Shown here: positions 1 to 64,000 of the stretch, piece after piece
Layout of the letters: each line of letters begins with the position of its first letter
Numbering within the stretch: the first letter of the stretch is position 1
DNA from: Metabacillus endolithicus
Lineage (GTDB): Bacteria > Bacillota > Bacilli > Bacillales > Bacillaceae
Direction: 5' to 3'
Length of the DNA stretch: 64,000 nucleotides
Assembly: GCF_023078335.1 (NCBI RefSeq)
Contig: NZ_CP095550.1
Span: 3,826,001 to 3,890,000, forward strand
Translations under genes and position numbers: made by a program
Notes under the pieces: generated by a model
What the model saw: the letters and a program-made list of their open reading frames with translations, nothing else
Told to the model about the DNA's origin: nothing
The model's database searches: none

Positions 1-477
1 TTACATAGTAATGATGTGACAAAAGATCGTGAATTCTACCAAAATATTGGATTCCGTTATAATGAAGGAATCTTTTTAGACGCAAATGAACCGGGAAGTC
101 CGGAAATCGGTGCGTGGCTTTCTGTGACAAACCTTTCTCATGATATTGCTTTCTTAAAATCTCACAATGGAAAGCCAGGCGGTTTCAATCACGTTTGCTA
201 TGCGGTTGAAAGTAGAGAAGAGGTTCTACTCGCAGCTGACCATATTATTGAAAACGGATACGAGTTAGCAATGGGTGGACCAACTCGTCATGCTCTTGCC
301 GAAGGTTTTTTCTTCTATGTTGATGAGCCAGGCGGAAATCGATTTGAGCTGTATGCAGGAGCACATTTAGTGTTTGCACCTGATTTTGGTCCATACAGAT
401 GGAGTCTTCCTGAAAATCCAAATGATGCTTGGGGCAGAGAAATGCCATGGGATAAATCCGGGAAAATTATAAAATAA
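1..477 (+). CDS. Extradiol ring-cleavage dioxygenase (catechol 2,3-dioxygenase-like), 3' part only
   Basis: The frame is open to the window edge, so the N-terminal half is missing. What remains is the C-terminal vicinal-oxygen-chelate domain of a type I extradiol dioxygenase. It carries the features expected from catechol 2,3-dioxygenase: SHDIAF (active-site His), FNHVCY (Fe-ligand His), TRHALAEG (second active-site His), the Tyr of FFYVDEPGGN, and NRFELY (Fe-ligand Glu). The first iron-ligand His would lie upstream of the window. The family inserts O2 next to a catechol-type diol and gives a yellow ring-opened semialdehyde or dienoate. It precedes a hydrolase and an FAH-family gene, as in meta-cleavage operons. 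Substrate unknown; a non-catechol diol is equally possible. Confidence 0.85.
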   Translation, partial: LHSNDVTKDREFYQNIGFRYNEGIFLDANEPGSPEIGAWLSVTNLSHDIAFLKSHNGKPGGFNHVCYAVESREEVLLAADHIIENGYELAMGGPTRHALAEGFFFYVDEPGGNRFELYAGAHLVFAPDFGPYRWSLPENPNDAWGREMPWDKSGKIIK

Positions 478-513
478 TATATACCTTAAAGGCTAAGTTT
501 AATTGTGGTTTTA

Positions 514-551
514 AGGGAGTTTAATAAGGCATCTTGTCGAAATGACTCCCT
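514..551 (+). other. Weak intercistronic hairpin
   Basis: AGGGAGT at 514-520 pairs with ACTCCCT at 545-551, and a second imperfect stem follows at about 560-590. There is no clean T-tract. The 156-base gap between the dioxygenase and the next gene otherwise shows no clear promoter. It may be a processing or attenuation element inside one operon. Confidence 0.3.
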
Positions 552-633
552 AATCACCAGTAGAAAGCAAGGCCTTTTTACTGCTAATAACTTGTTTTAA
601 CAGATTCAGAACAATAGAAAGGATGTTTTATAG

Positions 634-1740
634 ATGTGGCACTTTTTTCCTGAAAACTATATGTGGTCTTATCAAATAGTTCGAATGATTAGCCAATCTT
701 ATTTTGGAGGCGGTGAAGTAAATGAGATTTTGGATGCCGCTAGTCGAATGAAGTTAGGTGATTTTGATAGTTTTCATAGTGAATGGATGAACGCCGGTAA
801 CAAGTCATTATCAACAGCAAATGATGCAATGGATAAAGGCTATAAGGAAACTGCTCGAGCAGGATACTTACGTGCAGCTAACTACTTCCGTACAGCTGAA
901 TTTTTCCTGCAACCAGATGATGAACGAAAACTATCAACCTATTTAAAATCAGTTGAGTCCTTTAGAAAAGGAGGAGAATTGTTAGATAATCCACCAAAGG
1001 CTGTTAATGTTCCATTTGAGCATGCCTCTCTTCCAGGGTATTTCTTTGAAGCACCGGGGCAAAAAAGAGGACCTTTAATGGTAATGTTCGGTGGTTTAGA
1101 TTCAACAGCAGAAGAATTATACTATGGACCTGCCCAATTCTTAAATCAAAGAGGTATTTCCCTTTTAGCTCTTGATGGACCTGGTCAAGGAGGGGCATTG
1201 AGACTTCACAAAATTCATTCAAGACATGATTATAATACTGCAGGAACAGCTGCATATGAATGGGCCGTTGACAATTTAGATGTTGATCCTGAACGCATTG
1301 GGATTATGGCCGTATCAATGGGTGGTTATATGGCAGCAAGATGTGCAGCGTTTGAACCAAGATTTAAAGCATGTGCGATCTGGGGTGCTGTTTACGATTA
1401 TAATGATGTTTGGCGAAAACGACCTGACAATCACCCTTTAGCTAAGATCCTGCAACATATTTTTGGTGTAGAAGACATGCCAGCTGCAAGAGCGAAATTG
1501 GAGCATTATAACCTTCGTGGAGTTGCCGAAAAAATTCAAATGCCTACTTATATTATCCATGGTGAAGATGATCGCCAAAATACAGTGGATAATGCCTATA
1601 ACGTATACAATGATTTAACTTGCCCAAGATGGTTAAAAATTATTCCGAAAAGCAGTCCAGGTTCATCTCATTGCCAGGTGGATAATATTACAGAAACGTA
1701 CGAAATGTATGATTGGCTCAAAGAACAGTTAACAAGCTAA
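634..1740 (+). CDS. Alpha/beta hydrolase related to 2,6-dihydroxypseudooxynicotine hydrolase
   Basis: 368 aa. An N-terminal helical cap region (about residues 1-130) is followed by an alpha/beta-hydrolase core. The nucleophile elbow is GIMAVSMGGYMA (Ser near 228), the acid lies in IIHGEDDRQN, and the catalytic His is in the C-terminal SSHCQVDN. This architecture matches the family that includes the C-C bond-cleaving 2,6-dihydroxypseudooxynicotine hydrolase and FrsA-like esterases. Next to an extradiol dioxygenase and an FAH-fold gene, its job is probably to hydrolyse a ring-opened or acyl-phenol C-C bond. ATG 634 follows GAAAGGA by 10 bases. Substrate not known. Confidence 0.75.
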   Translation: MWHFFPENYMWSYQIVRMISQSYFGGGEVNEILDAASRMKLGDFDSFHSEWMNAGNKSLSTANDAMDKGYKETARAGYLRAANYFRTAEFFLQPDDERKLSTYLKSVESFRKGGELLDNPPKAVNVPFEHASLPGYFFEAPGQKRGPLMVMFGGLDSTAEELYYGPAQFLNQRGISLLALDGPGQGGALRLHKIHSRHDYNTAGTAAYEWAVDNLDVDPERIGIMAVSMGGYMAARCAAFEPRFKACAIWGAVYDYNDVWRKRPDNHPLAKILQHIFGVEDMPAARAKLEHYNLRGVAEKIQMPTYIIHGEDDRQNTVDNAYNVYNDLTCPRWLKIIPKSSPGSSHCQVDNITETYEMYDWLKEQLTS

Positions 1741-1758
1741 CTCAGGGGGCTTAAGTAA

Positions 1759-2667
1759 ATGAAGTTTGTGACATTTTATGACCCGAATGGAAACATGCGC
1801 GCAGGTTATCTAGAAAATAATATAGTTATTGATTTAAATCTTGCATCTGATTGGAACTTACCTAATTCAATATTAGAATTAATTAAACACCAACAAAAAT
1901 ATCTTCCTATTGTACAAACGCTTGTTAGTGATAAAGATGTTCCATCCTATAAATTAGAAGAGATACGTCTTGCTCCACCATTACCAAATCCAACGAGCTT
2001 CCGTGACTTTGTTGCCTTCGAAACTCATGTCAAAAACGCAACAAAGCGAAATGGAGACACGGTGGCGCCTGAATGGTATGAAATGCCGATTTTTTATTTT
2101 TCAAATCCGCATTCGATGAAAGGGCATGGTGAAGATGTTAAACGTCCTGCTAAATGTGTAAGACTTGATTATGAGCTTGAGCTTGCATGTGTAATAGGAA
2201 AAGAAGGAAGTAACATTAAAGCTAGCGAGGCTGAAGATTATATTTTTGGCTATACCATCCTAAATGATTGGTCTGCACGAGATCTTCAAATGAAAGAAAT
2301 GAAGGTGCTTTTAGGACCTGCAAAAGGAAAGGATTTCGCAACGTCTATTGGACCTTATATTTTAACAAAAGATGAACTAGATTCGTATAAAGTCGGGAAT
2401 GTCTTTGACCTGGAAATGACGGCATCAGTAAATGGTGAGGTTCTCTCGAAGGGGAATTTTAAAGATATATTCTATAGTTTTGGAGACATGATTGAACGAG
2501 CATCAGAGGAAGTAACCTTGTATCCAGGCGATATCATTGGGTCAGGAACGGTCGGGTTTGGTTGCCTAATGGAGCTTGGTACAGATGTTCATCCATGGTT
2601 AGAGCCGGGAGATGAAGTGGAACTAAAGATAACTGGACTCGGTTCTCTAAAAAATAAGATTATCTAA
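1759..2667 (+). CDS. Fumarylacetoacetate hydrolase (FAH) family protein
   Basis: 302 aa, with the FAH C-terminal fold. The metal-binding Glu pair is in RLDYELELACVIG, followed by the family signature NDWSARDLQ. An extended insert, FETHVKNATKRNG, resembles full fumarylacetoacetases more than short fumarylpyruvate hydrolases. Family members cleave C-C bonds of 3-oxo or 2,4-dioxo acids, or decarboxylate or hydrate meta-cleavage products. It begins 18 bases after the hydrolase stop with AGGGGG as ribosome site, so it is surely co-transcribed. It likely performs the last or next-to-last step after ring opening. Confidence 0.8.
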   Translation: MKFVTFYDPNGNMRAGYLENNIVIDLNLASDWNLPNSILELIKHQQKYLPIVQTLVSDKDVPSYKLEEIRLAPPLPNPTSFRDFVAFETHVKNATKRNGDTVAPEWYEMPIFYFSNPHSMKGHGEDVKRPAKCVRLDYELELACVIGKEGSNIKASEAEDYIFGYTILNDWSARDLQMKEMKVLLGPAKGKDFATSIGPYILTKDELDSYKVGNVFDLEMTASVNGEVLSKGNFKDIFYSFGDMIERASEEVTLYPGDIIGSGTVGFGCLMELGTDVHPWLEPGDEVELKITGLGSLKNKII

Positions 2668-2686
2668 GAAGGGACAGAGACTAGAG

Positions 2687-3439
2687 ATGAAAATTGTCGA
2701 CCTTAGTGTATCAATAGAAGAGGATTTGAAGGATCCTCTTCCTTTTTCTATCCGCTATGAAACACATGAAGAAGGAGCAGAATTTGGAGCAAAGCTTGTC
2801 GGAGTGACTCCTGATGATTTTCCAGAGAGAAAAGGACTTGCCGGTGAGTTTTTAACTTTAACAAGTCATGCAGGAACACATGTAGATGCACCGTGGCATT
2901 ATTGGCCAACATCTGAAGGAAAGCCTGCTCGAACAATTGATGAAATGCCGCTAGAATGGTTTTTTAACGATGGAGTTGTTCTTGATTTTACTGACAAACC
3001 AGCAGGCTATGCAATCACAGTTGAAGATGTGAAAGAAAAACTCGAAATCATCAATTACAAATTGAAGCCCTTCGATATCGTCATGATCCGATGTGATGCA
3101 GATAAAAAGAGATATGAATCTAACTATAGTGAAATACATGTAGGTGTTTCAACTGAAGCTACTCTTTGGTTAATTGACCAAGGAATCAAAGTGATGGGAA
3201 CGGACGGTTGGGGATGGGATACACCACTTGCTATCCAAGCTGCTGATTACAAGCAAAATCCACGTGAAGGTGTTCTTTGGGCCGCTCATTATGCGGGAAA
3301 AGAAAAGGAATACTGTCAAATTGAAAAACTAGCAAACTTAGACCAATTGCCACCATTTGGCTTTAAAGTATCTGTGCTTCCAGTGAAAATTAAGGGAGCG
3401 AGTGCAGGCTGGACGAGGGCAGTTGCAATCATTGATTAA
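2687..3439 (+). CDS. Cyclase-family protein (kynurenine formamidase-like metal hydrolase)
   Basis: 250 aa. It contains HAGTHVDAPWHYWP, the HxGTHxDxPxH metal motif of the cyclase/kynurenine formamidase (KynB-like) superfamily, at about residues 64-77. A later conserved block, GTDGWGWDTP, is also typical of the family. Members hydrolyse N-formyl amides, lactones or isatin rings using a divalent metal. It starts 19 bases after the FAH gene, so it belongs to the same operon. A role on a lactone, enol-lactone or formamide intermediate is inferred only from this context. Confidence 0.75.
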   Translation: MKIVDLSVSIEEDLKDPLPFSIRYETHEEGAEFGAKLVGVTPDDFPERKGLAGEFLTLTSHAGTHVDAPWHYWPTSEGKPARTIDEMPLEWFFNDGVVLDFTDKPAGYAITVEDVKEKLEIINYKLKPFDIVMIRCDADKKRYESNYSEIHVGVSTEATLWLIDQGIKVMGTDGWGWDTPLAIQAADYKQNPREGVLWAAHYAGKEKEYCQIEKLANLDQLPPFGFKVSVLPVKIKGASAGWTRAVAIID

Positions 3440-3498
3440 AAAATACATCTAAAACTAGCGTTTTGCAAGCACTTCAAAAAATATGAGGAGGTACTGGC

Positions 3499-4653
3499 AT
3501 GACAAATCAATATGTAAAAAAGATACTGGTTATTGGTGGAGGTATTAGTGGCTTATCAGCAGCAATTGCTTTAAATAAAATTGGGATTGAAGTTGAAATA
3601 GCTGAAAAAGAATTAGAGTGGAATGTGTATGGAGTTGGGATTATTCAACCACCTAATGCTTTAAGAGCACTTAATGAACTTGGCTTAGCAGATGCTTGTA
3701 TGGAACAAGGCACGTCATATCCGGGTTTTGATTATTATACGGGTCAAGGCCATTTCTTGTTTCACGCAGCATCACCAACAATTGAGGGGTACCCAGGTGT
3801 TAACGGAATCTCAAGAAGACAGCTACACAATATATTGTTTGATGCCGTTCAATCTATTGGAACGAAAATTTATATGGGTACAACCGTTAATACCATTGAA
3901 GATCAAGGAAATGGTGTAAAAGTCGAATTGAATAATGGAATAACTAGCACTTACGATTTAGTTATTGGATCAGATGGTGCAAATTCTAAGGTTCGAACAT
4001 TACTGTTTGGAGAAATCGAACAGCGTTATAGTGGGCAAGGAGTGTGGAGGTATAACTTGCCACGAACAAAAGAAATCGACAAGGGTCTTTTTTATTATGG
4101 TAAGGATGCAAAAGCAGGATTGGTTCCTATGTCTGACGACTTAATGTACCTGCTTGTTACAACAAATGAACCAGGAAATCCAAGGTTTCCTACTGATCAA
4201 TTACATGTTTTATTAAAGGAAAGAATGACAGAATTTGGAGGGATTATTGCTGATGTGGCTAAGCAAATTGTTGATCCTTCTGAAGTCGTTTACCGTCCTA
4301 TATTTACTCATCTTATACCAAGCCCATGGTATAAAGGAAATGTTTTACTAGTTGGTGATGCAGCACATGGAACAGCCCCACATCTTGGCCAAGGTGCTTC
4401 AATTGCGATTGAAGATGTTGTTGTTTTAGCTGATATTTTAAAACATAACCTACCTGTTCAAGAAACAATGGAAGTCTTTATGGAAAAACGCTTTGAACGC
4501 TGCAAAATGATTGTTGAGAATTCTGACCAATTAGTTGAGTGGGAATTATTAACCGCTGCTGGAAAAATGACGGAAAAGGTGAATGTTGGAGAGTATGTAA
4601 AAATGACTCTTGGAAAAATGAATGAGCCCTTCTTAACTGAGTTAAATGTCTAA
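3499..4653 (+). CDS. FAD-dependent aromatic monooxygenase (salicylate / 3- or 6-hydroxylase type)
   Basis: 384 aa, group A flavin hydroxylase. It has an N-terminal dinucleotide fold GGGISGLSAAIAL (about 11-23), the DG motif GSDGANSKVR near 154, and the second FAD motif GDAAHGTAPHLGQGAS near 286-301. Closest recognisable relatives are salicylate hydroxylase, 3-hydroxybenzoate 6-hydroxylase and 6-hydroxynicotinate 3-monooxygenase. The strong site GAGGAGGT precedes ATG 3499. As the only oxygenase besides the extradiol enzyme in this operon, it probably makes the diol that the dioxygenase cleaves. The exact ring substrate cannot be read from sequence. Confidence 0.8.
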   Translation: MTNQYVKKILVIGGGISGLSAAIALNKIGIEVEIAEKELEWNVYGVGIIQPPNALRALNELGLADACMEQGTSYPGFDYYTGQGHFLFHAASPTIEGYPGVNGISRRQLHNILFDAVQSIGTKIYMGTTVNTIEDQGNGVKVELNNGITSTYDLVIGSDGANSKVRTLLFGEIEQRYSGQGVWRYNLPRTKEIDKGLFYYGKDAKAGLVPMSDDLMYLLVTTNEPGNPRFPTDQLHVLLKERMTEFGGIIADVAKQIVDPSEVVYRPIFTHLIPSPWYKGNVLLVGDAAHGTAPHLGQGASIAIEDVVVLADILKHNLPVQETMEVFMEKRFERCKMIVENSDQLVEWELLTAAGKMTEKVNVGEYVKMTLGKMNEPFLTELNV

Positions 4654-4719
4654 TAGAACACTAGGTATTGTATGCGCTTTCGGTTGAGGTGACTATAAAA
4701 TGGGTAAGGGGGCAATTGA

Positions 4720-5964
4720 ATGAATGGAGTAAGCGGAAGCAAGCGTTATGAGAATTTCCTTGTGATCATTATGTTTTTTGTTGTTGGACTTGTGTTTTTA
4801 GATCGTTTAAGTTTAGGGTTTGTTTTTCCTATCATGGGACCGGATTTAAATCTATCAAACACGCAACTGGGGATAACAGTTGGTATTACGAGTCTATTCT
4901 TTGGAATTTCGACGATAATATTCGCTAGCCTTTCTGATTTTATAGGGAAAAAGAAGGTCATGCTCGTTATCTTTGTTTTTGTTTTTTCAATTGCTACCCT
5001 ACTAACCGGACTTGTCGGTTCATTTATTGCTTTAATTTTGACGAGAATCATCATGGGATTAGCTGAAGGCCCTGTTATGCCATTAGTTCAATCCATTGTC
5101 ATGGAGGAATCCTCTGAGAAAAGAAGAGGATTTAATATGGGTGTCATTCAAAGCGCTTCCTCCTTAATTGGAGGAACAATGGCACCTGTCTTGACGGTTT
5201 CACTGGCAGTGGCCTTTGGCTGGAGATCAGCTTTTTATATTATCGCCATTCCAGGTATTATTCTTGGTATTATTTTATGGAAATACTTAAAGGAACCTAA
5301 AAACGTTGTAGAAAACCAAGAACAACCCACAGCAAAACCAACAAAAGCAGATTACATAAAAGTTTTTAAAACAAGAAACGTATGGCTTTGTACAATCATA
5401 GGAACATGTAACATGGTCTTTATCCTGACTCTTACTGCCTTTCTTCCAACGATGCTAGCCAACTCAACAGACTATAAAGACGCACAAATTGGGATGCTCC
5501 TAGGCATTATGGGTCTCTTGATGTTTGTTGGACAAATGGGGGCCCCTGCGCTATCTGATCGTTTCGGCAGATTACCGATTCTTAAAATCTTTTCATTTAT
5601 TGCTATTTTCCTTCCAATCATGATTGCACTATACTATCAAAACTTTGCCGTTCTACTTGTTTCATTAATTATTCTATCAATTGGAAATGGCTATCAACCA
5701 CTAGTAATGAATATTGTTCCTGCAGAATCTGTTCCTCGTGTATTTATTGCGACTAGCATAAGCTTCGTTATTTTAACAGGAGAAATTATCGGCGGGGCGA
5801 TGGGACCGATGATGGCGGGAGTTCTGGCTGATAAATACGGATTAACGGCTCCGTTATGGATTACAGCAGTCGCAGCATTCATTGCGTTTGTTTGTACATT
5901 TGGTATTAAAGAAACAGCACCAATAAAGGTGAAACAGCCTAAGAATATTGATATAACGATGTAA
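4720..5964 (+). CDS. MFS transporter, probable aromatic/organic acid uptake carrier
   Basis: 414 aa with about 12 hydrophobic segments. The cytoplasmic loop motif SDFIGKKKVM (between helices 2 and 3) and its repeat SDRFGRLPILK (between helices 8 and 9) identify the major facilitator superfamily. The first helix contains DRLSLGFVFP, as in anion:cation or sugar-phosphate-like organic-acid symporters. It closes the first ring-cleavage operon, so it probably imports that pathway's substrate. There is no clear terminator before the next promoter at 5981. Confidence 0.8.
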   Translation: MNGVSGSKRYENFLVIIMFFVVGLVFLDRLSLGFVFPIMGPDLNLSNTQLGITVGITSLFFGISTIIFASLSDFIGKKKVMLVIFVFVFSIATLLTGLVGSFIALILTRIIMGLAEGPVMPLVQSIVMEESSEKRRGFNMGVIQSASSLIGGTMAPVLTVSLAVAFGWRSAFYIIAIPGIILGIILWKYLKEPKNVVENQEQPTAKPTKADYIKVFKTRNVWLCTIIGTCNMVFILTLTAFLPTMLANSTDYKDAQIGMLLGIMGLLMFVGQMGAPALSDRFGRLPILKIFSFIAIFLPIMIALYYQNFAVLLVSLIILSIGNGYQPLVMNIVPAESVPRVFIATSISFVILTGEIIGGAMGPMMAGVLADKYGLTAPLWITAVAAFIAFVCTFGIKETAPIKVKQPKNIDITM

Positions 5965-5980
5965 AATTGTTTTTTTAGTT

Positions 5981-6033
5981 GTTCTATATAGGGGAACGAT
6001 AGAATACAAGTTCATTTTTTAATCCTCTATAAT
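5981..6033 (+). promoter_or_regulatory. Promoter with IclR-type operator (copy 1 of 3)
   Basis: The operator GTTCTATATAGGGGAAC (5981-5997) is a 5-7-5 inverted repeat, followed by TATAAT at 6028-6033. The operator end to -10 start distance is 31 bases, exactly as at 21332 and 25032. The expected -35 position (6005-6010) reads TACAAG, far from consensus, which suggests an activator-dependent promoter. It drives the CoA ligase at 6057. Two IclR regulators encoded at 23276-24989 are candidate binders. Confidence 0.75.
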
Positions 6034-6056
6034 TTGAGCATGAATAGGGGGGTACA

Positions 6057-7328
6057 ATGGAAAGCACAATTCGTGTTAATGAAACGGATATGACTTTTTC
6101 AGACATGCAAAACCAAAAGTTAAATCAAATGCTTGTTTTTATTTCGCAATACAATGAGTTTTATAAAGATAGGTTAAAACATGTGTCATTACCAATCAGG
6201 TCAACAGAAGATCTGCAACAACTTCCATTTACAAGTAAATATGAACTTGTACAGGATCAAACAAACTTTTCTCCATTGGGTAGAAATCACACCTTTTCTA
6301 AGGAAGAATATGTGAGATATCATCAAACATCTGGCACAACAGGGAAACCATTAAAAGTACTTGATACGAAAGAAAGTTGGACCTGGTGGGAAGATTGTTG
6401 GTTGGAAGTATTTAAATCTAGTGGTGTGACAAAAAATGACACCGCTTTCTTGGCCTTTTCCTTTGGACCTTTTATTGGCTTCTGGGCCGCATTCGAAGCA
6501 GCTAAGCGACTAGGTGCACTAGTCATCACAGGGGGAAGTCAAAGCTCTAAAGAAAGATTACAAAGCATGATAAATAATGAAGCCACCGTTTTATTATGCA
6601 CCCCAAGTTATGCTCTACACCTAGCTGAGGTAGCCGAGGGAAATTCTATAGATCTAAGAGAAACTAACATTAAAACGATCATTACTGCAGGAGAACCTGG
6701 AGGATCTGTTCCATCAATTAGACAACAAATCGAAAGGCTTTGGAATGCAAAGCTTTATGATCATGTTGGAATGACAGAGATAGGGGCATATGGATATTCA
6801 TGTACTGAACAAAATGGACTGCATGTGAATGAAGCAGAATTTATTGTGGAGGTCATCAATCCAGATACGTTAGAGCCTGTTGGAAAAGGTGAACGTGGTG
6901 AGTTGGTGCTAACGAACCTTGGAAGATATGGGTATCCTCTACTTCGTTATCGTACAGGTGATATGGTTATTTGCAGTGAAGAACCATGTCCTTGTGGTAA
7001 TAAAAATACTCTTTTAGTTAACGGTATTATTGGGCGTCTGGATGATATGGTTATTATTCGGGGGATTAATATCTTTCCTTCTTCCATTGAATCCATCATA
7101 CGTGAATTTGAAGCTGTGAAGGAATTCAGAATTATTTATTACACAGAACAAAATATGAATCAAGTTAAAGTTCAAATAGAAGCTGTGACAGATCTTGCTT
7201 CTCAAGTTGCAACTAAATTAAGAGATAGAATTGGATTAAGAATTGATGTAGAAATGGTACCAGAGAACTCACTGCCTAGATTTGACTTAAAAGCTAAGCG
7301 GGTTGTGGATGAAAGAGTTGTTAACTAA
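6057..7328 (+). CDS. Aryl-CoA ligase of the phenylacetate-CoA ligase (PaaK) type
   Basis: 423 aa, the normal length for PaaK-like adenylate-forming ligases. The AMP-binding P-loop YHQTSGTTGKPLKV is near residue 90. YDHVGMTEIGAYGYSC, the hinge-region RYRTGDMV with a CPCG pair, and the C-terminal GRLDDMVIIRGINIFPSSIE complete the family signature. The family activates phenylacetate and other aryl carboxylates as CoA thioesters. Here it shares its promoter operator with a flavin hydroxylase unit and a gentisate operon, so a hydroxybenzoate or salicylate substrate is a good guess. ATG 6057 follows GGGGGG by 4 bases. Confidence 0.8.
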   Translation: MESTIRVNETDMTFSDMQNQKLNQMLVFISQYNEFYKDRLKHVSLPIRSTEDLQQLPFTSKYELVQDQTNFSPLGRNHTFSKEEYVRYHQTSGTTGKPLKVLDTKESWTWWEDCWLEVFKSSGVTKNDTAFLAFSFGPFIGFWAAFEAAKRLGALVITGGSQSSKERLQSMINNEATVLLCTPSYALHLAEVAEGNSIDLRETNIKTIITAGEPGGSVPSIRQQIERLWNAKLYDHVGMTEIGAYGYSCTEQNGLHVNEAEFIVEVINPDTLEPVGKGERGELVLTNLGRYGYPLLRYRTGDMVICSEEPCPCGNKNTLLVNGIIGRLDDMVIIRGINIFPSSIESIIREFEAVKEFRIIYYTEQNMNQVKVQIEAVTDLASQVATKLRDRIGLRIDVEMVPENSLPRFDLKAKRVVDERVVN

Positions 7329-7350
7329 AAGCTAGAAAGTTTATAAACTA

Positions 7351-7385
7351 GGAAAACACCTTACTTCAACTATAAGGTGTTTTCC
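7351..7385 (+). terminator. Intercistronic hairpin between ligase and thioesterase
   Basis: A perfect 13-bp stem (7351-7363 with 7373-7385, GGAAAACACCTTA and its complement) with a 9-base loop. The tail TTTCCACTTT is not a full T-tract, so it may attenuate or protect mRNA rather than stop all transcription into the thioesterase. Confidence 0.55.
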
Positions 7386-7405
7386 ACTTTATGGAGGGAA
7401 TTTAC

Positions 7406-7813
7406 ATGAGAAAAAGTGAGTATCAGTTTTCTGTTACTTGGGGAGATACCGATGCAGCAGGAATCGTTTTTTATCCCACTTTTTATAAATGGATGGATAC
7501 GGCAACACATCATCTATTTTCAAGCATAGGATATCCGACCTCAGAGTTGTTTACGATCAAGAAGATTGGATTACCACTTATAAAAACTACTTGTGATTTT
7601 AAGCAACCTCTCTTTTTTGAAGACAAATTGACGATACATTCAGAAATGAAAGAGATTCATAATAAAGTTTTCTTAGTAGAGCATACGTTTCAAAAGGATG
7701 ATAACATTGTTGCTATTGGTACTGAATTAAGAGCCTGGGGAGATCTATCAGGTGAGAAGCCTAAAGCTGTTGCGATCCCTAATGAAGTTCGTCAGTTGTT
7801 GGAACATGAATAA
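7406..7813 (+). CDS. Acyl-CoA thioesterase, 4-hydroxybenzoyl-CoA thioesterase family
   Basis: 135 aa from ATG 7406. An in-frame ATG at 7391 is unlikely because the ribosome site GGAGGG (7393-7398) would lie inside the gene. Hot-dog fold with the catalytic signature WGDTDAAGIVFYPTFYKWMD near the N-terminus, the Asp-x-Asp of 4-hydroxybenzoyl-CoA thioesterases of the Pseudomonas type. A closely similar paralogue is encoded at 17075. Downstream of a PaaK-type ligase, it probably releases free acid from an aroyl- or gentisyl-CoA. Confidence 0.8.
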   Translation: MRKSEYQFSVTWGDTDAAGIVFYPTFYKWMDTATHHLFSSIGYPTSELFTIKKIGLPLIKTTCDFKQPLFFEDKLTIHSEMKEIHNKVFLVEHTFQKDDNIVAIGTELRAWGDLSGEKPKAVAIPNEVRQLLEHE

Positions 7814-7828
7814 AACACTTTAATGTAG

Positions 7829-7860
7829 CTTCAATCCAATTAAAGGATTGAGGTTTTTTT
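7829..7860 (+). terminator. Rho-independent terminator after the thioesterase
   Basis: CTTCAATCC pairs with GGATTGAGG around a short loop, followed by TTTTTTT ending at 7860. Confidence 0.8.
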
Positions 7861-7904
7861 ATTCAACTCTTTCCACAAATTTAACGAAACACATTTCCTT
7901 TTTT

Positions 7905-7948
7905 CCTACATAAAGTAGCTAACTATTCTTTTCTTATTCTATTACAAT
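7905..7948 (+). promoter_or_regulatory. Promoter with CCTACA-type palindrome (PucR-like operator candidate, copy 1)
   Basis: CCTACATAAAGTAGC (7905-7919) is an inverted repeat preceded by a T6 tract. The -10 TACAAT is at 7943-7948, 24 bases after the palindrome, the same distance as in the promoter at 12388. The -35 position is poor (TAACTA). The palindrome would centre near -43, typical for an activator touching the polymerase. It drives the carrier at 8028. Confidence 0.6.
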
Positions 7949-7987
7949 ATGAGTAAGAAAACTGAATATTTGAAAAAGGAGGTAAAA

Positions 7988-8023
7988 TTGAAAGCGTCTA
8001 CTAAAATATCTGATAGGGGCTAA
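7988..8023 (+). CDS. Putative 11-codon leader peptide
   Basis: A full ribosome site AAAGGAGGT (7975-7983) is followed 4 bases later by TTG and an 11-codon frame ending in TAA at 8023, four bases before the carrier ATG at 8028. The carrier has its own weaker site AGGGG inside the leader's end. Codons include Lys, Ala, Ser, Thr, Ile, Asp, Arg and Gly with no striking amino-acid run. It could couple translation of the carrier or be a fortuitous frame. A cre-like sequence TGAAAGCGTCTACT overlaps it at 7989-8002. Confidence 0.35.
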   Translation: MKASTKISDRG

Positions 8024-8027
8024 CAAA

Positions 8028-9386
8028 ATGAAAGTGATTAACCCGATGAATGTTATTGATAATAGTAAAATTTCTTCGTTTCATGTATGGCTGATAACTT
8101 GGTTGTTTTTGGTTATTGCTTTTGATGGTTATGATGTAGTAGTTTATGGTGCTTCTGTTCCATCATTAATTCAGGAGTGGGGAATTTCAGACGTAACAGC
8201 TGGTGCAATAGGCAGTTACACTGTTATCGGAACCGCTTTGGGGGCAGTTATTTTTGGGATGCTGTCTGATAAAATAGGTCGTAAAAAAATTATTTTGCTA
8301 ACAACGTTCTTATTTAGTTTCTTTACCATGATATCAGGTTTTGCGACAGGCCCAATTTTATTTGCTGTATTTAGAATCATTGCCGGAATTGGTTTAGGTG
8401 GGGTAATGCCGAACGTTATTGCTCTTGCTACTGAGTTTTCTCCAAAACGAGTTCGATCTGCTATTGTTTCTTTCATTTTCTGTGGATATTCTATTGGAGC
8501 GCTTACAGCAGCACTTACTAGCCGTTCACTATTACCAACAGTTGGATGGGAGCCGGTTTATTGGTTAGCGGGTATTCCACTTTTGTTTATCCCATTTTTA
8601 TTAAAAAGTATCCCTGAGTCGGTAGGGTTTCTTATTGAAAAAGGCAAAGAAGAGGAAGCTAGAAAAACATTAATGAAAATTGATCCAAGCTTAAGAACTG
8701 GTGGGGAGTTTGAATTTGTAAAGCCAACTGCAAAAGAACCTGGTTCACCAGTTGTGAAGCTATTTGAAGATAAACGTGCGTTAAGTACAATTATGTTCTG
8801 GGTTTCTTGCTTTAGTGCATTTGTTTTAATTTATTCTATGAACACATGGTTACCTCGACTTATGATGCAATCAGGTTATGACCTTAGCTCAAGTCTAGCA
8901 TTTACGGCTGTCATGCAAATTGGGGCAATTGCAGGTACGATTATTTTTGGTCGTTTGGTTGATAAAATTGGATTTAAGAAGGTTCTTGTTCCTTTATTCT
9001 TCTGTGGTGCTATAGCGTTATCCTTTATCGGATTAACAAATAGTATGGCAATCGCTTTTGTATTAATTGCGATCATTGGTGCAGCTTCAGTAGGATTACA
9101 GAACATCTCAAATGCATTTGTATCTCAATACTATCCTTCTAGCATGCGTTCCACAGGACTTGGAAGCACGATGGCATTTGGTCGTATTGGAGGAATAGTA
9201 GCGCCAATCTTTGTTGGGTTCCTATTAACAATGAATCTATTGCCGCAATTTAATTTTGTCGCAATCGGAGGAGCTGCATTACTTGGTGGAATCGCTATGT
9301 TGTTTGTCCAGGAAAAACATGGCGATTATTATGAAGCAAAAGAAGAGATTAAACCAGCAAACAGTCAAGTGAATGTGGCAAAATAA
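8028..9386 (+). CDS. Aromatic acid:H+ symporter (AAHS family MFS carrier)
   Basis: 452 aa, 12 predicted membrane helices. Helix 1 carries FDGYDVVVYG, the DGYD feature of the AAHS family (PcaK, BenK, gentisate carriers). SDKIGRKKII is the MFS loop motif after helix 2, and GRLVDKIGFKK is its counterpart after helix 8. It should import a benzoate-, hydroxybenzoate- or phenylpropanoid-type acid by proton symport. It is a single-gene unit with its own promoter (7905) and terminator (9406). The promoter architecture is shared with the beta-oxidation operon at 12468, pointing to co-regulation by the GAF/PucR protein between them. Confidence 0.85.
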   Translation: MKVINPMNVIDNSKISSFHVWLITWLFLVIAFDGYDVVVYGASVPSLIQEWGISDVTAGAIGSYTVIGTALGAVIFGMLSDKIGRKKIILLTTFLFSFFTMISGFATGPILFAVFRIIAGIGLGGVMPNVIALATEFSPKRVRSAIVSFIFCGYSIGALTAALTSRSLLPTVGWEPVYWLAGIPLLFIPFLLKSIPESVGFLIEKGKEEEARKTLMKIDPSLRTGGEFEFVKPTAKEPGSPVVKLFEDKRALSTIMFWVSCFSAFVLIYSMNTWLPRLMMQSGYDLSSSLAFTAVMQIGAIAGTIIFGRLVDKIGFKKVLVPLFFCGAIALSFIGLTNSMAIAFVLIAIIGAASVGLQNISNAFVSQYYPSSMRSTGLGSTMAFGRIGGIVAPIFVGFLLTMNLLPQFNFVAIGGAALLGGIAMLFVQEKHGDYYEAKEEIKPANSQVNVAK

Positions 9387-9405
9387 ATTTGTCAGGGTTT
9401 AACTT

Positions 9406-9480
9406 CAAATGGGTTAACTTACCTACTATTCTTCAAGAAATTTTAGAATGGTAGAAGGTTGCCCATTTGCTATTTTTGTT
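9406..9480 (+). terminator. Long hairpin terminator after the AAHS carrier
   Basis: A nested imperfect stem of about 27 bp. CAAATGGG at 9406 pairs with CCCATTTG ending at 9469, and an inner arm CTACTATTCT pairs with AGAATGGTAG. TATTTTTGTT follows. Confidence 0.7.
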
Positions 9481-9521
9481 TAAGTGTCTAAAAATTTTTA
9501 GCAAAGAAAGGGATTTTGTAG

Positions 9522-9971
9522 ATGGAAACGACATTTGTTTTTAAAGCAAATATTCAGGTAGCTAACCCAATTGAAGTTGGGGATGTTGGAACAGGCATAA
9601 GGAGAGTGATTCCGATTATTGGAGGTACTTTTGAAGGTAATGGTATAAAAGGCAAAGTCCTTTCAGGTGGCGCAGATTACCAGATTATAAGATATGATGG
9701 TGTAACAGAAGCTCTTGCTCACTATGTAATTGAAACGGACGATGGTGTACCCATTTATGTGATCAATAAAGGATACAGACATGGTCCTAAAGAAATCATA
9801 GATAAAATTATTCGTGGTGAGCAGGTTCATGATGGTTCTTATTATTTCAAAACTACCCCGTCTTTTGAAACGAGCAGTGAAAAGTACTCTTATTTGAACC
9901 GAATGATTTTCATTGGTGAAGGAATTAGAAGACCAAATGATGTTCAAATTTCATTTTATCAAGTTGTTTAA
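9522..9971 (+). CDS. DUF3237 family protein
   Basis: 149 aa, soluble, covering a whole DUF3237 beta-barrel domain. Typical blocks are the GIRRVIPIIGGTFEG region, VLSGGADYQ and the C-terminal FIGEGIRRPNDVQISFYQV. The function of the family is not established, though members often sit in aromatic-compound gene clusters. A 14-base palindrome CTAAAAATTTTTAG (9488-9501) lies just upstream of its AAAGAAAGGG ribosome site. It is followed after 90 bases by the GAF/PucR regulator and may be co-transcribed with it. Confidence 0.75.
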   Translation: METTFVFKANIQVANPIEVGDVGTGIRRVIPIIGGTFEGNGIKGKVLSGGADYQIIRYDGVTEALAHYVIETDDGVPIYVINKGYRHGPKEIIDKIIRGEQVHDGSYYFKTTPSFETSSEKYSYLNRMIFIGEGIRRPNDVQISFYQVV

Positions 9972-10061
9972 TTGTTTAAACGATCACGATTACCTTTTCA
10001 ATTAAGTTTTTCTTCTTTTATACTATTAGTATCAAGAAAAACGGAAATAGGGGGTACTTGT

Positions 10062-12266
10062 GTGTCAAACAGTAAGAGAGAAATACTAATGAAAAAAGTA
10101 GAGCATCATCTACGAACCACATCCCGGCAGCTAATTAAAATTAATACAGAAGATGAAGTGCTTCAATATTTAGCTGATTCGTTCCGTTCTGAATTATATT
10201 GTGATTTTGTTGGAGTCGTTTTGAGTGAGGGAGATTCTTTTATCCCTAAGGCGTGGAGTGGAAATACTCCTTCAGTCCTTAGGCATTTCCCTCTTTTAGC
10301 GGCAAGCTGTTCCTCCAAACTTCTTCGTCAAAGCTTAACATATAAAGCTTCTGTAACAAATAATTCTTGCAGGTTAACAGAGATACTTAAGGAAGAAAAT
10401 GTGAAAACATGGTTTACTGTTCCGTTAAATGATGACATTCAACACTTTGGTTTTTGTATCGTAGGCTTTTTAAGTTATGTTCCACTTCTAGAGATGGAAA
10501 GTCATTTTGAGGAATTTGGAAAAGATATGGCCGTCGCTCTATCTGTGGCTAGACAAAAGGAAAATCAGTTGAAAAAGCTAGAGGGAATTGAATGGATTAG
10601 CAAAAATCAGTCTCTTGATTCTTCCCTAGACCAGCATTTTTCTGAAGTAACATACAGAGCTGGGAAATCAACAAATGCTGATTTTGCTTGTATGTATTTA
10701 TATAATGAGAAAGAGAATTGCTTTGACTTACAGAAGCCTGTATATGGGGAGATGGAATATCCCGATATAATGATGATTGAGAATAACTATGCACTTAAGG
10801 AATACTTTCCATTTCTTGAGGAAACTGGATGCACCCAAATGACAGTACCACTCTTAATTGATCTTAAGCCAATTGGTGTGCTTCATGTTCAGAATAAATA
10901 TGAAAGACCTTTTTCTGAAGAAGACTTAAAAATATTAGAGATGCTATCAACACATGTTGCGACTCTCTTAGAGAATGCACGATTATATAAAAGTGAAAAA
11001 GATAATAAAAACCGTCTACACTTTTTATTAGATTTTCAACAATCACTGGTGAAAAAAACAGTTGAAGATGATGATTTTGAAGGAATTACATTAAAGCTCT
11101 CAGATTTGTTTCAAGAAACAGTTATCTTATATGACCGATTTATGAGGCCAATTGCTTTTAACTTCCGAAATAGTGATAACGATTACAATCTACCTGATAA
11201 CCTTGCACTACAAGCGAATAGGTTAAGGAAAAATCTGAAAAAACAAGAGAAGTTTACTGTCGTACACCCTGAAAGAGATGACTGTGTGTTTTCTTTTTGG
11301 GTTATAAATGGTGGAGGGAATTTATTAGGATATCTTTCTGTTTGCAATACAGCCAGTGAGATGAATGAATTTGACCAGCTAACAGTTGAGATGGCACGAA
11401 ATATATGTTCAATTCAGTTTATTAAGCAAAAGCTTGTTCTCGATACAAAAGAACAGGTCAAGGATAGCTTTATTAGCAAATTGTTGGTGGGAAAAATCGA
11501 AGATCAAGACAGTATCATTCAATATGCTAATCTGTTCCAATGGGATATTTTCAAATGTCATCGTGTTGCGGTATTGACGATTTCAATAGATGAAGATGAC
11601 CTTTTAGAACAGCAAGCAAAAAAAGTGCTTATATGGGATGCGATCAAGTCACATCTTGCAAAGTTTGATTCTCGAATATTAACAGTGTCACATGATGAAA
11701 ACTATATCCTCCTGCTAATCCCAGTGGATGATGATGTTCAAAGTAAAAATTATTGGAAAAACCTTTCTGACAATATTGAGAAATGGTCACTAGAAGTGTT
11801 TTCAGGTTGTAAGATTTTATTGGGGATTGGTACATCAACAAGCAATATGAAAGATTATTATGTAAGTTACCAACAGGCACTTCTAGCATTAAATGTTATG
11901 AATATTAGGATGAAGCATATCTCTTTTTCACTATATGAAGATCTTGGAGCTTATACAATTCTCCACCATCTCGATCAATCTAATGCGGTAAACTTGTTTA
12001 TAAAAAGTCAGCTGGATCCTCTATTAACTTACACAGAAAATAAAAACATAGATTTATATCATACTTTATACGTTTTCCTACAAAATAACGGAAATATTAA
12101 AAGTACTTCAGATGAGCTTTTCATCCACAGAAGTTCCCTGTTATACAGACTTGAAAAAATTGAATCACTACTAAATGTTGATTTGAATGATGCTGAAATC
12201 AGGTTTAATTTAATGATGGCTTTCAAGCTGCATGATATGCATGGAGAACGGTTGAAGAAGAGCTAG
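10062..12266 (+). CDS. GAF-domain transcriptional regulator with PucR-type C-terminal helix-turn-helix
   Basis: 734 aa from GTG 10062, chosen because AGGGGGT lies 7 bases before it; an upstream TTG frame at 9972 lacks a site. Two GAF-like sensor domains occupy roughly residues 20-160 and 190-325 (the second with FLEETGCTQMTVPLLIDLKPIGVLHVQNKYERPF as core). A middle region follows. The C-terminal PucR/CdaR helix-turn-helix is NNGNIKSTSDELFIHRSSLLYRLEKI. Such proteins sense aromatic or purine-type effectors and usually activate. It lies between two operons whose promoters share a CCTACA palindrome. Confidence 0.85.
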   Translation: MSNSKREILMKKVEHHLRTTSRQLIKINTEDEVLQYLADSFRSELYCDFVGVVLSEGDSFIPKAWSGNTPSVLRHFPLLAASCSSKLLRQSLTYKASVTNNSCRLTEILKEENVKTWFTVPLNDDIQHFGFCIVGFLSYVPLLEMESHFEEFGKDMAVALSVARQKENQLKKLEGIEWISKNQSLDSSLDQHFSEVTYRAGKSTNADFACMYLYNEKENCFDLQKPVYGEMEYPDIMMIENNYALKEYFPFLEETGCTQMTVPLLIDLKPIGVLHVQNKYERPFSEEDLKILEMLSTHVATLLENARLYKSEKDNKNRLHFLLDFQQSLVKKTVEDDDFEGITLKLSDLFQETVILYDRFMRPIAFNFRNSDNDYNLPDNLALQANRLRKNLKKQEKFTVVHPERDDCVFSFWVINGGGNLLGYLSVCNTASEMNEFDQLTVEMARNICSIQFIKQKLVLDTKEQVKDSFISKLLVGKIEDQDSIIQYANLFQWDIFKCHRVAVLTISIDEDDLLEQQAKKVLIWDAIKSHLAKFDSRILTVSHDENYILLLIPVDDDVQSKNYWKNLSDNIEKWSLEVFSGCKILLGIGTSTSNMKDYYVSYQQALLALNVMNIRMKHISFSLYEDLGAYTILHHLDQSNAVNLFIKSQLDPLLTYTENKNIDLYHTLYVFLQNNGNIKSTSDELFIHRSSLLYRLEKIESLLNVDLNDAEIRFNLMMAFKLHDMHGERLKKS

Positions 12267-12283
12267 ATTAGTAGTATGAAACA

Positions 12284-12316
12284 GTCCAACTTGTATGAGT
12301 TGGGCATTGTTTTTCT
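12284..12316 (+). terminator. Terminator after the GAF/PucR regulator
   Basis: CCAACTTGTATGAGTTGG hairpin (stem in 12286-12303), followed by GCATTGTTTTTC. Confidence 0.65.
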
Positions 12317-12352
12317 TTCGACAAATTCCGGGAAGTGACCAGGCACTGCCCC

Positions 12353-12431
12353 TTCCTACAAAACATAGGAAATTACACATTTTTTTCCCTACATTGTGTA
12401 GGTACAATCCCCTTACAGTGAAAGCTATAAT
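12353..12431 (+). promoter_or_regulatory. Promoter of the beta-oxidation operon with tandem palindromes
   Basis: CCTACATTGTGTAGG (12388-12402) is a perfect 6-3-6 palindrome preceded by a T-tract, with TATAAT at 12426-12431, 24 bases later. This is the same geometry as at 7905. A second palindrome with arms TTCCTA and TAGGAA (12353-12371) is centred 33 bases upstream, about three helical turns, so it could be an auxiliary site. The -35 hexamer position (TACAAT) is poor. Probable target of the adjacent PucR-type regulator. Confidence 0.65.
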
Positions 12432-12467
12432 GAATGTATAGAAAAAAGAGATTGGGGATGAGATGAG

Positions 12468-13322
12468 ATGGCGATTCAAACAATTGGTGTGGTTGGTGCT
12501 GGTTCGATGGGAGCAGGTATTGCGAATCTAGCAGCTATGAATAAGTTTAATGTTATTTTAAATGATATTGAGGAGCGTTTTTTAGATGGTGCTCTTAAAC
12601 GTATTGATAAGTTTATGAGCAAAAGTGTGGAAAGAGGAAAAATGACTGAAGAGCAAAAGCAAGAAGCATTTGCCCGTATTCAAACAACTACTAGCTTGGA
12701 AGAAATGAGTGGAGCAGATGTGGTGATTGAAGCAGTTTTAGAGGATCTCTCATTAAAGAAAGAAGTATTTTCAAAGCTTGATAGCATTGTGAACGAAAAT
12801 TGCATTTTAGCTACAAATACTTCATCCATGTCTATTACAGAAATTGCTTCTGCAACGAAACGTCCAGAACGTGTGGCAGGGATGCATTTCTTTAATCCAG
12901 CACAACTCATGAAGCTTGTTGAAGTAGTTCGTGGATATAAGACAAGTGATGAAACCATCGAAGAATTGAAAGCGCTATCCAAACAGCTGTCGAAAGAGCC
13001 AGTTGAAGTAAAGAAAGATTCTCCCGGATTTATCGTAAATAGAATTATGATTCCACAATTTATTGAAGCGATTAAGCTATTAGAGGAAGGAGTTGCTTCA
13101 GCTGAAGATATCGATAAGGCGGTAACACTTGGATTGAACTACCCAATGGGACCTTTCACTCTTCAAGATTATGCGGGAGTTGAGATTGGCTACCATGTGA
13201 TGGAGTATTTTAAAGAAGAATTTAATGATAACCATTTTGCTCCACCACAACTATTAAAACAGTTAGTTAGAGCAGGAAGACACGGTAAGAAAACAGGTGC
13301 AGGATTTTACGATTACGAATAA
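12468..13322 (+). CDS. 3-hydroxyacyl-CoA dehydrogenase (3-hydroxybutyryl-CoA dehydrogenase type)
   Basis: 284 aa, standard length for the monofunctional enzyme. The N-terminal NAD fold is IGVVGAGSMGAGIANLAA. The catalytic His lies in AGMHFFNPAQLMKLVEVV, and the C-terminal domain contains PGFIVNRIM and GLNYPMGPFTLQDYAG. It oxidises 3-hydroxyacyl-CoA to 3-oxoacyl-CoA with NAD. It is the first gene of an operon that continues with enoyl-CoA hydratase and thiolase. In this setting the acyl group is probably an aryl-propanoyl chain. Confidence 0.85.
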   Translation: MAIQTIGVVGAGSMGAGIANLAAMNKFNVILNDIEERFLDGALKRIDKFMSKSVERGKMTEEQKQEAFARIQTTTSLEEMSGADVVIEAVLEDLSLKKEVFSKLDSIVNENCILATNTSSMSITEIASATKRPERVAGMHFFNPAQLMKLVEVVRGYKTSDETIEELKALSKQLSKEPVEVKKDSPGFIVNRIMIPQFIEAIKLLEEGVASAEDIDKAVTLGLNYPMGPFTLQDYAGVEIGYHVMEYFKEEFNDNHFAPPQLLKQLVRAGRHGKKTGAGFYDYE

Positions 13323-13339
13323 TGAAGGGGGACTTAATA

Positions 13340-14119
13340 ATGACTTATGAATTTTTATTATGTGAAATTGAAGAAAATGTAGCGGTGGTAACGATTAACA
13401 GACCACCGGTTAATCCATTGAATACCGTTGTATTTCAAGAACTTTCAACCTTATTTGATGTATTAGATGCAGACGATGAAGTCCGTGCCATCATTCTTAC
13501 TGGCAGCGGTGAGAAAGCGTTCGTGGCAGGAGCTGACATCAACGAAATGGCTAGTCTTGATCTTGTTGGTGTTAATAAAATGAACAAAGTTTCTAGAACC
13601 GTTTTTTCTAAAATTGAACAAACGACAAAGCCTGTTATTGCTGCCCTTAATGGTTTAGCACTTGGTGGAGGCTTAGAGCTTGCTCTAGCATGTGATCTGC
13701 GAATTAGCTCAGATCGAGCAAAATTTGCTTTTCCAGAGGTAGGTTTAGGAATCATCCCTGGTGGTGGCGGAACTCAGCGATTACAAAAAATTGTTGGTCA
13801 AGGAATAGCTAAGGAACTTCTATACTTCGGTGATATGTTTGATGCAAATAGAGCACTAGAATTAAGGATTGTTAACAAAGTAGTTCCAGCTGAAGAGGTT
13901 CTTGGTGCAGCAAAAGAATGGGCAAAGAAATTGGCACAAAAGCCTCCAGTTGCGCTTCAAATGGTGAAAACAGCGGTAAACGTTGGTGGAAATACGGACT
14001 TAGAATCAGGACTTATCATTGAAAGTACTTGCTTTGGGAATGCTTTTTCAACTCAAGATAGAATCGAGGGACTTCAAGCTTTTGTGGAGAAAAGAAAACC
14101 TGTTTATACAGGGAGATAA
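13340..14119 (+). CDS. Enoyl-CoA hydratase/isomerase family protein
   Basis: 259 aa from ATG 13340. The in-frame ATG at 13322 overlaps the previous stop and lies before the ribosome site AAGGGGGA, so it is rejected. Crotonase fold with the oxyanion-hole motif AGADINEMA near residue 60 and GLALGGGLELALACD near 103. The catalytic Glu pair falls in the GGLELALACD helix and in AFPEVGLGIIPGGGGTQRL. It hydrates trans-2-enoyl-CoA. It stands between the dehydrogenase and the thiolase and completes a beta-oxidation set with the acyl-CoA dehydrogenase at 17498. Confidence 0.85.
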   Translation: MTYEFLLCEIEENVAVVTINRPPVNPLNTVVFQELSTLFDVLDADDEVRAIILTGSGEKAFVAGADINEMASLDLVGVNKMNKVSRTVFSKIEQTTKPVIAALNGLALGGGLELALACDLRISSDRAKFAFPEVGLGIIPGGGGTQRLQKIVGQGIAKELLYFGDMFDANRALELRIVNKVVPAEEVLGAAKEWAKKLAQKPPVALQMVKTAVNVGGNTDLESGLIIESTCFGNAFSTQDRIEGLQAFVEKRKPVYTGR

Positions 14120-14153
14120 GAAACACCATCACTAAAAAATGAGGTGAAATACC

Positions 14154-15329
14154 ATGAAAGATATCGTGATTTTAGAAGGAGCAAGAACACCATTTGCCGA
14201 AATTTCAGGTTCGTTTCGTGAGATGACCGCAACTGATTTGGGTGCAATTGCAGCGACAGAAGCATTAAAAAGATCAAAAATTACTGGTGAGGATGTAGAT
14301 CAAGTAGTTTTTGGAAATGTTCAGCAATCAAGTAAAGACGCTCATCTTCTAGCAAGACATGTTGGGTTAAAGGCAGGAACACCGATAGATGTTCCTGCTC
14401 TAACCATTAATCGCTTATGTGGCACTGGCCTTGAATCGGTTTTAACGGCTGCGCGCTATATTTTAACAAATGAAGCAAATGTAGTATTAGCTGGTGGAAC
14501 AGAAAGCATGAGTCAGGTGCCTCACGTTATCCGTGGAATGAGGTGGGGAAGTCAGCTTGGTGCACCAGTTGTTGAGGATTGGGTATGGGATGGTCTTTAT
14601 GATACCTATGGAGATTGCACGATGGGAGAAACAGCCGAAAATCTTGCAGCAAAATACAATGTAACAAGAGAAGAAGTGGATCAACATGCACTCTCAAGTC
14701 ATGAACGTGCATTGGCAGCAAGAGAAAAGGGCTATTTACAAGAAGAAATTGTTCCTGTAACGGTTAAGGGACGAAAAGGCGATAAGGTCATTTCAGAAGA
14801 TGAACATGTTCGTCACACAAGTATGGAACAGCTTTCTAAATTAAGACCACGATTTGTTGAAAATGGTGTGGTAACACCAGGGAATGCAAGTGGAATGGTA
14901 GATGGAGCTGCTGCGATAGTTGTTGCATCTGGTGATTATGCGGCTGAGCGTGGCTTAAAGCCAATCGCGCGTTTAGTTTCTTGGGAAGTAGTCGGTGTTG
15001 AGCCTAAGTATATGGGAATTGGACCTGTTCCAGCTATTCAAGGTGCTTTGAAAAAGGCAAATATGAAACTAGAAGATTTAGATTTAATCGAAATTAACGA
15101 GGCCTTCTCGGCACAGTATCTAGCTTGCCAAAAGGTGTTAGGATTTGACTTGGAAATCGGCAATGTTAATGGTGGAGCGGTTGCGATTGGACATCCATTA
15201 GCTGCAAGTGGAACAAGAATTTCTACGTCCCTTATTTATGAATTAAGAAGAAGAAACAAAAAATACGGGGCTTCCGCAGTATGTATCGGCGGTGGTCAAG
15301 GAATTGCAGCTGTTTGGGAAGCATTATAA
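14154..15329 (+). CDS. Acetyl-CoA acyltransferase (3-ketoacyl-CoA thiolase)
   Basis: 391 aa thiolase. The nucleophilic Cys is in INRLCGTGLESV (near 88), the catalytic His in AIGHPLAASGTR, and the second Cys in VCIGGGQGIAAVWEAL. It cleaves 3-oxoacyl-CoA to acetyl-CoA and a chain two carbons shorter. With an aryl-3-oxopropanoyl-CoA substrate the product would be an aroyl-CoA, directly usable by the CoA-dependent gentisate route in this region. A gap of 161 bases separates it from the CoA ligase, with only a weak cre-like sequence at 15367-15380. Confidence 0.85.
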   Translation: MKDIVILEGARTPFAEISGSFREMTATDLGAIAATEALKRSKITGEDVDQVVFGNVQQSSKDAHLLARHVGLKAGTPIDVPALTINRLCGTGLESVLTAARYILTNEANVVLAGGTESMSQVPHVIRGMRWGSQLGAPVVEDWVWDGLYDTYGDCTMGETAENLAAKYNVTREEVDQHALSSHERALAAREKGYLQEEIVPVTVKGRKGDKVISEDEHVRHTSMEQLSKLRPRFVENGVVTPGNASGMVDGAAAIVVASGDYAAERGLKPIARLVSWEVVGVEPKYMGIGPVPAIQGALKKANMKLEDLDLIEINEAFSAQYLACQKVLGFDLEIGNVNGGAVAIGHPLAASGTRISTSLIYELRRRNKKYGASAVCIGGGQGIAAVWEAL

Positions 15330-15490
15330 TTGATTTCGGAATAAATATTTTGAATTCCCAAGGAAATGAAAGCGTTGTATCGAATGTTATATGTGTGTGA
15401 TTTGATTAATTTAATTTCAATGATATGTATCGTTATAAATATAGAAAATTCTTTATCTACACTTGTTAAGAATAGAAACAAGGGAGAGGG

Positions 15491-17054
15491 ATGCTAGGCA
15501 TGAATCATAAAGAAGATCAAATGACCTTGTATGGTTTACTGAAAGGACAGCTACCCAGTATGGAGAAAAAGAAGCCATATACGACTTATCGAAACGTGTT
15601 TCATACTCTGAGTTTTTTAAAGATGTGAATCGTATTGCAGCAGGGTTAATACTAAGGGGATAAAGAAAGGTGATCGAATTGCTGTAGCATTACCTAATTT
15701 TTATGAAACGGCCATTATCTTCTTTGCTGTCGCTAAACTTGGGGGTGTTCTTGTTCCTTTTAACCCAAAATATAAAAAACATGAAGTGAATTTTATTCTA
15801 AATAACTCTGAACCTAAAATTCTTTTCGCTTCGAAAGAATTTGAAGAAAACATTGGATTCAAAGAAGTTCTTTATGTTGTACCTGAAGCGATCACGGTCA
15901 AATGCAAGCTGGATGGTCTTCCATCGTATGATGAATTACTTGTAAAACATGAGAATGAAGTAGAAGAAGCAGAAATTGATACAACTAACGATATTAATTG
16001 TATTCTATATACCTCTGGAACGACAGGAATACCAAAAGGAGTCATGATTACACATCGAAGTGTTGTACAATCAGCAAACACAATAAAAAGACAACTATAT
16101 TGTACAGATCAAGACGTATTTGTGATTGCTGCTCCGTTTTTTCATATCTTTGGTATGGCGATTAATCTCTATTGTGCAATATCCTCAGGAGCGAGGATGG
16201 TGCTGCAAGAAAAATTCCATCCACAGCAAATGTTAGAGTTGATACAACAAGAAAAGGTGACGATCAAACAAGGTGTTCCAACGATGTTTATTAAAGTATT
16301 GGAAACAGAAAATTTTGATCAGTATGATCTTTCTTCTTTAAGAGCAGGAATCGTAGGAGCTTCTGCTATTTCACCAGGAAAAATGAAGGAAATTAGAGAA
16401 CGACTGGGAATTAATCTTTGTCAATCCTATGGAATTACAGAAACTGTTTCAGTGACAATGACGCCATACGATGATAAAGAAAAAAATATCTGTGAAACTG
16501 TCGGCAAGCCAATTCCTGGTGTGAGATTAAAAATAGTGAATGATCAAAGAGAAGCGGTTCCAAATGGTGGTGTTGGCGAGATTGCAATCAAGAGTTTTGG
16601 GATGATGAAAGGCTATTACAAGTTGCCAGAGCAAACGGCTCATGTATTGGATGATGAAGGATGGTTCTATACAGGTGATTTAGGAAAATTAAATGAACAA
16701 GGTTACTTAACGTTTGTTGGTAGAAAAAAAGAATTGATTATTCGAGGAGGCTTTAACATTTACCCTCAAGAAATTGAAGGTGTTTTAATGAAGCATCCGA
16801 AAATTGCTGAAGCAGCTGTAGTTGGACTTCCAGATGAAACACTAGGCGAAATTGTTTGTGCTGTCATTCGGTTAAAAGATGGAAGAACAAGCACGGAAGA
16901 GGAACTGAAAGACTATTTAAAGGAACAGCTTGCTATCTATAAATTGCCTGGGAAAGTAATTTTCACAAAGAACTTTCCAGTAACAGCTAGTGGGAAAATT
17001 CAAAAGCTAAAGCTGCGAGATCAATTGGCAGGGGAAATAAGTCGCCCTGTCTAA
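15491..17054 (+). pseudogene. Acyl/aryl-CoA ligase (long-chain fatty-acid-CoA ligase type), two frameshifts
   Basis: Read through two single-base losses, the product is a full adenylate-forming CoA ligase of about 520 aa. The first frame (from ATG 15491) leaves the family sequence near 15543, the second near 15649, and the rest is intact from 15650 to 17054. It has the P-loop ILYTSGTTGIPKGVMITH, YGITETVSVT, WFYTGDLG, GRKKELIIRGGFNIYPQEIE and the catalytic Lys in TASGKIQKLKLR. As written, translation from 15491 stops after 45 codons. Both losses sit in short A or T runs, so assembly error is possible. In the operon it would activate the phenylpropanoid-type acid. Confidence 0.8.
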
Positions 17055-17074
17055 AGTGAAAGAGGGGCCTTTAG

Positions 17075-17494
17075 ATGACAAATAACTATGATTTTAAGGT
17101 GAGATGGGGAGATACAGATGCTGCAGGTATCGTATTTTATCCCAATTTTTATAAATGGATGGATGAGGCAACACATGAATATTTATCAGCTATTGGATAT
17201 CCATCTTCCAAGTTGTTTCAAGAACAGCAAATAGGCTGTCCGATTCTTGAGGCAAATTGTCAATTCAAGCAACCGCTTTCATTTGAAGATTCTGTTAGAG
17301 TTCAAAGCATAGTTCAGGAAATTCAAAATAAAGTGTTTAAAATTAGTCATGTGTTCTTAAGGGGAGAAAAAGAAATAGCAAAAGGATATGAAGTTCGTGC
17401 TTGGACTTCTTTTAAAGATAAGCCAAAAGCACAGCCAATTCCCGAAGAAGTGCGAGCAAAAATGTTACAGCCTAATCAGCATGTGGAGGTTTAA
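17075..17494 (+). CDS. Acyl-CoA thioesterase, 4-hydroxybenzoyl-CoA thioesterase family (paralogue 2)
   Basis: 139 aa. It is a clear paralogue of the 7406 gene: both share WGDTDAAGIVFYPxFYKWMD, FKQPLxFED and the NKVFxxxHxF block. Hot-dog fold with the catalytic Asp near residue 15. It begins 20 bases after the ligase and ends 3 bases before the acyl-CoA dehydrogenase, so it is tightly co-transcribed. Likely hydrolyses an aroyl-CoA (hydroxybenzoyl- or gentisyl-CoA). One copy per regulon suggests each set needs its own CoA release step. Confidence 0.8.
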   Translation: MTNNYDFKVRWGDTDAAGIVFYPNFYKWMDEATHEYLSAIGYPSSKLFQEQQIGCPILEANCQFKQPLSFEDSVRVQSIVQEIQNKVFKISHVFLRGEKEIAKGYEVRAWTSFKDKPKAQPIPEEVRAKMLQPNQHVEV

Positions 17495-17497
17495 AAT

Positions 17498-19195
17498 ATG
17501 CTCAGGGAAAAAAAGAAACAGCATTATCTAACGAATGATGTTGAACTTGATGAAGTATTTATCCCGGAGGATTTTAATCAGGAACATGAAATGATTAAAA
17601 ACTTAGTTGAGAAGTTTGTTGTGAAAGATGTAAGACCATCACTAGATAGAATAGAAAATCAGCAATTTGATGAAACGGTACGACTGATGAAAGAGGCTGG
17701 TGTGCTCGGATTAATTAGTGCTGATATCCCAGAGGCTGTTGGAGGTCTAGGTCTTGGTAAAGTCTCCGCAACGATACTTTCAGAAAAGATGGCACCTGCT
17801 CGTTCTTTTTCTATAACATTTGGCGGGCAAACCGGGATTGGTGCTCTTCCGATTGCTTATTTTGGAACAGATAAGCAAAAAGAAAAATACTTACCAGACA
17901 TTTTATCTGGTGATCTTATTACAGCTTACGCATTAACAGAGCCTGGAGCTGGAACAGATGCTATGAATATAAAAACAACAGCGGTTCCTTCCGAATGTAG
18001 TCGTTACTATATTTTGAATGGTGAAAAGCAATGGATTTCAAACGCTGGATTTGCGGGTCTTTTTATCGTGTTTGCAAAAGTAGAGGGAGACAGGTTTACT
18101 GCCTTTATTATAGAAAAAAACTTCGATGGAGTATCTATTGGTCCAGAGGAAAAGAAGATGGGCCTAAAGGGATCTTCTACTTGTTCGATACTTTTAGACA
18201 ATGTGAAGGTTCCTAAGGAAAATATCATTGGTGAAATTGGCAGAGGACATATCATTGCACTTAATGTCTTAAATCTAGGACGACATAAAATAGCTGCCAC
18301 ATCACTCGGAACAGCAAAGCATGCGATTGAGCTAGCGGTCGCTTATGCCAATCAGCGAAAACAATTTGGCCAGCCACTCTCTAGCTTTCATTTAATTAAA
18401 GATAAAATTGCCGATATGGTGATCAAAACATATGTAAATGAAAGTTCTATTTATCGAACAGCAGGATTGTTAGAAAAGTCATTTAACCAAATAGCCGATC
18501 AAGACGATGTTGCATCAGCAATCAGCAATTTGGCAGTTGAATGCTCTATCAATAAGGTGATGTCTACAGAAACATTAGATTTTGTTGTAGATGAAGCCCT
18601 TCAAATGCATGGAGGCTATGGATACATGGCCGAATACGAAATTGAAACATTATATCGTGATTCCAGAATCACCCGTATTTTTGAAGGGACAAATGAAATT
18701 AATCGATTAAATATAGCCTCAGCATTACTCAAAACGTATGAAAAGCCAATTGAGCAAACAAAAGCGCAAGATGGAATTCTTATTCAGGAAAAACAAACTC
18801 TTCATCTATTAAAAAAATTGTATCATGCAATGATTCTTTCTATACAAAAACATGATTTGGTCATGTTAAACGAAGAACAAGAAGTTGCAGCATTCCTTGC
18901 TGACCTTGTTTCAAGTATCTATGCAATTGAGAGTGCGATATTGAGAACGGAAAAGGTGATTAAATTATCTGGCTTCGATAGAAACCAACAAAAGCTCGAT
19001 TACACAATATTGTACACACATGAACAATCACAGCAATTAGCGATAAGAGCATTAAACCTTTTGCCACATTTAGGTGATGAAGAAACGTTATCCCAACTTG
19101 CATGCCGACTCGTGAGAAGTAGTCAGAAGGATTTTGTAAAAATAAAACGCAGGATTGCTGACATCATTATAAAAGAAGAAAAATATAGATCGTAA
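17498..19195 (+). CDS. Acyl-CoA dehydrogenase
   Basis: 565 aa, in the size class of the longer FadE-like dehydrogenases with an extra C-terminal helical region. FAD and substrate signatures are AYALTEPGAGTDAMN (near 143-157), KQWISNAGFAGLFIVFAK, RKQFGQPL, LQMHGGYGYMAEYEIETLYRD and FEGTNEINRL. It oxidises saturated acyl-CoA to 2-enoyl-CoA with electron-transfer flavoprotein. Its presence implies that the pathway substrate has a saturated side chain, for example an arylpropionate, before hydration by the 13340 hydratase. The ribosome site overlaps the stop of the thioesterase gene. Confidence 0.85.
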   Translation: MLREKKKQHYLTNDVELDEVFIPEDFNQEHEMIKNLVEKFVVKDVRPSLDRIENQQFDETVRLMKEAGVLGLISADIPEAVGGLGLGKVSATILSEKMAPARSFSITFGGQTGIGALPIAYFGTDKQKEKYLPDILSGDLITAYALTEPGAGTDAMNIKTTAVPSECSRYYILNGEKQWISNAGFAGLFIVFAKVEGDRFTAFIIEKNFDGVSIGPEEKKMGLKGSSTCSILLDNVKVPKENIIGEIGRGHIIALNVLNLGRHKIAATSLGTAKHAIELAVAYANQRKQFGQPLSSFHLIKDKIADMVIKTYVNESSIYRTAGLLEKSFNQIADQDDVASAISNLAVECSINKVMSTETLDFVVDEALQMHGGYGYMAEYEIETLYRDSRITRIFEGTNEINRLNIASALLKTYEKPIEQTKAQDGILIQEKQTLHLLKKLYHAMILSIQKHDLVMLNEEQEVAAFLADLVSSIYAIESAILRTEKVIKLSGFDRNQQKLDYTILYTHEQSQQLAIRALNLLPHLGDEETLSQLACRLVRSSQKDFVKIKRRIADIIIKEEKYRS

Positions 19196-19214
19196 TCCTA
19201 TATAGGGAGAGTGA

Positions 19215-20333
19215 ATGAAGATGGCTAAAAACGATATGTCTGTTAAAGAAGAGTTGGATCAGTATTACGAAGAGTTGAAGAAGCAGAATTTAGGACCACT
19301 TTGGTATGACCTTGGACATATGGTTACAAAGGAGCCCGTTCATGATGTTGAACCATATTTGTGGAAATGGAAAACAATCCGAGAATATGTGTTAAAAGCC
19401 GGCAAATTACTTGAACCAGGTAAAGATGCTGAGCGACGCGTTGTATATTTACAAAATCCAAGTTTATTAAAACGAGGTCTTGTGGGTTATGGTACTCATA
19501 CTCTTTACGCTGGTATTCAATTGCTTTTACCAGGTGAAAGTGCACCATCACACCACCATTCACAGTCAGCAATTCGCTTTGTTATTGAAGGAGACGGAGC
19601 ATATACAGCCGTTAATGGTGAGAAAACATATATGGAGCGCGGAGATATGATTTTAACTCCGGCATGGACGTGGCATGAACATAAACACGAAGGAACGGAG
19701 CCGATGTTTTGGCTTGATGGACTAGATGTAGGACTAGTGAAAACAATGGCTGCCTCGTTTTTTGAACCATATGAAGAAGAAACCTATCCGATGGAAGCAC
19801 CTGAAAATTATTCAACAAAGCAATTCTCAATGGGTGCATTTAAGAAGCTTAATGAATCAAAGGAGCCTGGTTATCCTTCACCAATCTTTGGATATAAGTT
19901 TGATCGAGTGAAGTATTTATTAGATGAAATGACAGAAGCAGATAATGATCCTTATGATGGCTATGCGATTGAATATATTAACCCAACAACAGGAGGCTCT
20001 GCAGATTCGCGAATTGGAACGATGATGCAAAAGCTAAAATCTGGTCAACAAACAAAAGCACATCGACATGTGCATAGTGCCATCTTCCACGTTCTAGAAG
20101 GCTCAGGATATACGGTCATTAATGGGGAGAAGTTTGAGTGGGAAAAAGGTGACTTTTTTATCTTACCGCCTTGGAGTTTGCATGAACATGTAAACACTGG
20201 AGAGAGTGATGTGTTTCTGTTTTCGTTTAATGATAAACCTGTTATGGAAAAATTAGACCTTGAGTACAGTGAAGTATACGAAGATAACGATGGTCATCAA
20301 ATTGTAGAGAAAGTGTTTGTACCGGAAAACTAG
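19215..20333 (+). CDS. Bicupin ring-cleavage dioxygenase, gentisate 1,2-dioxygenase-like (copy 1, divergent)
   Basis: 372 aa, two cupin domains. The first-cupin metal site reads PSHHHSQSAIRFVIEG (His 113-115) with WHEHKH further on. The second cupin has KAHRHVHSAIFHVLEGSG and LHEHV. This is the gentisate, salicylate and 1-hydroxy-2-naphthoate dioxygenase family, which uses Fe(II) and cleaves without a catechol-type diol. Compared with the canonical copy at 26587 (SHRHVQNALRFVMEG) the first site has HHSQSAI, so the substrate may differ. It is followed by an FAH protein in the same operon. An in-frame ATG at 19221 is an alternative start. Confidence 0.8.
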   Translation: MKMAKNDMSVKEELDQYYEELKKQNLGPLWYDLGHMVTKEPVHDVEPYLWKWKTIREYVLKAGKLLEPGKDAERRVVYLQNPSLLKRGLVGYGTHTLYAGIQLLLPGESAPSHHHSQSAIRFVIEGDGAYTAVNGEKTYMERGDMILTPAWTWHEHKHEGTEPMFWLDGLDVGLVKTMAASFFEPYEEETYPMEAPENYSTKQFSMGAFKKLNESKEPGYPSPIFGYKFDRVKYLLDEMTEADNDPYDGYAIEYINPTTGGSADSRIGTMMQKLKSGQQTKAHRHVHSAIFHVLEGSGYTVINGEKFEWEKGDFFILPPWSLHEHVNTGESDVFLFSFNDKPVMEKLDLEYSEVYEDNDGHQIVEKVFVPEN

Positions 20334-20358
20334 CGTTAAGATAAGGAGGTAGCCTTGG

Positions 20359-21216
20359 ATGAAAATCGCAATTTTTAATGAGAATTTACTTGGAATTGTT
20401 CAAGGAAATATAATCATTGACGTATCAAATGCAGTGGAATGGAAGCCGTCTAATCCAGGTGAATCTTTTCAACGCCTTATTGAAAACTTTGATGTGTTGA
20501 AAGGAAGAATAGAGGATGCCATAGCAACGAGTACATCATTTCCTTTATCTAGTGTAAAACTTCATTCACCTGTACCTTCTACAAAGAAGATTTGGGCTGC
20601 ACCAGTTAACTATAAAAACCATCAAATTGAAATGAATAAAATGTTTAATAATGCCCCGCGAACAATTGAAGATTTGGCATTATTTCTAAAATCTCCTGAA
20701 TCACTATCAGGACCGACCGACCCGATTATTCTACCATTTAAAGACCGTAGAACAGATCATGAAGCAGAGCTTGGCTATATTGTTGGTAAAAAAGCGAAAA
20801 ATGTAAAAGCAGAAGATGCGAAAAGCTATATTTTTGGTTATTTTGCTCTTTTAGATATATCAATTAGAGGAAATGAAGAGAGAACATGGAGAAAGTCGTT
20901 TGATACGTTTACACCAATTGGTCCATGGATTGTCACTGCTGATGAAATTGAAGATCCTAATGATTTAAAAATGACGTTGTGGGTAAATGATGAAATACGT
21001 CAGGATGGTAGTACAAGGCATTTAATTTATGATTGCTATAAATGTTTTGAAGTCGCTTGTAATAATATGACGCTAAATGCTGGAGATATTATCGCAACAG
21101 GTACTCCAGAAGGCGTTGGACCAATTGAGCATGGTGACAAGGTGAAAATTGAAATTGAACAAATTGGTGGATTTGAGGTAGATGTTTGTCACGCAGTTGA
21201 GAAAATAGAATGCTAG
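20359..21216 (+). CDS. Fumarylacetoacetate hydrolase family protein (ring-fission product hydrolase)
   Basis: 285 aa. Short FAH form with the metal-ligand cluster DHEAELGYIVG, YIFGYFALLDISIR in place of the usual NDVTxRD, and the C-terminal GDIIATGTPEGVGPIEHGD. It starts 26 bases after the divergent bicupin dioxygenase with AAGGAGG. It probably cleaves that dioxygenase's product into pyruvate plus a dicarboxylate, the role of fumarylpyruvate or maleylpyruvate hydrolases. Last gene of the long operon; a hairpin follows. Confidence 0.8.
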   Translation: MKIAIFNENLLGIVQGNIIIDVSNAVEWKPSNPGESFQRLIENFDVLKGRIEDAIATSTSFPLSSVKLHSPVPSTKKIWAAPVNYKNHQIEMNKMFNNAPRTIEDLALFLKSPESLSGPTDPIILPFKDRRTDHEAELGYIVGKKAKNVKAEDAKSYIFGYFALLDISIRGNEERTWRKSFDTFTPIGPWIVTADEIEDPNDLKMTLWVNDEIRQDGSTRHLIYDCYKCFEVACNNMTLNAGDIIATGTPEGVGPIEHGDKVKIEIEQIGGFEVDVCHAVEKIEC

Positions 21217-21222
21217 TTTTGA

Positions 21223-21264
21223 GGGGCTCATGGTAGAAAGATTTTCTGCTATGAGTCTTTTTTA
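21223..21264 (+). terminator. Terminator of the beta-oxidation/bicupin operon
   Basis: Imperfect stem GGCTCATGGTAGAAA with TTTCTGCTATGAGTC, followed by TTTTTT. Confidence 0.75.
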
Positions 21265-21331
21265 TGGATGTTCGTAGAGTAACTTTGTTTAGTAAAATTT
21301 TAATAGAGTTTTAGAAAAAAACTATTTTCTT

Positions 21332-21384
21332 GTTCCGTATAGAAGAACAACAGGATAAGAATATTCACTATAATTTCTTATAAT
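21332..21384 (+). promoter_or_regulatory. Promoter with IclR-type operator (copy 2 of 3)
   Basis: GTTCCGTATAGAAGAAC (21332-21348), then TATAAT at 21379-21384, 31 bases from the operator end. A second TATAAT at 21369-21374 is also present. The -35 position (TAAGAA) is not consensus. It drives the flavin hydroxylase unit at 21425. Confidence 0.75.
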
Positions 21385-21424
21385 CAAGACAAGAAGAAAC
21401 TTTTTAATTAAAGGGGAGAAGGAT

Positions 21425-22655
21425 ATGTCAAATAGAAAAAAATGTGATGTGATCGTTGTTGGTGCTGGACCGGTTGGACTTGTAGCAGGTCTTGCTTTGC
21501 AAAAAAAGGGAATTTCATCTGTTGTGATCGAAGCTGAACCATTTGGACGTGCCCGCCCAGGGAGTCGTGCTATATATCTGCATAGTGCCACGTTAAAGCT
21601 CTTAGAAGAAACATCAAAAGGACTTGGTTTTACTCTAGCAAGAAACGGAATTATCTGGCCAGTAAAAAGAACTTTGTACAAAGGTAAAGAAGTGTATGTA
21701 CGTAATTATGGAATAACAAATAACAAGGATCCTCATAAACTACCGCATTTTACAGCACTTCATCAAGATGAAATTGAGAAACATATTTATGAAGAATGCT
21801 TGGAAGCTGGTGTGGAGTTTTCCTGGAATTCACCTGTAGACAAATTAGTTATTGAAAAAGATCATGTTATTTTAACGACGAAATCTGGTGAAGAATGGGA
21901 AGCTAAATACATTATTGGTAGTGACGGTGCTCGTTCTGTTGTCAGAGAGCAGGCTGGCTTAAAGTTTGAAGGTCCAAGAACAAATGATACTTTCCTTGTA
22001 GTCGATGTTAAAGAAGACGCGGAAAATCCTCTTCCTCTTGAGAGAACATTCCATTATCAACACCCTGCAATGGGAGGACGTAATGTGATGTTTGTTCCTT
22101 TTAAAGGAGGCTGGCGTGTGGATCTTCAACTGTTAGAAAACGATAATCCAGAAGAGTTTTCTGATCTTGAAGGAGTGAAAAAGTGGCTGCCAAAAGTAAT
22201 GGATTCAAAATACACAGAAAGAATTACATGGGTATCAACATATCGTTTTCATCAGGTTGTTGCTAACTCGTTTACTGATGAAAAGCATAGAGTTCTTCTT
22301 GCTGGTGAAGCTGCTCATTTATTCGCTCCATTTGGTGCTCGCGGTCTAAACTCTGGAGTTCCTGATGCACTGTTAGCTGTTCGTGGAATCGAAAAAGCCC
22401 TAAAAGCTAATTCAGAAGAAGAGCGAACAGAAGCCATTGAAGCGGTGGCAAATGAACGTAGAATTGCAGCGCTGTGGAACCGTGACGGCTCAAGCACAGC
22501 CTCTACATCATTTACAAGGAAATGCTCCTGATATGAATATGAAGCGTGAACTAGCTGCATCACTTGTATCTATTATTCCTAGATTGGGACGTTGGTTAGA
22601 TGAAGGTCCTTATGGTCCTAAATTTGGACCACCTGAATTAACAACAAAATATTAA
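21425..22655 (+). pseudogene. FAD-dependent aryl (aroyl-CoA) hydroxylase, one frameshift near the 3' end
   Basis: About 410 aa when read through one small indel near 22500. The first frame runs from ATG 21425 to 22531, and the family sequence continues in the frame ending TAA 22655 (LHHLQGNAPDMNMKREL onward). Group A flavin monooxygenase: GAGPVGLVAGLALQKKG (about 12-28), GSDGARSVVRE near 160, and GEAAHLFAPFGARGLNSG near 295. Its CoA-pathway neighbours recall salicylyl-CoA 5-hydroxylase and the 4-hydroxybenzoyl-CoA hydroxylase that gives gentisyl-CoA by an NIH shift. That assignment is inferred from context. If the indel is real, about 40 C-terminal residues are replaced by a short tail. Confidence 0.75.
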
Positions 22656-22686
22656 CATAAAACCAATCGAAAGGAGCGGAAGATAC

Positions 22687-23238
22687 ATGTCTGAGAATAT
22701 TAATGTTGCAGAAGCTGATTTGCAGACAAAATCTATTGACGCAATGGTGAATAGATTACAAGCTATTCATTGGGGGAAGAAGGCTGGGCAGAAAAATCTA
22801 GAGGCAGAGGAAAAAGTCATTGAATTTATGAATGATCTTAACGTGAATTCTTATGAAATAAAGTGGTTATCAAAAGAAGAAGTACCAGAAACGATTAGCC
22901 GTCTTACTTTTGAGGGAAGTGAAATGTGGGAATCTTTAAACGAAATTCCAGAAGAGTTAAGCCGCAAAATTAAGGAAGCTGGTCATGAAAAATACCTTTT
23001 GGATTTAGGTGATCGCGTACCGGAACGCATCTTTCATGGTGCTTACTCACATCTGTTTCAGCAATTTGAAGAAAAGAAAACTGTAGAATATCTAGTTGGT
23101 TTAGCCATGTACGTGAGTGTGATGTCATGCACAGCGGAGCTAGCCGAGGGGAAAAATATTTTTATATCAATTGTTGATTTAATTGAGGCTGGTCACTTAC
23201 CGATAGGATCTGAGGGAAATACGTTTTATCTAATATAA
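22687..23238 (+). CDS. Uncharacterised 183-aa acidic protein in the hydroxylase unit
   Basis: I do not recognise this family. It is a soluble, Glu-rich protein with mostly helical-looking sequence and no signal peptide. One hydrophobic stretch, EYLVGLAMYVSVMSCTAEL (about 138-156), carries the only Cys and could be a buried helix. It starts 31 bases after the hydroxylase with AAAGGAG and ends at the unit's terminator, so it is the second gene of that two-gene unit. A structural partner of the hydroxylase, or an isomerase or small-molecule enzyme of the gentisate route, is possible but unproved. Confidence 0.6.
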   Translation: MSENINVAEADLQTKSIDAMVNRLQAIHWGKKAGQKNLEAEEKVIEFMNDLNVNSYEIKWLSKEEVPETISRLTFEGSEMWESLNEIPEELSRKIKEAGHEKYLLDLGDRVPERIFHGAYSHLFQQFEEKKTVEYLVGLAMYVSVMSCTAELAEGKNIFISIVDLIEAGHLPIGSEGNTFYLI

Positions 23239-23245
23239 GATTGAA

Positions 23246-23277
23246 AAACCATCCAGTGTTCTGTTGCTGGATGGTTT
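23246..23277. terminator. Bidirectional terminator between the 183-aa gene and the IclR gene
   Basis: Perfect 11-bp stem AAACCATCCAG with CTGGATGGTTT, flanked by A- and T-rich ends. It overlaps the stop codon of the leftward IclR gene, so it can serve both directions. Confidence 0.8.
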
Positions 23278-24052
23278 ATTTAAAGTATCCCAGCATTTCA
23301 GAAATCTGACTGCTTGCTGCTTTTATTTTATCAATGAATAGTGGATATCTTTCTTCTGATAGTCGTGATGTTGAACTAATAATTGATACAGAAGCAACTA
23401 CGTTTTCTGTATGATCATAGATAGGGGCAGCAATCCCAACAAAGCCTTTGTAAAAATGGTCGGGTGTAATGGCATAGCCTTTTTTTCGAATTTTACTCAT
23501 TTCATCTCTTAATTCCTTTGGATCTGTTAGTGTGAACTCAGTGTAAGAGTAAAAAGTATTCTTTAAAAAGCTGTTGATCCTCTTTTGTTTTTGAAAAGCC
23601 ATAATAGCTAGCCCTTCACTTGTACAATGGATAGGATTTTTCCTCCCCATATATGTTAAAAGTCTTTCAGGCTGATCACATTCTTTTCGAAACAAATAAA
23701 CAACTTCATGATCCTCGAGAAGACATATATGAGCGGTTTCTCCTAACTCATCCACAAGGTTGTCTACAATAGGTTGTGCTTCGAGATAGAGATCTCTATG
23801 ACTAAACACAACACCACCTAATGTTAGAAGAGATAGTCCTAAGCGATAGTGATTTGTTTTCGGATTTTTAGATAAAAATCCCTCATCAACTAACCCCGTA
23901 ATTAATCGATGTGTGGTGCTTTTAGGCAAATCAATGAGTCTGGTAATCTCTGTGACACTTAATTCTTCCTGTCCCTTTTTGAACAAACGTAATATTCTCA
24001 TAGCATTCTTAACAGAAGATAAGATCGCTTTTGCAGGGGGATCATTATTCAT
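23276..24052 (-). CDS. IclR family transcriptional regulator (1)
   Basis: About 258 aa from ATG 24052. An in-frame GTG at 24067 lies in the ribosome-site region AGAGGTGA and is less likely. N-terminal winged helix with LSVTEITRLIDLPKSTTHRLITGLVDEGFL as helix-turn-helix, linked to a C-terminal IclR effector-binding domain (CTSEGLAIMAF, GYAITPDHFYKGFVGIAAPIYD). IclR proteins bind small acids and can activate or repress. It is divergent from a second IclR gene, and together they lie between two promoters with the same palindrome. Either could bind the GTTCY-N7-RGAAC operator. Confidence 0.85.
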   Translation of the reverse strand: MNNDPPAKAILSSVKNAMRILRLFKKGQEELSVTEITRLIDLPKSTTHRLITGLVDEGFLSKNPKTNHYRLGLSLLTLGGVVFSHRDLYLEAQPIVDNLVDELGETAHICLLEDHEVVYLFRKECDQPERLLTYMGRKNPIHCTSEGLAIMAFQKQKRINSFLKNTFYSYTEFTLTDPKELRDEMSKIRKKGYAITPDHFYKGFVGIAAPIYDHTENVVASVSIISSTSRLSEERYPLFIDKIKAASSQISEMLGYFK

Positions 24053-24203
24053 TGAGCTCCATTTCACCTCTTTTTAAGAAATTCTTCTTCTATTATACTA
24101 AAAGAAGTGAGTTTCCTCTATTTAACAAAGGAGATGTTATGCCTTTAGTGAATTGTTAGATAAGAGTAAAAATGTAAGAGTCTAAAAGAGTGGAGTGAGT
24201 GTA

Positions 24204-24989
24204 TTGAAGGAGAAAAGAGACTCATCTCTAGCAAATGCTTTGAGTATTTTGAAAGGCTTTACAATGGATCATCCTGAACAAGGTGTAACCGATGTTGCGA
24301 AACATTTAGGGTTAAGCAAGAGCACCGTTCACAGGCTGCTTGCATCTATGGCAAGTGAAGGCTTTGTTTATAAAAATCCCCGTACAAATCGTTACAGCTT
24401 AGGAACCTCTGTTTTAACATTAACGAATCTTGTGGGTTCACAGCTACCAATTTTAAATGAATCAGTTCCTGTTTTAAATATGTTAACAGAAAGAACAGGT
24501 GAAACCTCACATCTTGGAATTCTTGAGGATCAACATATGATTTATCTTCAAAAGGTTGAGTGTGATAACCCAACTTCACTGTTTACACATATTGGAAAAA
24601 GACATCCTATCCATGCAACAAGTATTGGTCAAGCTATTCTAGCCTTTCAGGAGCAGGATGAAAGACACCAACTTTTACCGGAAACGTTGGAATCCTTTAC
24701 AAACCACACAATAACCTCCCATAAGAGATTATATGAAAAAATCAATCTAATTAAAGCAGAAAAATATGTTATATGTGACCGAGAACTACAGGAAGACGTG
24801 ATGGCGATTGCAGCACCAATCTTTAATGAGAAGGGCAAAGTGCTGGCAGCCATTAATATTGTCGGACCAGCAAATCGGATAAAAAGTAAGCTGAAAAGTC
24901 ATCGATTAGTTGAAGAGGTCGTTCGTTCAGGAGAGAAAATAACGGAATTAGTAAGGATGCGAAAATTAAAAAATCGTTACAAAAGCTGA
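24204..24989 (+). CDS. IclR family transcriptional regulator (2)
   Basis: About 261 aa from TTG 24204. GGAG (24192-24195) gives an 8-base spacing to this codon; the in-frame GTG at 24195 overlaps the site. Winged helix VTDVAKHLGLSKSTVHRLLASMASEGFV, effector domain with THIGKRHPIHATSIGQAILAF and DREL(x)EDVMAIAAPIFNEKG. It is a paralogue of the leftward IclR gene and lies directly upstream of the gentisate operon, separated by a terminator. Probable activator of the three-promoter regulon, though which of the two does it cannot be told from sequence. Confidence 0.85.
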   Translation: MKEKRDSSLANALSILKGFTMDHPEQGVTDVAKHLGLSKSTVHRLLASMASEGFVYKNPRTNRYSLGTSVLTLTNLVGSQLPILNESVPVLNMLTERTGETSHLGILEDQHMIYLQKVECDNPTSLFTHIGKRHPIHATSIGQAILAFQEQDERHQLLPETLESFTNHTITSHKRLYEKINLIKAEKYVICDRELQEDVMAIAAPIFNEKGKVLAAINIVGPANRIKSKLKSHRLVEEVVRSGEKITELVRMRKLKNRYKS

Positions 24990-25015
24990 GTATAACATGC
25001 TCAGCTTTATTTTTT
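24982..25015 (+). terminator. Terminator after IclR gene 2
   Basis: AAAGCTGAG pairs with CTCAGCTTT (25000-25008), followed by ATTTTTTT. The stop codon of the regulator lies inside the left arm. Confidence 0.85.
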
Positions 25016-25031
25016 TGATTTTTTCTTATTT

Positions 25032-25084
25032 GTTCCATATAGAAGAACGATAGAATGTGAGCTCAATCTTCATCTCGATATAAT
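25032..25084 (+). promoter_or_regulatory. Promoter with IclR-type operator (copy 3 of 3)
   Basis: GTTCCATATAGAAGAAC (25032-25048) and TATAAT at 25079-25084, again 31 bases apart. Beyond the operator the sequence stays close to copy 1 (both continue CGATAGAAT, and both have ATGAGCA- or TTGAGCA-like bases after the -10). Poor -35 (TGTGAG). It drives the gentisate operon. Confidence 0.8.
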
Positions 25085-25127
25085 ATGAGCAAGATCATAA
25101 CAATTTTTCGATTTGGAGGGAATGAAA

Positions 25128-26078
25128 TTGAAACTAGTATCGTTTACGAAAGATGGGATAACACGTATTGGAGCAATAGAGAATGAAAACGTGATTGATT
25201 TAAATGCCGCCTATTGTGCCTTACTTGAGTCAGAAGGGAAACTACGTGCTGAAAAAATTGCCGAAGCATTTGTTCCAGGAGAAATGACGGATTTTCTAAA
25301 AGGTGGCTCTGAGAGCATTGAGGAAGCAAAAAAGGCAGCTGCCTATGCGATAAATAATGTTGAAGTAAAGGGGCGTAAGCTTGTTTATTCCATTACTGAT
25401 GTGAAAATAGAGGCACCTGTTCCCGCTCCTGGCAAAATGATTTGCGTTGGTCATAATTATCGTGAGCATATTTTAGAAATGAAACGAGAACTACCTCCAC
25501 ACCCTGTTGTTTTTGCAAAATTTGCCAATACAGTTGTTGGACCGCAGGATGATATTCCGTTTCATCCGATTTCAGAGCAGTTAGATTATGAAGCAGAATT
25601 TGCCTTTGTTATTGGTCAACGTGCACGCAATGTTTCACAAGATGAGGCTCTTAAATATGTTGCAGGATATACGATTGTGAATGATGTTACGTATCGTGAT
25701 TTACAACGTCGAACATTACAGTGGCTTCAAGGCAAGGCTGTAGATGGAAGCGCTCCAATGGGTCCTTGGTTAGTAACAGCAGACGATCTAACAGATCCAT
25801 CTGGCTTAGATATTGTTTTAACGGTGAATGGCGAAGAGCGTCAACGTTCTAATACTGCGAATCTAGTTTTCTCAGTTCCATATCTTGTTGAATTTTTATC
25901 GAATATTATGACGCTTGAGCCAGGCGATATTATTCTGACTGGTACACCTGGAGGAGTAGGGGTCGCGAGGGATCCACAAGTGTTTTTAAAGGATGGAGAC
26001 GTTGTTCGTATTGAGGTTGATCAGGTGGGAGTTCTTAAAAATAAAGTGAAACAAACAGCGGAGGTGCCGGTATCATGA
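25128..26078 (+). CDS. Fumarylpyruvate hydrolase-like FAH family protein
   Basis: About 316 aa from TTG 25128, 7 bases after GGAGGG; an in-frame ATG at 25122 is too close to the site. FAH domain with MICVGHNYREH, DYEAEFAFVIG (metal Glu pair), NDVTYRDLQRRT and GDIILTGTPGGVGVARDP. It overlaps the next gene by 4 bases (ATGA) and is two genes before a canonical gentisate 1,2-dioxygenase. It should therefore split fumarylpyruvate (or maleylpyruvate) into pyruvate and fumarate (or maleate), the last step of the gentisate pathway. Confidence 0.85.
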   Translation: MKLVSFTKDGITRIGAIENENVIDLNAAYCALLESEGKLRAEKIAEAFVPGEMTDFLKGGSESIEEAKKAAAYAINNVEVKGRKLVYSITDVKIEAPVPAPGKMICVGHNYREHILEMKRELPPHPVVFAKFANTVVGPQDDIPFHPISEQLDYEAEFAFVIGQRARNVSQDEALKYVAGYTIVNDVTYRDLQRRTLQWLQGKAVDGSAPMGPWLVTADDLTDPSGLDIVLTVNGEERQRSNTANLVFSVPYLVEFLSNIMTLEPGDIILTGTPGGVGVARDPQVFLKDGDVVRIEVDQVGVLKNKVKQTAEVPVS

Positions 26079-26572
26079 CCAAAACATTACAAATGAGCGC
26101 CATTGAATCTGTTCATCAATCCATTCAGAACATCATTAGTGTAGTAAAGGATCTTTCAGAGAAGGAAATTAGATGGAATCCATCAATGGAGGAATGGTCT
26201 ATTATGCAGATTATTACTCATGTTGCTGAAGCCATACCTTATTGGGTGAGGGAGATTCAACAGATAAAAGAGCATCCTGATCAAACATGGGGTCGGGGCT
26301 TAACGGATGAAACAAGACTGAAAACAGTGTCGGAAGCAAATGTGAACAGTTTACTGATTGAAGATGTATTAGACCAACTTGCCGCAGTACCATCTTTTGT
26401 TAAAGAAACGCTTCAAGCTCTTTCAAGTGAAGATTTAGAAATAATTGCTCCAAGCCGTAACCCACGCTTTGATGGAAAACCTGTTGAGTTTATCGTAAAC
26501 CATTTGATCGTGGAGCATGTTGAAAAGCACGATCATCAAATTCAGCGCAATTTATCAAAGTTTAATCAGTAA
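26075..26572 (+). CDS. DinB-family protein, candidate bacillithiol-dependent maleylpyruvate isomerase
   Basis: 165 aa four-helix DinB/YfiT-like fold. The likely metal triad is His in IMQIITHVAEA (near 49) and two His in VEHVEKHDHQIQ near the C-terminus. DinB-fold enzymes include the mycothiol-dependent maleylpyruvate isomerase of actinobacteria and the bacillithiol S-transferases of Bacillus. It lies between the fumarylpyruvate hydrolase and gentisate dioxygenase genes, overlapping the former by 4 bases, precisely where an isomerase is needed. Function as a maleylpyruvate isomerase is inferred, not shown. Confidence 0.75.
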   Translation: MTKTLQMSAIESVHQSIQNIISVVKDLSEKEIRWNPSMEEWSIMQIITHVAEAIPYWVREIQQIKEHPDQTWGRGLTDETRLKTVSEANVNSLLIEDVLDQLAAVPSFVKETLQALSSEDLEIIAPSRNPRFDGKPVEFIVNHLIVEHVEKHDHQIQRNLSKFNQ

Positions 26573-26586
26573 AAGGGGGAGAAGAC

Positions 26587-27699
26587 ATGGCTGAAAAGAA
26601 TGAATTTTTTAACAGTACAATTGTTCAGGATTTTAATAGAGACATAGAGCAATACCATTTAGGACCCTTATGGAATGCCATTCCGGATTTAATGAAGCAT
26701 ACCCCTGAACCACATGCACAGGCATACTTATGGAAAAGTGAATTGTTAATGAAAAAGCTACAGGAAGCTACACAAATATTCACTCCAGATCGTGGGGGAG
26801 AAAGAAGAGCGATTTACTTACAAAATCCAGGTCTAAATTATAGAAAGCCATGGGGCTGGGCATCAACGACTCAAACATTATACGCAGCTGTTCAGTTAAT
26901 ACAACCTGGCGAAACTGCACCATCTCATCGACATGTGCAAAACGCACTTCGTTTTGTCATGGAAGGAGAAGGGGCATACTCCATTGTTCAAGGTGAAAGA
27001 ATCTTTATGGAAAGAGGAGACTTCTTAACAACACCAAATGGTTTATGGCACGGTCACGGACATGAAGGTGATAAACCGATGATCTGGATGGACTGTCTTG
27101 ATATTCCAACAATCTACTATCTTGGTGGAACATTCTTTGAACCATACCCAGATCGTATCGAGCAGCCTAGTCTTCCAGATAACTATAGTTCACAACGCTA
27201 CCAAGGTGGAATGGTTCGTCCGATTTCAGACCGCTATTCGAAAAAAGCTCCTCTTGGGTCTTATAAATGGCAAGGAACTGAGGCAGCAATCAACGGCTTA
27301 AGCCGATTTGAGCCAGATCCGTATGATGGCTATGCAGTTGAGTACATTAATCCTTCAAATGGCGACACAGCTTGTCCTACCATTGCAGCTTGGATGCAGA
27401 AGCTTCCTGCTGGATTTAGAGGGAAAGCACATCGTCATACTCATGCATCCATCTATCATGTACATGAAGGGGAAGGTCACACAATTATTAACGGTGTTCG
27501 CTTTGATTGGTCAAAAGGAGACTTCTTTGTTGTACCAAACTGGGCGTTACACGAGCACGTTGCTTCAAGTGATAGTTATTTATTCTCAACAAATGATTTA
27601 CCAATCTTAGAGAAATTCGGGTTGGAGCGTAAACAAGAGTATGATAAGAATAATGGATATCAGACGATAACTGGTGAGTTTACTCCGGTTTTAGGGTAA
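26587..27699 (+). CDS. Gentisate 1,2-dioxygenase
   Basis: 370 aa bicupin of canonical length. First iron site PSHRHVQNALRFVMEGEG (His near 114 and 116) with LWHGHGHEG (near 154). The second cupin is KAHRHTHASIYHVHEGEGHT with LHEHV. The family opens gentisate between C1 and C2 to maleylpyruvate using Fe(II) and O2. Third gene of the IclR-operator operon, behind the hydrolase and the DinB protein. The sequence is more typical of gentisate dioxygenases than the copy at 19215. AAAGGGGGAG gives a good start at ATG 26587. Confidence 0.88.
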   Translation: MAEKNEFFNSTIVQDFNRDIEQYHLGPLWNAIPDLMKHTPEPHAQAYLWKSELLMKKLQEATQIFTPDRGGERRAIYLQNPGLNYRKPWGWASTTQTLYAAVQLIQPGETAPSHRHVQNALRFVMEGEGAYSIVQGERIFMERGDFLTTPNGLWHGHGHEGDKPMIWMDCLDIPTIYYLGGTFFEPYPDRIEQPSLPDNYSSQRYQGGMVRPISDRYSKKAPLGSYKWQGTEAAINGLSRFEPDPYDGYAVEYINPSNGDTACPTIAAWMQKLPAGFRGKAHRHTHASIYHVHEGEGHTIINGVRFDWSKGDFFVVPNWALHEHVASSDSYLFSTNDLPILEKFGLERKQEYDKNNGYQTITGEFTPVLG

Positions 27700-27721
27700 T
27701 TAATCATTATATATTTATTTC

Positions 27722-27750
27722 AAGGCTTACATAAAAGATGTAAGCCTTTT
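27722..27750 (+). terminator. Terminator of the gentisate operon
   Basis: Perfect 11-bp stem AAGGCTTACAT / ATGTAAGCCTT with a 5-base loop, then TT. Confidence 0.85.
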
Positions 27751-27863
27751 ACTATTTTGGAGGAATGACAAGGCTTTCAAAACGTTCATAGAATGTTCAC
27801 TTACGAGGAAATTTTATAATCGATATACTTACAAATGCACAAACAACAGGAAGGATGAGGAAT

Positions 27864-28355
27864 TTGCCAACAACGAAAAAAGAAGGTATTTATTTTGGTG
27901 TGATGATGTGTACCGGTATGGTCATTGTGATGGGGTTTTATAATATGATTCTTACTGGAATGCTTGGAGAAATTTCTATTATTGAAGGACTTGGTCAACT
28001 TTTAAGTGCATTTATTGTAGCATTATTGCTAGATTTATTTTTAGTAGGTCCTTTTGCGAAAAAGATTGCTCTATCACTACCATTTGATAAGTCTAAGAAA
28101 GTTTATATGATCCTGTCTATTTCATTCTTTATGGTGCTGGGCATGGTTATTTTTATGTCACTCTATGGAGTCATTGCTGCTTATTTAACGAATGGGCTGC
28201 CAACAGATTCTTTTTTACAAAGTTACCTGTCTACAGCAGCCAAAAACTTTGCCTTAGCTTTTCCGCTTCAGCTTATTGTAATGGGGCCACTTGTTCGATT
28301 TTTGTTTATGAAGTTTGTTAAAGGTGAAAAGAGAAACATAGTCGAGTCAGTATAA
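27864..28355 (+). CDS. DUF2798 membrane protein
   Basis: About 163 aa from TTG 27864 (gives MPTTKKEGIYFG, with AGGAAGG 9 bases upstream); ATG 27855 is the alternative but touches the ribosome site. Four membrane helices arranged as two DUF2798 repeats, each with a helix starting near a Lys-rich turn (KKEGIYFGVMMCTGMVIVMGF; KKVYMILSISFFMVLGMVIF). Both repeats continue with a FxxxxxxxxLxxGPxxR/K-type end (LFLVGPFAKK and LIVMGPLVRF). The family has no established function. Stand-alone gene flanked by two terminators, likely unrelated to its neighbours. Confidence 0.75.
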   Translation: MPTTKKEGIYFGVMMCTGMVIVMGFYNMILTGMLGEISIIEGLGQLLSAFIVALLLDLFLVGPFAKKIALSLPFDKSKKVYMILSISFFMVLGMVIFMSLYGVIAAYLTNGLPTDSFLQSYLSTAAKNFALAFPLQLIVMGPLVRFLFMKFVKGEKRNIVESV

Positions 28356-28373
28356 ACTGAAATTGCTAATCAT

Positions 28374-28408
28374 AAAAAAAGGTTGCTCATAAAAGAGCTA
28401 CCTTTTTT
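28374..28408 (+). terminator. Terminator after the DUF2798 gene
   Basis: AAAAAAAGGTTGCTC pairs with GAGCTACCTTTTTT; the T6 tract marks an intrinsic terminator. Confidence 0.8.
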
Positions 28409-28476
28409 ATTCGTTTAAGGTCAAGTGATCTGATATGATTATGGTGATAAAATAGTGTTTTTAGAGGTGTATTCAG

Positions 28477-29463
28477 ATGAACCATGACCAGTTAGATCAA
28501 TATCTTCGCAAGCTTGATGAGATAGAGAAAATCCAAATTCTAACAAATGAAAACATTAACGACTTTGATGGTAGGGAACTAGTGGTCAATGATGGTCAAT
28601 CTATTCCACGTTTGGATGAAAAGTATTTTTTTGATAAAGGTCCTATTTTTATAAGTAAACATCATCGATATGCCGACATGCCATTACATATGCACACATT
28701 TATTGAAATGAATTATGTATATTCCGGCGAGTGCGACCAGATTCTTAATGGAAAAGAAATAAAACTAACTGAGGGGCAAATTTGCTTATTAGATAAAGAT
28801 GTGCCACACAGTATTTCAGCACTTGGTGAAAATGATATTGTTGTAAATATACTTATGAAAAAAGATCCTTTCACCATGTCATTACTTGGACAGCTAAGTA
28901 AAAAGGGGATTGTTTCAAGCTTCTTAATGAACGCAATCTCAGAAAATCAACACCATGATCGCTATATTTTGTTTCATTCAGATCAAAATCAAAATCTTCA
29001 ATATATCGTAAAAAATATGCTTTGTGAGTATTTTGCTCAACGAGAATATTCTTTGGAAATGGTCAACTATTATATGCCGATCTTATTAACCGAGCTTATG
29101 CGTGTATATCAGCTTGATAAAAATTTTGAGCTTCCTCAATCATCAGGGAAAACAAGTATTTTGGACATTCTCCACTATATTGAGAAAAATTATAAAGATT
29201 GTACATTAACAAGGTTAGCTGAAACATTTAACTTTAATGCGAATTATCTAGGAAATATGTTGAAGGAGAAAACGGGGAAGACGTTTTTAGATCTTATTCA
29301 ATCTCAGAAAATGATAGAGTCTGCTTCTTTACTTAGGAATACTGAGAAAAGCATCGAGGATATTGCTTACCAAGTGGGGTATGACAGTCTTAGTTTCTTT
29401 TATCGTAAATTTAAAGAGTTTTATGGAGAAACACCAAATAAGTATAGAAAAAATAAAAAATAA
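28477..29463 (+). CDS. AraC family regulator with N-terminal cupin (1)
   Basis: 328 aa. An N-terminal cupin sugar-sensing domain (MPLHMHTFIEMNYVYSGE, about 68-85, and LLDKDVPHSI) is followed by a two-helix-turn-helix AraC domain at about 225-325 (LTRLAETFNFNANYLGNMLKEKTGKTF, IEDIAYQVGYDSLSFFYRKFKEFYG). It is a paralogue of the regulator at 49714 and convergent with the GH78-type gene at 29502. It probably controls rhamnoside genes; the shared motif TTTGATTCRAGCAA at three promoters is one possible target. Confidence 0.85.
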   Translation: MNHDQLDQYLRKLDEIEKIQILTNENINDFDGRELVVNDGQSIPRLDEKYFFDKGPIFISKHHRYADMPLHMHTFIEMNYVYSGECDQILNGKEIKLTEGQICLLDKDVPHSISALGENDIVVNILMKKDPFTMSLLGQLSKKGIVSSFLMNAISENQHHDRYILFHSDQNQNLQYIVKNMLCEYFAQREYSLEMVNYYMPILLTELMRVYQLDKNFELPQSSGKTSILDILHYIEKNYKDCTLTRLAETFNFNANYLGNMLKEKTGKTFLDLIQSQKMIESASLLRNTEKSIEDIAYQVGYDSLSFFYRKFKEFYGETPNKYRKNKK

Positions 29464-29493
29464 ACCTTGTGCGCGGAAAAACGCACAAGGTTT
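29462..29493. terminator. Bidirectional terminator between AraC gene and GH78-type gene
   Basis: Perfect 12-bp stem AAACCTTGTGCG / CGCACAAGGTTT with an 8-base loop between convergent genes. Confidence 0.85.
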
Positions 29494-29501
29494 GTTTATG
29501 A

Positions 29502-31064
29502 TTATAGGTCATATTTTCGAATAAGGTAAGTTGGAGTACAACTCCAAGCATGACAATAACTATTAATTAAATAGCTTCCATATGGAGAGAAATCTTTATT
29601 TTCAGGATCATACAGCTCCCAAAATGTATCCGCACCATCCTTAATCATTTCACCCCAATAAGCCTTTAGTTGAGAAATGGCTTGTTCTCTTTCACCAACT
29701 AATAATAAAGCCTCAACAAGATAATGATACATATATGGAGTTGTTAATCCAATCTCAGGCCTTGTTGCTAATAAATGGTTCATAAGCTTTTGACTATTCT
29801 CAGAATCAAACACCTCAGCATGGACCATCCATATTTGAGTTGCCCATGAGACTTGACGATTCTCACCGCTAACAAAAAAGCCTTGGTCTTCATCCCAAAG
29901 ATGAAACAGTGTTGCCTTAATAACATCTTGCAGTTTTTCTGACAATAAATGACTTTTCTCACTATTTACTATTTTCGCTAATTCACTTGCTCTTCTCATT
30001 GTGTAAATTAAGATGGCTTGTGAAGGTGCTTGTTTGTTTAGCTTTTCATGCCAATCAATAAATGACCACCATGTAGTATCATCTTTCACAATTCCATTGT
30101 CATCCAAACGCTCTAAGGCAAGCTCAACCTGCTTGTATGCTAATGGCCATAAGTCATTTAGTGTTTCTATATCTTTGGTTGCTTCATAATAATCAAATAA
30201 TGTTGTTGTAAATAATAGCGAATAATCGAACAAATACGTATCATCGGCAATGAGTGATGGAGCAATAAATAAATTCGCTGCCACTTTTCCGTTTTCTTCA
30301 GGAACACCTGCGAATAAATATAAACATCTTTTTACAAGATCATTTGTTTCAAAGGTTTCGTAATTCGCTAATGCCTGCAATCTTAAATCTCCTAGCCACA
30401 AGCGGCGGTCACGTTTAGGGCCGTCTTCAAACACTTCCTGCATACAATCCTCAAGAGTTTTAATACTAACTTGGTCTATTTTCTCTATTAATGAATCTTC
30501 ATGATTTAATTTTTTTACTTTTGAGACATCTGCTGAAGTAACCGTTTTGCATGTGATATTTTCGAAAGAAACTCGATATTTTGGTGATGTATTTAGCACT
30601 TCGATCTTTAAATAACGAAAGCTATAACGGCGTGGAAGTTCTAGCTTTGTTGGCATCACATCAATATGCATCACTTCTTCTTGTAACCAAGAAGAGCTAA
30701 GCCAACCATCGTATTCTGAAAATGGCTCCGCCATTTCAACGGGCATTTCCCCGAAGGTTAACTTAAGATGTAATGGAGCATCCGGTGGACTTCCAATTGG
30801 TTTAATGTTCAACGATAAATAACCTACTAAATGTGTTCCAAAATCAAGAACAACTGTATCTCCTTTCCCATAGTTTTTATTTGTCATGTTGTCAGCAGCT
30901 TCAATAGTATTTACTTTCCATCCGTGAATCACATTAGAATCGGGAATAACGTCAATGATATGTTTAGGTTGAACTGTTTGCTCAAAAAATTGAGGCATAA
31001 GTTCTTCAGCTTTTGTAATAAACTCTTCATTTCTAACAATTGTTTGTTCAGTTTTTTGCATCAT
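29502..31064 (-). CDS. GH78-related (alpha-L-rhamnosidase-like) protein, short form
   Basis: 520 aa from ATG 31064, 10 bases after GGAGG; an in-frame TTG further upstream would place the site inside the gene. It consists of a small N-terminal beta domain and an (alpha/alpha)6 barrel as in GH78, without signal peptide, so cytoplasmic. The catalytic-acid region reads FEDGPKRDRRLWLGDLR, whereas true GH78 enzymes have DCPQRDERLGWTGD. The general-acid Glu position appears to be Arg. The second conserved block, GADTFWELYDP, keeps the base-like Glu. It may be a glycosidase with altered chemistry or specificity. Expression is leftward from the shared region before the histidine kinase. Confidence 0.75.
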   Translation of the reverse strand: MMQKTEQTIVRNEEFITKAEELMPQFFEQTVQPKHIIDVIPDSNVIHGWKVNTIEAADNMTNKNYGKGDTVVLDFGTHLVGYLSLNIKPIGSPPDAPLHLKLTFGEMPVEMAEPFSEYDGWLSSSWLQEEVMHIDVMPTKLELPRRYSFRYLKIEVLNTSPKYRVSFENITCKTVTSADVSKVKKLNHEDSLIEKIDQVSIKTLEDCMQEVFEDGPKRDRRLWLGDLRLQALANYETFETNDLVKRCLYLFAGVPEENGKVAANLFIAPSLIADDTYLFDYSLLFTTTLFDYYEATKDIETLNDLWPLAYKQVELALERLDDNGIVKDDTTWWSFIDWHEKLNKQAPSQAILIYTMRRASELAKIVNSEKSHLLSEKLQDVIKATLFHLWDEDQGFFVSGENRQVSWATQIWMVHAEVFDSENSQKLMNHLLATRPEIGLTTPYMYHYLVEALLLVGEREQAISQLKAYWGEMIKDGADTFWELYDPENKDFSPYGSYLINSYCHAWSCTPTYLIRKYDL

Positions 31065-31103
31065 AACGATTTGAACCTCCAATGAGTTTTCTCTTACGTA
31101 TAG

Positions 31104-31117
31104 TTAAAGCGATTACA
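31104..31117. promoter_or_regulatory. cre-like site upstream of the leftward GH78-type gene
   Basis: TTAAAGCGATTACA differs at two positions from the CcpA cre consensus TGWAARCGYTWNCW. It lies 40 bases from the leftward start. Modest support only. Confidence 0.35.
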
Positions 31118-31257
31118 TACTATTTAGGCAATGTTTGAACTACAGTCATTTTTGCTTGTTTTACAGGTTATTAAGATAAGGGGTTGAAAACATGTGCCGT
31201 AGCGTTATATTAAAGGATAAGATTTAATTAAAACTTGATAGGAAATGGAAGGATGAA

Positions 31258-33009
31258 ATGAAAGAGGCATTAAGAAGAATCCTATATCTATTACGTCCAA
31301 GAAAAATAAGAAATAAATATTTTTTGTTTATGATCATGCTGTCTATTCCACCACTTTTTATTTTAGGATTTATTAGTTTTAATATTGCAAAAAACACACT
31401 AGTGGACAAGCAAGTTCAAAGTACTCAAGAGCATCTAAGAACATCAAGTGAAGTGGCAGATCTATTATTTGATAACATTATCAAGATGGAGAGGTTAATT
31501 TCCTGGAACGATGGAATTAGGCAAGCGTTAATTGACAGTTCGGAAGTTGGAGGTAATAGAGAAATAGATGATGAAACAGGGGAAAGAATGAACAATTTAA
31601 TTTCGAGTTATCTTATTGATACGCAGGATATTGACTCGATTTGTTTATTTGATAAAGATTTTCATTCAGTGTGTTATGGAAATTCAGATAGTTACGGAGC
31701 TTTGGAACAAAATGGAACACATCAATATATTTCTCTTACTGAATGGTACCAAAAAAGTGTTGAAGCAAAAGGAAAGCCAGTGTTTAATAGCTATAATGTT
31801 TTAACAAATGATTTACAAACATTTTCTTCTGTGAAGTTATTAAAAGATCCACAAGGAATTTTTGAAGAAGAGGTGACTGGTTTATTAGTCGTAAACGTCA
31901 AGAAATCTATGTTTTCAAAAGTCTTCAATGAAAATGATGAAAGTAACTTTGTAGTCTTAGATTCCGATGGATACAGCATCCGACCAATTTATACGTATCC
32001 ACAATCATTTTCCGGTCGAATTAGAACAAATCAAGATAAGGAAAGTCTTATTAATGAACTAGAGAATGATCAATATATTGTTAATTCTTATAAAAACAAA
32101 ACAACAGGTTGGAGTTTAATGCTTTTAATAGAAGAAGATAACCTTTTAAAAGAATCCAATCAGATTGGACGAATTACAGCGATTATAGCCTTGATTATAG
32201 CCATCATTGCCCTTTATTTATCATTTATTTTATCTGGTAGGATAACAAGGCCATTACGACAACTTAAAAAGATGGTCATTGGTGGTGCAAAAGAATTATA
32301 CAACGATGTAGAACTTACTGATAAAGATGAAATTGGAACGATTAGTGAAACATTCAATCGATTGAATGTAAGAACGAAAGAATTAAATGAAAAGCTTGTA
32401 CGTTCTGAGTTAAAGGAAAGAGAAGCTGAATTAAGAGCTTTACAAGCTCAAATCAAACCGCATTTTCTATACAATACATTAGACTCAATTTACTGGATGG
32501 CCACATTGCAAAACAATCCTGAAATTGCAAAGATGGCTTTCTCGCTTTCAAAGAGCTTTAAGTTAAGTTTAAATAGTGGTGAGGAACTGATCCCTGTTTC
32601 AAAAGAGTTAGAACATATTGAGCATTATATGACAATCCAAAACTTAAGATATAATGGTCGTTTTGAATATATAGAGCAAGTGGATAAAGAACTAATGGAT
32701 GTTGAAATTTTAAAATTATTGATACAACCTCTTGTAGAAAATGCTATTTATCACGGCTTAGAACCTAAAGAAGGGAAAGGTACGATTACAGTAAAAGGGA
32801 GATTTCAGGATAATCTGATTATCTTTAATGTTGAGGATGATGGAGTGGGAATTGATAAATTAAAGAAAGTGGATCAAGGGTATGGCCTGCGAAATGTACG
32901 TGAAAGGTTAACACTTTTTTATGGTCCTAGCAGCAAGCTGTTAGTAACAAGTGAGGTTAAGAAAGGTACAAAGGTAGAGCTTCGTTTCTTTCTTAGAAAG
33001 GAGGAGTGA
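31258..33009 (+). CDS. Sensor histidine kinase of the YesM type
   Basis: 583 aa. Membrane helix 1 near residues 20-45, an extracytoplasmic dCache-like sensor (about 50-290), membrane helix 2 near 300-325, then a HAMP segment. The His_kinase domain has the phospho-acceptor in AQIKPHFLYNTLDS (His near 402), and the ATPase lobe has LIQPLVENAIYHGLEPKEGKG and GYGLRNVRERL. YesM-type kinases sense extracellular sugars or pectin oligosaccharides and signal to a YesN-type regulator. The response-regulator gene overlaps or abuts the end (AAGGAGGAGTGA). Confidence 0.85.
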   Translation: MKEALRRILYLLRPRKIRNKYFLFMIMLSIPPLFILGFISFNIAKNTLVDKQVQSTQEHLRTSSEVADLLFDNIIKMERLISWNDGIRQALIDSSEVGGNREIDDETGERMNNLISSYLIDTQDIDSICLFDKDFHSVCYGNSDSYGALEQNGTHQYISLTEWYQKSVEAKGKPVFNSYNVLTNDLQTFSSVKLLKDPQGIFEEEVTGLLVVNVKKSMFSKVFNENDESNFVVLDSDGYSIRPIYTYPQSFSGRIRTNQDKESLINELENDQYIVNSYKNKTTGWSLMLLIEEDNLLKESNQIGRITAIIALIIAIIALYLSFILSGRITRPLRQLKKMVIGGAKELYNDVELTDKDEIGTISETFNRLNVRTKELNEKLVRSELKEREAELRALQAQIKPHFLYNTLDSIYWMATLQNNPEIAKMAFSLSKSFKLSLNSGEELIPVSKELEHIEHYMTIQNLRYNGRFEYIEQVDKELMDVEILKLLIQPLVENAIYHGLEPKEGKGTITVKGRFQDNLIIFNVEDDGVGIDKLKKVDQGYGLRNVRERLTLFYGPSSKLLVTSEVKKGTKVELRFFLRKEE

Positions 33010-33011
33010 CA

Positions 33012-34492
33012 TTGTTAAAAGCTGCAGTTTTTGATGATGAATTTATTGTTACAGAAGGTTTAAAGAAAATGATCGATTGGTCAAAGTACGGAATTGAATT
33101 GGTTGGTACAGCAGCTAATGGTACCGCTGCTCTACAACTATTTCAAGAACAAAAACCAGATGTTGTTTTTACAGACATTCGAATGCCTGGGATTGATGGC
33201 TTGCAGCTCGTTGAGAAAATCTTATCACAAGCACCAGAAACCAAGTGTATCGTTTTTAGTGGTTTCAATGAATTTGAATATGTTAAACGGCTATTCAGCT
33301 AGGTGTTGTAGATTATTTAGAGAAGCCAATTACTATATCAATGATCGAAGATGCAATAAAGAGAATTCTAGAAAGAATAAGTAAAGAGCAAACATACTCC
33401 ACACTAAAATTGCAATGGGAGAATAGTCAGGAAGAGTTGCTGCAAAAGGCTACATTAGACTTAATCCAATCAGGAACTAAATATCTTCAAAAATGGAAAG
33501 AGCTGTTTGGAGAAAATGCTAATGACATCGTCGCTGTAACAGTTCTAGCTTCTTATTCTGAAGAGTTTTCCATTAATGAGCAGCCTTCCTACCGGGTCGT
33601 ATCGTTTCGATATGGATCTGAATTTATAAAAGTGGTTTTTCATTATAAAAGGGAAATCGATGAATTTTGGAATCAGCTGCTGTTCTTATCAGAAGGCATC
33701 AGCTATCATATTGGGTCTGGTCAAACCTATTCTTCGGTAGATGATGTGTACAAAAGTTATAAAGATGCAATAGAAGCATTAAAATATGGAAGCTTTCTAG
33801 AGAAAAGTGGATGGACTCGTTATGAGGATGTTGGGAGTAATTCTGACCTTCCTCGACAAGCTTTAGAACAAGCAGATGAAATTATATTCTATATCCGTAC
33901 AGGAAACAAACAAGGATTATTACAACAAGTTGAATTATACATTCATGAGCTTGAAACTGAAAAATTGACTAGAGATATTGCTGAACGCGAAATATTAAAG
34001 CTTGTTTATTTAGCTTTGGAAGTGGCAAAGGAAACAGGTGGAGACATTTTTAAGATGAAGCAAAGTAAGTATCTACCTCAAGTTGAGATAAGGGAAAAGC
34101 AGAAGAAGGAAGAAATGTTAAACTGGTTACGACAACAAATGGAAATGATTATGAATTGGACATTAGAAGTCCGTGATACAACGAAGCACGCTTCAGTTGA
34201 AAAAGCCGTTATTTTCATGAAACAAAATATAAGTCGTGATCTTACTCTTCAAGAAGTAGCAGAACATGTTGGAATGAATGCAACGTATTTTAGTTTATTA
34301 TTTAAAGAGGAAATGGAGTTATCCTATATTAAGTACCTAACAAGACTCCGTATGGAACGTGCAAAAGCTCTTCTTAAGGAAGGAAATAAGGTATCTACTG
34401 TTAGTGAAATGGTAGGATATCATAGCTCTAGACATTTTTCGGACGTATTTAAAAAGTATACTGGATCTAAGCCTAGTGAATTTAAAGGATAA
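33012..34492 (+). pseudogene. YesN-type response regulator (receiver + AraC), one frameshift
   Basis: About 493 aa if one lost base near 33290 is restored. The receiver domain runs from TTG 33012 (7 bases after AAGGAGG; an in-frame GTG at 33006 is too close), with phospho-acceptor Asp near 55 in VVFTDIRMPG. The frame then shifts within VKRAIQLGVVDYLEKP, where a G run is one base short. It continues to TAA 34492 with a long linker and a C-terminal AraC domain (LTLQEVAEHVGMNATYFSLLFKEE, VSEMVGYHSSRHFSDVFKKYTG). As written, the product stops after the receiver. Partner of the preceding kinase, presumably controlling the ABC importer. Confidence 0.85.
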
Positions 34493-34517
34493 GTTAAAAC
34501 TCCACAATCCAATTAAA

Positions 34518-34560
34518 CAAAAAAGGGACTTGTTTTTATACTACACAAGGCTCTTTTTTT
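34518..34560 (+). terminator. Terminator after the response regulator
   Basis: AAAAAGGGACTTGT pairs imperfectly with ACAAGGCTCTTTTT; T7 ends at 34560. Confidence 0.75.
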
Positions 34561-34632
34561 GTATATACTTCCTATTTTCACTAAAAACCGGACCTAAAAC
34601 AAAAAAAACGTACATAAACCTAAAAAAGTAAG

Positions 34633-34663
34633 CACTTACAAAACTTAATGAAATCACTTACAA
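34633..34663 (+). promoter_or_regulatory. Direct repeats upstream of the ABC importer
   Basis: CACTTACAA occurs at 34633-34641 and again at 34655-34663, 22 bases apart (about two helical turns), and the first is also part of GTAAGCACTTAC. Direct repeats of this spacing suit an AraC-type DNA-binding domain such as the YesN-like regulator encoded just upstream. Confidence 0.45.
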
Positions 34664-34758
34664 TCTAAGCATAGAAAGAAAAACAAAGCCTCATAGTACA
34701 TAGACATAAGGCTTTGCAAATGCTAGTACAAATTATTAAGAGAAATGGGGTCTTATTA

Positions 34759-36081
34759 ATGGTTCTTAAAAACAGAAAGAAAATATTATCATTAGTTACA
34801 TCGGTCGCACTTTTTTCAGGCATTTTAGCTGGATGTAGTGGGAATGAAGGAAATGAAAAGTCAACAGGCAATGAAGGTGAAGAAGCAGTAACACTCACAA
34901 TGTTAGTTGATAACCAGACACAATTAGAAGGTATCGAAGCAATTACTGATGCAATTGAAGAGAAATATAACATTAAAACTGAATTTGAAACGCGTCCAGG
35001 TGGTTCAGAGGGGGATAATATTGTAAAAACTCGTCTAGCAACGGGAGATATGACAGATTTAGTTTGGTATAACTCTGGTTCGCTATTAGGAGCACTTAAC
35101 CCAGAACAAAACTTCGCTGATTTAACAAACGAGCCTTTTATGGAAAATGTAATGGATAATTTCAAAGAAGCTGTAAGTGTTAATGGTAAAGTATTTGGTA
35201 TTCCAGGAAATGCAACCAATGCAGGAGGTTGGTTGTATAACAAAAAGGTTTATGAAGAGCTTGGACTTTCAGTACCAAAAACTTGGGATGAATTAATGGC
35301 AAATAATGAAAAAATTAAAGAAGCGGGTAAAACTGCAGTAGTTGGAACGTTTAAGGATGCTTGGACATCACAATTAGTTGTACTTGCAGATAATTACAAT
35401 GTTCTTGCAGAAAATCCTAATTTCCCAGAAGAATTCACATCAAATAAAGCAAAAATTGCTGATACACCTGCTGCACTACGTAGCTTTGAAAAACTAGAAG
35501 AATTACATGAAAACGGATATTTTAATGAAGATTATCTTGCAACAACATACGATGCTGGTTTGAAAATGCTAGCGGAAGGTACTGGTGCTCATTATCCAAT
35601 GTTAACTTTCTCGCTATCTGCTCTAGCTGCTAACTATCCTGATCAAATGAATGATATTGGATTTTTCCCACAACCAGGTGACAGTGCTGACAAAAATGGA
35701 CTAACTGTTTGGATGCCGGGAGCTGTATACCTTAACAAAAATAGTGAAAATATTGATGCTGCGAAAAAATGGATGGAATTTTATGTTTCACAAGAAGCAA
35801 TAGATTTGTATAGTTCAAAAGTTAGCCCAGATGGTCCTTTTGCAATAAAAGGTGCAGAACTCCCTGAGGATGTTTACGGCGCAGTAAAAGATATGTTGCC
35901 TTATTATGAATCAGGAAACACTGCTCCTGCACTTGAGTTCTTAAGTCCTGTTAAAGGTCCTAACTTACAACAAATTACTCAACAAGTTGGAAGCGGCATT
36001 AGCTCTGCGAAAGAAGGAGCTGAGTTATACGATAAAGATGTTGAAAAACAAGCCAAACAACTAGGTATTGAAGGTTGGTAA
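34759..36081 (+). CDS. ABC sugar importer, extracellular solute-binding lipoprotein
   Basis: 440 aa from ATG 34759. Lipoprotein signal KKILSLVTSVALFSGILAGC with lipid-modified Cys 26, then a short Gly/Asn/Glu linker and a CUT1-type (family 1) sugar-binding fold. Family landmarks include GDMTDLVWYNSG, FGIPGNATNAGGWLYNKKVYEELGL, and AAKKWMEFYVSQEAIDLY near the C-terminus. It is anchored outside the membrane and delivers an oligosaccharide to the permeases that follow. The kinase/regulator genes upstream and rhamnosidases downstream point to a rhamnose-containing ligand. No ATPase gene is present in the window, so a shared MsmX-type ATPase is expected. Confidence 0.85.
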   Translation: MVLKNRKKILSLVTSVALFSGILAGCSGNEGNEKSTGNEGEEAVTLTMLVDNQTQLEGIEAITDAIEEKYNIKTEFETRPGGSEGDNIVKTRLATGDMTDLVWYNSGSLLGALNPEQNFADLTNEPFMENVMDNFKEAVSVNGKVFGIPGNATNAGGWLYNKKVYEELGLSVPKTWDELMANNEKIKEAGKTAVVGTFKDAWTSQLVVLADNYNVLAENPNFPEEFTSNKAKIADTPAALRSFEKLEELHENGYFNEDYLATTYDAGLKMLAEGTGAHYPMLTFSLSALAANYPDQMNDIGFFPQPGDSADKNGLTVWMPGAVYLNKNSENIDAAKKWMEFYVSQEAIDLYSSKVSPDGPFAIKGAELPEDVYGAVKDMLPYYESGNTAPALEFLSPVKGPNLQQITQQVGSGISSAKEGAELYDKDVEKQAKQLGIEGW

Positions 36082-36101
36082 CAAGCAATTCTATTAAAAG
36101 T

Positions 36102-36134
36102 GGCCCTGACTAGATTCTAGCAGGGCCAATCTTT
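36102..36134 (+). other. Attenuating hairpin between binding protein and permease genes
   Basis: GGCCCTGACTAG / CTAGCAGGGCC stem (36102-36127) followed by AATCTTTT. Typical of operons that make more binding protein than permease. Confidence 0.7.
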
Positions 36135-36159
36135 TAATAGTTATGAAAGGAGTAGTAAT

Positions 36160-37024
36160 GTGAATAAACTAACAGGAAAAACATATACGTATGCATTCTT
36201 ATTACCTGCAGGAATTGTTTATTTTGTATTTTTCTTATTACCAACGATTATGTCATTATTTTTCAGTATGACATGGTGGTCATTAACAGATTGGGAATTT
36301 ATTGGCTTAGAGAACTTTAAGACATTTTTAACAGAGCCCTCTTTAAATATTGGATTTAAGAATACAGTTATCTATGCAGTTGTTACTAGTGTATTAAAGG
36401 TTATTTTAGGGCTATTACTTGGTATTTTCCTTTGTGGAAAGTTAAAAACAGTTGGTTTTATTCGATCAATGGTATTCTTCCCTACATTACTTAGTACAAT
36501 TGCCGTTGGGATTGCATTTACAATGTTGATGCATCCTTCACAAGGTATGATTAACATTGTACTTCAAGGGATTGGAATTACTGGGCCAGATTGGTTAGGT
36601 GACACACGAATCGCATTAATATCAGTAGCCCTTGTAGATGTTTGGAAAGGTGTGGGAATGGCAACCGTCATATTTATTGCAGGAATAATGTCCATACCGG
36701 AAGACTATTATGAAGCATTAATGATTGATGGTGGAAATGCATGGCATAAGTTTAAAAGCATTATTTTACCACTTAGTCGTCCAGCAATGAATACAGTTAT
36801 TATTTTATCCTTTATTGGAGGATTAAGATCATTTGACTTAATATGGGCGATGACTAAAGGAGGTCGGCTTCAGTACAGATTTAATTGCCTCGATCATCTA
36901 TAAACAGTATCAAGCCGGTTTTTATGGGCTTTCAACAGCAGGAAACGTTATCTTATTTATACTTGTTTCCGCTTTAGCATTCCCTCTATATGCTTATTTA
37001 AATAAAAAAGAGGTGGATTTATAA
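36160..37024 (+). pseudogene. ABC sugar importer permease 1, one frameshift
   Basis: Starts at GTG 36160 after AAAGGAG. About 288 aa with six membrane helices and the EAA loop YEALMIDGGNAWHKFKSIILPLSRP. After SFDLIWAMTKGG near 36863 the frame shifts by a small indel. The correct C-terminus (GFSTDLIASIIYKQYQAGFYG to the KKEVDL end) continues to TAA at 37022-37024, overlapping the next ATG. As written the protein loses its last helix. Pairs with permease 2. Confidence 0.8.
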
Positions 37025-37905
37025 TGAGTAACGTGAACGTAAATACCTCAAATCAAACTGCATCAAATAAAGTGAAAACAGCAAAAAAAGTAAGGGAATT
37101 TTTAGTAGAGTGCTTCGGAGTATTAGCAACATTAGTTGTGTTTGGAATCCCTTTTTATTTTGTTGTTGTGAACGCTTTAAAAAATACAAAAGAATCGTCT
37201 CTATTAAATATGGATTGGCCTAGTACAATTCATTTAATGGAAAACATTCAAAGTGTGTTAAGTGCTTCAGACGGAATAATTATTCGTGCATTTTTTAATA
37301 GTGTAATGATTACTGGATTCTCTATTATTCTTTTAATTTTATTTGGTGGTGCTGCTGGCTATGTGTTGCAGCGTAAAGTAACAAAAGCTACTCCACTTTT
37401 TAACTTTTTAATCTTAGCAGGACTAATCATTCCTCCAGCTGTTGTACCAACAATTTGGGTATTACAAGAAATCGGCCTATTTAAAACTATGCCAGGTATT
37501 GTTTTAATTGAAGTTGCACTTAACTTACCATTTACTATTCTCTTATATCGTGGGTTTATGGTTACAATCCCGAAATCACTGGACGAAGCTGCATTAATAG
37601 ATGGTTGTGGTCGATTTCGATTATTTTTTAATATCATCTTACCGTTGCTAAAACCAGTTTCGGCAACAGTTATTGTATTAACAGCGGTAAACGTTTATAA
37701 CGACTTTGTAAATCCGTTATATTTCTTCCCAGGAAGAGAAAACGCAACTCTACAGTTAACTCTTTATAATTTTATGAGTGCGTACAACACTCAGTGGAAC
37801 TTACTATTCACTAATGTATTGTTAATTTCAATTCCACCTCTGATTTTGTTTATATTATTTAATAAAAAAATTGTAGCTGGAATGACGGCAGGATCTGTTA
37901 AGTAA
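37024..37905 (+). CDS. ABC sugar importer permease 2
   Basis: 293 aa, six membrane helices, MalG-like. EAA loop DEAALIDGCGRFRLFFNIILPLLKP at about 186-210. It overlaps the stop of permease 1 (TAATG) and so is translationally coupled. With permease 1 it forms the membrane channel for the lipoprotein at 34759. A terminator follows 40 bases downstream. Confidence 0.85.
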   Translation: MSNVNVNTSNQTASNKVKTAKKVREFLVECFGVLATLVVFGIPFYFVVVNALKNTKESSLLNMDWPSTIHLMENIQSVLSASDGIIIRAFFNSVMITGFSIILLILFGGAAGYVLQRKVTKATPLFNFLILAGLIIPPAVVPTIWVLQEIGLFKTMPGIVLIEVALNLPFTILLYRGFMVTIPKSLDEAALIDGCGRFRLFFNIILPLLKPVSATVIVLTAVNVYNDFVNPLYFFPGRENATLQLTLYNFMSAYNTQWNLLFTNVLLISIPPLILFILFNKKIVAGMTAGSVK

Positions 37906-37943
37906 AATTGTGTATTAGTTGTAGAACAAATTCATGTAAAAAT

Positions 37944-37986
37944 AAAGACCCGAAAAAAGAAGTATATTCATTTATCGGGTCTTTTT
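37944..37986 (+). terminator. Terminator after the ABC importer genes
   Basis: Perfect 10-bp stem AAAGACCCGA / TCGGGTCTTT followed by TT. It ends only about 16 bases before the next gene, so some read-through into the rhamnosidase genes is likely. Confidence 0.75.
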
Positions 37987-38001
37987 GATGGGGGTACTTC
38001 T

Positions 38002-39141
38002 ATGGAATGGAAAGCTAATTGGATTTGGGATAAGAGTGGGGATCATCCAAGAAATCAGTGGTCTTGTTTCAGAAAAACATTTTCTGTTCTTTCTGAGTAT
38101 GAATCTGTAACATTATCAATCTCTGCTGATACAAAGTATACCGTATATATAAATGGTGTGTATTTAGGATCGGGTCCAGTACGTGGTTGGACATCTGAAT
38201 GGTATTTTGACCAATATGAATTAAGTGGATTGAACCAAGGAGAAAATGTTATTGCAATACTTGTTAATCACTATGGGATCGGCACAATGCATTATATAGA
38301 GGGACACGGTGGTTTAATATCACAAGTTGATTTTTACAATAAAGATCGACTGATCAATCAACTAATAACTGACGAAACTTGGAAAACATCAAATCATAAA
38401 GGTTTTGTTAAGGAAACTGTAAAAATGTCTAACTGTCTTGCATGGGCAGAAATTTATGATGCGAATTTATTTCCTAATGATTGGGAAAAACCAGATTTTG
38501 ACGATACATCTTGGAATAATTCCGAAATTATTGGTTCTTATGGGATGGCCCCTTGGAATAATCTTATTCCTAGAGATATTCCAGGATTAACAAATGAACC
38601 AACTTTTCCTAAAAGTGTTTTATCTTTAAAAGAGGTACAGCCTATAGCTCAACATTATTCTATTGATTTAGGACCAACTTTTTTTAAGGGAGAATTCGCT
38701 AGTAATTCGGGTAAAATCATGCAAGGGTATGTAGTTACGGAAATTCACTCTAATCAAGAGATGGAAGGGGTCATGACCCTTATCTTTGATGCTCACGCTG
38801 AAGCAAAATGGGAATTTAAGTTAACTGGTGTCGAATACAAAACACAAAACGGAAAATATGAAAAAGTAAAATTAAGAAAAGGTTCAAATCTCTTAATTAT
38901 TGATGTAAGTGGATCTTTTCATGAGCCAATCATGTCTTTAGCGTTTGATTTTCCTGAAAAAATAGAGTTAAATGCACCTTTTTGGGGGGATAAATCAAAC
39001 TTTTTAGCAATAGGACCATTTTACACGGATACAAGGCTTCAAATTGGAAAGCCTGTTCCAAAAACGATCCCATTGACAAAAGAATATTTACAAATGAGTG
39101 AGGTATCTTCCTTAAACGAATTAGAAGCATTTATAAAATGA
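38002..39141 (+). CDS. N-terminal part of a GH78-like rhamnosidase (sugar-binding domains)
   Basis: 379 aa. MEWKANWIWDKSGDHPRNQW and ADTKYTVYINGVYLGSGP are the N-terminal beta-sandwich of alpha-L-rhamnosidases (Bac_rhamnosid_N type); no catalytic barrel is present. Its stop overlaps the start of the next gene by 4 bases (ATGA), and the two together (946 aa) make one normal full-length enzyme. Either the enzyme is made as two chains, or a single A is missing in the AAAA run at 39135-39138. With one more A the frames fuse cleanly. GGGGG precedes ATG 38002. Confidence 0.7.
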   Translation: MEWKANWIWDKSGDHPRNQWSCFRKTFSVLSEYESVTLSISADTKYTVYINGVYLGSGPVRGWTSEWYFDQYELSGLNQGENVIAILVNHYGIGTMHYIEGHGGLISQVDFYNKDRLINQLITDETWKTSNHKGFVKETVKMSNCLAWAEIYDANLFPNDWEKPDFDDTSWNNSEIIGSYGMAPWNNLIPRDIPGLTNEPTFPKSVLSLKEVQPIAQHYSIDLGPTFFKGEFASNSGKIMQGYVVTEIHSNQEMEGVMTLIFDAHAEAKWEFKLTGVEYKTQNGKYEKVKLRKGSNLLIIDVSGSFHEPIMSLAFDFPEKIELNAPFWGDKSNFLAIGPFYTDTRLQIGKPVPKTIPLTKEYLQMSEVSSLNELEAFIK

Positions 39142-40841
39142 AATTTAAAGCAATTCCAAACGAACATGTTTGTACAGATAACGTGAGCCTTCTTTCTATG
39201 TTTAAAGAAGATATTAAGATCCATACTTTGGGTTTTCAACATCAAAATATGGTGTTGCCAAATCAGAGCTTTACGAAAGTAGATCCAATGGATAAAGGGG
39301 ATACAGAATATATAATCGATTTTGGTAAGGAATACTTAGGTCATATTGAGTTTGAGCTTGAAGCTGAAATGGGTACAATTTTTGATTTTTTCTTATTTGA
39401 AGGTCTTCACCAAGATGGACGAATAGAACATACTTTTTCTTTGAATAACTCTCTCAGGTATATTGCGAGGAATGGTCGTCAAGTGTATCGTTCCTATATA
39501 CCAAGAGGATTTCGCTATATGTTGCTAACTATTCGGAATTTTAGCAACCCATGTAAAATTTTCCGAATAAAGGTAGATGTAGCCACATTTCCAACAGGAA
39601 ATATAGGGGTTTTTAGTAGCTCGGATTATCAATTAAATCAAATTTGGGAAATCTCCAAACATACAATAAGAATGTGTTCTCAAGATACAATCATTGATTG
39701 TCCAGCCTATGAACAAGCGCTTTGGACGGGGGATTCCTATAATATATCTTTAATGAATTACTATACATTTGGTAACTATGATTTAGTTAGAAGATGCTTA
39801 AGACTAATTTCAAAATCTATTTATCGATCTCCTCTACCAGAATCACATGTACCAAGTGGATGGCAAAATGTCTTAACAGCATGGTCCATTTTATGGATGA
39901 TGGCATGTAAAGAATATTATCGATATTCTGGAGACGTAGAGTTTATTAAAGAGATTTATCCTGAACTTAAGCTGACAGTTCAACGTTTTAAAGAATTTAT
40001 TAATGAAGATGGATTACTAGAAATTGCAGCCTGGAATATGCTTGATTGGGCACCAATGGATACAGAGCATAATATTGTTACTCATCAAAATGCACTCCTT
40101 GTTGATGCGTTAAGACAATCTGCTTATTTAGCATCGATTATTGGAGAAGATGAAGATGAAAATAACTTTAGAAACCAAGCAGAGAATCTTAAACAAGCAA
40201 TAAACAATCATCTATGGGATGAAGTTGATATGGTTTATGTTGATAGCATTCATGAAGATGGTACTAAATCAAAAACTAGAAGTGTACAAACAAATTTAAT
40301 TGCCTTTATTACAGGTTGTGCTGAGGGTCGACGCAGAAAATATGTAGAGAAATACATTGAAAATCCTCCTGGAAACTTTGTCCAAATTAAGAGTCCTTTC
40401 GTTCTGTTTTTCTATTATCAAGCTTTAATGAGTTTAGAGAAGAACGATTTAGTTTTAGATAATATACGAGATATATACGGACATATGTTAGAACATGATG
40501 CTACAACCTGCTGGGAAGGTTGGGAATTAATTGAAGGAGATTTCAGTCGCAGTCACTGTCACGCCTGGTCAGCAGCTCCGACTTATGTATTCGGAGTGCT
40601 CTTTTTAGGTGTTAAACCACTAGAACCAGGATTTACAAAAGTAGAGATCTCTCCTCAGTTAAATGGTCTAAAGTGGATAAAAGGGTCAGTCCCAATTCCA
40701 CAAGGAAAGATCAATATTTATTGTAAAGATTTGGGGGACTATGTTGATTTACGAATTACCCTTCCAGATCAAGTTGAAGCACAGATCAAAGCACCAACGA
40801 ATAATACAAAAGTTCTAGTGAATGGCCAACATTATTTTTAG
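39138..40841 (+). CDS. Catalytic part of a GH78-like rhamnosidase
   Basis: 567 aa. A short beta domain is followed by an (alpha/alpha)6 barrel and a C-terminal beta domain. Catalytic-region block IIDCPAYEQALWTGDSYN (near 187-205) and DATTCWEGWELI with the second conserved Glu. The motif differs from DCPQRDERLGWTGD but keeps an acidic residue and WTGD, a known variant group. No ribosome site precedes ATG 39138, which favours either ATGA coupling or fusion with the 38002 frame. No signal peptide, cytoplasmic. Confidence 0.7.
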   Translation: MKFKAIPNEHVCTDNVSLLSMFKEDIKIHTLGFQHQNMVLPNQSFTKVDPMDKGDTEYIIDFGKEYLGHIEFELEAEMGTIFDFFLFEGLHQDGRIEHTFSLNNSLRYIARNGRQVYRSYIPRGFRYMLLTIRNFSNPCKIFRIKVDVATFPTGNIGVFSSSDYQLNQIWEISKHTIRMCSQDTIIDCPAYEQALWTGDSYNISLMNYYTFGNYDLVRRCLRLISKSIYRSPLPESHVPSGWQNVLTAWSILWMMACKEYYRYSGDVEFIKEIYPELKLTVQRFKEFINEDGLLEIAAWNMLDWAPMDTEHNIVTHQNALLVDALRQSAYLASIIGEDEDENNFRNQAENLKQAINNHLWDEVDMVYVDSIHEDGTKSKTRSVQTNLIAFITGCAEGRRRKYVEKYIENPPGNFVQIKSPFVLFFYYQALMSLEKNDLVLDNIRDIYGHMLEHDATTCWEGWELIEGDFSRSHCHAWSAAPTYVFGVLFLGVKPLEPGFTKVEISPQLNGLKWIKGSVPIPQGKINIYCKDLGDYVDLRITLPDQVEAQIKAPTNNTKVLVNGQHYF

Positions 40842-40911
40842 ACGTAAATAGGTTTGTAGATTTAAAGTCAAATTTAGTGAGTATTAACCACTAGTGAAGG
40901 GGAGATTTATA

Positions 40912-43829
40912 ATGAATGGATTACATGTAACAACACTTACTTGTGAGTATAGAACGAATCCACTTGGAATTGATGTGAAAAAACCACGAGTAAGCTGGCA
41001 AATTGAATCTGACAAACGAAGCACAATGCAAATTGCATACCAAGTACAGGTTTCTCGTACTGAAAATAATTTCAATTGTCCTCTATGGGATACGGGTTAT
41101 TTCGAATCTGATCAATCAATTCAAATCGTATATGAAGGTCCAGATCTTTCTTCTCAAACAAGATACTTTTATCGTGTGAAAGTGTGGGATAATTATGGAC
41201 GTGAGTCTGAGTGGAGCCAAGTTGCGTGGTGGGAAACTGCTCTATTTGAAACAACAGAATGGAAAGCGAAATGGATTACTCCAGACCCAGAAGAACTTAA
41301 TCCAGCATTAGAACCAGTTTTTCTTTTACGTAAAGAATTTGACTTAAAAGAAGGAATTGAATCAGCACGTATTTATGCAACAGGTGTAGGTCTTTACGAG
41401 ATCTCTTTAAATGGTGAAAGAGTTAGTGAGGACTTACTTGCTCCTGGTTGGACTAGTTACAGCCATAGAATCCAATATCAAACATATGATGTAACAGATC
41501 AGCTAGAACTCTCGAATGCAATAGGGATAATGGTAGCAGACGGATGGTACAAAGGCAATCTTGCATGGGAGGGTAAGAGCAACATATATGGTGAAAAACG
41601 AGGAGTTATTATTCAATTGGTTGTCCGCTATCAAGATGGAACAGAGCAAGTAATTATAACCGATGAATCTTGGAAGGCTTCAACAGGTCCAATTCTCTAT
41701 TCTGAAATTTATCACGGGGAAACATACGATGCTTGTCTCGAAAAAAGGGATGGAGCAATCATTCCTTTAACGATTTCAATTGGAATAATGTAATAGTTAT
41801 TCATATCCCGTTATCAAAATTGGTTGCTCAAGAAAATAATCCAACACGAGTAACTGAAACACTTAAACCTCAGTCAGTATTTGTTACTCCTGCAGGAGAC
41901 ACGGTGCTAGATATGGGACAAAACATGGTTGGACGAATGAAATTTACTGTAGATGCACAAGCAGGTACAAAGATAATCCTAAGTCATGCAGAAATTCTTG
42001 ATAAAGATGGTAATATTTATTTAGGTAATCTTAGAACTGCAAAACAAAAGGTAGAATATATCACAAAAGGTGAGGGAACTGAAGTATATGCACCATATTT
42101 TACCTTTCAAGGCTTCCGCTATGTTAAAGTAGAAGGTTACCCTGCAAAAGAAAACGGTCTCTTATTAGACTCTTTTGTTGGTGAGGTAATACACACAGAC
42201 ATGACACCAGCTGGAGAATTTGATTGTTCAAATCCAATGGTTAATCAGCTCCAACAAAATATTCAATGGGGACAACGCGGTAACTTCGTTGATGTTCCAA
42301 CAGATTGTCCACAACGTGATGAGCGCTTGGGGTGGACTGGTGATGCACAAGTGTTTATTCGTACAGCACTATTCAATTATCATGGAGCACAATTTTTCAC
42401 CAAATGGCTTCGTGACTTAGAAGTAGAGCAGCTTCCAGATGGAGGGGTACCTTTTGTTATCCCGAATGTAATTGACGGTCATTCATCTGCAGCATGGGGA
42501 GATGCTGCTGTGATATGTCCATGGACAGTCTACCAAAGCTATGGTGATAAAAGACTGCTAGAAGAACAGTATGCTAGTATGAAAGCTTGGGTAGAATATA
42601 TCCGTGCACAAGGTGAAAACGAATTTGCTTGGAATACAGGCTTCCATTTTGGGGATTGGTTAGCATTAGATGCAAAAGAGGACAGCTACTTTGGTGCGAC
42701 ACCAAATGAGTTAGTTGCTACGGCATTCTATGCTCATTCAACTCAAATCTTACGTGATGCAGCTCGTGTTTTAAACAAGACAAAAGATGTAAGAGAATAT
42801 ACTGATCTTTTAGAAAAGGTTAGGAGATACTACAGTGATGAGTTTGTAACACCATTAGGTAGATTAGCTATTTCTACTCAAACAGCACATGTTCTTACAT
42901 TAATGTTTGATCTTGTTGAAGGTAAGGTTAAAGAACGAGTAGCAAAAGATTTAAATGAGATGATTTTAGAAAATGACTATCATCTTCAGACTGGATTTGT
43001 AGGAACACCATATTTGAATTTAGCTCTTTCAAATAATGGCTATCATGAAACAGCAATGAAGCTATTGCTTCAAGAATCTTATCCATCATGGTTATACCCT
43101 GTAACAAAAGGGGCAACTACCATTTGGGAGCATTGGGATGGAGTGAAAGAAGATGGATCATTCTGGAGTGATGACATGAACTCATTCAACCATTATGCTT
43201 ATGGAGCAATTGGAGATTGGATGTACAGAGTTGTTGCGGGACTCGATATGGATGATTCAGAGCCGGCTTATAAAAAGATTAAAATTCAACCTACTATTGG
43301 TGGGAGAGAAATGACTTATGCACGTGCAACTCACCAATCTATGTACGGACGTATTAAATCTTCATGGAAAATCACTCATGAAGAAGTAAGAATGGAAATC
43401 GAGATTCCAGTAAACACAACAGCACAAATTATTTTACCACATGCTAAGATTGAGACAGTTACAGATAATGGAGTTAGTATTGGTGAAGCAGACGGTGTAC
43501 TAGAAATTACACAAATCGAGGAGGGTATTCTATTTGTAGTAGGATCAGGATCATACCAATTCGTTTATTCTAATGATCGTGGATTAAAACCTATCTATTC
43601 TGAGAATTCTAGAATTATTGACTTATTAACAGAACAAGAAACAAAACAAGTTCTTGAATCATTTATACCGGGTATTTCGAACCCTCATGGTGTTTTAGCT
43701 CAGTTAAGAATTCACCCAATTAAAAAACTACTAGAAAACCCGATGACAAAAATGACAGATAATCGACTAGTAAAACTTATTGATGCTTTAAATTCAATAG
43801 AATGGGAGTTAGATTCTATAATACAATAA
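40912..43829 (+). pseudogene. Alpha-L-rhamnosidase (GH78), one frameshift
   Basis: About 972 aa when one missing A near 41743 is restored (run GAAAAAAGGGATGG). The start is ATG 40912; the in-frame GTG 40894 precedes the site AGGGGAG. Frame 1 has the fibronectin-like and beta-sandwich domains (WQIESDKRS, WWETALFE, LAPGWTSY, YQTYDVT, DGWYKGNL). Frame 2 (to TAA 43829) has DTVLDMGQNMVGRMKF, the catalytic block PTDCPQRDERLGWTGDAQ and GATTIWEHWDG. All key GH78 residues are present. It is close to the intact paralogue at 52226. Cytoplasmic, acts on imported rhamnosides. Confidence 0.85.
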
Positions 43830-43836
43830 CAAAGTT

Positions 43837-43862
43837 AAAAAGTCAGCGATTGCTGGCTTTTT
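43837..43862 (+). terminator. Terminator after rhamnosidase 40912
   Basis: AAAAAGTCAGC / GCTGGCTTTTT stem with a 4-base loop and T-tract. Confidence 0.8.
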
Positions 43863-43905
43863 CTTTCTATAAACAATAATTCGTAATCTAGAAAGGAGAT
43901 TTTCC

Positions 43906-44198
43906 ATGTACGAACATATTGTAGCGTTTAGATTTAATGAACATATCACAGAGGAAAAAGAACAGACATTTGTAAATAAGCTAAAAACTTTTAAATACCT
44001 GGAATCGTTGAACTCACTGCGGGAATAAATGTGACAGAGGGAACAGAACAAAAATAAGGGTATACATTAGGTTTATGTATTACATTAAAGGATAAGCAGT
44101 CTCACTACAAATATCAACCACATCCTATTCATTAAGAGTTTGCCAAATCTTTAACAGGTGCTATTCATAATGTCATTGTTATAGAGTATAAAATTTAG
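43906..44198 (+). pseudogene. Pseudogene of a Dabb (stress-responsive alpha/beta-barrel) domain protein
   Basis: The start ATG 43906 has a good AAAGGAG site. The reading MYEHIVAFRFNEHITEE, then (after a frameshift near 43997) IPGIVELTAGINVTEGTEQK, stop, GYTLGLCITLKDKQS, then YQPHPIH, stop, EFAKSL, is a normal Dabb protein of about 97 aa. It is broken by one frameshift and two in-frame TAA codons, and several lesions of different type mean true decay rather than a read error. Such small proteins often accompany rhamnose-related genes. Confidence 0.75.
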
Positions 44199-44324
44199 TT
44201 TCTATGATAATTGAAACTATAGTTATATATGTCATCATTATTCATATGAGCGAAATATGCTGAGGACTCTCAAATATAAGGGGGATCCTCTTTCTAAATT
44301 TTAAGATCTGAAGCTTCATAAATC

Positions 44325-44387
44325 TTTGATTCAAGCAATCATGCACTTGTTTTGGTTATATAAATACGTGAAAACGATTGCTAAAAT
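44325..44387 (+). promoter_or_regulatory. Rhamnosidase promoter: TTTGATTCAAGCAA motif, cre site and -10
   Basis: TTTGATTCAAGCAA (44325-44338), then cre-like TGAAAACGATTGCT (44369-44382) overlapping the -10 TAAAAT (44382-44387). The distance from motif to -10 is 44 bases. The -35 is poor. The same arrangement occurs at 48022 and 50777. Suggests activation by one regulator plus CcpA repression at the -10. Confidence 0.7.
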
Positions 44388-44443
44388 AGAGTAATAAACT
44401 CCTTAAAATTTAATGGGATTTTTAGGAATTGGAGGAAACAAAC

Positions 44444-47272
44444 ATGAACATCATTGAATTGAAAGTGAACCATATTAACAATCCTATTGGATTTCATTTA
44501 GATCATAATCTAACGTTTTCATATAAAGTTGTAAACACAAGCGCAAAGAAGCAAGTAGCTGCACAAATTCAAGTAGCAAAATCTTCTTCATTTGAAAATG
44601 TGATATATGATACAGAAAAAGATGAGAGCATTAGCAGCTTAAGTCATCATTGCAAGCTAAATCTTTCCTCCCGTACAAGATATTATTGGCGTGTAAAGGT
44701 TTGGGGGGAAAATGGAAATTGCGCAACAAGTGAGACAGCTTGGTTTGAAACGGCTAAGATAGATGAAAAGTGGAGTGGGAAATGGATTACACCAAATTTT
44801 TCGCCAGATATACATCCTGAACTTGTGAAGAATATTCACATGACTAAAAAAGTACAAAGTGCAAGAGTATATATTTGTGGACTAGGACTTTATGAAATGT
44901 ATATTAATGACACAAAGGTAGGCAATGAGTATCTAGCTCCCTTTAATAATGACTATGATAACTGGATTCAATACCAAACGTACGATATAACAGATAGCTT
45001 TGTTAAGGGAGAAAATGAGATTAAAGTTCTCTTAGGGAATGGCTGGTACAAAGGAAGGTTTGGATTTGAGGGAGGACATGTCAACATTTATGGAGATCGT
45101 TTTGCCTTACTAGCTGAGCTGCATCTTTCATATGAGGATGGTACAGCTGAAGTCATAACAACTGATACGACATGGAATGCATATAAAAGCAAAGTGCTTG
45201 AGAGTGAAATTTACGATGGTGAGGTATATGATGATACATTTACAATTGCTGAGAAGTTTGAAGTAAGTGAAATTGAACTGGAAATTTATGATCGTCTAAC
45301 AGCTCGGTTAAGCTTACCTGTTACGATTAAAGAAACATTAACACCAGTAGATCTACTAGCAACTCCAGCTGGTGAAACAGTAATAGATATGGGACAAAAT
45401 ATGGTAGGATGGTTAGAATTTGAAAATAACTTACCAAAAGGAGCAAAAGTTACGTTGCAGTACGGAGAAATCCTTCAAGATGGAAATTTTTATCGTGAAA
45501 ATCTTCGTGACGCAAAGGCAGAATTCACTTATATTTCTAATGGTAAAGAAGAGTTCGTTCGACCTCATTTTACTTTTTATGGATTTCGCTATGTAAAGGT
45601 AATCGGATGGGTAGGGGAGCTAAATAGTAAAGATTTCACTGGATGTGTGATCTACTCGGATATTGATCAAACAGGTTTTGTTGAAACTAGTAACTCTGTA
45701 GTTAATAAGTTATTTGAAAATGTAATGTGGAGTCAAAAAGGTAACTTCCTCGATATTCCAACCGATTGCCCACAACGTGATGAACGGATGGGCTGGACAG
45801 GTGATGCCCAGGTATTCTCGGGAACAGCAGCCTACAACATGGATGTTTATTCATTCTTCAGTAAGTATGGCTATGATCTATGGTTAGAACAGAAAGTAAG
45901 AAATGGTGCAGTTCCAATGACAGTTCCAGAAATTCCATCGCCATTTAAACCTGAAAGTAGTTCAAGCGCTTGGGGTGATGCGGCAACCATCATTCCTTGG
46001 AATATGTACCTTTTTTACGGAGATAAATCTATACTAGAGCAACAATTTGAAAGTATGAAAGCATGGGTTGACTATATAAAACGATTTGATGAAGAATCTG
46101 GTGGTTATCGCTTATGGAGGAATGGTTTTCACTTTGGTGACTGGCTAGCATTGGATGGAGAAGATCCTAACATGCCAACTGGTGGAACAGATAAATATTT
46201 TATTGCGTCTTCTTACTATTATTATTCAGCTAATATTGTGTCAAAAGCTGCGGGGGTATTAGGTAAACTAGATATCGAACATGAATATCGTACTTTAGCA
46301 CAAAACATTCGAAATGAGATCCAAAATGAATATATCTCACCTTATGGAAAAATGACAATTGATACTCAAACAGCGTATGTTTTAACTTTATTCATGGATT
46401 TAGTCGCAGAAGAACATCAACAAAGAGTCGCAGAAGATCTAGCTAACCGAATCCTAAAAGACAATAAGCATTTGAAAACAGGTTTTGTGGGTACGCCATA
46501 TATTTGTCAGGTACTTTCAGAATATGGATATAACGACTTAGCCTACACATTATTATTAAATGAAGATTATCCTAGTTGGTTATATGCAGTAAAGCTGGGT
46601 GCCACAACTGTATGGGAAAGATGGAATTCTGTTTTACCTGATGGAAAGATGAATCCTCAAGGAATGAATTCACTTAATCATTATGCATATGGTGCAATCG
46701 TGGAATGGATGTACAAGTATATGCTTGGTATTAAACCAGTCGAAACGAAACCAGGCTTTAAACATGCTATCATTGCTCCTAAGCCACACTGGAGAATGAA
46801 ATGGGCAAAAGGGAATTTGAATACTGCATCTGGGAACTATTTTGTTTCATGGCACATTCAAGAGGATGGCCAGCTGAATTTTACCGTTGAAATTCCATTT
46901 AATACATCAGCAACACTTTTTCTACCTGATGCAAGGAAAGAAGATGTAGTGATTGTATTTGGTGAACAAGTTGAAATGAGTCAAAAAGAAAATGACGTAA
47001 TCATTTGTTTGGAATGTGGAAACTGGCAGTTTACTTATAATCCATCTCAATCCTATGTAAAGACATTTAGTAGAAAAACAAAGCTAAAGGAATTAATGGA
47101 CATTCCACCAATCAAGGAAGTTTTAAATGAAATTCCTGAAATAAAATCTATTCCTCCATACCTATTAAGTATATACGAACCTAAAACACTTGAAGAGATA
47201 CTATCGACTGAAAATTCTATTGAAGGAAACGAAAAGTTAGACAAAATAGAAAAACAATTTAAAGAAATATAA
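44444..47272 (+). CDS. Alpha-L-rhamnosidase (GH78), third type
   Basis: 942 aa from ATG 44444 (9 bases after GGAGG; an in-frame TTG at 44429 lies before the site). Complete GH78 layout: N-terminal beta domains (ARVYICGLGLYEMYIN, NGWYKGRFG), ETVIDMGQNMVGWLEF, the catalytic barrel with PTDCPQRDERMGWTGDAQ (Asp near 441, general-acid Glu near 447) and GATTVWERWNS (Glu near 725), and a C-terminal beta domain. Only moderately similar to the 40912/52226 pair. No signal peptide. It removes alpha-L-rhamnose from imported glycosides. Confidence 0.88.
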   Translation: MNIIELKVNHINNPIGFHLDHNLTFSYKVVNTSAKKQVAAQIQVAKSSSFENVIYDTEKDESISSLSHHCKLNLSSRTRYYWRVKVWGENGNCATSETAWFETAKIDEKWSGKWITPNFSPDIHPELVKNIHMTKKVQSARVYICGLGLYEMYINDTKVGNEYLAPFNNDYDNWIQYQTYDITDSFVKGENEIKVLLGNGWYKGRFGFEGGHVNIYGDRFALLAELHLSYEDGTAEVITTDTTWNAYKSKVLESEIYDGEVYDDTFTIAEKFEVSEIELEIYDRLTARLSLPVTIKETLTPVDLLATPAGETVIDMGQNMVGWLEFENNLPKGAKVTLQYGEILQDGNFYRENLRDAKAEFTYISNGKEEFVRPHFTFYGFRYVKVIGWVGELNSKDFTGCVIYSDIDQTGFVETSNSVVNKLFENVMWSQKGNFLDIPTDCPQRDERMGWTGDAQVFSGTAAYNMDVYSFFSKYGYDLWLEQKVRNGAVPMTVPEIPSPFKPESSSSAWGDAATIIPWNMYLFYGDKSILEQQFESMKAWVDYIKRFDEESGGYRLWRNGFHFGDWLALDGEDPNMPTGGTDKYFIASSYYYYSANIVSKAAGVLGKLDIEHEYRTLAQNIRNEIQNEYISPYGKMTIDTQTAYVLTLFMDLVAEEHQQRVAEDLANRILKDNKHLKTGFVGTPYICQVLSEYGYNDLAYTLLLNEDYPSWLYAVKLGATTVWERWNSVLPDGKMNPQGMNSLNHYAYGAIVEWMYKYMLGIKPVETKPGFKHAIIAPKPHWRMKWAKGNLNTASGNYFVSWHIQEDGQLNFTVEIPFNTSATLFLPDARKEDVVIVFGEQVEMSQKENDVIICLECGNWQFTYNPSQSYVKTFSRKTKLKELMDIPPIKEVLNEIPEIKSIPPYLLSIYEPKTLEEILSTENSIEGNEKLDKIEKQFKEI

Positions 47273-47336
47273 GCATTAAATAGTAAAAATATTTGCTATG
47301 ACTATTTTGTCTTCCGTACTTTTTTATTCCTGGTTT

Positions 47337-47373
47337 AAAGGGGCTCTGTGTACAAGTAACTAGAGTCCCTTTT
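47337..47373 (+). terminator. Terminator after rhamnosidase 44444
   Basis: AAAGGGGCTCT pairs with AGAGTCCCTTTT around a loop of about 14 bases. Confidence 0.65.
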
Positions 47374-47426
47374 CTATATGAAAAAATAATTGAAAGAAGG
47401 AAAAACTCCATGAATTAATAAGAAAC

Positions 47427-47989
47427 ATGAAAATTTAAAGTAAAATAAGATTAATTATTATTTTAGGCATTGCTTCTATGCTTTTAGTGGGATATATAAG
47501 TTTTTCTAATATAATGGCCGTTGTCAAAACAAAGTGAAGAAATGTATAATGAGCAACTTAAGTCGATTAGTATTCTTGGAAAGATTAAAGCAAGCAATAG
47601 ATTAATTGATTTTCTCACCTTCCAAATAATAGATGAACAAAGTACGGAAAACAAAAAATCAACTAATTCAATTTCAAAACGAAGAGCTTCGTACAAATTC
47701 TAACCTAATAGCTAATTTTTAAAAAACGAATCTCTTAAATAAAGAAGAGGAACTATTAGCCGATTATATGGAAAATTGGACAGTTCTTGATGAAGTTAGA
47801 ATTAGTATTATTGAAGGCTTAGAAGATGGGCGAGGCACTGAAGAAAAAAGGGAGTTATTGATTGTGAGTGAAATGATTGTGGACCAGCTGATCACGAGTA
47901 AAGAAAAAGCTGCAGAGGAAATAAATAAAGCTAACAACGAGCAGAGTAAAAATACACAGTTTAAATTTGAAGAAATTAACAATGTCTAG
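47427..47989 (+). pseudogene. Remnant of a methyl-accepting chemotaxis/four-helix-bundle sensor
   Basis: Joined across frames it reads as a membrane helix (KIRLIIILGIASMLLVGYISFSNIMA) and a four-helix-bundle sensor of the 4HB_MCP type (SKQSEEMYNEQLKSISILGKIKASNRLIDFL; LADYMENWTVLDEVRISIIEG; KEKAAEEINKANNEQ). There is an early TAA at codon 4, at least two frameshifts and another stop near 47720. The HAMP and signalling domains are missing. A decayed fragment of a chemoreceptor gene. Confidence 0.65.
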
Positions 47990-48021
47990 TTTAACAATCT
48001 AAATGATACATTATTCAAATC

Positions 48022-48085
48022 TTTGATTCGAGCAAAATATCGCTTTCATTTTAACATTACTTAATGTGTAAGCGATTGCTAAAAT
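48022..48085 (+). promoter_or_regulatory. Promoter of the GPH carrier: TTTGATTCGAGCAA motif, cre site and -10
   Basis: TTTGATTCGAGCAA (48022-48035), cre TGTAAGCGATTGCT (48067-48080; one mismatch to consensus) and -10 TAAAAT (48080-48085), 45 bases from the motif. Same layout as at 44325 and 50777. Confidence 0.7.
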
Positions 48086-48227
48086 GTATTTAACATAAGA
48101 ATTTCGTACTACAATTTTTGGGGTTTGAGTCACTAGTTCTTATTAACATGAGCAACGTGGTAGAGAAAAAGGGTGGAAATGAAACCGCTACAATTCGATT
48201 GATAAATAAGTAAGGGAGTGTAAGAAA

Positions 48228-49607
48228 ATGGAGACAGCAAGAAATTATGATTTGTACTATGAAAGTACTCAAAAAACAGAATTGAAAAAGAGAGAAACGG
48301 CCTCATATATTGGAGGTGGATTAGGCAATTCTTTGCTATCTGGTCTTATTAATGTTTATCTAATGATTTATGCAACAGATGTTTTTGGAGTATCAGCATT
48401 AGCAGTAGGTTCAATCTTCTTTATTGCTAAAATTGTTGATGCCATTTCAGATCCAATTGCTGGTATCGTTGTAGATCGAACAAGAACAAGGTATGGTAAA
48501 TTTAGACCTTATTTAATCGTAAGTAGTATCATCTGGGTTGTATTAACAATTCTTCTCTTCAATGGTCCAGATCTTTCTGATTCAGGGAAATTCACTTACT
48601 TATTAGTATTCTATATTTTATGGGGACTAGCTTTTACGTTTTTCGATGTTCCTTATTGGAGTTTCTCAACTGTAATGACACAGGATGAAACAAAACGAAC
48701 AAGATTAGTATCGATAGCCCGTGTTTCAACACTTGTAGGATTAATTCTTCTAATGCTAGTAGGAGGGCCAATTGTAGCTTATGTTGATGGAATAAATCCG
48801 GGTAGAGGTTATTCAAATTTAGCTATTTATGCATCTGTTTTAGCACTAATCTTTATGTTAGTTATGGCCTTTACATGTAAGGAAAGAGTTAAATCTAGTA
48901 ATGAGACGATTAGTTTAAAACAAACATTGGCTTATTTGAAAATGAATAGACCATTACAGCTCACCCTTTTAACGGCTTTCTTAGGACTATCAATGCCAAT
49001 TTCTCAATCACTTTCAGTCTACTTTGCTGTTAATAACTTAGGTAGCATTTCATATATGACGATGTTAAATGTACCTGCATTGGCAATTGTCTTTTTAATT
49101 CCAATTATCGTTCCAGCTTTAACAAAACGATTCGAAAAGAAATACATCTTTCTAGCTTGCTCAATTGCAAATGCTGTAATTCTTTTAAGTTTATTCTTAA
49201 TTGGTTATGATAATTTACCACTTGTTTTTATTTTAAATGGTATCACCTTACTATTTGCTTTAATAAACTCAACAATCATTTCATTGTTAATTGCAGATTC
49301 AATTGATTTTGGGGAATGGAAGACTGGAAACCGTTTTGAAGCTATTTCCTTTGCAGTACAATCATTTACAAGTAAGTGCCAAGGAGCGATAACAGGGTTA
49401 GTTGTTGGTTTCATTTTAACCTTTATTGGCTATCAAGCTGCTTCTCAAAGTCAAACTGCAGAAACAGTTCATGGAATATTTACTGGATTTACGTTAGCAC
49501 CGGCTGTAATCGGTATCATTGCAGCAATTCCAATTCTCTTTATTAAGTTTTCTGGAAAAGTACGAGAAGATGCGATAGAGGAAATTAAACAAAGACGACA
49601 AGCCTAA
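48228..49607 (+). CDS. GPH-family sugar:cation symporter
   Basis: 459 aa, 12 membrane helices. IVDAISDPIAGIVVDRTRTRYGKFRPYL (near 70-97) is the glycoside-pentoside-hexuronide family signature, and IDFGEWKTGNRFEA (near 361) is its counterpart in the C-terminal half. These carriers import oligosaccharides or glycosides with H+ or Na+ (related carriers in pectin-use clusters). It sits between rhamnosidases and shares their promoter layout, so it likely imports a rhamnoside. ATG 48228 follows AAGGGAG. Confidence 0.85.
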   Translation: METARNYDLYYESTQKTELKKRETASYIGGGLGNSLLSGLINVYLMIYATDVFGVSALAVGSIFFIAKIVDAISDPIAGIVVDRTRTRYGKFRPYLIVSSIIWVVLTILLFNGPDLSDSGKFTYLLVFYILWGLAFTFFDVPYWSFSTVMTQDETKRTRLVSIARVSTLVGLILLMLVGGPIVAYVDGINPGRGYSNLAIYASVLALIFMLVMAFTCKERVKSSNETISLKQTLAYLKMNRPLQLTLLTAFLGLSMPISQSLSVYFAVNNLGSISYMTMLNVPALAIVFLIPIIVPALTKRFEKKYIFLACSIANAVILLSLFLIGYDNLPLVFILNGITLLFALINSTIISLLIADSIDFGEWKTGNRFEAISFAVQSFTSKCQGAITGLVVGFILTFIGYQAASQSQTAETVHGIFTGFTLAPAVIGIIAAIPILFIKFSGKVREDAIEEIKQRRQA

Positions 49608-49613
49608 AATTCT

Positions 49614-49661
49614 ATAACCTACTCATGAAGTTGCGTTGCATTGCATGAGTAGGTTATTTTC
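49614..49661 (+). terminator. Terminator after the GPH carrier
   Basis: Perfect 14-bp stem ATAACCTACTCATG / CATGAGTAGGTTAT followed by TTTT. Confidence 0.85.
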
Positions 49662-49713
49662 ATTTATATATATATATGATATAATTTCGTAATTTGAAAA
49701 AAGGAGATTTTGT

Positions 49714-50703
49714 ATGAACGGCGATGAATTGCACTCATTTTTAGAACATAACAACACGCACAAAGCTGCCGAGTGGGATTTAATTAAGCGTGAATTTAAT
49801 CCGGAAACTGAGGAAATAAATGGTGAGGAAGTTTATGTTTTTGATATGATTTTTGATCAGACAATAACGCCTATCGAAGATCCTATCGGAATATCCCAGC
49901 AACTACCTACTGCGTTTATTCCAATGCACATTCATCACTATATTGAATTAATTTATGTTTATAGGGGGAAATGTACAGTTGTTTTCCAAAATGTTAAGAG
50001 AACCATCTCTGAAGGTGAAATAATTATAATAGAAAAAAAGACACCTCACGCAGTAAATGGGTTGAACGATAAGGATATAGTGATCGATATAAAATTAAAG
50101 CATGACTACTTGTCATCTAGTTTTCTAAGTAGATTCACTCATAAAAGTATCATTTCTCAGTTCTTAATAGACTCACTTATAAACAATAGAAGTGTAAATA
50201 ATTATCTATATTTTCCTTTTAATCCTCGCTCAAAAATCAAGGGAATTATGGCACAAATTATGTGTGAGTATTTTGATAAAGATTTTTGCTCAGCAGATAT
50301 GATTAATTCATATATGTTTATATTGTTTACAGAATTGATTCGCCACGGTACAAACATAGATAACGTAAAGTCAAGAGATTCCAAGCAAGATGTTATAGCT
50401 CTTGATTTTTTGAAATATATAGAAAAGCATTATATGGATTGCAGTCTAACAGAAATGGCTGCTCACTTTAATTATCATCCTAACTATGCCTCCTCTGTTT
50501 TAAAAAAATCAACAGGGAAATCTTTTAAGGATCTTCTCCAAATTCAACGTCTGAATAAAGCAGCGTTATATTTAACAAATTCTGACCTAACTGTAGGGGA
50601 AATTGCAGAAAAAGTAGGATATACTAGCTTATCTTTCTTTTATAAAAAATTTCATGAGATTTTCTCGCAAACTCCTAAAGATTATAGAGAAACTAACCTT
50701 TAA
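49714..50703 (+). CDS. AraC family regulator with N-terminal cupin (2)
   Basis: 329 aa. Same architecture as the 28477 regulator: a cupin sensor (FIPMHIHHYIELIYVYRGK, KKTPHAVNGL) and a C-terminal AraC domain (LTEMAAHFNYHPNYASSVLKKSTGKSF, VGEIAEKVGYTSLSFFYKKFHEIF). Its -10 TATAAT is at 49680-49685, after a (TA) tract. Located between genes whose promoters carry TTTGATTCRAGCAA, it is the best local candidate to bind that motif. GGAGA precedes ATG 49714. Confidence 0.85.
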   Translation: MNGDELHSFLEHNNTHKAAEWDLIKREFNPETEEINGEEVYVFDMIFDQTITPIEDPIGISQQLPTAFIPMHIHHYIELIYVYRGKCTVVFQNVKRTISEGEIIIIEKKTPHAVNGLNDKDIVIDIKLKHDYLSSSFLSRFTHKSIISQFLIDSLINNRSVNNYLYFPFNPRSKIKGIMAQIMCEYFDKDFCSADMINSYMFILFTELIRHGTNIDNVKSRDSKQDVIALDFLKYIEKHYMDCSLTEMAAHFNYHPNYASSVLKKSTGKSFKDLLQIQRLNKAALYLTNSDLTVGEIAEKVGYTSLSFFYKKFHEIFSQTPKDYRETNL

Positions 50704-50721
50704 GAATTTGGCAAGAATCCT

Positions 50722-50752
50722 AAAAAACCGCATTTAAAAACGGTTTTTTTTT
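50722..50752 (+). terminator. Terminator after AraC gene 2
   Basis: AAAAAACCG / CGGTTTTTTTTT stem with an A/T loop and strong T-tract. Confidence 0.8.
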
Positions 50753-50776
50753 CAATCACATTTCCGAAAATATATA

Positions 50777-50840
50777 TTTGATTCGAGCAATACTCCTCTT
50801 TCTTTCTAACATTAAAATCAATGAATGCGTTTGCTAAAAT
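50777..50840 (+). promoter_or_regulatory. Promoter of the GH1/rhamnosidase unit: TTTGATTCGAGCAA motif, cre-like site and -10
   Basis: TTTGATTCGAGCAA (50777-50790), cre-like TGAATGCGTTTGCT (50822-50835) and -10 TAAAAT (50835-50840), 45 bases from the motif. The middle part also shares TAACATTA with the 48022 promoter. Confidence 0.7.
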
Positions 50841-50884
50841 AACTTTATAGAAGCGTTTAAAAAAGCAAAAGGAGTGCAAACGAC

Positions 50885-52153
50885 ATGACATTTCATTTTC
50901 CATCACAATTTATTTGGGGTTCAGCTACTGCAGGCCACCAAGTTGAGGGGAATAATATAAATACTGATTTTTGAAATTTTGAAGAGCATGCAGAAGGTTC
51001 GCCTTATAAAGATAAATCTGGTGATACGATAGATCATTATAGGCTTTATAAAGAAGATATTGCTTTAATGGCTAGCCTTGGATTAAAGGCTTATCGATTT
51101 TCAATTGAGTGGTCTAGAATTGAGCCTGAGAAAGGGCAATATTCCTATTCGGAAATCGAACATTATCGAAATGTGCTCGAAACATGTCATGAACATGGTA
51201 TTACACCTGTGGTGGCAATGCATCACTTTTCTTCACCGAAATGGCTAATGAGATTGGGAGGATGGGCAAGTCCTGAGGTGCCCGATCTTTTTGCAAAATA
51301 TTGTGAAGTTGTATATAAAGAGATTGGGCATTTGATTCCATACACTCTTACTATGAATGAAGTTAATCTTCCTGTTATGTTAAGAGAAGTATTTTCAAAT
51401 ATTGGCTTTATTCCTCCAGTTGGAATAGAGAGAGATGCGTGGACTGCTCCTAAATGGAGAGAATCAGCTGCTAAATTATGCGGTACAACATTTGACAATT
51501 ATTTCACTTTTCATATGATTTCCGATGAAAATTCTATTAAGATATTAAAATCAACGCACAAAAAAGCACGTGAGGTTATTAAACGTATATCTCCGAATAC
51601 AAAAGTGGGATTTTCGATGGCACTTTCAGATATTCAGTCCATACCAGGTGGAGAAGAACTTGCAGAGAAGAAATGGCAAAGTTATTTTGGACAATTTCAA
51701 GATATGATCACTGGTGATGACTTCTTTGGCCTTCAAAACTATACTCGTGAAACATATGGTCCAGAAGGACAAGTAAAGCCAGATGAAGCCACTGAGTTAA
51801 CACAAATGGGATATGTTTATTGTCCTGAAGCACTTGGAAAGGTGATTAGAAAGGTTAGTCAATCAGTTCAGATTCCAATCATGATTACTGAACATGGTGT
51901 GGCAACGGTAGATGATAAAAGACGTGTTGAATTTATACGAAGAAGTCTAGAAGGTGTGCAATCATGTTTGAAAGATGGAATTGATCTTATCGGGTATCTT
52001 CATTGGTCAACTTTTGACAATTTTGAGTGGAATTCCGGTTACTCGATGCAATTTGGGTTAATAGAAGTTGATCGAACAACTCAAGAAAGAAAAGTGAAAG
52101 AAAGTGGACGTTTACTTGGGCAAATTGCTCAGAACTCACTAGTTGCGAGATAA
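50885..52153 (+). pseudogene. GH1 family glycosidase with an in-frame stop codon
   Basis: The frame from ATG 50885 (after AAAGGAGTG) begins MTFHFPSQFIWGSATAGHQVEGNN, the N-terminus of GH1 beta-glycosidases. It is interrupted by TGA at 50972-50974, where the family has Trp (DFWNFE; TGG to TGA). The rest is intact and in frame: SIEWSRIEP, the acid/base Glu in LTMNEVNLPV, the nucleophile Glu in MITEHGVAT (usually TENG) and WSTFDNFEW. About 422 aa if the stop were Trp. GH1 enzymes remove beta-glucosyl residues, fitting rutinose-like Rha-Glc substrates. Reinitiation from inside would give only an incomplete barrel. Confidence 0.8.
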
Positions 52154-52225
52154 ACAATTTATGTAGACAATAGGATAACCACCTATAGCAGAAAGGAAAT
52201 AACTAGTGAAGAAAGGGGAAAACAG

Positions 52226-55135
52226 ATGTCAAAATTAATAATAGATTCATTAAAATGTGAGTATCGAGAAAAACCATTAGGCATTGACATAAAGAAGCCA
52301 CGTATAAGCTGGAAAATTCAATCAGATATTCGTGGAACGATGCAAAAAGCTTACCAAATCCAAGTAGCCATGATGGATGACTTTTCTGAAATACTTTGGG
52401 ATTCTCAAATAGTGGAATCTGAGGAGTCTATTCATGTTGAATATAGTGGGCCGGAGCTTGTTTCAAGGAAAAGATATTTCTATCGTGTGAGGGTTTGGGA
52501 TAATTTTGAGAGGAAATCGTCTTGGAGTCCTTTTTCTTGGTGGGAAACAGCGTTGTTAGACTCTTCAGAGTGGAAAGCAAGCTGGATTATGCCCACACCT
52601 AAAGAACTTGATACGAACTCAGAGCCTGCATTTTTACTAAGAAAAGAATTTAATGTTAAGAAGGAGATAATAGCAGCCCGACTTTACGGAACTGGGGTTG
52701 GCTTATATGAATTATTTCTTAATGGTAAACGAGTTGGAGAAGATTTATTTTCTCCAGGGTGGACAAGTTATCATAAACGGTTGCAATATCAGACCTATGA
52801 CATAACTCCTCAGCTTATTGAAGGAGAAAATGCTCTAGGAATTGTATTAGCAGATGGCTGGTACAAAGGAACACTTAGCTTTGAAAATAAAAGACATGTG
52901 TACGGTGATAAAAGAGCGGCATTATTCCAGTTATTTGTTGCATATAGTGACGGTACTGAGGAAGTGATTTTAACGGATTCTACTTGGAAAGCATCTACCG
53001 GCCCAATTTTATATTCTGAAATATATAATGGGGAGATCTATGACGCTAGACATGAAAAGGAAGGCTGGAGCAAGTCGAGGTTTGATGATACTAACTGGAA
53101 TGAAACAGTAGTTTTGGATTTACCAATCTCTAACTTAGTTGCACAGGAAAACTGGCCGACACGAGTAACCGAAGTCATTAAGCCGATCGAGTCGTTTGTT
53201 ACTCCTGCAGGTGACACAGTATTAGATATGGGGCAAAACATGGTAGGTAGAATGAAGTTCAAAGTAGAAGCTCCTGAGGGTACTCGCATAGTACTAAAAC
53301 ATGCAGAAGTTCTTGATATAGATGGAAATATCTATTTTGGTAACCTTGGGAAAGCTGAGCAACAGATCGAATATATTGCAAAAGGCACAGGGGTAGAAAC
53401 ATATACCCCACATTTTACTTACCAAGGCTTTCGATATGTAAGAGTAGAGGGATACCCTGGACAGGAGAAAGGATTACCACTCGAAAACTTTGAGGGAGAA
53501 GTTATTCATTCTGATATGGAGTCAACAGGAGAGTTCCAATGTTCAAATCCTCTTATTAACCAGCTTCAGCAAAATATTGTTTGGGGTCAACGAGGGAATT
53601 TTCTTGATTTACCGACAGATTGCCCACAACGTAATGAGAGATTAGGATGGACTGGTGATGCTCAGGTCTTTATTGATACCGCGTTATTTAATTTTCAAGG
53701 GGGACCATTTTTTACGAAGTGGCTGCGTGACTTAAAGGCTGATCAGCTTCCTGACGGAAATGTGCCAATAGTTATTCCAGCTGTAGTTGCTGGTGTAGGA
53801 TCAGCTGCTTGGGGGGATGCCGCAACAATCATCCCGTGGACGATATATCAAAAATATGGAGACAAACGATTACTAGCTGAGCAATATGACAGTATGAAGG
53901 CTTGGGTCGAGTATATACGTAAACAAGGAAAAAATGAGTTTCTTTGGGATTCAGGCTTTCATTTTGGTGATTGGCTGGCACTTGACGCAAAAGAAAATAG
54001 CTTTGTAGGTGCGACGCCGAAGGATTTCATTGCGACTGTATTCTATGCGTATTCAACGAGAATTCTCCGTGATACAGCAGAAGTTCTTGGTAAAACGGAA
54101 GAAGTTCAAGAATATAGTGAGCTATTGGAAAGAATTGTTGAGCAGTTTAATTATGAATTTATTGCTCCATCCGGAAGATTAGTTTCTCCAACTCAAACAG
54201 CTCATGTTATTGTACTTATGTTTGATTTAGTTGAAGGGAAGGCAAAAGAGCGAACAGCATTCGAACTAAACGAATTAATTATACAAAACAATTATCATTT
54301 AACAACTGGATTTGTTGGAACACCTTATTTGTGTTTAGCCTTATCAAAAGGAGGCTACCATGAAACAGCGGTTAAGTTATTAATGCAAGAAAAGTTTCCA
54401 TCATGGCTATATCCAGTAAAAAAAGGTGCTACAACCATCTGGGAGCACTGGGATAGTATAAAAGAAGATGGTTCGTTTTGGAGTGAACAAATGAATTCGT
54501 TTAACCATTATGCATATGGTTCAATTGGAAATTGGCTGTACACAGATGTGGCGGGTCTTAGCATGGATAACGCTACTCCTGCATTTAAACGGATTCGTAT
54601 TCAACCAAAATTTGCAGGCACTGAGTTTACTCATGCTAAAGCGGTTTACGAATCAATGTATGGGAAAGTAGTATCATCATGGTCACTTACTCAAGATGAT
54701 GTTGAAATCAATATAGAAATACCACCAAACACAACTGCGGAGATCTTACTTCCTTTTGCGTCAATATCTGATGTTCTTGAAAGTAATCTTCTATTGGCTG
54801 ATTCTCAGAGCATTTATAATTACAAAGAAAATTTTGAAGGTGTTTGTGTTTCAGTTGGCTCTGGAAGATATCATTTTAAATACAAAAATATACGTGGATT
54901 AAAGCCAACATTTACTGAAGAAACAAGACTCATTGATCTTCTTGATAAAAAGAAGGCAGTGGAAGTATTAGAGGAAACTGCGCCTGGGATAACAAAGCCA
55001 CCTGGTATTTTTGCAACTAAAACAAAAATGTTAAAAGATTTGGCTGAATACTCTGAAGCAAACCTAACAAGTAATAAAGTAACTGCACTTGTAGAGAAGT
55101 TAAATAAAATTGAATGGGATAAGGAAAATAGCTAA
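52226..55135 (+). CDS. Alpha-L-rhamnosidase (GH78), intact paralogue of 40912
   Basis: 969 aa. Very similar to the 40912 gene along its length (LKCEYREKPLGIDIKKPRISW; WWETALLDSSEWKA; TVLDMGQNMVGRMKF). Catalytic block PTDCPQRNERLGWTGDAQ (Asp near 465, general-acid Glu near 471) and GATTIWEHWDS (Glu near 740), with all key GH78 residues. No signal peptide, cytoplasmic. It starts 72 bases after the GH1 gene, likely one unit from the 50777 promoter. This is the least damaged rhamnosidase of that type here. Confidence 0.88.
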   Translation: MSKLIIDSLKCEYREKPLGIDIKKPRISWKIQSDIRGTMQKAYQIQVAMMDDFSEILWDSQIVESEESIHVEYSGPELVSRKRYFYRVRVWDNFERKSSWSPFSWWETALLDSSEWKASWIMPTPKELDTNSEPAFLLRKEFNVKKEIIAARLYGTGVGLYELFLNGKRVGEDLFSPGWTSYHKRLQYQTYDITPQLIEGENALGIVLADGWYKGTLSFENKRHVYGDKRAALFQLFVAYSDGTEEVILTDSTWKASTGPILYSEIYNGEIYDARHEKEGWSKSRFDDTNWNETVVLDLPISNLVAQENWPTRVTEVIKPIESFVTPAGDTVLDMGQNMVGRMKFKVEAPEGTRIVLKHAEVLDIDGNIYFGNLGKAEQQIEYIAKGTGVETYTPHFTYQGFRYVRVEGYPGQEKGLPLENFEGEVIHSDMESTGEFQCSNPLINQLQQNIVWGQRGNFLDLPTDCPQRNERLGWTGDAQVFIDTALFNFQGGPFFTKWLRDLKADQLPDGNVPIVIPAVVAGVGSAAWGDAATIIPWTIYQKYGDKRLLAEQYDSMKAWVEYIRKQGKNEFLWDSGFHFGDWLALDAKENSFVGATPKDFIATVFYAYSTRILRDTAEVLGKTEEVQEYSELLERIVEQFNYEFIAPSGRLVSPTQTAHVIVLMFDLVEGKAKERTAFELNELIIQNNYHLTTGFVGTPYLCLALSKGGYHETAVKLLMQEKFPSWLYPVKKGATTIWEHWDSIKEDGSFWSEQMNSFNHYAYGSIGNWLYTDVAGLSMDNATPAFKRIRIQPKFAGTEFTHAKAVYESMYGKVVSSWSLTQDDVEINIEIPPNTTAEILLPFASISDVLESNLLLADSQSIYNYKENFEGVCVSVGSGRYHFKYKNIRGLKPTFTEETRLIDLLDKKKAVEVLEETAPGITKPPGIFATKTKMLKDLAEYSEANLTSNKVTALVEKLNKIEWDKENS

Positions 55136-55147
55136 ATCCTGTTTATG

Positions 55148-55182
55148 AAAAGACCTACTCCGTATATAGTAGGTCTTTTTTT
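55148..55182 (+). terminator. Terminator after rhamnosidase 52226
   Basis: AAAAGACCTACT / AGTAGGTCTTTT perfect 12-bp stem, then a T-tract. Confidence 0.85.
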
Positions 55183-55243
55183 ATATCGACATCATTCTAT
55201 AAACTTCAGGGAGTGACATGCACCCCTAAAATAAATGTGTCAA

Positions 55244-55299
55244 CAAATCAACATAAACAAAAATAAATAAGGTATATTATTTTTGTTTATGTTGATTTG
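55244..55299. promoter_or_regulatory. Perfect 23-bp inverted repeat upstream of rhaD, operator candidate
   Basis: The arms at 55244-55266 and 55277-55299 are perfect inverted complements (CAAATCAACATAAACA at the outer left end), with a 10-base spacer. The sequence is A/T-rich and lacks a terminator-type GC stem. TTTATGTTGATTT-like half-sites resemble operators of DeoR-family sugar regulators. It lies 73 bases before rhaD and after the previous terminator. No DeoR gene is in the window. Confidence 0.6.
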
Positions 55300-55371
55300 A
55301 TTTTGTTTTATTATTAAAATATACATATACTAATTATAATCAAATTAGTTCCATATAAGGAGAGATGATTG

Positions 55372-56217
55372 ATGAGTAAAATCATGAATAAAAAATTCAT
55401 ATATACAGCACCATTCATGGAGGAAATGATTGATACAGCCACTAATCTTTATCGCTTAGGTTGGGATGAGCGGAATGGCGGGAATATTAGTTACTTGTTA
55501 CAAGAAGATGAAATCAAAGCGTATTTGGATATTACTAACATGAAACGAGTTGTGGAAGTTAACTTTGATGCTTCGGAACTGGCAGGACGCTATTTTATCG
55601 TAACAGGATCTGGTAAGTATTTTAAAAACATAAAGGAACATCCTGAAATAAATCTGGGAATTATTCGTATTACTGAAGAAGGAAATCAGTATGAGATTCT
55701 TTGGGGATTCGAAAATGGTGGAGTGGCAACTAGTGAATTGCCTACTCATTTGATGAATCATATTCAACGGTTAAAAGTAGATCAAAATCATCGTGTTATT
55801 ATGCATTGCCATGCTACTAACTTAATTGCTATGACATTCACACATAGTCTAATAGAAGAAGATATGACCAAAACATTATGGGAAATGTGCACAGAATGTA
55901 TTGTTGTTTTTCCAGAAGGAATTGGGGTAATTCCATGGATTGTTCCGGGAACAACTGAAATAGGTGAAGCAACAGCAGATAAAATGAAGGATGTTAGACT
56001 TGTATTATGGCCTCATCACGGTATTTTCGGAGCAGGGACAACAATGGATGAAACGTTTGGTTTAATCGAAACAGCTGAAAAGGCGGCACAAGTATATACA
56101 ACTGTTTGTGCACAAGGCGGGAAAAAACAAACAATCACAGATCATCAGCTAATGGAGCTTGCAACGGCATTTCAAGTGGTACCGAGGGAAGGGGTATTAT
56201 TTAGAAAAGGAAATTAA
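55372..56217 (+). CDS. rhaD: Rhamnulose-1-phosphate aldolase
   Basis: 281 aa from ATG 55372 (AAGGAGAG 7 bases before; an in-frame TTG at 55369 rejected). Class II aldolase of the RhaD type: catalytic Glu in SELPTH (near 122), zinc His in VIMHCHATN (145 and 147) and the third His in WPHHGIFGAG (near 215). These match Glu117, His141, His143 and His212 of the E. coli enzyme with a constant offset. It splits L-rhamnulose-1-phosphate to dihydroxyacetone phosphate and L-lactaldehyde. The isomerase and kinase genes are not in the window. Confidence 0.9.
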   Translation: MSKIMNKKFIYTAPFMEEMIDTATNLYRLGWDERNGGNISYLLQEDEIKAYLDITNMKRVVEVNFDASELAGRYFIVTGSGKYFKNIKEHPEINLGIIRITEEGNQYEILWGFENGGVATSELPTHLMNHIQRLKVDQNHRVIMHCHATNLIAMTFTHSLIEEDMTKTLWEMCTECIVVFPEGIGVIPWIVPGTTEIGEATADKMKDVRLVLWPHHGIFGAGTTMDETFGLIETAEKAAQVYTTVCAQGGKKQTITDHQLMELATAFQVVPREGVLFRKGN

Positions 56218-56222
56218 CTTGT

Positions 56223-56250
56223 GAAGAGGGAGACCTAAAGGCCCCTCTTC
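56223..56250. terminator. Terminator between rhaD and the LysR gene
   Basis: GAAGAGGG pairs with CCCTCTTC between convergent genes, followed by TTATTATT on the plus strand. Confidence 0.65.
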
Positions 56251-56256
56251 TTATTA

Positions 56257-57141
56257 TTAATCAATCAGTAAATCTTCTGTAATAAACTTCAAAAGCGCCC
56301 TCACCGCATACGACTGATACCGATCTTTTTTGGTAATAATCCCAAGCTCCCACATTGGAGGAGAGGCTAAGGGGATCATCTTAATAGTCTGCTGATCCAT
56401 TTTTTCATAAATTGATTTTGGAAGAAGTGTTATTCCTAATTCAGCTCCAACGAGTTCAGTGATCAAATCCCATTGAGAGCTTTCATAAACAATATTTGGA
56501 TGAAAACCAGCTTCCTTACAATGTTTAATGATGAGCTCATGTAAGGCAAACTCTCTATTAAATAGAATAAAGTTTTCTTCAGCTAATTGTTGAAGCTTGA
56601 CTTCCTCTTCGTTTGCCAATGTGTGAGATTGGTTGGTATAAAGCATAAATTCTTCCTTAATAAACGGAGTGATATTGAACTTACTATCTTCTGTTGGTAG
56701 GACGATCATTCCCACATCAACTTGTCCTTCATCTACTAAGTGTTCAATTCTTTTTGCGCCAAGTTCAATTAATTCTAAAGATACCTCAGGATAAAGCTCT
56801 CTGAATTTCTTTGCAATACTAGGAAAGAAGAGGGTTCCGATTAATGGAGGAATTCCTATTTTTATTTGTCCAGTTGGCAGATTCATTAAATCATCTAATA
56901 ATCTAGAAAGTTCGTCTGTGCTTCCTAAAATTTTAATAGCTTGTTTATAAACAATTTCTCCAGCATCAGTTAGCATCAGCTTACGAGTTGATCGTTCAAA
57001 TAATTCTACCTTTAGTTCTGATTCCAGTTTTTTAATAGATTTACTCAAGGTAGGTTGTGAAATATAGGTGTTTATCGCTGCTTTTGTGAAGCTTCCGTAG
57101 TTTGCGACTTCTATAAAATAACGAAGATCTTTTAATTCCAA
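56257..57141 (-). CDS. LysR family transcriptional regulator
   Basis: About 294 aa. The best start is TTG 57141 (gives MELKDLRYFIEV, correctly spaced behind AAAGGTGA); GTG 57150 and ATG 57147 overlap that site. N-terminal winged helix DLRYFIEVANYGSFTKAAINTYISQPTLSKSIKKLE, then a periplasmic-binding-protein-like effector domain (GQIKIGIPPLIGTLFFPSIAKKFRELYPEVSLELIELG). It is divergent from the thiolase/CoA-transferase operon, the classic arrangement for a regulator of that operon. Confidence 0.85.
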   Translation of the reverse strand: MELKDLRYFIEVANYGSFTKAAINTYISQPTLSKSIKKLESELKVELFERSTRKLMLTDAGEIVYKQAIKILGSTDELSRLLDDLMNLPTGQIKIGIPPLIGTLFFPSIAKKFRELYPEVSLELIELGAKRIEHLVDEGQVDVGMIVLPTEDSKFNITPFIKEEFMLYTNQSHTLANEEEVKLQQLAEENFILFNREFALHELIIKHCKEAGFHPNIVYESSQWDLITELVGAELGITLLPKSIYEKMDQQTIKMIPLASPPMWELGIITKKDRYQSYAVRALLKFITEDLLID

Positions 57142-57165
57142 GCTCATCACCTTTTATTCTGATTT

Positions 57166-57182
57166 GTTATAAATTTTATAAC
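57166..57182. promoter_or_regulatory. Palindrome in the LysR / thiolase intergenic region
   Basis: GTTATAAATTTTATAAC, arms of 7 bases around ATT, in the 139-base divergent region. LysR sites often have a T-N11-A core in such a dyad, so it is a reasonable binding site for the neighbouring regulator. Confidence 0.5.
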
Positions 57183-57280
57183 TATTATTCATTTTACTCA
57201 TAAGTGAGATTGCTGTAAATTAATAAGTAAATATAGAACAAAGCTTCAGAATAAACTCTTATTAAGGGAGGAACTTGAAG

Positions 57281-58468
57281 ATGAGTCAGAATGAGGTTGT
57301 AATTGTAAGCGCTTTACGGACGCCGATAGGACAGTTTGGCGGTAGCTTAAAAAATATAAGTGCTGTTCAATTAGGTTCAATTGTTATTAAAGCGGTGATG
57401 GAAAGAACAGGAATTAAAGGAGATATGATAGATGAAGTAATCATGGGGAATGTGCTTCAAGCTGGACTTGGTCAAAATCCAGCTAGGCAAGCTGCGATAG
57501 GAGCAGGGTTGCCGCAACATGTTTCCAGTTTCACGATTAATAAAGTGTGTGGCTCAGGATTGAAGGCCGTTCACTTAGCCTCACAGGCAATTTTGACAGG
57601 AGACGCCGAAATCGTTATTGCTGGTGGAATGGAAAATATGAGCCAAGCGCCTTATATTACCATGGGAGCAAGAGAAGGGTATAAAATGGGCGATCAAAAG
57701 CTGATCGACAGCATGATTCATGACGGACTTTGGTGTGCGTTTAATGATTATCATATGGGAATCACAGCTGAAAATATATGTGATCATTATGAATTAACAC
57801 GTCAGGAACAAGATGAATTTGCTGCATGGAGTCAAGAAAAAGCAGAAAAGGCTTTGAAAGAAGGAAGATTTAATGATGAAATCGTGCCGGTTACGATCCC
57901 GCAACGCAAAGGGGAACCGCTTCTATTTGATAAGGATGAATATGTTAAGCCTGGGACAACGGTTGAAAAGCTGGAGAAGTTAAGACCTGCATTTAAAAAG
58001 GATGGCAGAGTAACAGCTGGTAATGCTTCAGGGATTAATGATGGTGCTGCTGCAGTTCTAATGATGAGTGCGCGTAAGGCTGAAGAGCTTGGTATAAAGC
58101 CTTTAGCAGCGATTAAAGCAAATGCAAGTGCTGCAGTTGATCCAAGTATGATGGGAATTGGTCCAGTTCCGGCCACAAAGAAAGCATTGAAGAAAGCTAG
58201 ATTACGTGTTGAAGATCTTGATCTTATTGAAGCGAATGAAGCTTTTGCTGCACAGTCATTAGCAGTAGGAAAAGATCTTCAATTTTCTAAAGAAAAATTA
58301 AATGTTAATGGAGGAGCCATTGCATTAGGACACCCAATCGGAGCGAGTGGAACAAGAGTATTAACAACACTTATTCACGAATTGAAGCGTCGCAATGGCA
58401 AGTATGGGTTGGCAACATTATGTATCGGTGGCGGTCAAGGAGTTTCAACGATTATTGAAGCATATTAA
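57281..58468 (+). CDS. Acetyl-CoA C-acetyltransferase (thiolase II)
   Basis: 395 aa from ATG 57281 (GGGAGG 9 bases before; in-frame TTG 57275 rejected). Nucleophile Cys 90 in [15 protein letters not shown], His in [12 protein letters not shown] and Cys in [16 protein letters not shown]. The biosynthetic/acetoacetyl-CoA-type enzyme interconverts acetoacetyl-CoA and two acetyl-CoA. It heads a three-gene operon with CoA-transferase subunits, so it likely runs in the degradative direction on acetoacetate, a product of fumarylacetoacetate-type pathways. Confidence 0.88.
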
Positions 58469-58484
58469 GAGAGGGGTATAGAAG

Positions 58485-59174
58485 ATGAAGAAAATATTTA
58501 CAAGCTTTGAAGAAGCAGTTGCAGAGATTAAGGATGCTATGACATTAATGGTCGGTGGTTTTGGATTAGTTGGAATTCCTGAAAATCTTATTAAAGCTCT
58601 TCGTGATAAAAATGTAAAAGATTTAACGGTTATTTCGAATAACTGTGGGGTAGATGATTGGGGACTAGGTTTACTACTAAATAATAAACAAATTAAAAAG
58701 ATGGTATCTTCTTATGTTGGAGAAAATAAAGAGTTTGAAAGACAAGTATTAAGTGGAGAATTAGAAGTTCAACTTACCCCTCAAGGATCGTTAGCAGAAA
58801 AAATTCGTGCAGGTGGAGCAGGAATCCCGGCATTCTATACTCCAGCTGGTGTAGGTACACCAATTGCAGAGGGAAGAGAAACGAGAGAATATAATGGAAA
58901 AGAATATTTATTAGAAGAGGCTCTTACTGCGGACTTTAGTTTAATAAAAGCTTGGAAGGCTGATAAATTAGGAAATGTTATTTACCGAAAAACGGCCCAA
59001 AACTTTAACCCAATTATGGCTGCTGCAGGAAAAGTAACCATTGTAGAGGTCGAAGAAATTGTTGAAGTAGGTGAGCTTGATCCAGATGCTATCCATACGC
59101 CAAGTATTTATGTTCAAGGACTTATTGTTGGAAAACATGAAAAACGAATTGAGCGTTTAACTATTAAATCTTAA
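58485..59174 (+). CDS. scoA: Succinyl-CoA:3-ketoacid CoA-transferase, subunit A
   Basis: 229 aa. Starts 17 bases after the thiolase. CoA-transferase alpha-subunit features: [17 protein letters not shown] near residue 22, [48 protein letters not shown]. It transfers CoA from succinyl-CoA to acetoacetate together with subunit B. Related 3-oxoadipate CoA-transferases are a possible alternative, but the thiolase partner favours acetoacetate. Confidence 0.87.
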
Positions 59175-59199
59175 TAGAATCATAGAGGAGGGGAAGAGT

Positions 59200-59856
59200 A
59201 TGACAAATGTACGTGTGAAAATTGCGCAAAGAGCTGAAAAAGAAATTCAGGACGGTTTTTATGTGAATTTAGGAATTGGAATGCCAACAATGGTTGCGAA
59301 CTATATTTCTGACAATAAAAATGTTGTTCTTCAATCTGAAAATGGTTTGTTAGGGATTGGGCCCTACCCTGCAGAAGAAGAGGTAGATCCGGATTTAATT
59401 AATGCGGGGAAAGAAACTGTTACAGCCATTAAAGGAGCCAGTTTCTTCAGTAATGCAGAGTCATTCGCGATGATTCGTGGTGGCCATATTGATGTTGCTA
59501 TTTTAGGTGGAATGGAAGTATCTGAAAATGGTGATCTAGCAAACTGGATGATCCCAGGAAAAATGATTAAAGGCATGGGCGGTGCAATGGATTTAGTTCA
59601 TGGTGCGAAAAAGATTATTGTTATTATGGAGCATGTGAACAAAGCTGGCCAACCTAAAATTTTAAAACAATGTACCTTGCCGTTAACAGGGCAAGGTGTT
59701 GTAGACCGAATTATCACAGACAGGGCTGTTATTGATGTAAAAGAGGATGGGTTGCATTTAGTTGAAGTGGCAAAAGGATATAGTGTTCAAGACATAATTG
59801 ATTCGACTGAAGCGGAGTTGAAGATTTCTGAGAATGTTTTGTGCGATACTTTTTGA
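59200..59856 (+). CDS. scoB: Succinyl-CoA:3-ketoacid CoA-transferase, subunit B
   Basis: 218 aa. [12 protein letters not shown] and the catalytic Glu in [14 protein letters not shown] (near 47) define the beta subunit. [40 protein letters not shown] follows as expected. It ends the operon and is followed by a hairpin. Works with the product of the preceding gene on acetoacetate. Confidence 0.87.
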
Positions 59857-59870
59857 TTTTTAATAGAAAG

Positions 59871-59918
59871 AAAAACCCGAGTAGAAGTTGTTGTTAAAGA
59901 TTTCTATTCGGGTTTTTT
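59871..59918. terminator. Bidirectional terminator between scoB and the agmatine deiminase gene
   Basis: AAAAACCCGA at one side pairs with TCGGGTTTTTT at the other, with a further inner TAGAA / TTCTA pairing. Lies between convergent genes. Confidence 0.8.
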
Positions 59919-59951
59919 ATGTGGGTAACTATCTATAATGGCCCAAAGTAA

Positions 59952-61049
59952 TTATGGTAATGGCTGTTGCTGAGTTATACAGTGAATATTGCCTCCAGCT
60001 ACAGATATTTCTCTAGTGTTTACAGGAACGATTTCTCGATCAGGAAACATTTTTTTGAAAGTCTCGATGGCAACTGCATCTTGAGGATCATCAAATACAG
60101 GTAGAATCACACCACCATTGCATAAATAACAATTAATATAGGTGGAAATGAATGTTACATCAGTTGAGCGACGGAAGCTGTTATGAGCAAAGTCAATTTC
60201 TTCACTTTCAGATGGTGTTAACAGGATTTGGTCAGGAAGATGAATCTTATGGATTTTTAACTGTCTTCCCTTTGCATCTGTTGCAGCACTTAATATGTCA
60301 TAGGCATCCTTTAAGATCTTATACTGTGAATGATTCGGGTCGTCAGTCCAACCAATTGCCACCTCACCAGGTCGGATAAAAAAGACAATTTCATCTACGT
60401 GTCCATCAGTTTCATCACCAACTAACCCATCTTTAAGCCAAATGACTTTTTCTATATTTAAATAATCATCTAGTTTCTTTTCAATTTCTTCCTTTGAAAG
60501 TGAGGGGTTACGGTTTGCATTTAATAAACATTGTTCTGTTGTAATTAATGTACCTTCACCGTCAACCGTAATGGCGCCACCTTCAAGGATTAGTTCGGAA
60601 GCGTCATATCTTTTTAGCTGTTCAATTTCAAGAACTTTCTTCTTAACATGTAAATCCAGATGCCATGGAAAATATAGTCCTTCTTCCAGACCACCCCAAG
60701 CATTGAATCCCCAATCAATCCCGCGGACTTCACCTTTATCATTTTTTACAAATGTAGGGCCCATGTCTCTCATCCAAGCATCATTAGAAGATAATTCTAT
60801 GACTCTAATGTTTTCTGGTAGCTTGGCACGAGCGTTTTCAAATTGATCAGAGGATACGCACATTGTAACAGGTTCAAATGTTGAAATTGCTTTTGCTACT
60901 TCAACAAATACTCGTTGTGCTGGTTTTGCACCTGCTCTCCAAGTATCAGTTCGTGTAGGCCAGAGCATCCAAGTTCCTTTATGAGGCTCAAATTCTCCAG
61001 GCATTCTAAATCCATCTTTCTTGGGTGTGCTAGTAATCTGTACAACCAT
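59952..61049 (-). CDS. aguA: Agmatine deiminase
   Basis: 365 aa, within the usual size. Guanidino-group-modifying fold: MPGEFEPHKGTWMLWPTR at the N-terminus, DAWMRDMGPTF, the His/Asp block DETDGHVDEIVFF and the catalytic Cys in GGNIHCITQQ at the C-terminus. It hydrolyses agmatine to N-carbamoylputrescine and ammonia. AGGAGG precedes ATG 61049. A consensus sigma-54 promoter lies in its upstream gap at 61138-61154. The gene downstream of the next regulator encodes a carbamoyl-amide hydrolase, fitting the second step to putrescine. Confidence 0.88.
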   Translation of the reverse strand: MVVQITSTPKKDGFRMPGEFEPHKGTWMLWPTRTDTWRAGAKPAQRVFVEVAKAISTFEPVTMCVSSDQFENARAKLPENIRVIELSSNDAWMRDMGPTFVKNDKGEVRGIDWGFNAWGGLEEGLYFPWHLDLHVKKKVLEIEQLKRYDASELILEGGAITVDGEGTLITTEQCLLNANRNPSLSKEEIEKKLDDYLNIEKVIWLKDGLVGDETDGHVDEIVFFIRPGEVAIGWTDDPNHSQYKILKDAYDILSAATDAKGRQLKIHKIHLPDQILLTPSESEEIDFAHNSFRRSTDVTFISTYINCYLCNGGVILPVFDDPQDAVAIETFKKMFPDREIVPVNTREISVAGGNIHCITQQQPLP

Positions 61050-61137
61050 CTATGATCCTCCTAATCTTTAAATATATGGTAGGTGCATTTGGATGAATAA
61101 ATTGTAGCTATTAATAAATTGAATTTATCATTATTTA

Positions 61138-61154
61138 TGCAATAAGTGTGCCAA
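61138..61154 (-). promoter_or_regulatory. Sigma-54 promoter of aguA
   Basis: On the minus strand it reads TTGGCACACTTATTGCA. The GG and GC doublets are 12 bases apart and the bases match the -24/-12 consensus TTGGCAC-N5-TTGCA fully. It lies about 90 bases before the aguA start. Confidence 0.85.
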
Positions 61155-61162
61155 TTCTTAAA

Positions 61163-62563
61163 TCAGAAGTTATGTATATCATATTTTTTAATTCTCCGGG
61201 TGATGGATGATTGTGTAATCCCTAGTGCAGTAGCAGCTTTTCTTGCAGTACCGTGCTCAATTAATGCATGTTGAATCATTTCTTTTTCAATGTTTTCTAT
61301 ATACTCTGTTAGGCTTTGGTGATTTAACTGTAATGTTGTGATTTTATTAGAGGTAGTTGCGCTGGTCGTTATGGATTTATTGTGAATATTTTCTGGTAAA
61401 TCTTCTAATGAAATAAGGTTGTTATATGCTGTGATGACTAATCTTTCTACTGTATTTTCTAGTTCTCTAATATTTCCAGGCCATTCATAATGCTGTAACT
61501 GTTCTAATGTTTCTTTGTTAAAAGCGACATTTCGGTTATATTTGTGGTTGAATTTTTCTAGGTAGTGGTAAAGAAGTGGAAGAATGTCGTCTTGTCGGTC
61601 TTTAATAGAAGGTATTTCAATTGTGATAACATTTAGGCGGTAAAACAAATCCTCTCTAAATTTCTTTTGTTTCACCATTACTTGTAGATTTTGATTTGTT
61701 GCTGCTATGATTCTGATATCTGCCTTTTTTTCTTCCGTACTTCCAATCGGAATGTATGTTTTATTTTGTAGTAATTGCAATAATTTCGGTTGAAGATGAA
61801 GAGGTAACTCCCCAATTTCATCTAAAAACAGTGTACCTCCGTTAGCTTTTTCAACTAATCCTTGTTTTCCTTTGGAGTTAGCTCCTGTAAAAGCTCCTTT
61901 CGTATAGCCAAATAATTCTGATTCAACTAATGTTTCTGGTATTGCACTACAATTTATTTTTACAAATGGTTTATCAGATCTTTGACTTTTTAAGTGAAGC
62001 TCCTCTGCTGAAAAGCTTTTTCCAACACCAGACTCTCCAGTTAATAAAACGGTTGCATCGAAGCTTGCCACTCTGTTAATTAACTCAATCATTTCAACAT
62101 GTTTTTTACTTTTACCTATGATCTTTTTGTTGTTTGTTTCTTTGTTTTGAGATAATTTCATTTCTTGGATTTGCTCCCAGTACTGCTTTACTAATGCTTC
62201 CGTTTTTTCCAGTTTAAGTGAAGCTTTTACGGTTTCTGTCACATCTTTAACATGAACAACCACATGTTCTGTTCCTTCTATTTTAATTAAATAGCCTGTT
62301 GCGAGATATTGTCTTCCTTTTGAGGTTTGTACCTTTGTTGTTGTTTCTCTTGTCTTTAAAACTATTTTTGTAACAGATGGTGTAAAAACCCCCATTGTTT
62401 CTAATTCCTCAACAGTTTTTCCGATTATGTTTTCTCGACTTAATCCGAGCTGTTTTGTACTTGTATTATTAAGCCATTTTGCAATCCCATTATGATCAGC
62501 TATAAAAATCCCATCATTAAGATGATTAAGAACAGCTGTGAAAAATTCACTATGTAAGCTCAT
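61163..62563 (-). CDS. Sigma-54-dependent enhancer-binding regulator (PAS, AAA+, Fis-type helix-turn-helix)
   Basis: 466 aa. N-terminal PAS domain (about 10-110, LNDGIFIADHNGIAKWLNNTS), a coiled linker, then the AAA+ domain with Walker A LLTGESGVGKSF (near 180), the sigma-54 contact loop ELFGYTKGAFTGANSKGK (near 223) and Walker B LFLDEIGELPL. The C-terminal helix-turn-helix is GTARKAATALGITQSSITRRIKKYDI. It activates sigma-54 promoters, and both flanking enzyme genes have one. The upstream region holds three repeated elements (62583-62636) suited to its binding. RocR and TyrR are architectural relatives. Confidence 0.88.
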   Translation of the reverse strand: MSLHSEFFTAVLNHLNDGIFIADHNGIAKWLNNTSTKQLGLSRENIIGKTVEELETMGVFTPSVTKIVLKTRETTTKVQTSKGRQYLATGYLIKIEGTEHVVVHVKDVTETVKASLKLEKTEALVKQYWEQIQEMKLSQNKETNNKKIIGKSKKHVEMIELINRVASFDATVLLTGESGVGKSFSAEELHLKSQRSDKPFVKINCSAIPETLVESELFGYTKGAFTGANSKGKQGLVEKANGGTLFLDEIGELPLHLQPKLLQLLQNKTYIPIGSTEEKKADIRIIAATNQNLQVMVKQKKFREDLFYRLNVITIEIPSIKDRQDDILPLLYHYLEKFNHKYNRNVAFNKETLEQLQHYEWPGNIRELENTVERLVITAYNNLISLEDLPENIHNKSITTSATTSNKITTLQLNHQSLTEYIENIEKEMIQHALIEHGTARKAATALGITQSSITRRIKKYDIHNF

Positions 62564-62582
62564 ACGTCAGCTCCTTTTGAGT

Positions 62583-62636
62583 CGATATCGAATCAGTTAA
62601 TCGAAATCGATTCATTTTTGATGCGAAATCGATTCA
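62583..62636. promoter_or_regulatory. Three repeated enhancer elements for the sigma-54 regulator
   Basis: CGATATCGAATCA (62583-62595), CGAAATCGATTCA (62602-62614) and CGAAATCGATTCA (62624-62636). Spacings between starts are 19 and 22 bases. Each has a near-palindromic GAA-TCGA-TTC core. They lie in the divergent gap about 70-125 bases upstream of the sigma-54 promoter at 62707. Confidence 0.75.
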
Positions 62637-62706
62637 TCTGCGTGTCAATAGTATCATTATTCAGAAAATTTGTCTATTTAAGCTCTATTTCAACTCTAAT
62701 TTTCAT

Positions 62707-62723
62707 TTGGCATAGAACTTGCA
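62707..62723 (+). promoter_or_regulatory. Sigma-54 promoter of the carbamoyl-amidohydrolase gene
   Basis: TTGGCATAGAACTTGCA: GG and GC doublets 12 bases apart, one departure (T for C) from TTGGCAC-N5-TTGCA. Starts 42 bases before GTG 62749. Confidence 0.85.
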
Positions 62724-62748
62724 CTTAGAAAAATGAGGAGGGGAAGAA

Positions 62749-63986
62749 GTGGAAATAACTAAACTAAGTATTAATAGAACTAGACTTCTAGAAACAATTA
62801 ATATTAGTTCAAAAATTGGGGCGATAGATAATGGAGGACTGAATCGACTAGCTCTTACACATGAAGATAAATTGATGAGGAATCAATTTTGCGAGTGGCT
62901 GAAGGCAGAAAATCTTGAGGTAAGAGTGGATGATTTCGGAAACATATATGGACGAAGAAACGGTAGAAAAAACAATGGGCCTGCAATAGCCATAGGGTCA
63001 CATCTTGATACACAACCTTGTGGTGGCCGTTATGATGGGATACTCGGTGTTTTAACTTCATTAGAAGTGATTCGTGTGCTAAATGAGCATGGAATTGAAA
63101 CCGATTATCCAATTGAGATTATTAATTTTACAAATGAAGAAGGTGCAAGATTTTCACCACCAATGCTAGGATCTGGTGGGGTTGCCGGTGTATTTACAAA
63201 GGATTTTATTTATAACTTAAAAGATACAAATGGAAAAACATTCGAAGAAGCTCTAAAGGAAATTGGATATATGGGTGATGAGGAAAATCGGATTAAATTA
63301 GTGAGGAATTTCATTGAGCTTCATATTGAACAAGGACCTATTTTAGAAAGAGAGAATAAAACGATCGGAATTGTTGAGGGAATTCAAGGGATGAGTTGGT
63401 TAACGGTTAAAGTGATTGGAGAAAGCAATCATGCAGGACCAACTCCAATGGAAAATCGGAAGGATCCTTTAGTGATTTCATCTAAAATGATTACACGTAT
63501 TAATGAACTTACTCGTGAGATTGAGGCTTAAAAACAACGGTAGGAAAGTTGAATGTTAGTCCCAATGTTGCGAATGTTATTCCTGGTGAAGTTGAATTTA
63601 CGGTTGACATCAGACACCAAGATGATGAGACGAGAAATGACGCAATGGAAAGATTAAAAGAACAATTAAGTACTTTAGCTTTTTTACATCAAGTGGAGTT
63701 AACGATTCAAACACCTTGGGATTCAAATGCTGTTACGTTTTCACCGCTTATAACAGATGTTATTTCAGAAACTGCTGAAAAGTTGAATTTCTCATTTAAA
63801 AGATTGTACAGCGGTCCAGGACATGATGCTAAATACATGAGTTATTTAGGTGATACAGGGATGATCTTTTTACCGAGTATTAATGGAATTAGTCATAATG
63901 TGTTAGAGAAAACATTGGACGATGATATTGAAAAGGGAGCTACTCTTCTTTTATCAGTTATTCTGAGTCTATCAACTGAAAATTAA
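62749..63986 (+). pseudogene. N-carbamoyl-amidohydrolase (hydantoinase/carbamoylase family, M20-like), one frameshift
   Basis: About 412 aa if one T lost near 63530 is restored. Starts at GTG 62749, 5 bases after GAGGAGGGG. Frame 1 has the M20-type metal residues: GSHLDTQPCGGRYDGILGVL (His and Asp), NFTNEEGARF (Glu) and ELHIEQGPIL. Frame 2 runs NVSPNVANVIPGEVEFTVDIRH, SGPGHDAKYMSYLGDTGMIFLPSINGISHN to TAA 63986. Family members are N-carbamoyl-L-amino-acid hydrolases, allantoate amidohydrolases and beta-ureidopropionases. Shared sigma-54 control with aguA suggests N-carbamoylputrescine as one possible substrate. Confidence 0.82.
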
Positions 63987-64000
63987 TAGGTTGGGAGCGA

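Follow-up and report, generated by a model that had tools for sequence, protein, structure and literature searches.

A conserved IclR-type promoter design and a predicted CoA-dependent route to gentisate in Metabacillus endolithicus

Three separate gene units of Metabacillus endolithicus are each preceded by the same short palindrome, and the locus raises the question of whether they form a single regulon and, if so, what that regulon would break down. A preliminary description had proposed one IclR-controlled regulon and a complete route from aryl-CoA to gentisate and central metabolism. We analysed the region within a window of 64,000 nucleotides (the whole stretch of DNA examined here) and compared it with related genomes. 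We consider it probable that the three units constitute one IclR-activated regulon that would convert hydroxybenzoate, by way of hydroxybenzoyl-CoA and gentisyl-CoA, to gentisate and on to central metabolism in a PhgABC-like manner.

Operators and promoters in the window

A sequence scan finds GTTCY-N7-RGAAC at all three positions first described (5981, 21332 and 25032), and the distance from operator to TATAAT is the same 31 bases in each unit (Table 1); unit b has an additional TATAAT at 21369. The reported lack of a -35 element is likewise borne out, the best matches at 16-18 bp spacing amounting to 2, 3 and 3 of 6 bases in units a, b and c. The window holds four exact matches to the palindrome where chance would give 0.15, and none of 100 shuffles reached four. 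The fourth match, at 30835, was absent from the preliminary description, and we reject it as an operator: it lies inside a rhamnosidase ORF, without the ATA core and without a TATAAT within 120 bases. No further operator (7 or 8 arm matches plus the ATA core) was found in the window, and Rfam and tRNA scans of it returned nothing. With the shared core included, the pattern GTTCYNTATAGNRGAAC occurs three times in the whole 5.3-Mb genome, always in the window, against zero for the reversed pattern. The shuffles and this genome-wide count, together with the genus scan and geometry counts below, lead us to reject chance palindromes as an explanation.

Table 1. Features of the three units and of the genes around them (positions in the window; spacing is counted from the end of the operator to the first base of the -10).
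Feature	Position	Strand	Remark
Operator, unit a	5981..5997	+	GTTCTATATAGGGGAAC; T at +24 present
-10 TATAAT, unit a	6028..6033	+	begins at the 31st base past the operator
PaaK-type aryl-CoA ligase (unit a)	6057..7328	+	423 aa
Hotdog acyl-CoA thioesterase (unit a)	7391..7813	+	140 aa; candidate gentisyl-CoA thioesterase
Aromatic acid/H+ symporter-type transporter	8028..9386	+	without operator of its own
PucR-type regulator	9972..12266	+	upstream of the beta-oxidation cluster
Beta-oxidation cluster	12468..21216	+	also gentisate dioxygenase 1 and FAH 1
Operator, unit b	21332..21348	+	GTTCCGTATAGAAGAAC; T at +24 present
-10 TATAAT, unit b	21379..21384	+	spacing 31
FAD-dependent aryl-CoA hydroxylase (unit b)	21425..22531	+	368 aa as read; frameshifted
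X183 (unit b)	22687..23238	+	183 aa; family without Pfam entry
IclR-family regulator a	23276..24067	-	true start probably internal codon 6
IclR-family regulator b	24195..24989	+	IclR family
Operator, unit c	25032..25048	+	GTTCCATATAGAAGAAC; T at +24 present
-10 TATAAT, unit c	25079..25084	+	spacing 31
FAH-type hydrolase FAH2 (unit c)	25113..26078	+	candidate fumarylpyruvate hydrolase
DinB-superfamily protein (unit c)	26075..26572	+	PF12867, 49.8 bits; candidate thiol-dependent maleylpyruvate isomerase
Gentisate 1,2-dioxygenase GDO2 (unit c)	26587..27699	+	second copy

The promoter design in related genomes and the IclR pair

When relatives were scanned, the same operator and -10 distance turned up ahead of these genes in numerous Bacillota. 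Geometry was assessed on 34 sites of related clusters, picked by operator alone and with the window left out. A -10 stands at spacing 30-32 in 29 of them, the nine other bins holding 0-2 each, and the T at operator+24, which was not a selection criterion, is kept in 30; outside the genus the corresponding counts are 22 and 23 of 27 sites. Over a set of 29 promoters the -35 match averages 2.72 of 6 bases, compared with 2.49 at random positions, the exceptions being one promoter with 5 of 6 bases and four with 4 of 6.

Within the genus a looser operator, GTTCYNNATAGNRGAAC, yields 10 sites in four of 21 genomes (that of the window, G057, G061 and G067), and these lie upstream of the hydroxylase (4/4), of FAH2 (4/4) and of the ligase in both genomes that have one there. 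The remaining 17 genomes contain one stray site, and the reversed control gives 2 in 21. Two of the four site-bearing genomes, G057 and G067, lack a PaaK ligase at E 1e-80, so unit a is optional. Operator plus -10 precedes the ligase in 12 of 17 genes examined, but FAH2 in only 4 of 22; FAH2 is often part of a longer operon. At long range the palindrome alone is uninformative: across the order, 299 genomes contain 26 GTTCYNNATAGNRGAAC sites, spread over 22 of them, and the reversed pattern gives 28. Requiring a -10 as well leaves 26 matches in the 21 genus genomes, 19 at the described clusters and 7 elsewhere; the reversed control has 11, so that a single composite match far from such genes carries no meaning. 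Stray composite matches in two loci, L221 and L222, were inspected and look like background.

The sites keep company with the IclR pair. Both proteins carry the DNA-binding (PF09339) and ligand (PF01614) domains above cut-off, and close orthologues of IclR a (90-100%) and IclR b (88-100%) occur in only the same four site-bearing genomes of the genus, the next best matches being 41% and 46%. Stops flagged in the IclR a genes of G067 and G061 are rejected as gene breaks and read as start-site matters: the one in G067 falls at query residue 3, before an internal Met at codon 6, and in G061 the match begins at residue 6. Consistent with the association, Heyndrickxia coagulans, which encodes the hydroxylase but no such IclR, lacks the operator ahead of both the hydroxylase and FAH2. 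There are exceptions: at L022 and L043 one partner, operator site or IclR gene, is seen without the other, and in G340, which has a Geobacillus-type hydroxylase, IclR b finds no match and the IclR a match, at E 1e-35, is only 29%. With these exceptions, the conserved operator and -10 distance and the presence of the IclR pair support the proposal of one regulon.

We suggest that IclR a, IclR b or both would bind GTTCY-N7-RGAAC, centred near -51, and would recruit RNA polymerase to promoters whose -10 is good and whose -35 retains only its first T. By eye, the operator at 25032 agrees at 15 of 17 positions with the IclR group 1 palindrome consensus GKTYCRYW3-4RYGRAMC, as given in PMC8222616. 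The same paper describes GenR of Corynebacterium glutamicum, an IclR regulator for 3-hydroxybenzoate and gentisate with the palindrome ATTCC-N7(5)-GGAAT. The likeness lies in the regulator family, the gentisate genes and an N7 palindrome resembling ATTCC-N7-GGAAT; the window differs in its GTTCY...RGAAC arms, its two regulators and its CoA route. The comparison covers the palindromes; in the present design the spacing to the -10 is fixed across genera.

Gene content and the predicted route to gentisate

The preliminary description was right about the kinds of genes present, although its hydroxylase ORF is shortened by a frameshift and its FAH start is more likely the ATG at 25122 than the TTG at 25113, which seems to belong to a TTGGAGGGA run resembling a ribosome site. 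Its inventory was also incomplete, as the beta-oxidation cluster holds a further gentisate dioxygenase, FAH protein and thioesterase beside its 3-hydroxyacyl-CoA dehydrogenase, enoyl-CoA hydratase, thiolase, acyl-CoA ligase and acyl-CoA dehydrogenase genes. A CoA ligase, an FAD hydroxylase, a gentisyl-CoA-type thioesterase and gentisate ring-cleavage genes are encoded together in the region. TIGR02272 is the best family for each gentisate dioxygenase, at 308 and 347 bits, which is under the curated cut-off of 442.1; GDO2 matches solved gentisate dioxygenases at E 2e-73. In 19 of 20 loci the DinB gene is flanked by FAH2 and GDO2, and Paenibacillus reportedly provides a known example of a DinB-type thiol-dependent maleylpyruvate isomerase. 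X183 lies closely downstream of the hydroxylase in 26 of 39 stretches.

On this gene content, the PaaK-type ligase would activate a free hydroxybenzoate, most likely 4-hydroxybenzoate, and the FAD hydroxylase would convert the hydroxybenzoyl-CoA to gentisyl-CoA, which for the 4-isomer would mean hydroxylation at the ring carbon bearing the acyl-CoA group and a shift of that group. Gentisate, once released by the hotdog thioesterase, would reach fumarate and pyruvate through the dioxygenase, a DinB protein serving as maleylpyruvate isomerase, and the FAH protein. The hydroxylase gene stands at the end of the beta-oxidation cluster, which is likely a second feed, and the enzyme probably also serves hydroxyaryl-CoA made there from phenylpropanoids.

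The phgABC route is reportedly known from Brevibacillus laterosporus PHB-7a, in work ascribed to Zhao et al. 2018. Its chemistry, as relayed second-hand in PMC7862547, takes 4-hydroxybenzoate to gentisate with a carboxyl NIH shift. The likeness is one of gene content and order (CoA ligase, hydroxylase, thioesterase, then gentisate), with ligase, hydroxylase and thioesterase genes contiguous in Geobacillus L032 and a compact ligase-hydroxylase-thioesterase-FAH2-DinB-GDO2 order seen in Geobacillus; the window differs in splitting its genes over three promoters, in the additional 183-aa protein and in a beta-oxidation cluster that shares the hydroxylase. Brevibacillus hydroxylases are 61-64% identical among the matches listed, and none of the 120 proteins in either of two such listings is named PhgB. 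The hotdog thioesterase, a candidate for gentisyl-CoA hydrolysis, recalls BH1999 of Bacillus halodurans, a gentisyl-CoA thioesterase with Asp16/Asp31 according to PMC516016: it too lies in a gentisate cluster and keeps an Asp pair at spacing 15. Gene content and gene order in relatives support a CoA route to gentisate. Its description as complete, however, is doubtful in this genome, since the hydroxylase is frameshifted as deposited.

Substrate, alternative readings and implications

The preliminary description left the choice between 4-hydroxybenzoate and salicylate undecided, and evidence from sister genomes now favours 4-hydroxybenzoate as the predicted substrate. In four of them (G055, G056, G063 and G065) the same promoter design stands beside pobA, the 4-hydroxybenzoate 3-monooxygenase gene, and an extradiol-cleavage operon, with the same operator, a spacing of 30-31, the T at +24 in 8 of 8 sites and an IclR neighbour. 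G056 and G063, the two examined, have the same left flank, the right flank being common to G056, and pobA and the hydroxylase never occur together in 21 genomes. These clusters differ from the window in their chemistry (3-hydroxylation of the free acid and extradiol cleavage, in place of the CoA route), in having one IclR gene and in a weaker -10 (TATTCT, TATGCT or TATGTT). That the same regulon serves salicylate instead, through an SdgC-like 5-hydroxylation of salicylyl-CoA, seems to us improbable in view of the pobA clusters and of a ligase that is PaaK-type and not of the two-ligase type. Two Streptomyces and two Nocardiopsis homologues of the hydroxylase, 47-48% identical, do each follow directly on a pair of AMP-ligase genes (L062, L063, L075 and L077), the layout expected of the salicylate (sdg) cluster. 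An alpha/beta hydrolase of Bacillus sp. M6-12 likewise has the operator ahead of it, and its start may resemble those of plant methyl-salicylate esterases. The salicylate route of Streptomyces sp. WA46, as relayed second-hand in PMC4600096, hydroxylates at the level of the CoA thioester to gentisyl-CoA, as we propose here, and homologous hydroxylases occur in Streptomyces loci; it uses AMP-type ligases, against one PaaK-type ligase in the window. A broader reading, compatible with the preferred one and in our view possible if somewhat doubtful, is that the hydroxylase is a common para-hydroxylase fed by both ligation and beta-oxidation, attack para to the phenol giving gentisyl-CoA from the 2-, the 3- and, with an acyl shift, the 4-isomer. 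Two substrate classes by gene context are not borne out by the hydroxylase tree, in which long branches leave deep nodes unsure: 16 ligase-linked and 11 beta-oxidation-linked sequences interleave with 5 changes needed per label, the two Brevibacillus fluminis copies, one from each setting, are sisters at 85.5% identity, and in the window a single gene stands where the two settings meet. The labels are nevertheless more clustered than in most shuffles (4 and 5 of 500 were as low), and context is silent on substrate range; both feeds could supply the same isomer. Locus L021 shows both settings, and L092 is not ligase-linked.

Two further readings concern regulation and integrity. IclR proteins may repress, activate or do both (PMC8222616), and the sites could be repressor or dual sites, or be read by another regulator, at a promoter that is not activated; we hold this to be unlikely, as the -59 to -43 position, the fixed spacing and the missing -35 are what an activator would require and the sites associate with the IclR pair. 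We give rather more weight, still short of an even chance, to the hydroxylase and the beta-oxidation ligase being real pseudogenes of a pathway decaying in this strain. As deposited, the hydroxylase is in frame with its relatives only to about 22501, its conserved C-terminal tail being picked up in the following frame as far as about 22655; the frame is lost near codon 359, out of about 409. The ligase (15491-17054) carries two frameshifts. Sisters G067 and G061 have both genes open and G057 the hydroxylase, and only these two genes are split among the sister ORFs compared. Against decay, this confinement to two genes may be set beside the frequency of such short frameshifts as assembly errors and beside a transporter gene that is split in sister G067. 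Unless a sequencing error is responsible, the route of this strain may be inactive in the present assembly.

In literature mostly outside subscription journals, we found no account of how Bacilli regulate a CoA route to gentisate. What is new here is that one promoter design is common to this locus and to the pobA/extradiol clusters of sister genomes. We tentatively suggest, as a reading that may well prove too broad, that an IclR activator promoter of fixed geometry (the palindrome, a T 8 bases past it and a -10 at 31) serves Bacilli as a portable wiring standard for breaking down 4-hydroxybenzoate; that at one chromosomal slot sister species have exchanged a whole chemistry, pobA with extradiol cleavage standing in some and CoA ligation with acyl-shift hydroxylation and gentisate in others, under an unchanged promoter grammar; that the hydroxylase is a hub leading several hydroxybenzoyl-CoA isomers, supplied by ligation or by beta-oxidation of phenylpropanoids, to a single product; and that the 183-aa protein is its undescribed partner. 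The fixed geometry provides a search key for regulon members, 4-hydroxybenzoate can be named as a candidate inducer, and the sisters offer a natural comparison in which the same switch and the same left flank accompany two distinct chemistries. Should the hydroxylase accept several isomers, a single enzyme would go some way towards explaining how Bacilli channel phenolic acids into gentisate.

Promoter geometry in the window and across the Bacillota

The preliminary description had placed GTTCY-N7-RGAAC palindromes ahead of three units, each 31 bases before a TATAAT and without a -35. All three were found, with TATAAT starting at the 31st base past the operator in every case, and the -35 is indeed poor, the best TTGACA match 16-18 bp from the -10 amounting to 2, 3 and 3 of 6 bases. 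The operators share GTTCYNTATAGNRGAAC, of which the 5,297,781-base genome holds exactly three copies, all in the window, and each has a T at operator position +24 (T+24). A further palindrome inside a rhamnosidase ORF, lacking both the ATA core and a -10, was set aside. Judging from the part of PMC8222616 available, the operator belongs with those of IclR group 1 and comes close to that of GenR.

Coordinates of features in the window and in fetched hydroxylase loci (L numbers)
Feature	Position	Strand
Left-flank operon	634-5964	
Operator, unit a	5981	
Acyl-CoA ligase, beta-oxidation cluster	15491-17054	
Operator, unit b	21332	
End of conserved hydroxylase tail	about 22655	
X183, 183-aa protein of unit b	22687-23238	
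IclR a	23276..24067	-
IclR b	24195..24989	+
Operator, unit c	25032	
Palindrome set aside	30835-30851	
Operators, Bacillus sp. M6-12	L011:6703, L011:12183	
Operators, Thalassobacillus and Halobacillus	L019:4456, L019:6278, L031:4256, L031:6078	
Split hydroxylase, Heyndrickxia coagulans 36D1	L048:10001-11400	
Split aromatic-acid transporter gene, sister G067	L119:3483-4833	

The preliminary description also called for a scan of related genomes, in which the operator with a -10 at 30-32 recurs in many Bacillota genera. Of the named loci encoding hydroxylase relatives, which number more than 80, 80 were fetched and 26 window proteins mapped onto them. In 38 Bacillota stretches, the operator was the sole criterion for choosing sites (the ATA core and 7 or 8 of the 8 arm bases), which had to lie no more than 330 bases ahead of genes for the hydroxylase, the ligase, the unit c hydrolase FAH2 or 3-hydroxyacyl-CoA dehydrogenase; with one near copy removed and the window's three sites excluded, 34 sites were obtained, 7 of them from the window's genus. 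In 29 of the 34 a -10 with no more than one mismatch begins at 30-32, nine other 3-base bins holding 0-2 each. T+24, where a -35 at 17-bp spacing would begin, is present in 30 of 34 sites, the share of T in that stretch being 35%. With the genus left out, 21 of 33 stretches hold 27 sites, with the -10 at 30-32 in 22 and T+24 in 23. In a set picked partly by the -10, 38 of 43 promoters (3 being the window's) have T+24. The whole -35 is near background (mean 2.72 versus 2.49 matches, 29 sites), with 5/6 bases in one site and 4/6 in four at best. An earlier count, made on both strands of 1.42 Mb, had found the spacing in 29/34 sites near targets versus 6/22 elsewhere; the six precede genes for a hydroxylase with an unrecognised start, three acyl-CoA ligases, a transporter and an alpha/beta hydrolase.

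The arrangement occurs, in some cases with only 6 or 7 of 8 arm bases, in Alteribacillus, Domibacillus, Siminovitchia, Thalassobacillus, Aeribacillus, Sporosarcina, Salsuginibacillus, Halobacillus, Ureibacillus, Melghirimyces, Peribacillus and Bacillus sensu lato. Bacillus sp. M6-12 has additional operators before the genes for an alpha/beta hydrolase and an aromatic-acid transporter, which are probably further members of the regulon. Additional operators in Thalassobacillus and Halobacillus precede an acyl-CoA ligase and a 687-aa protein whose start resembles 3-hydroxyacyl-CoA dehydrogenase, and hence beta-oxidation may belong to the regulon there. We found no earlier account of this regulon in Bacilli in the literature searched, and the constancy of its promoter geometry across many genera is likewise new as far as those searches reach.

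Association of the operator with the IclR pair

Two IclR genes, IclR a and IclR b, are located between units b and c. Among 21 genus genomes, GTTCYNNATAGNRGAAC has three sites each in the window genome and G061 and two each in G057 and G067, all at corresponding genes, with one stray in G063 and two in the reversed control. Close orthologues of both IclR genes are found only in those same four genomes (IclR b 88-100% identical, IclR a 90-100%). Over 38 loci, the operator precedes the hydroxylase in 14/20 with an IclR gene, scored as at least 35% identity within the fetched stretch, versus 4/18 without (p = 0.004). Most of the 10 exceptions have causes: the operator is in the promoter of a ligase upstream of the hydroxylase (L032, a weak site, L034 and L125) or at FAH2 (L018), a site with 7/8 arm bases was left out by the stricter rule (L028), the IclR pair of a fragment (L119) is in L120, that of L016 lies 25 kb off in genome G351, and L036 is a second Domibacillus; for L043 and L022 no such cause was seen. 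In Heyndrickxia coagulans (L048, G289) the hydroxylase occurs without an operator and without an IclR match at E 1e-35. G340 is awkward, with a Geobacillus-type hydroxylase, only a 29% match to IclR a and none to IclR b; in G. jurassicus (L032) both are matched at 43%. The recognition helices of IclR a and IclR b look alike by eye, and either or both may bind the operator.

Enzymes of the proposed route and two probable feeds into the hydroxylase

The enzymes and their chemistry are of a known kind. By sequence, the nearest solved structures to the unit a products are phenylacetate-CoA ligase for the PaaK-type ligase (E 3e-65) and 4-hydroxybenzoyl-CoA thioesterase for the hotdog thioesterase (E 2e-38), the latter sharing its Asp pair with the Bacillus halodurans gentisyl-CoA thioesterase, as excerpted from PMC516016. 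Unit b encodes a FAD_binding_3 hydroxylase and X183, and unit c an FAH-type hydrolase (FAH2), a DinB-superfamily protein and a gentisate dioxygenase (GDO2). The DinB gene lies between FAH2 and GDO2 in 19/20 loci. A thiol-dependent maleylpyruvate isomerase of DinB type is known from Paenibacillus, and the position fits such a role for this candidate. In Geobacillus (L032) the order ligase-hydroxylase-thioesterase-FAH2-DinB-GDO2 is the step order of phgABC plus the lower route, going by the available portion of PMC7862547, which also states that phgABC in Pseudomonas chlororaphis yielded no significant gentisate. Haloarchaeal loci (L078, L079, L081, L084, L085) also carry the hydroxylase family, 44-45% identical, which fits the degradation of 4-hydroxybenzoate via gentisate reported from Haloarcula D1 (PMC6140281, in part).

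In this assembly the hydroxylase is broken: residues 1-359 match relatives of about 409 residues, the frame is then lost, and the conserved tail resumes in the next frame. The frame is open in sisters G067, G061 and G057. Compared with G067 and G061, two frameshifts interrupt the beta-oxidation cluster's acyl-CoA ligase, of which the ORF calls give the 422-aa 3' part only. These are either mutations or assembly errors. The Heyndrickxia coagulans 36D1 hydroxylase is likewise split between frames, and an aromatic-acid transporter gene is split in G067.

The window hydroxylase sits after a beta-oxidation cluster, which brings a gentisate dioxygenase and an FAH gene of its own; across Bacillota stretches the hydroxylase adjoins a PaaK ligase, lies in such a beta-oxidation cluster or does both, and in a few cases the fetched stretch shows neither. 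Ligase-only (16) and beta-only (11) settings are not separated in the hydroxylase tree (39 rows; 5 changes per label; 4 and 5 of 500 label shuffles as low as observed), and the two Brevibacillus fluminis hydroxylases, one per setting, are sisters at 85.5% identity. The same enzyme therefore seems to accept aryl-CoA of either origin, and hydroxylation para to the phenol would yield gentisyl-CoA from all three isomers.

X183 directly follows the hydroxylase, or is one gene removed, in 26/39 stretches and is more distant in 4; in the other 9, including the truncated or small L119 and L092, it was not seen. It is mostly helical, belongs to no family we could find, and matches a Cytobacillus protein at 89%, which would place the host probably in or near Cytobacillus; its closest fold in a second look was an Rhs immunity protein. 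We found no earlier account of it in the literature searched, and our guess is that it partners the hydroxylase.

Sister pobA clusters with the same operator

A search for operator plus -10 gave matches in 10/21 genus genomes, including five with the hydroxylase: 26 in all, 19 at the hydroxylase and pobA clusters and 7 elsewhere, with 11 in the reversed control. G055, G056, G063 and G065 have two each, adjoining an IclR gene; the single match in G071 looks like chance. The stretches read were those of G056 and G063. The left-flank operon of the window (FrsA-like hydrolase, FAH0, a cyclase-like protein, a PRK06847-type FAD monooxygenase and a transporter) is 90-98% identical in both and borders a variable slot there as in the window. 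Past it lie the gene for 4-hydroxybenzoate 3-monooxygenase (pobA), an IclR gene whose product shares 45% identity with IclR b, and genes encoding extradiol cleavage with its lower steps. The G056 monooxygenase scores 595 bits to PRK08243 (cut-off 351) and 535.6 to TIGR02360, slightly below its cut-off of 538.7. Against HpaD the ring-cleavage enzyme scores 111 bits, short of the cut-off of 316, and its substrate would be protocatechuate. On its other flank G056 has relatives (81-87%) of the window genes at 56-59 kb; none were found in the 3.1 kb examined in G063. One sister operator precedes pobA and one the ring-cleavage genes, at a spacing of 30-31 with a weak -10, and T+24 is present in 8/8.

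The PaaK ligase is limited to 3/21 genus genomes (window, G061 and G064), so that G057 and G067 keep the unit b and c operators without it. pobA is found in 4/21 and the hydroxylase in 5/21, never together, and the simplest reading of these genomes, limited by the patchy occurrence of the ligase, is that both systems would serve 4-hydroxybenzoate. Bacillus spp. have long been known to degrade this compound via protocatechuate or gentisate (Crawford, 1976, as cited in the portion of PMC7581956 available). Such a switch of chemistry behind a shared promoter design is new as far as the literature searched reaches.
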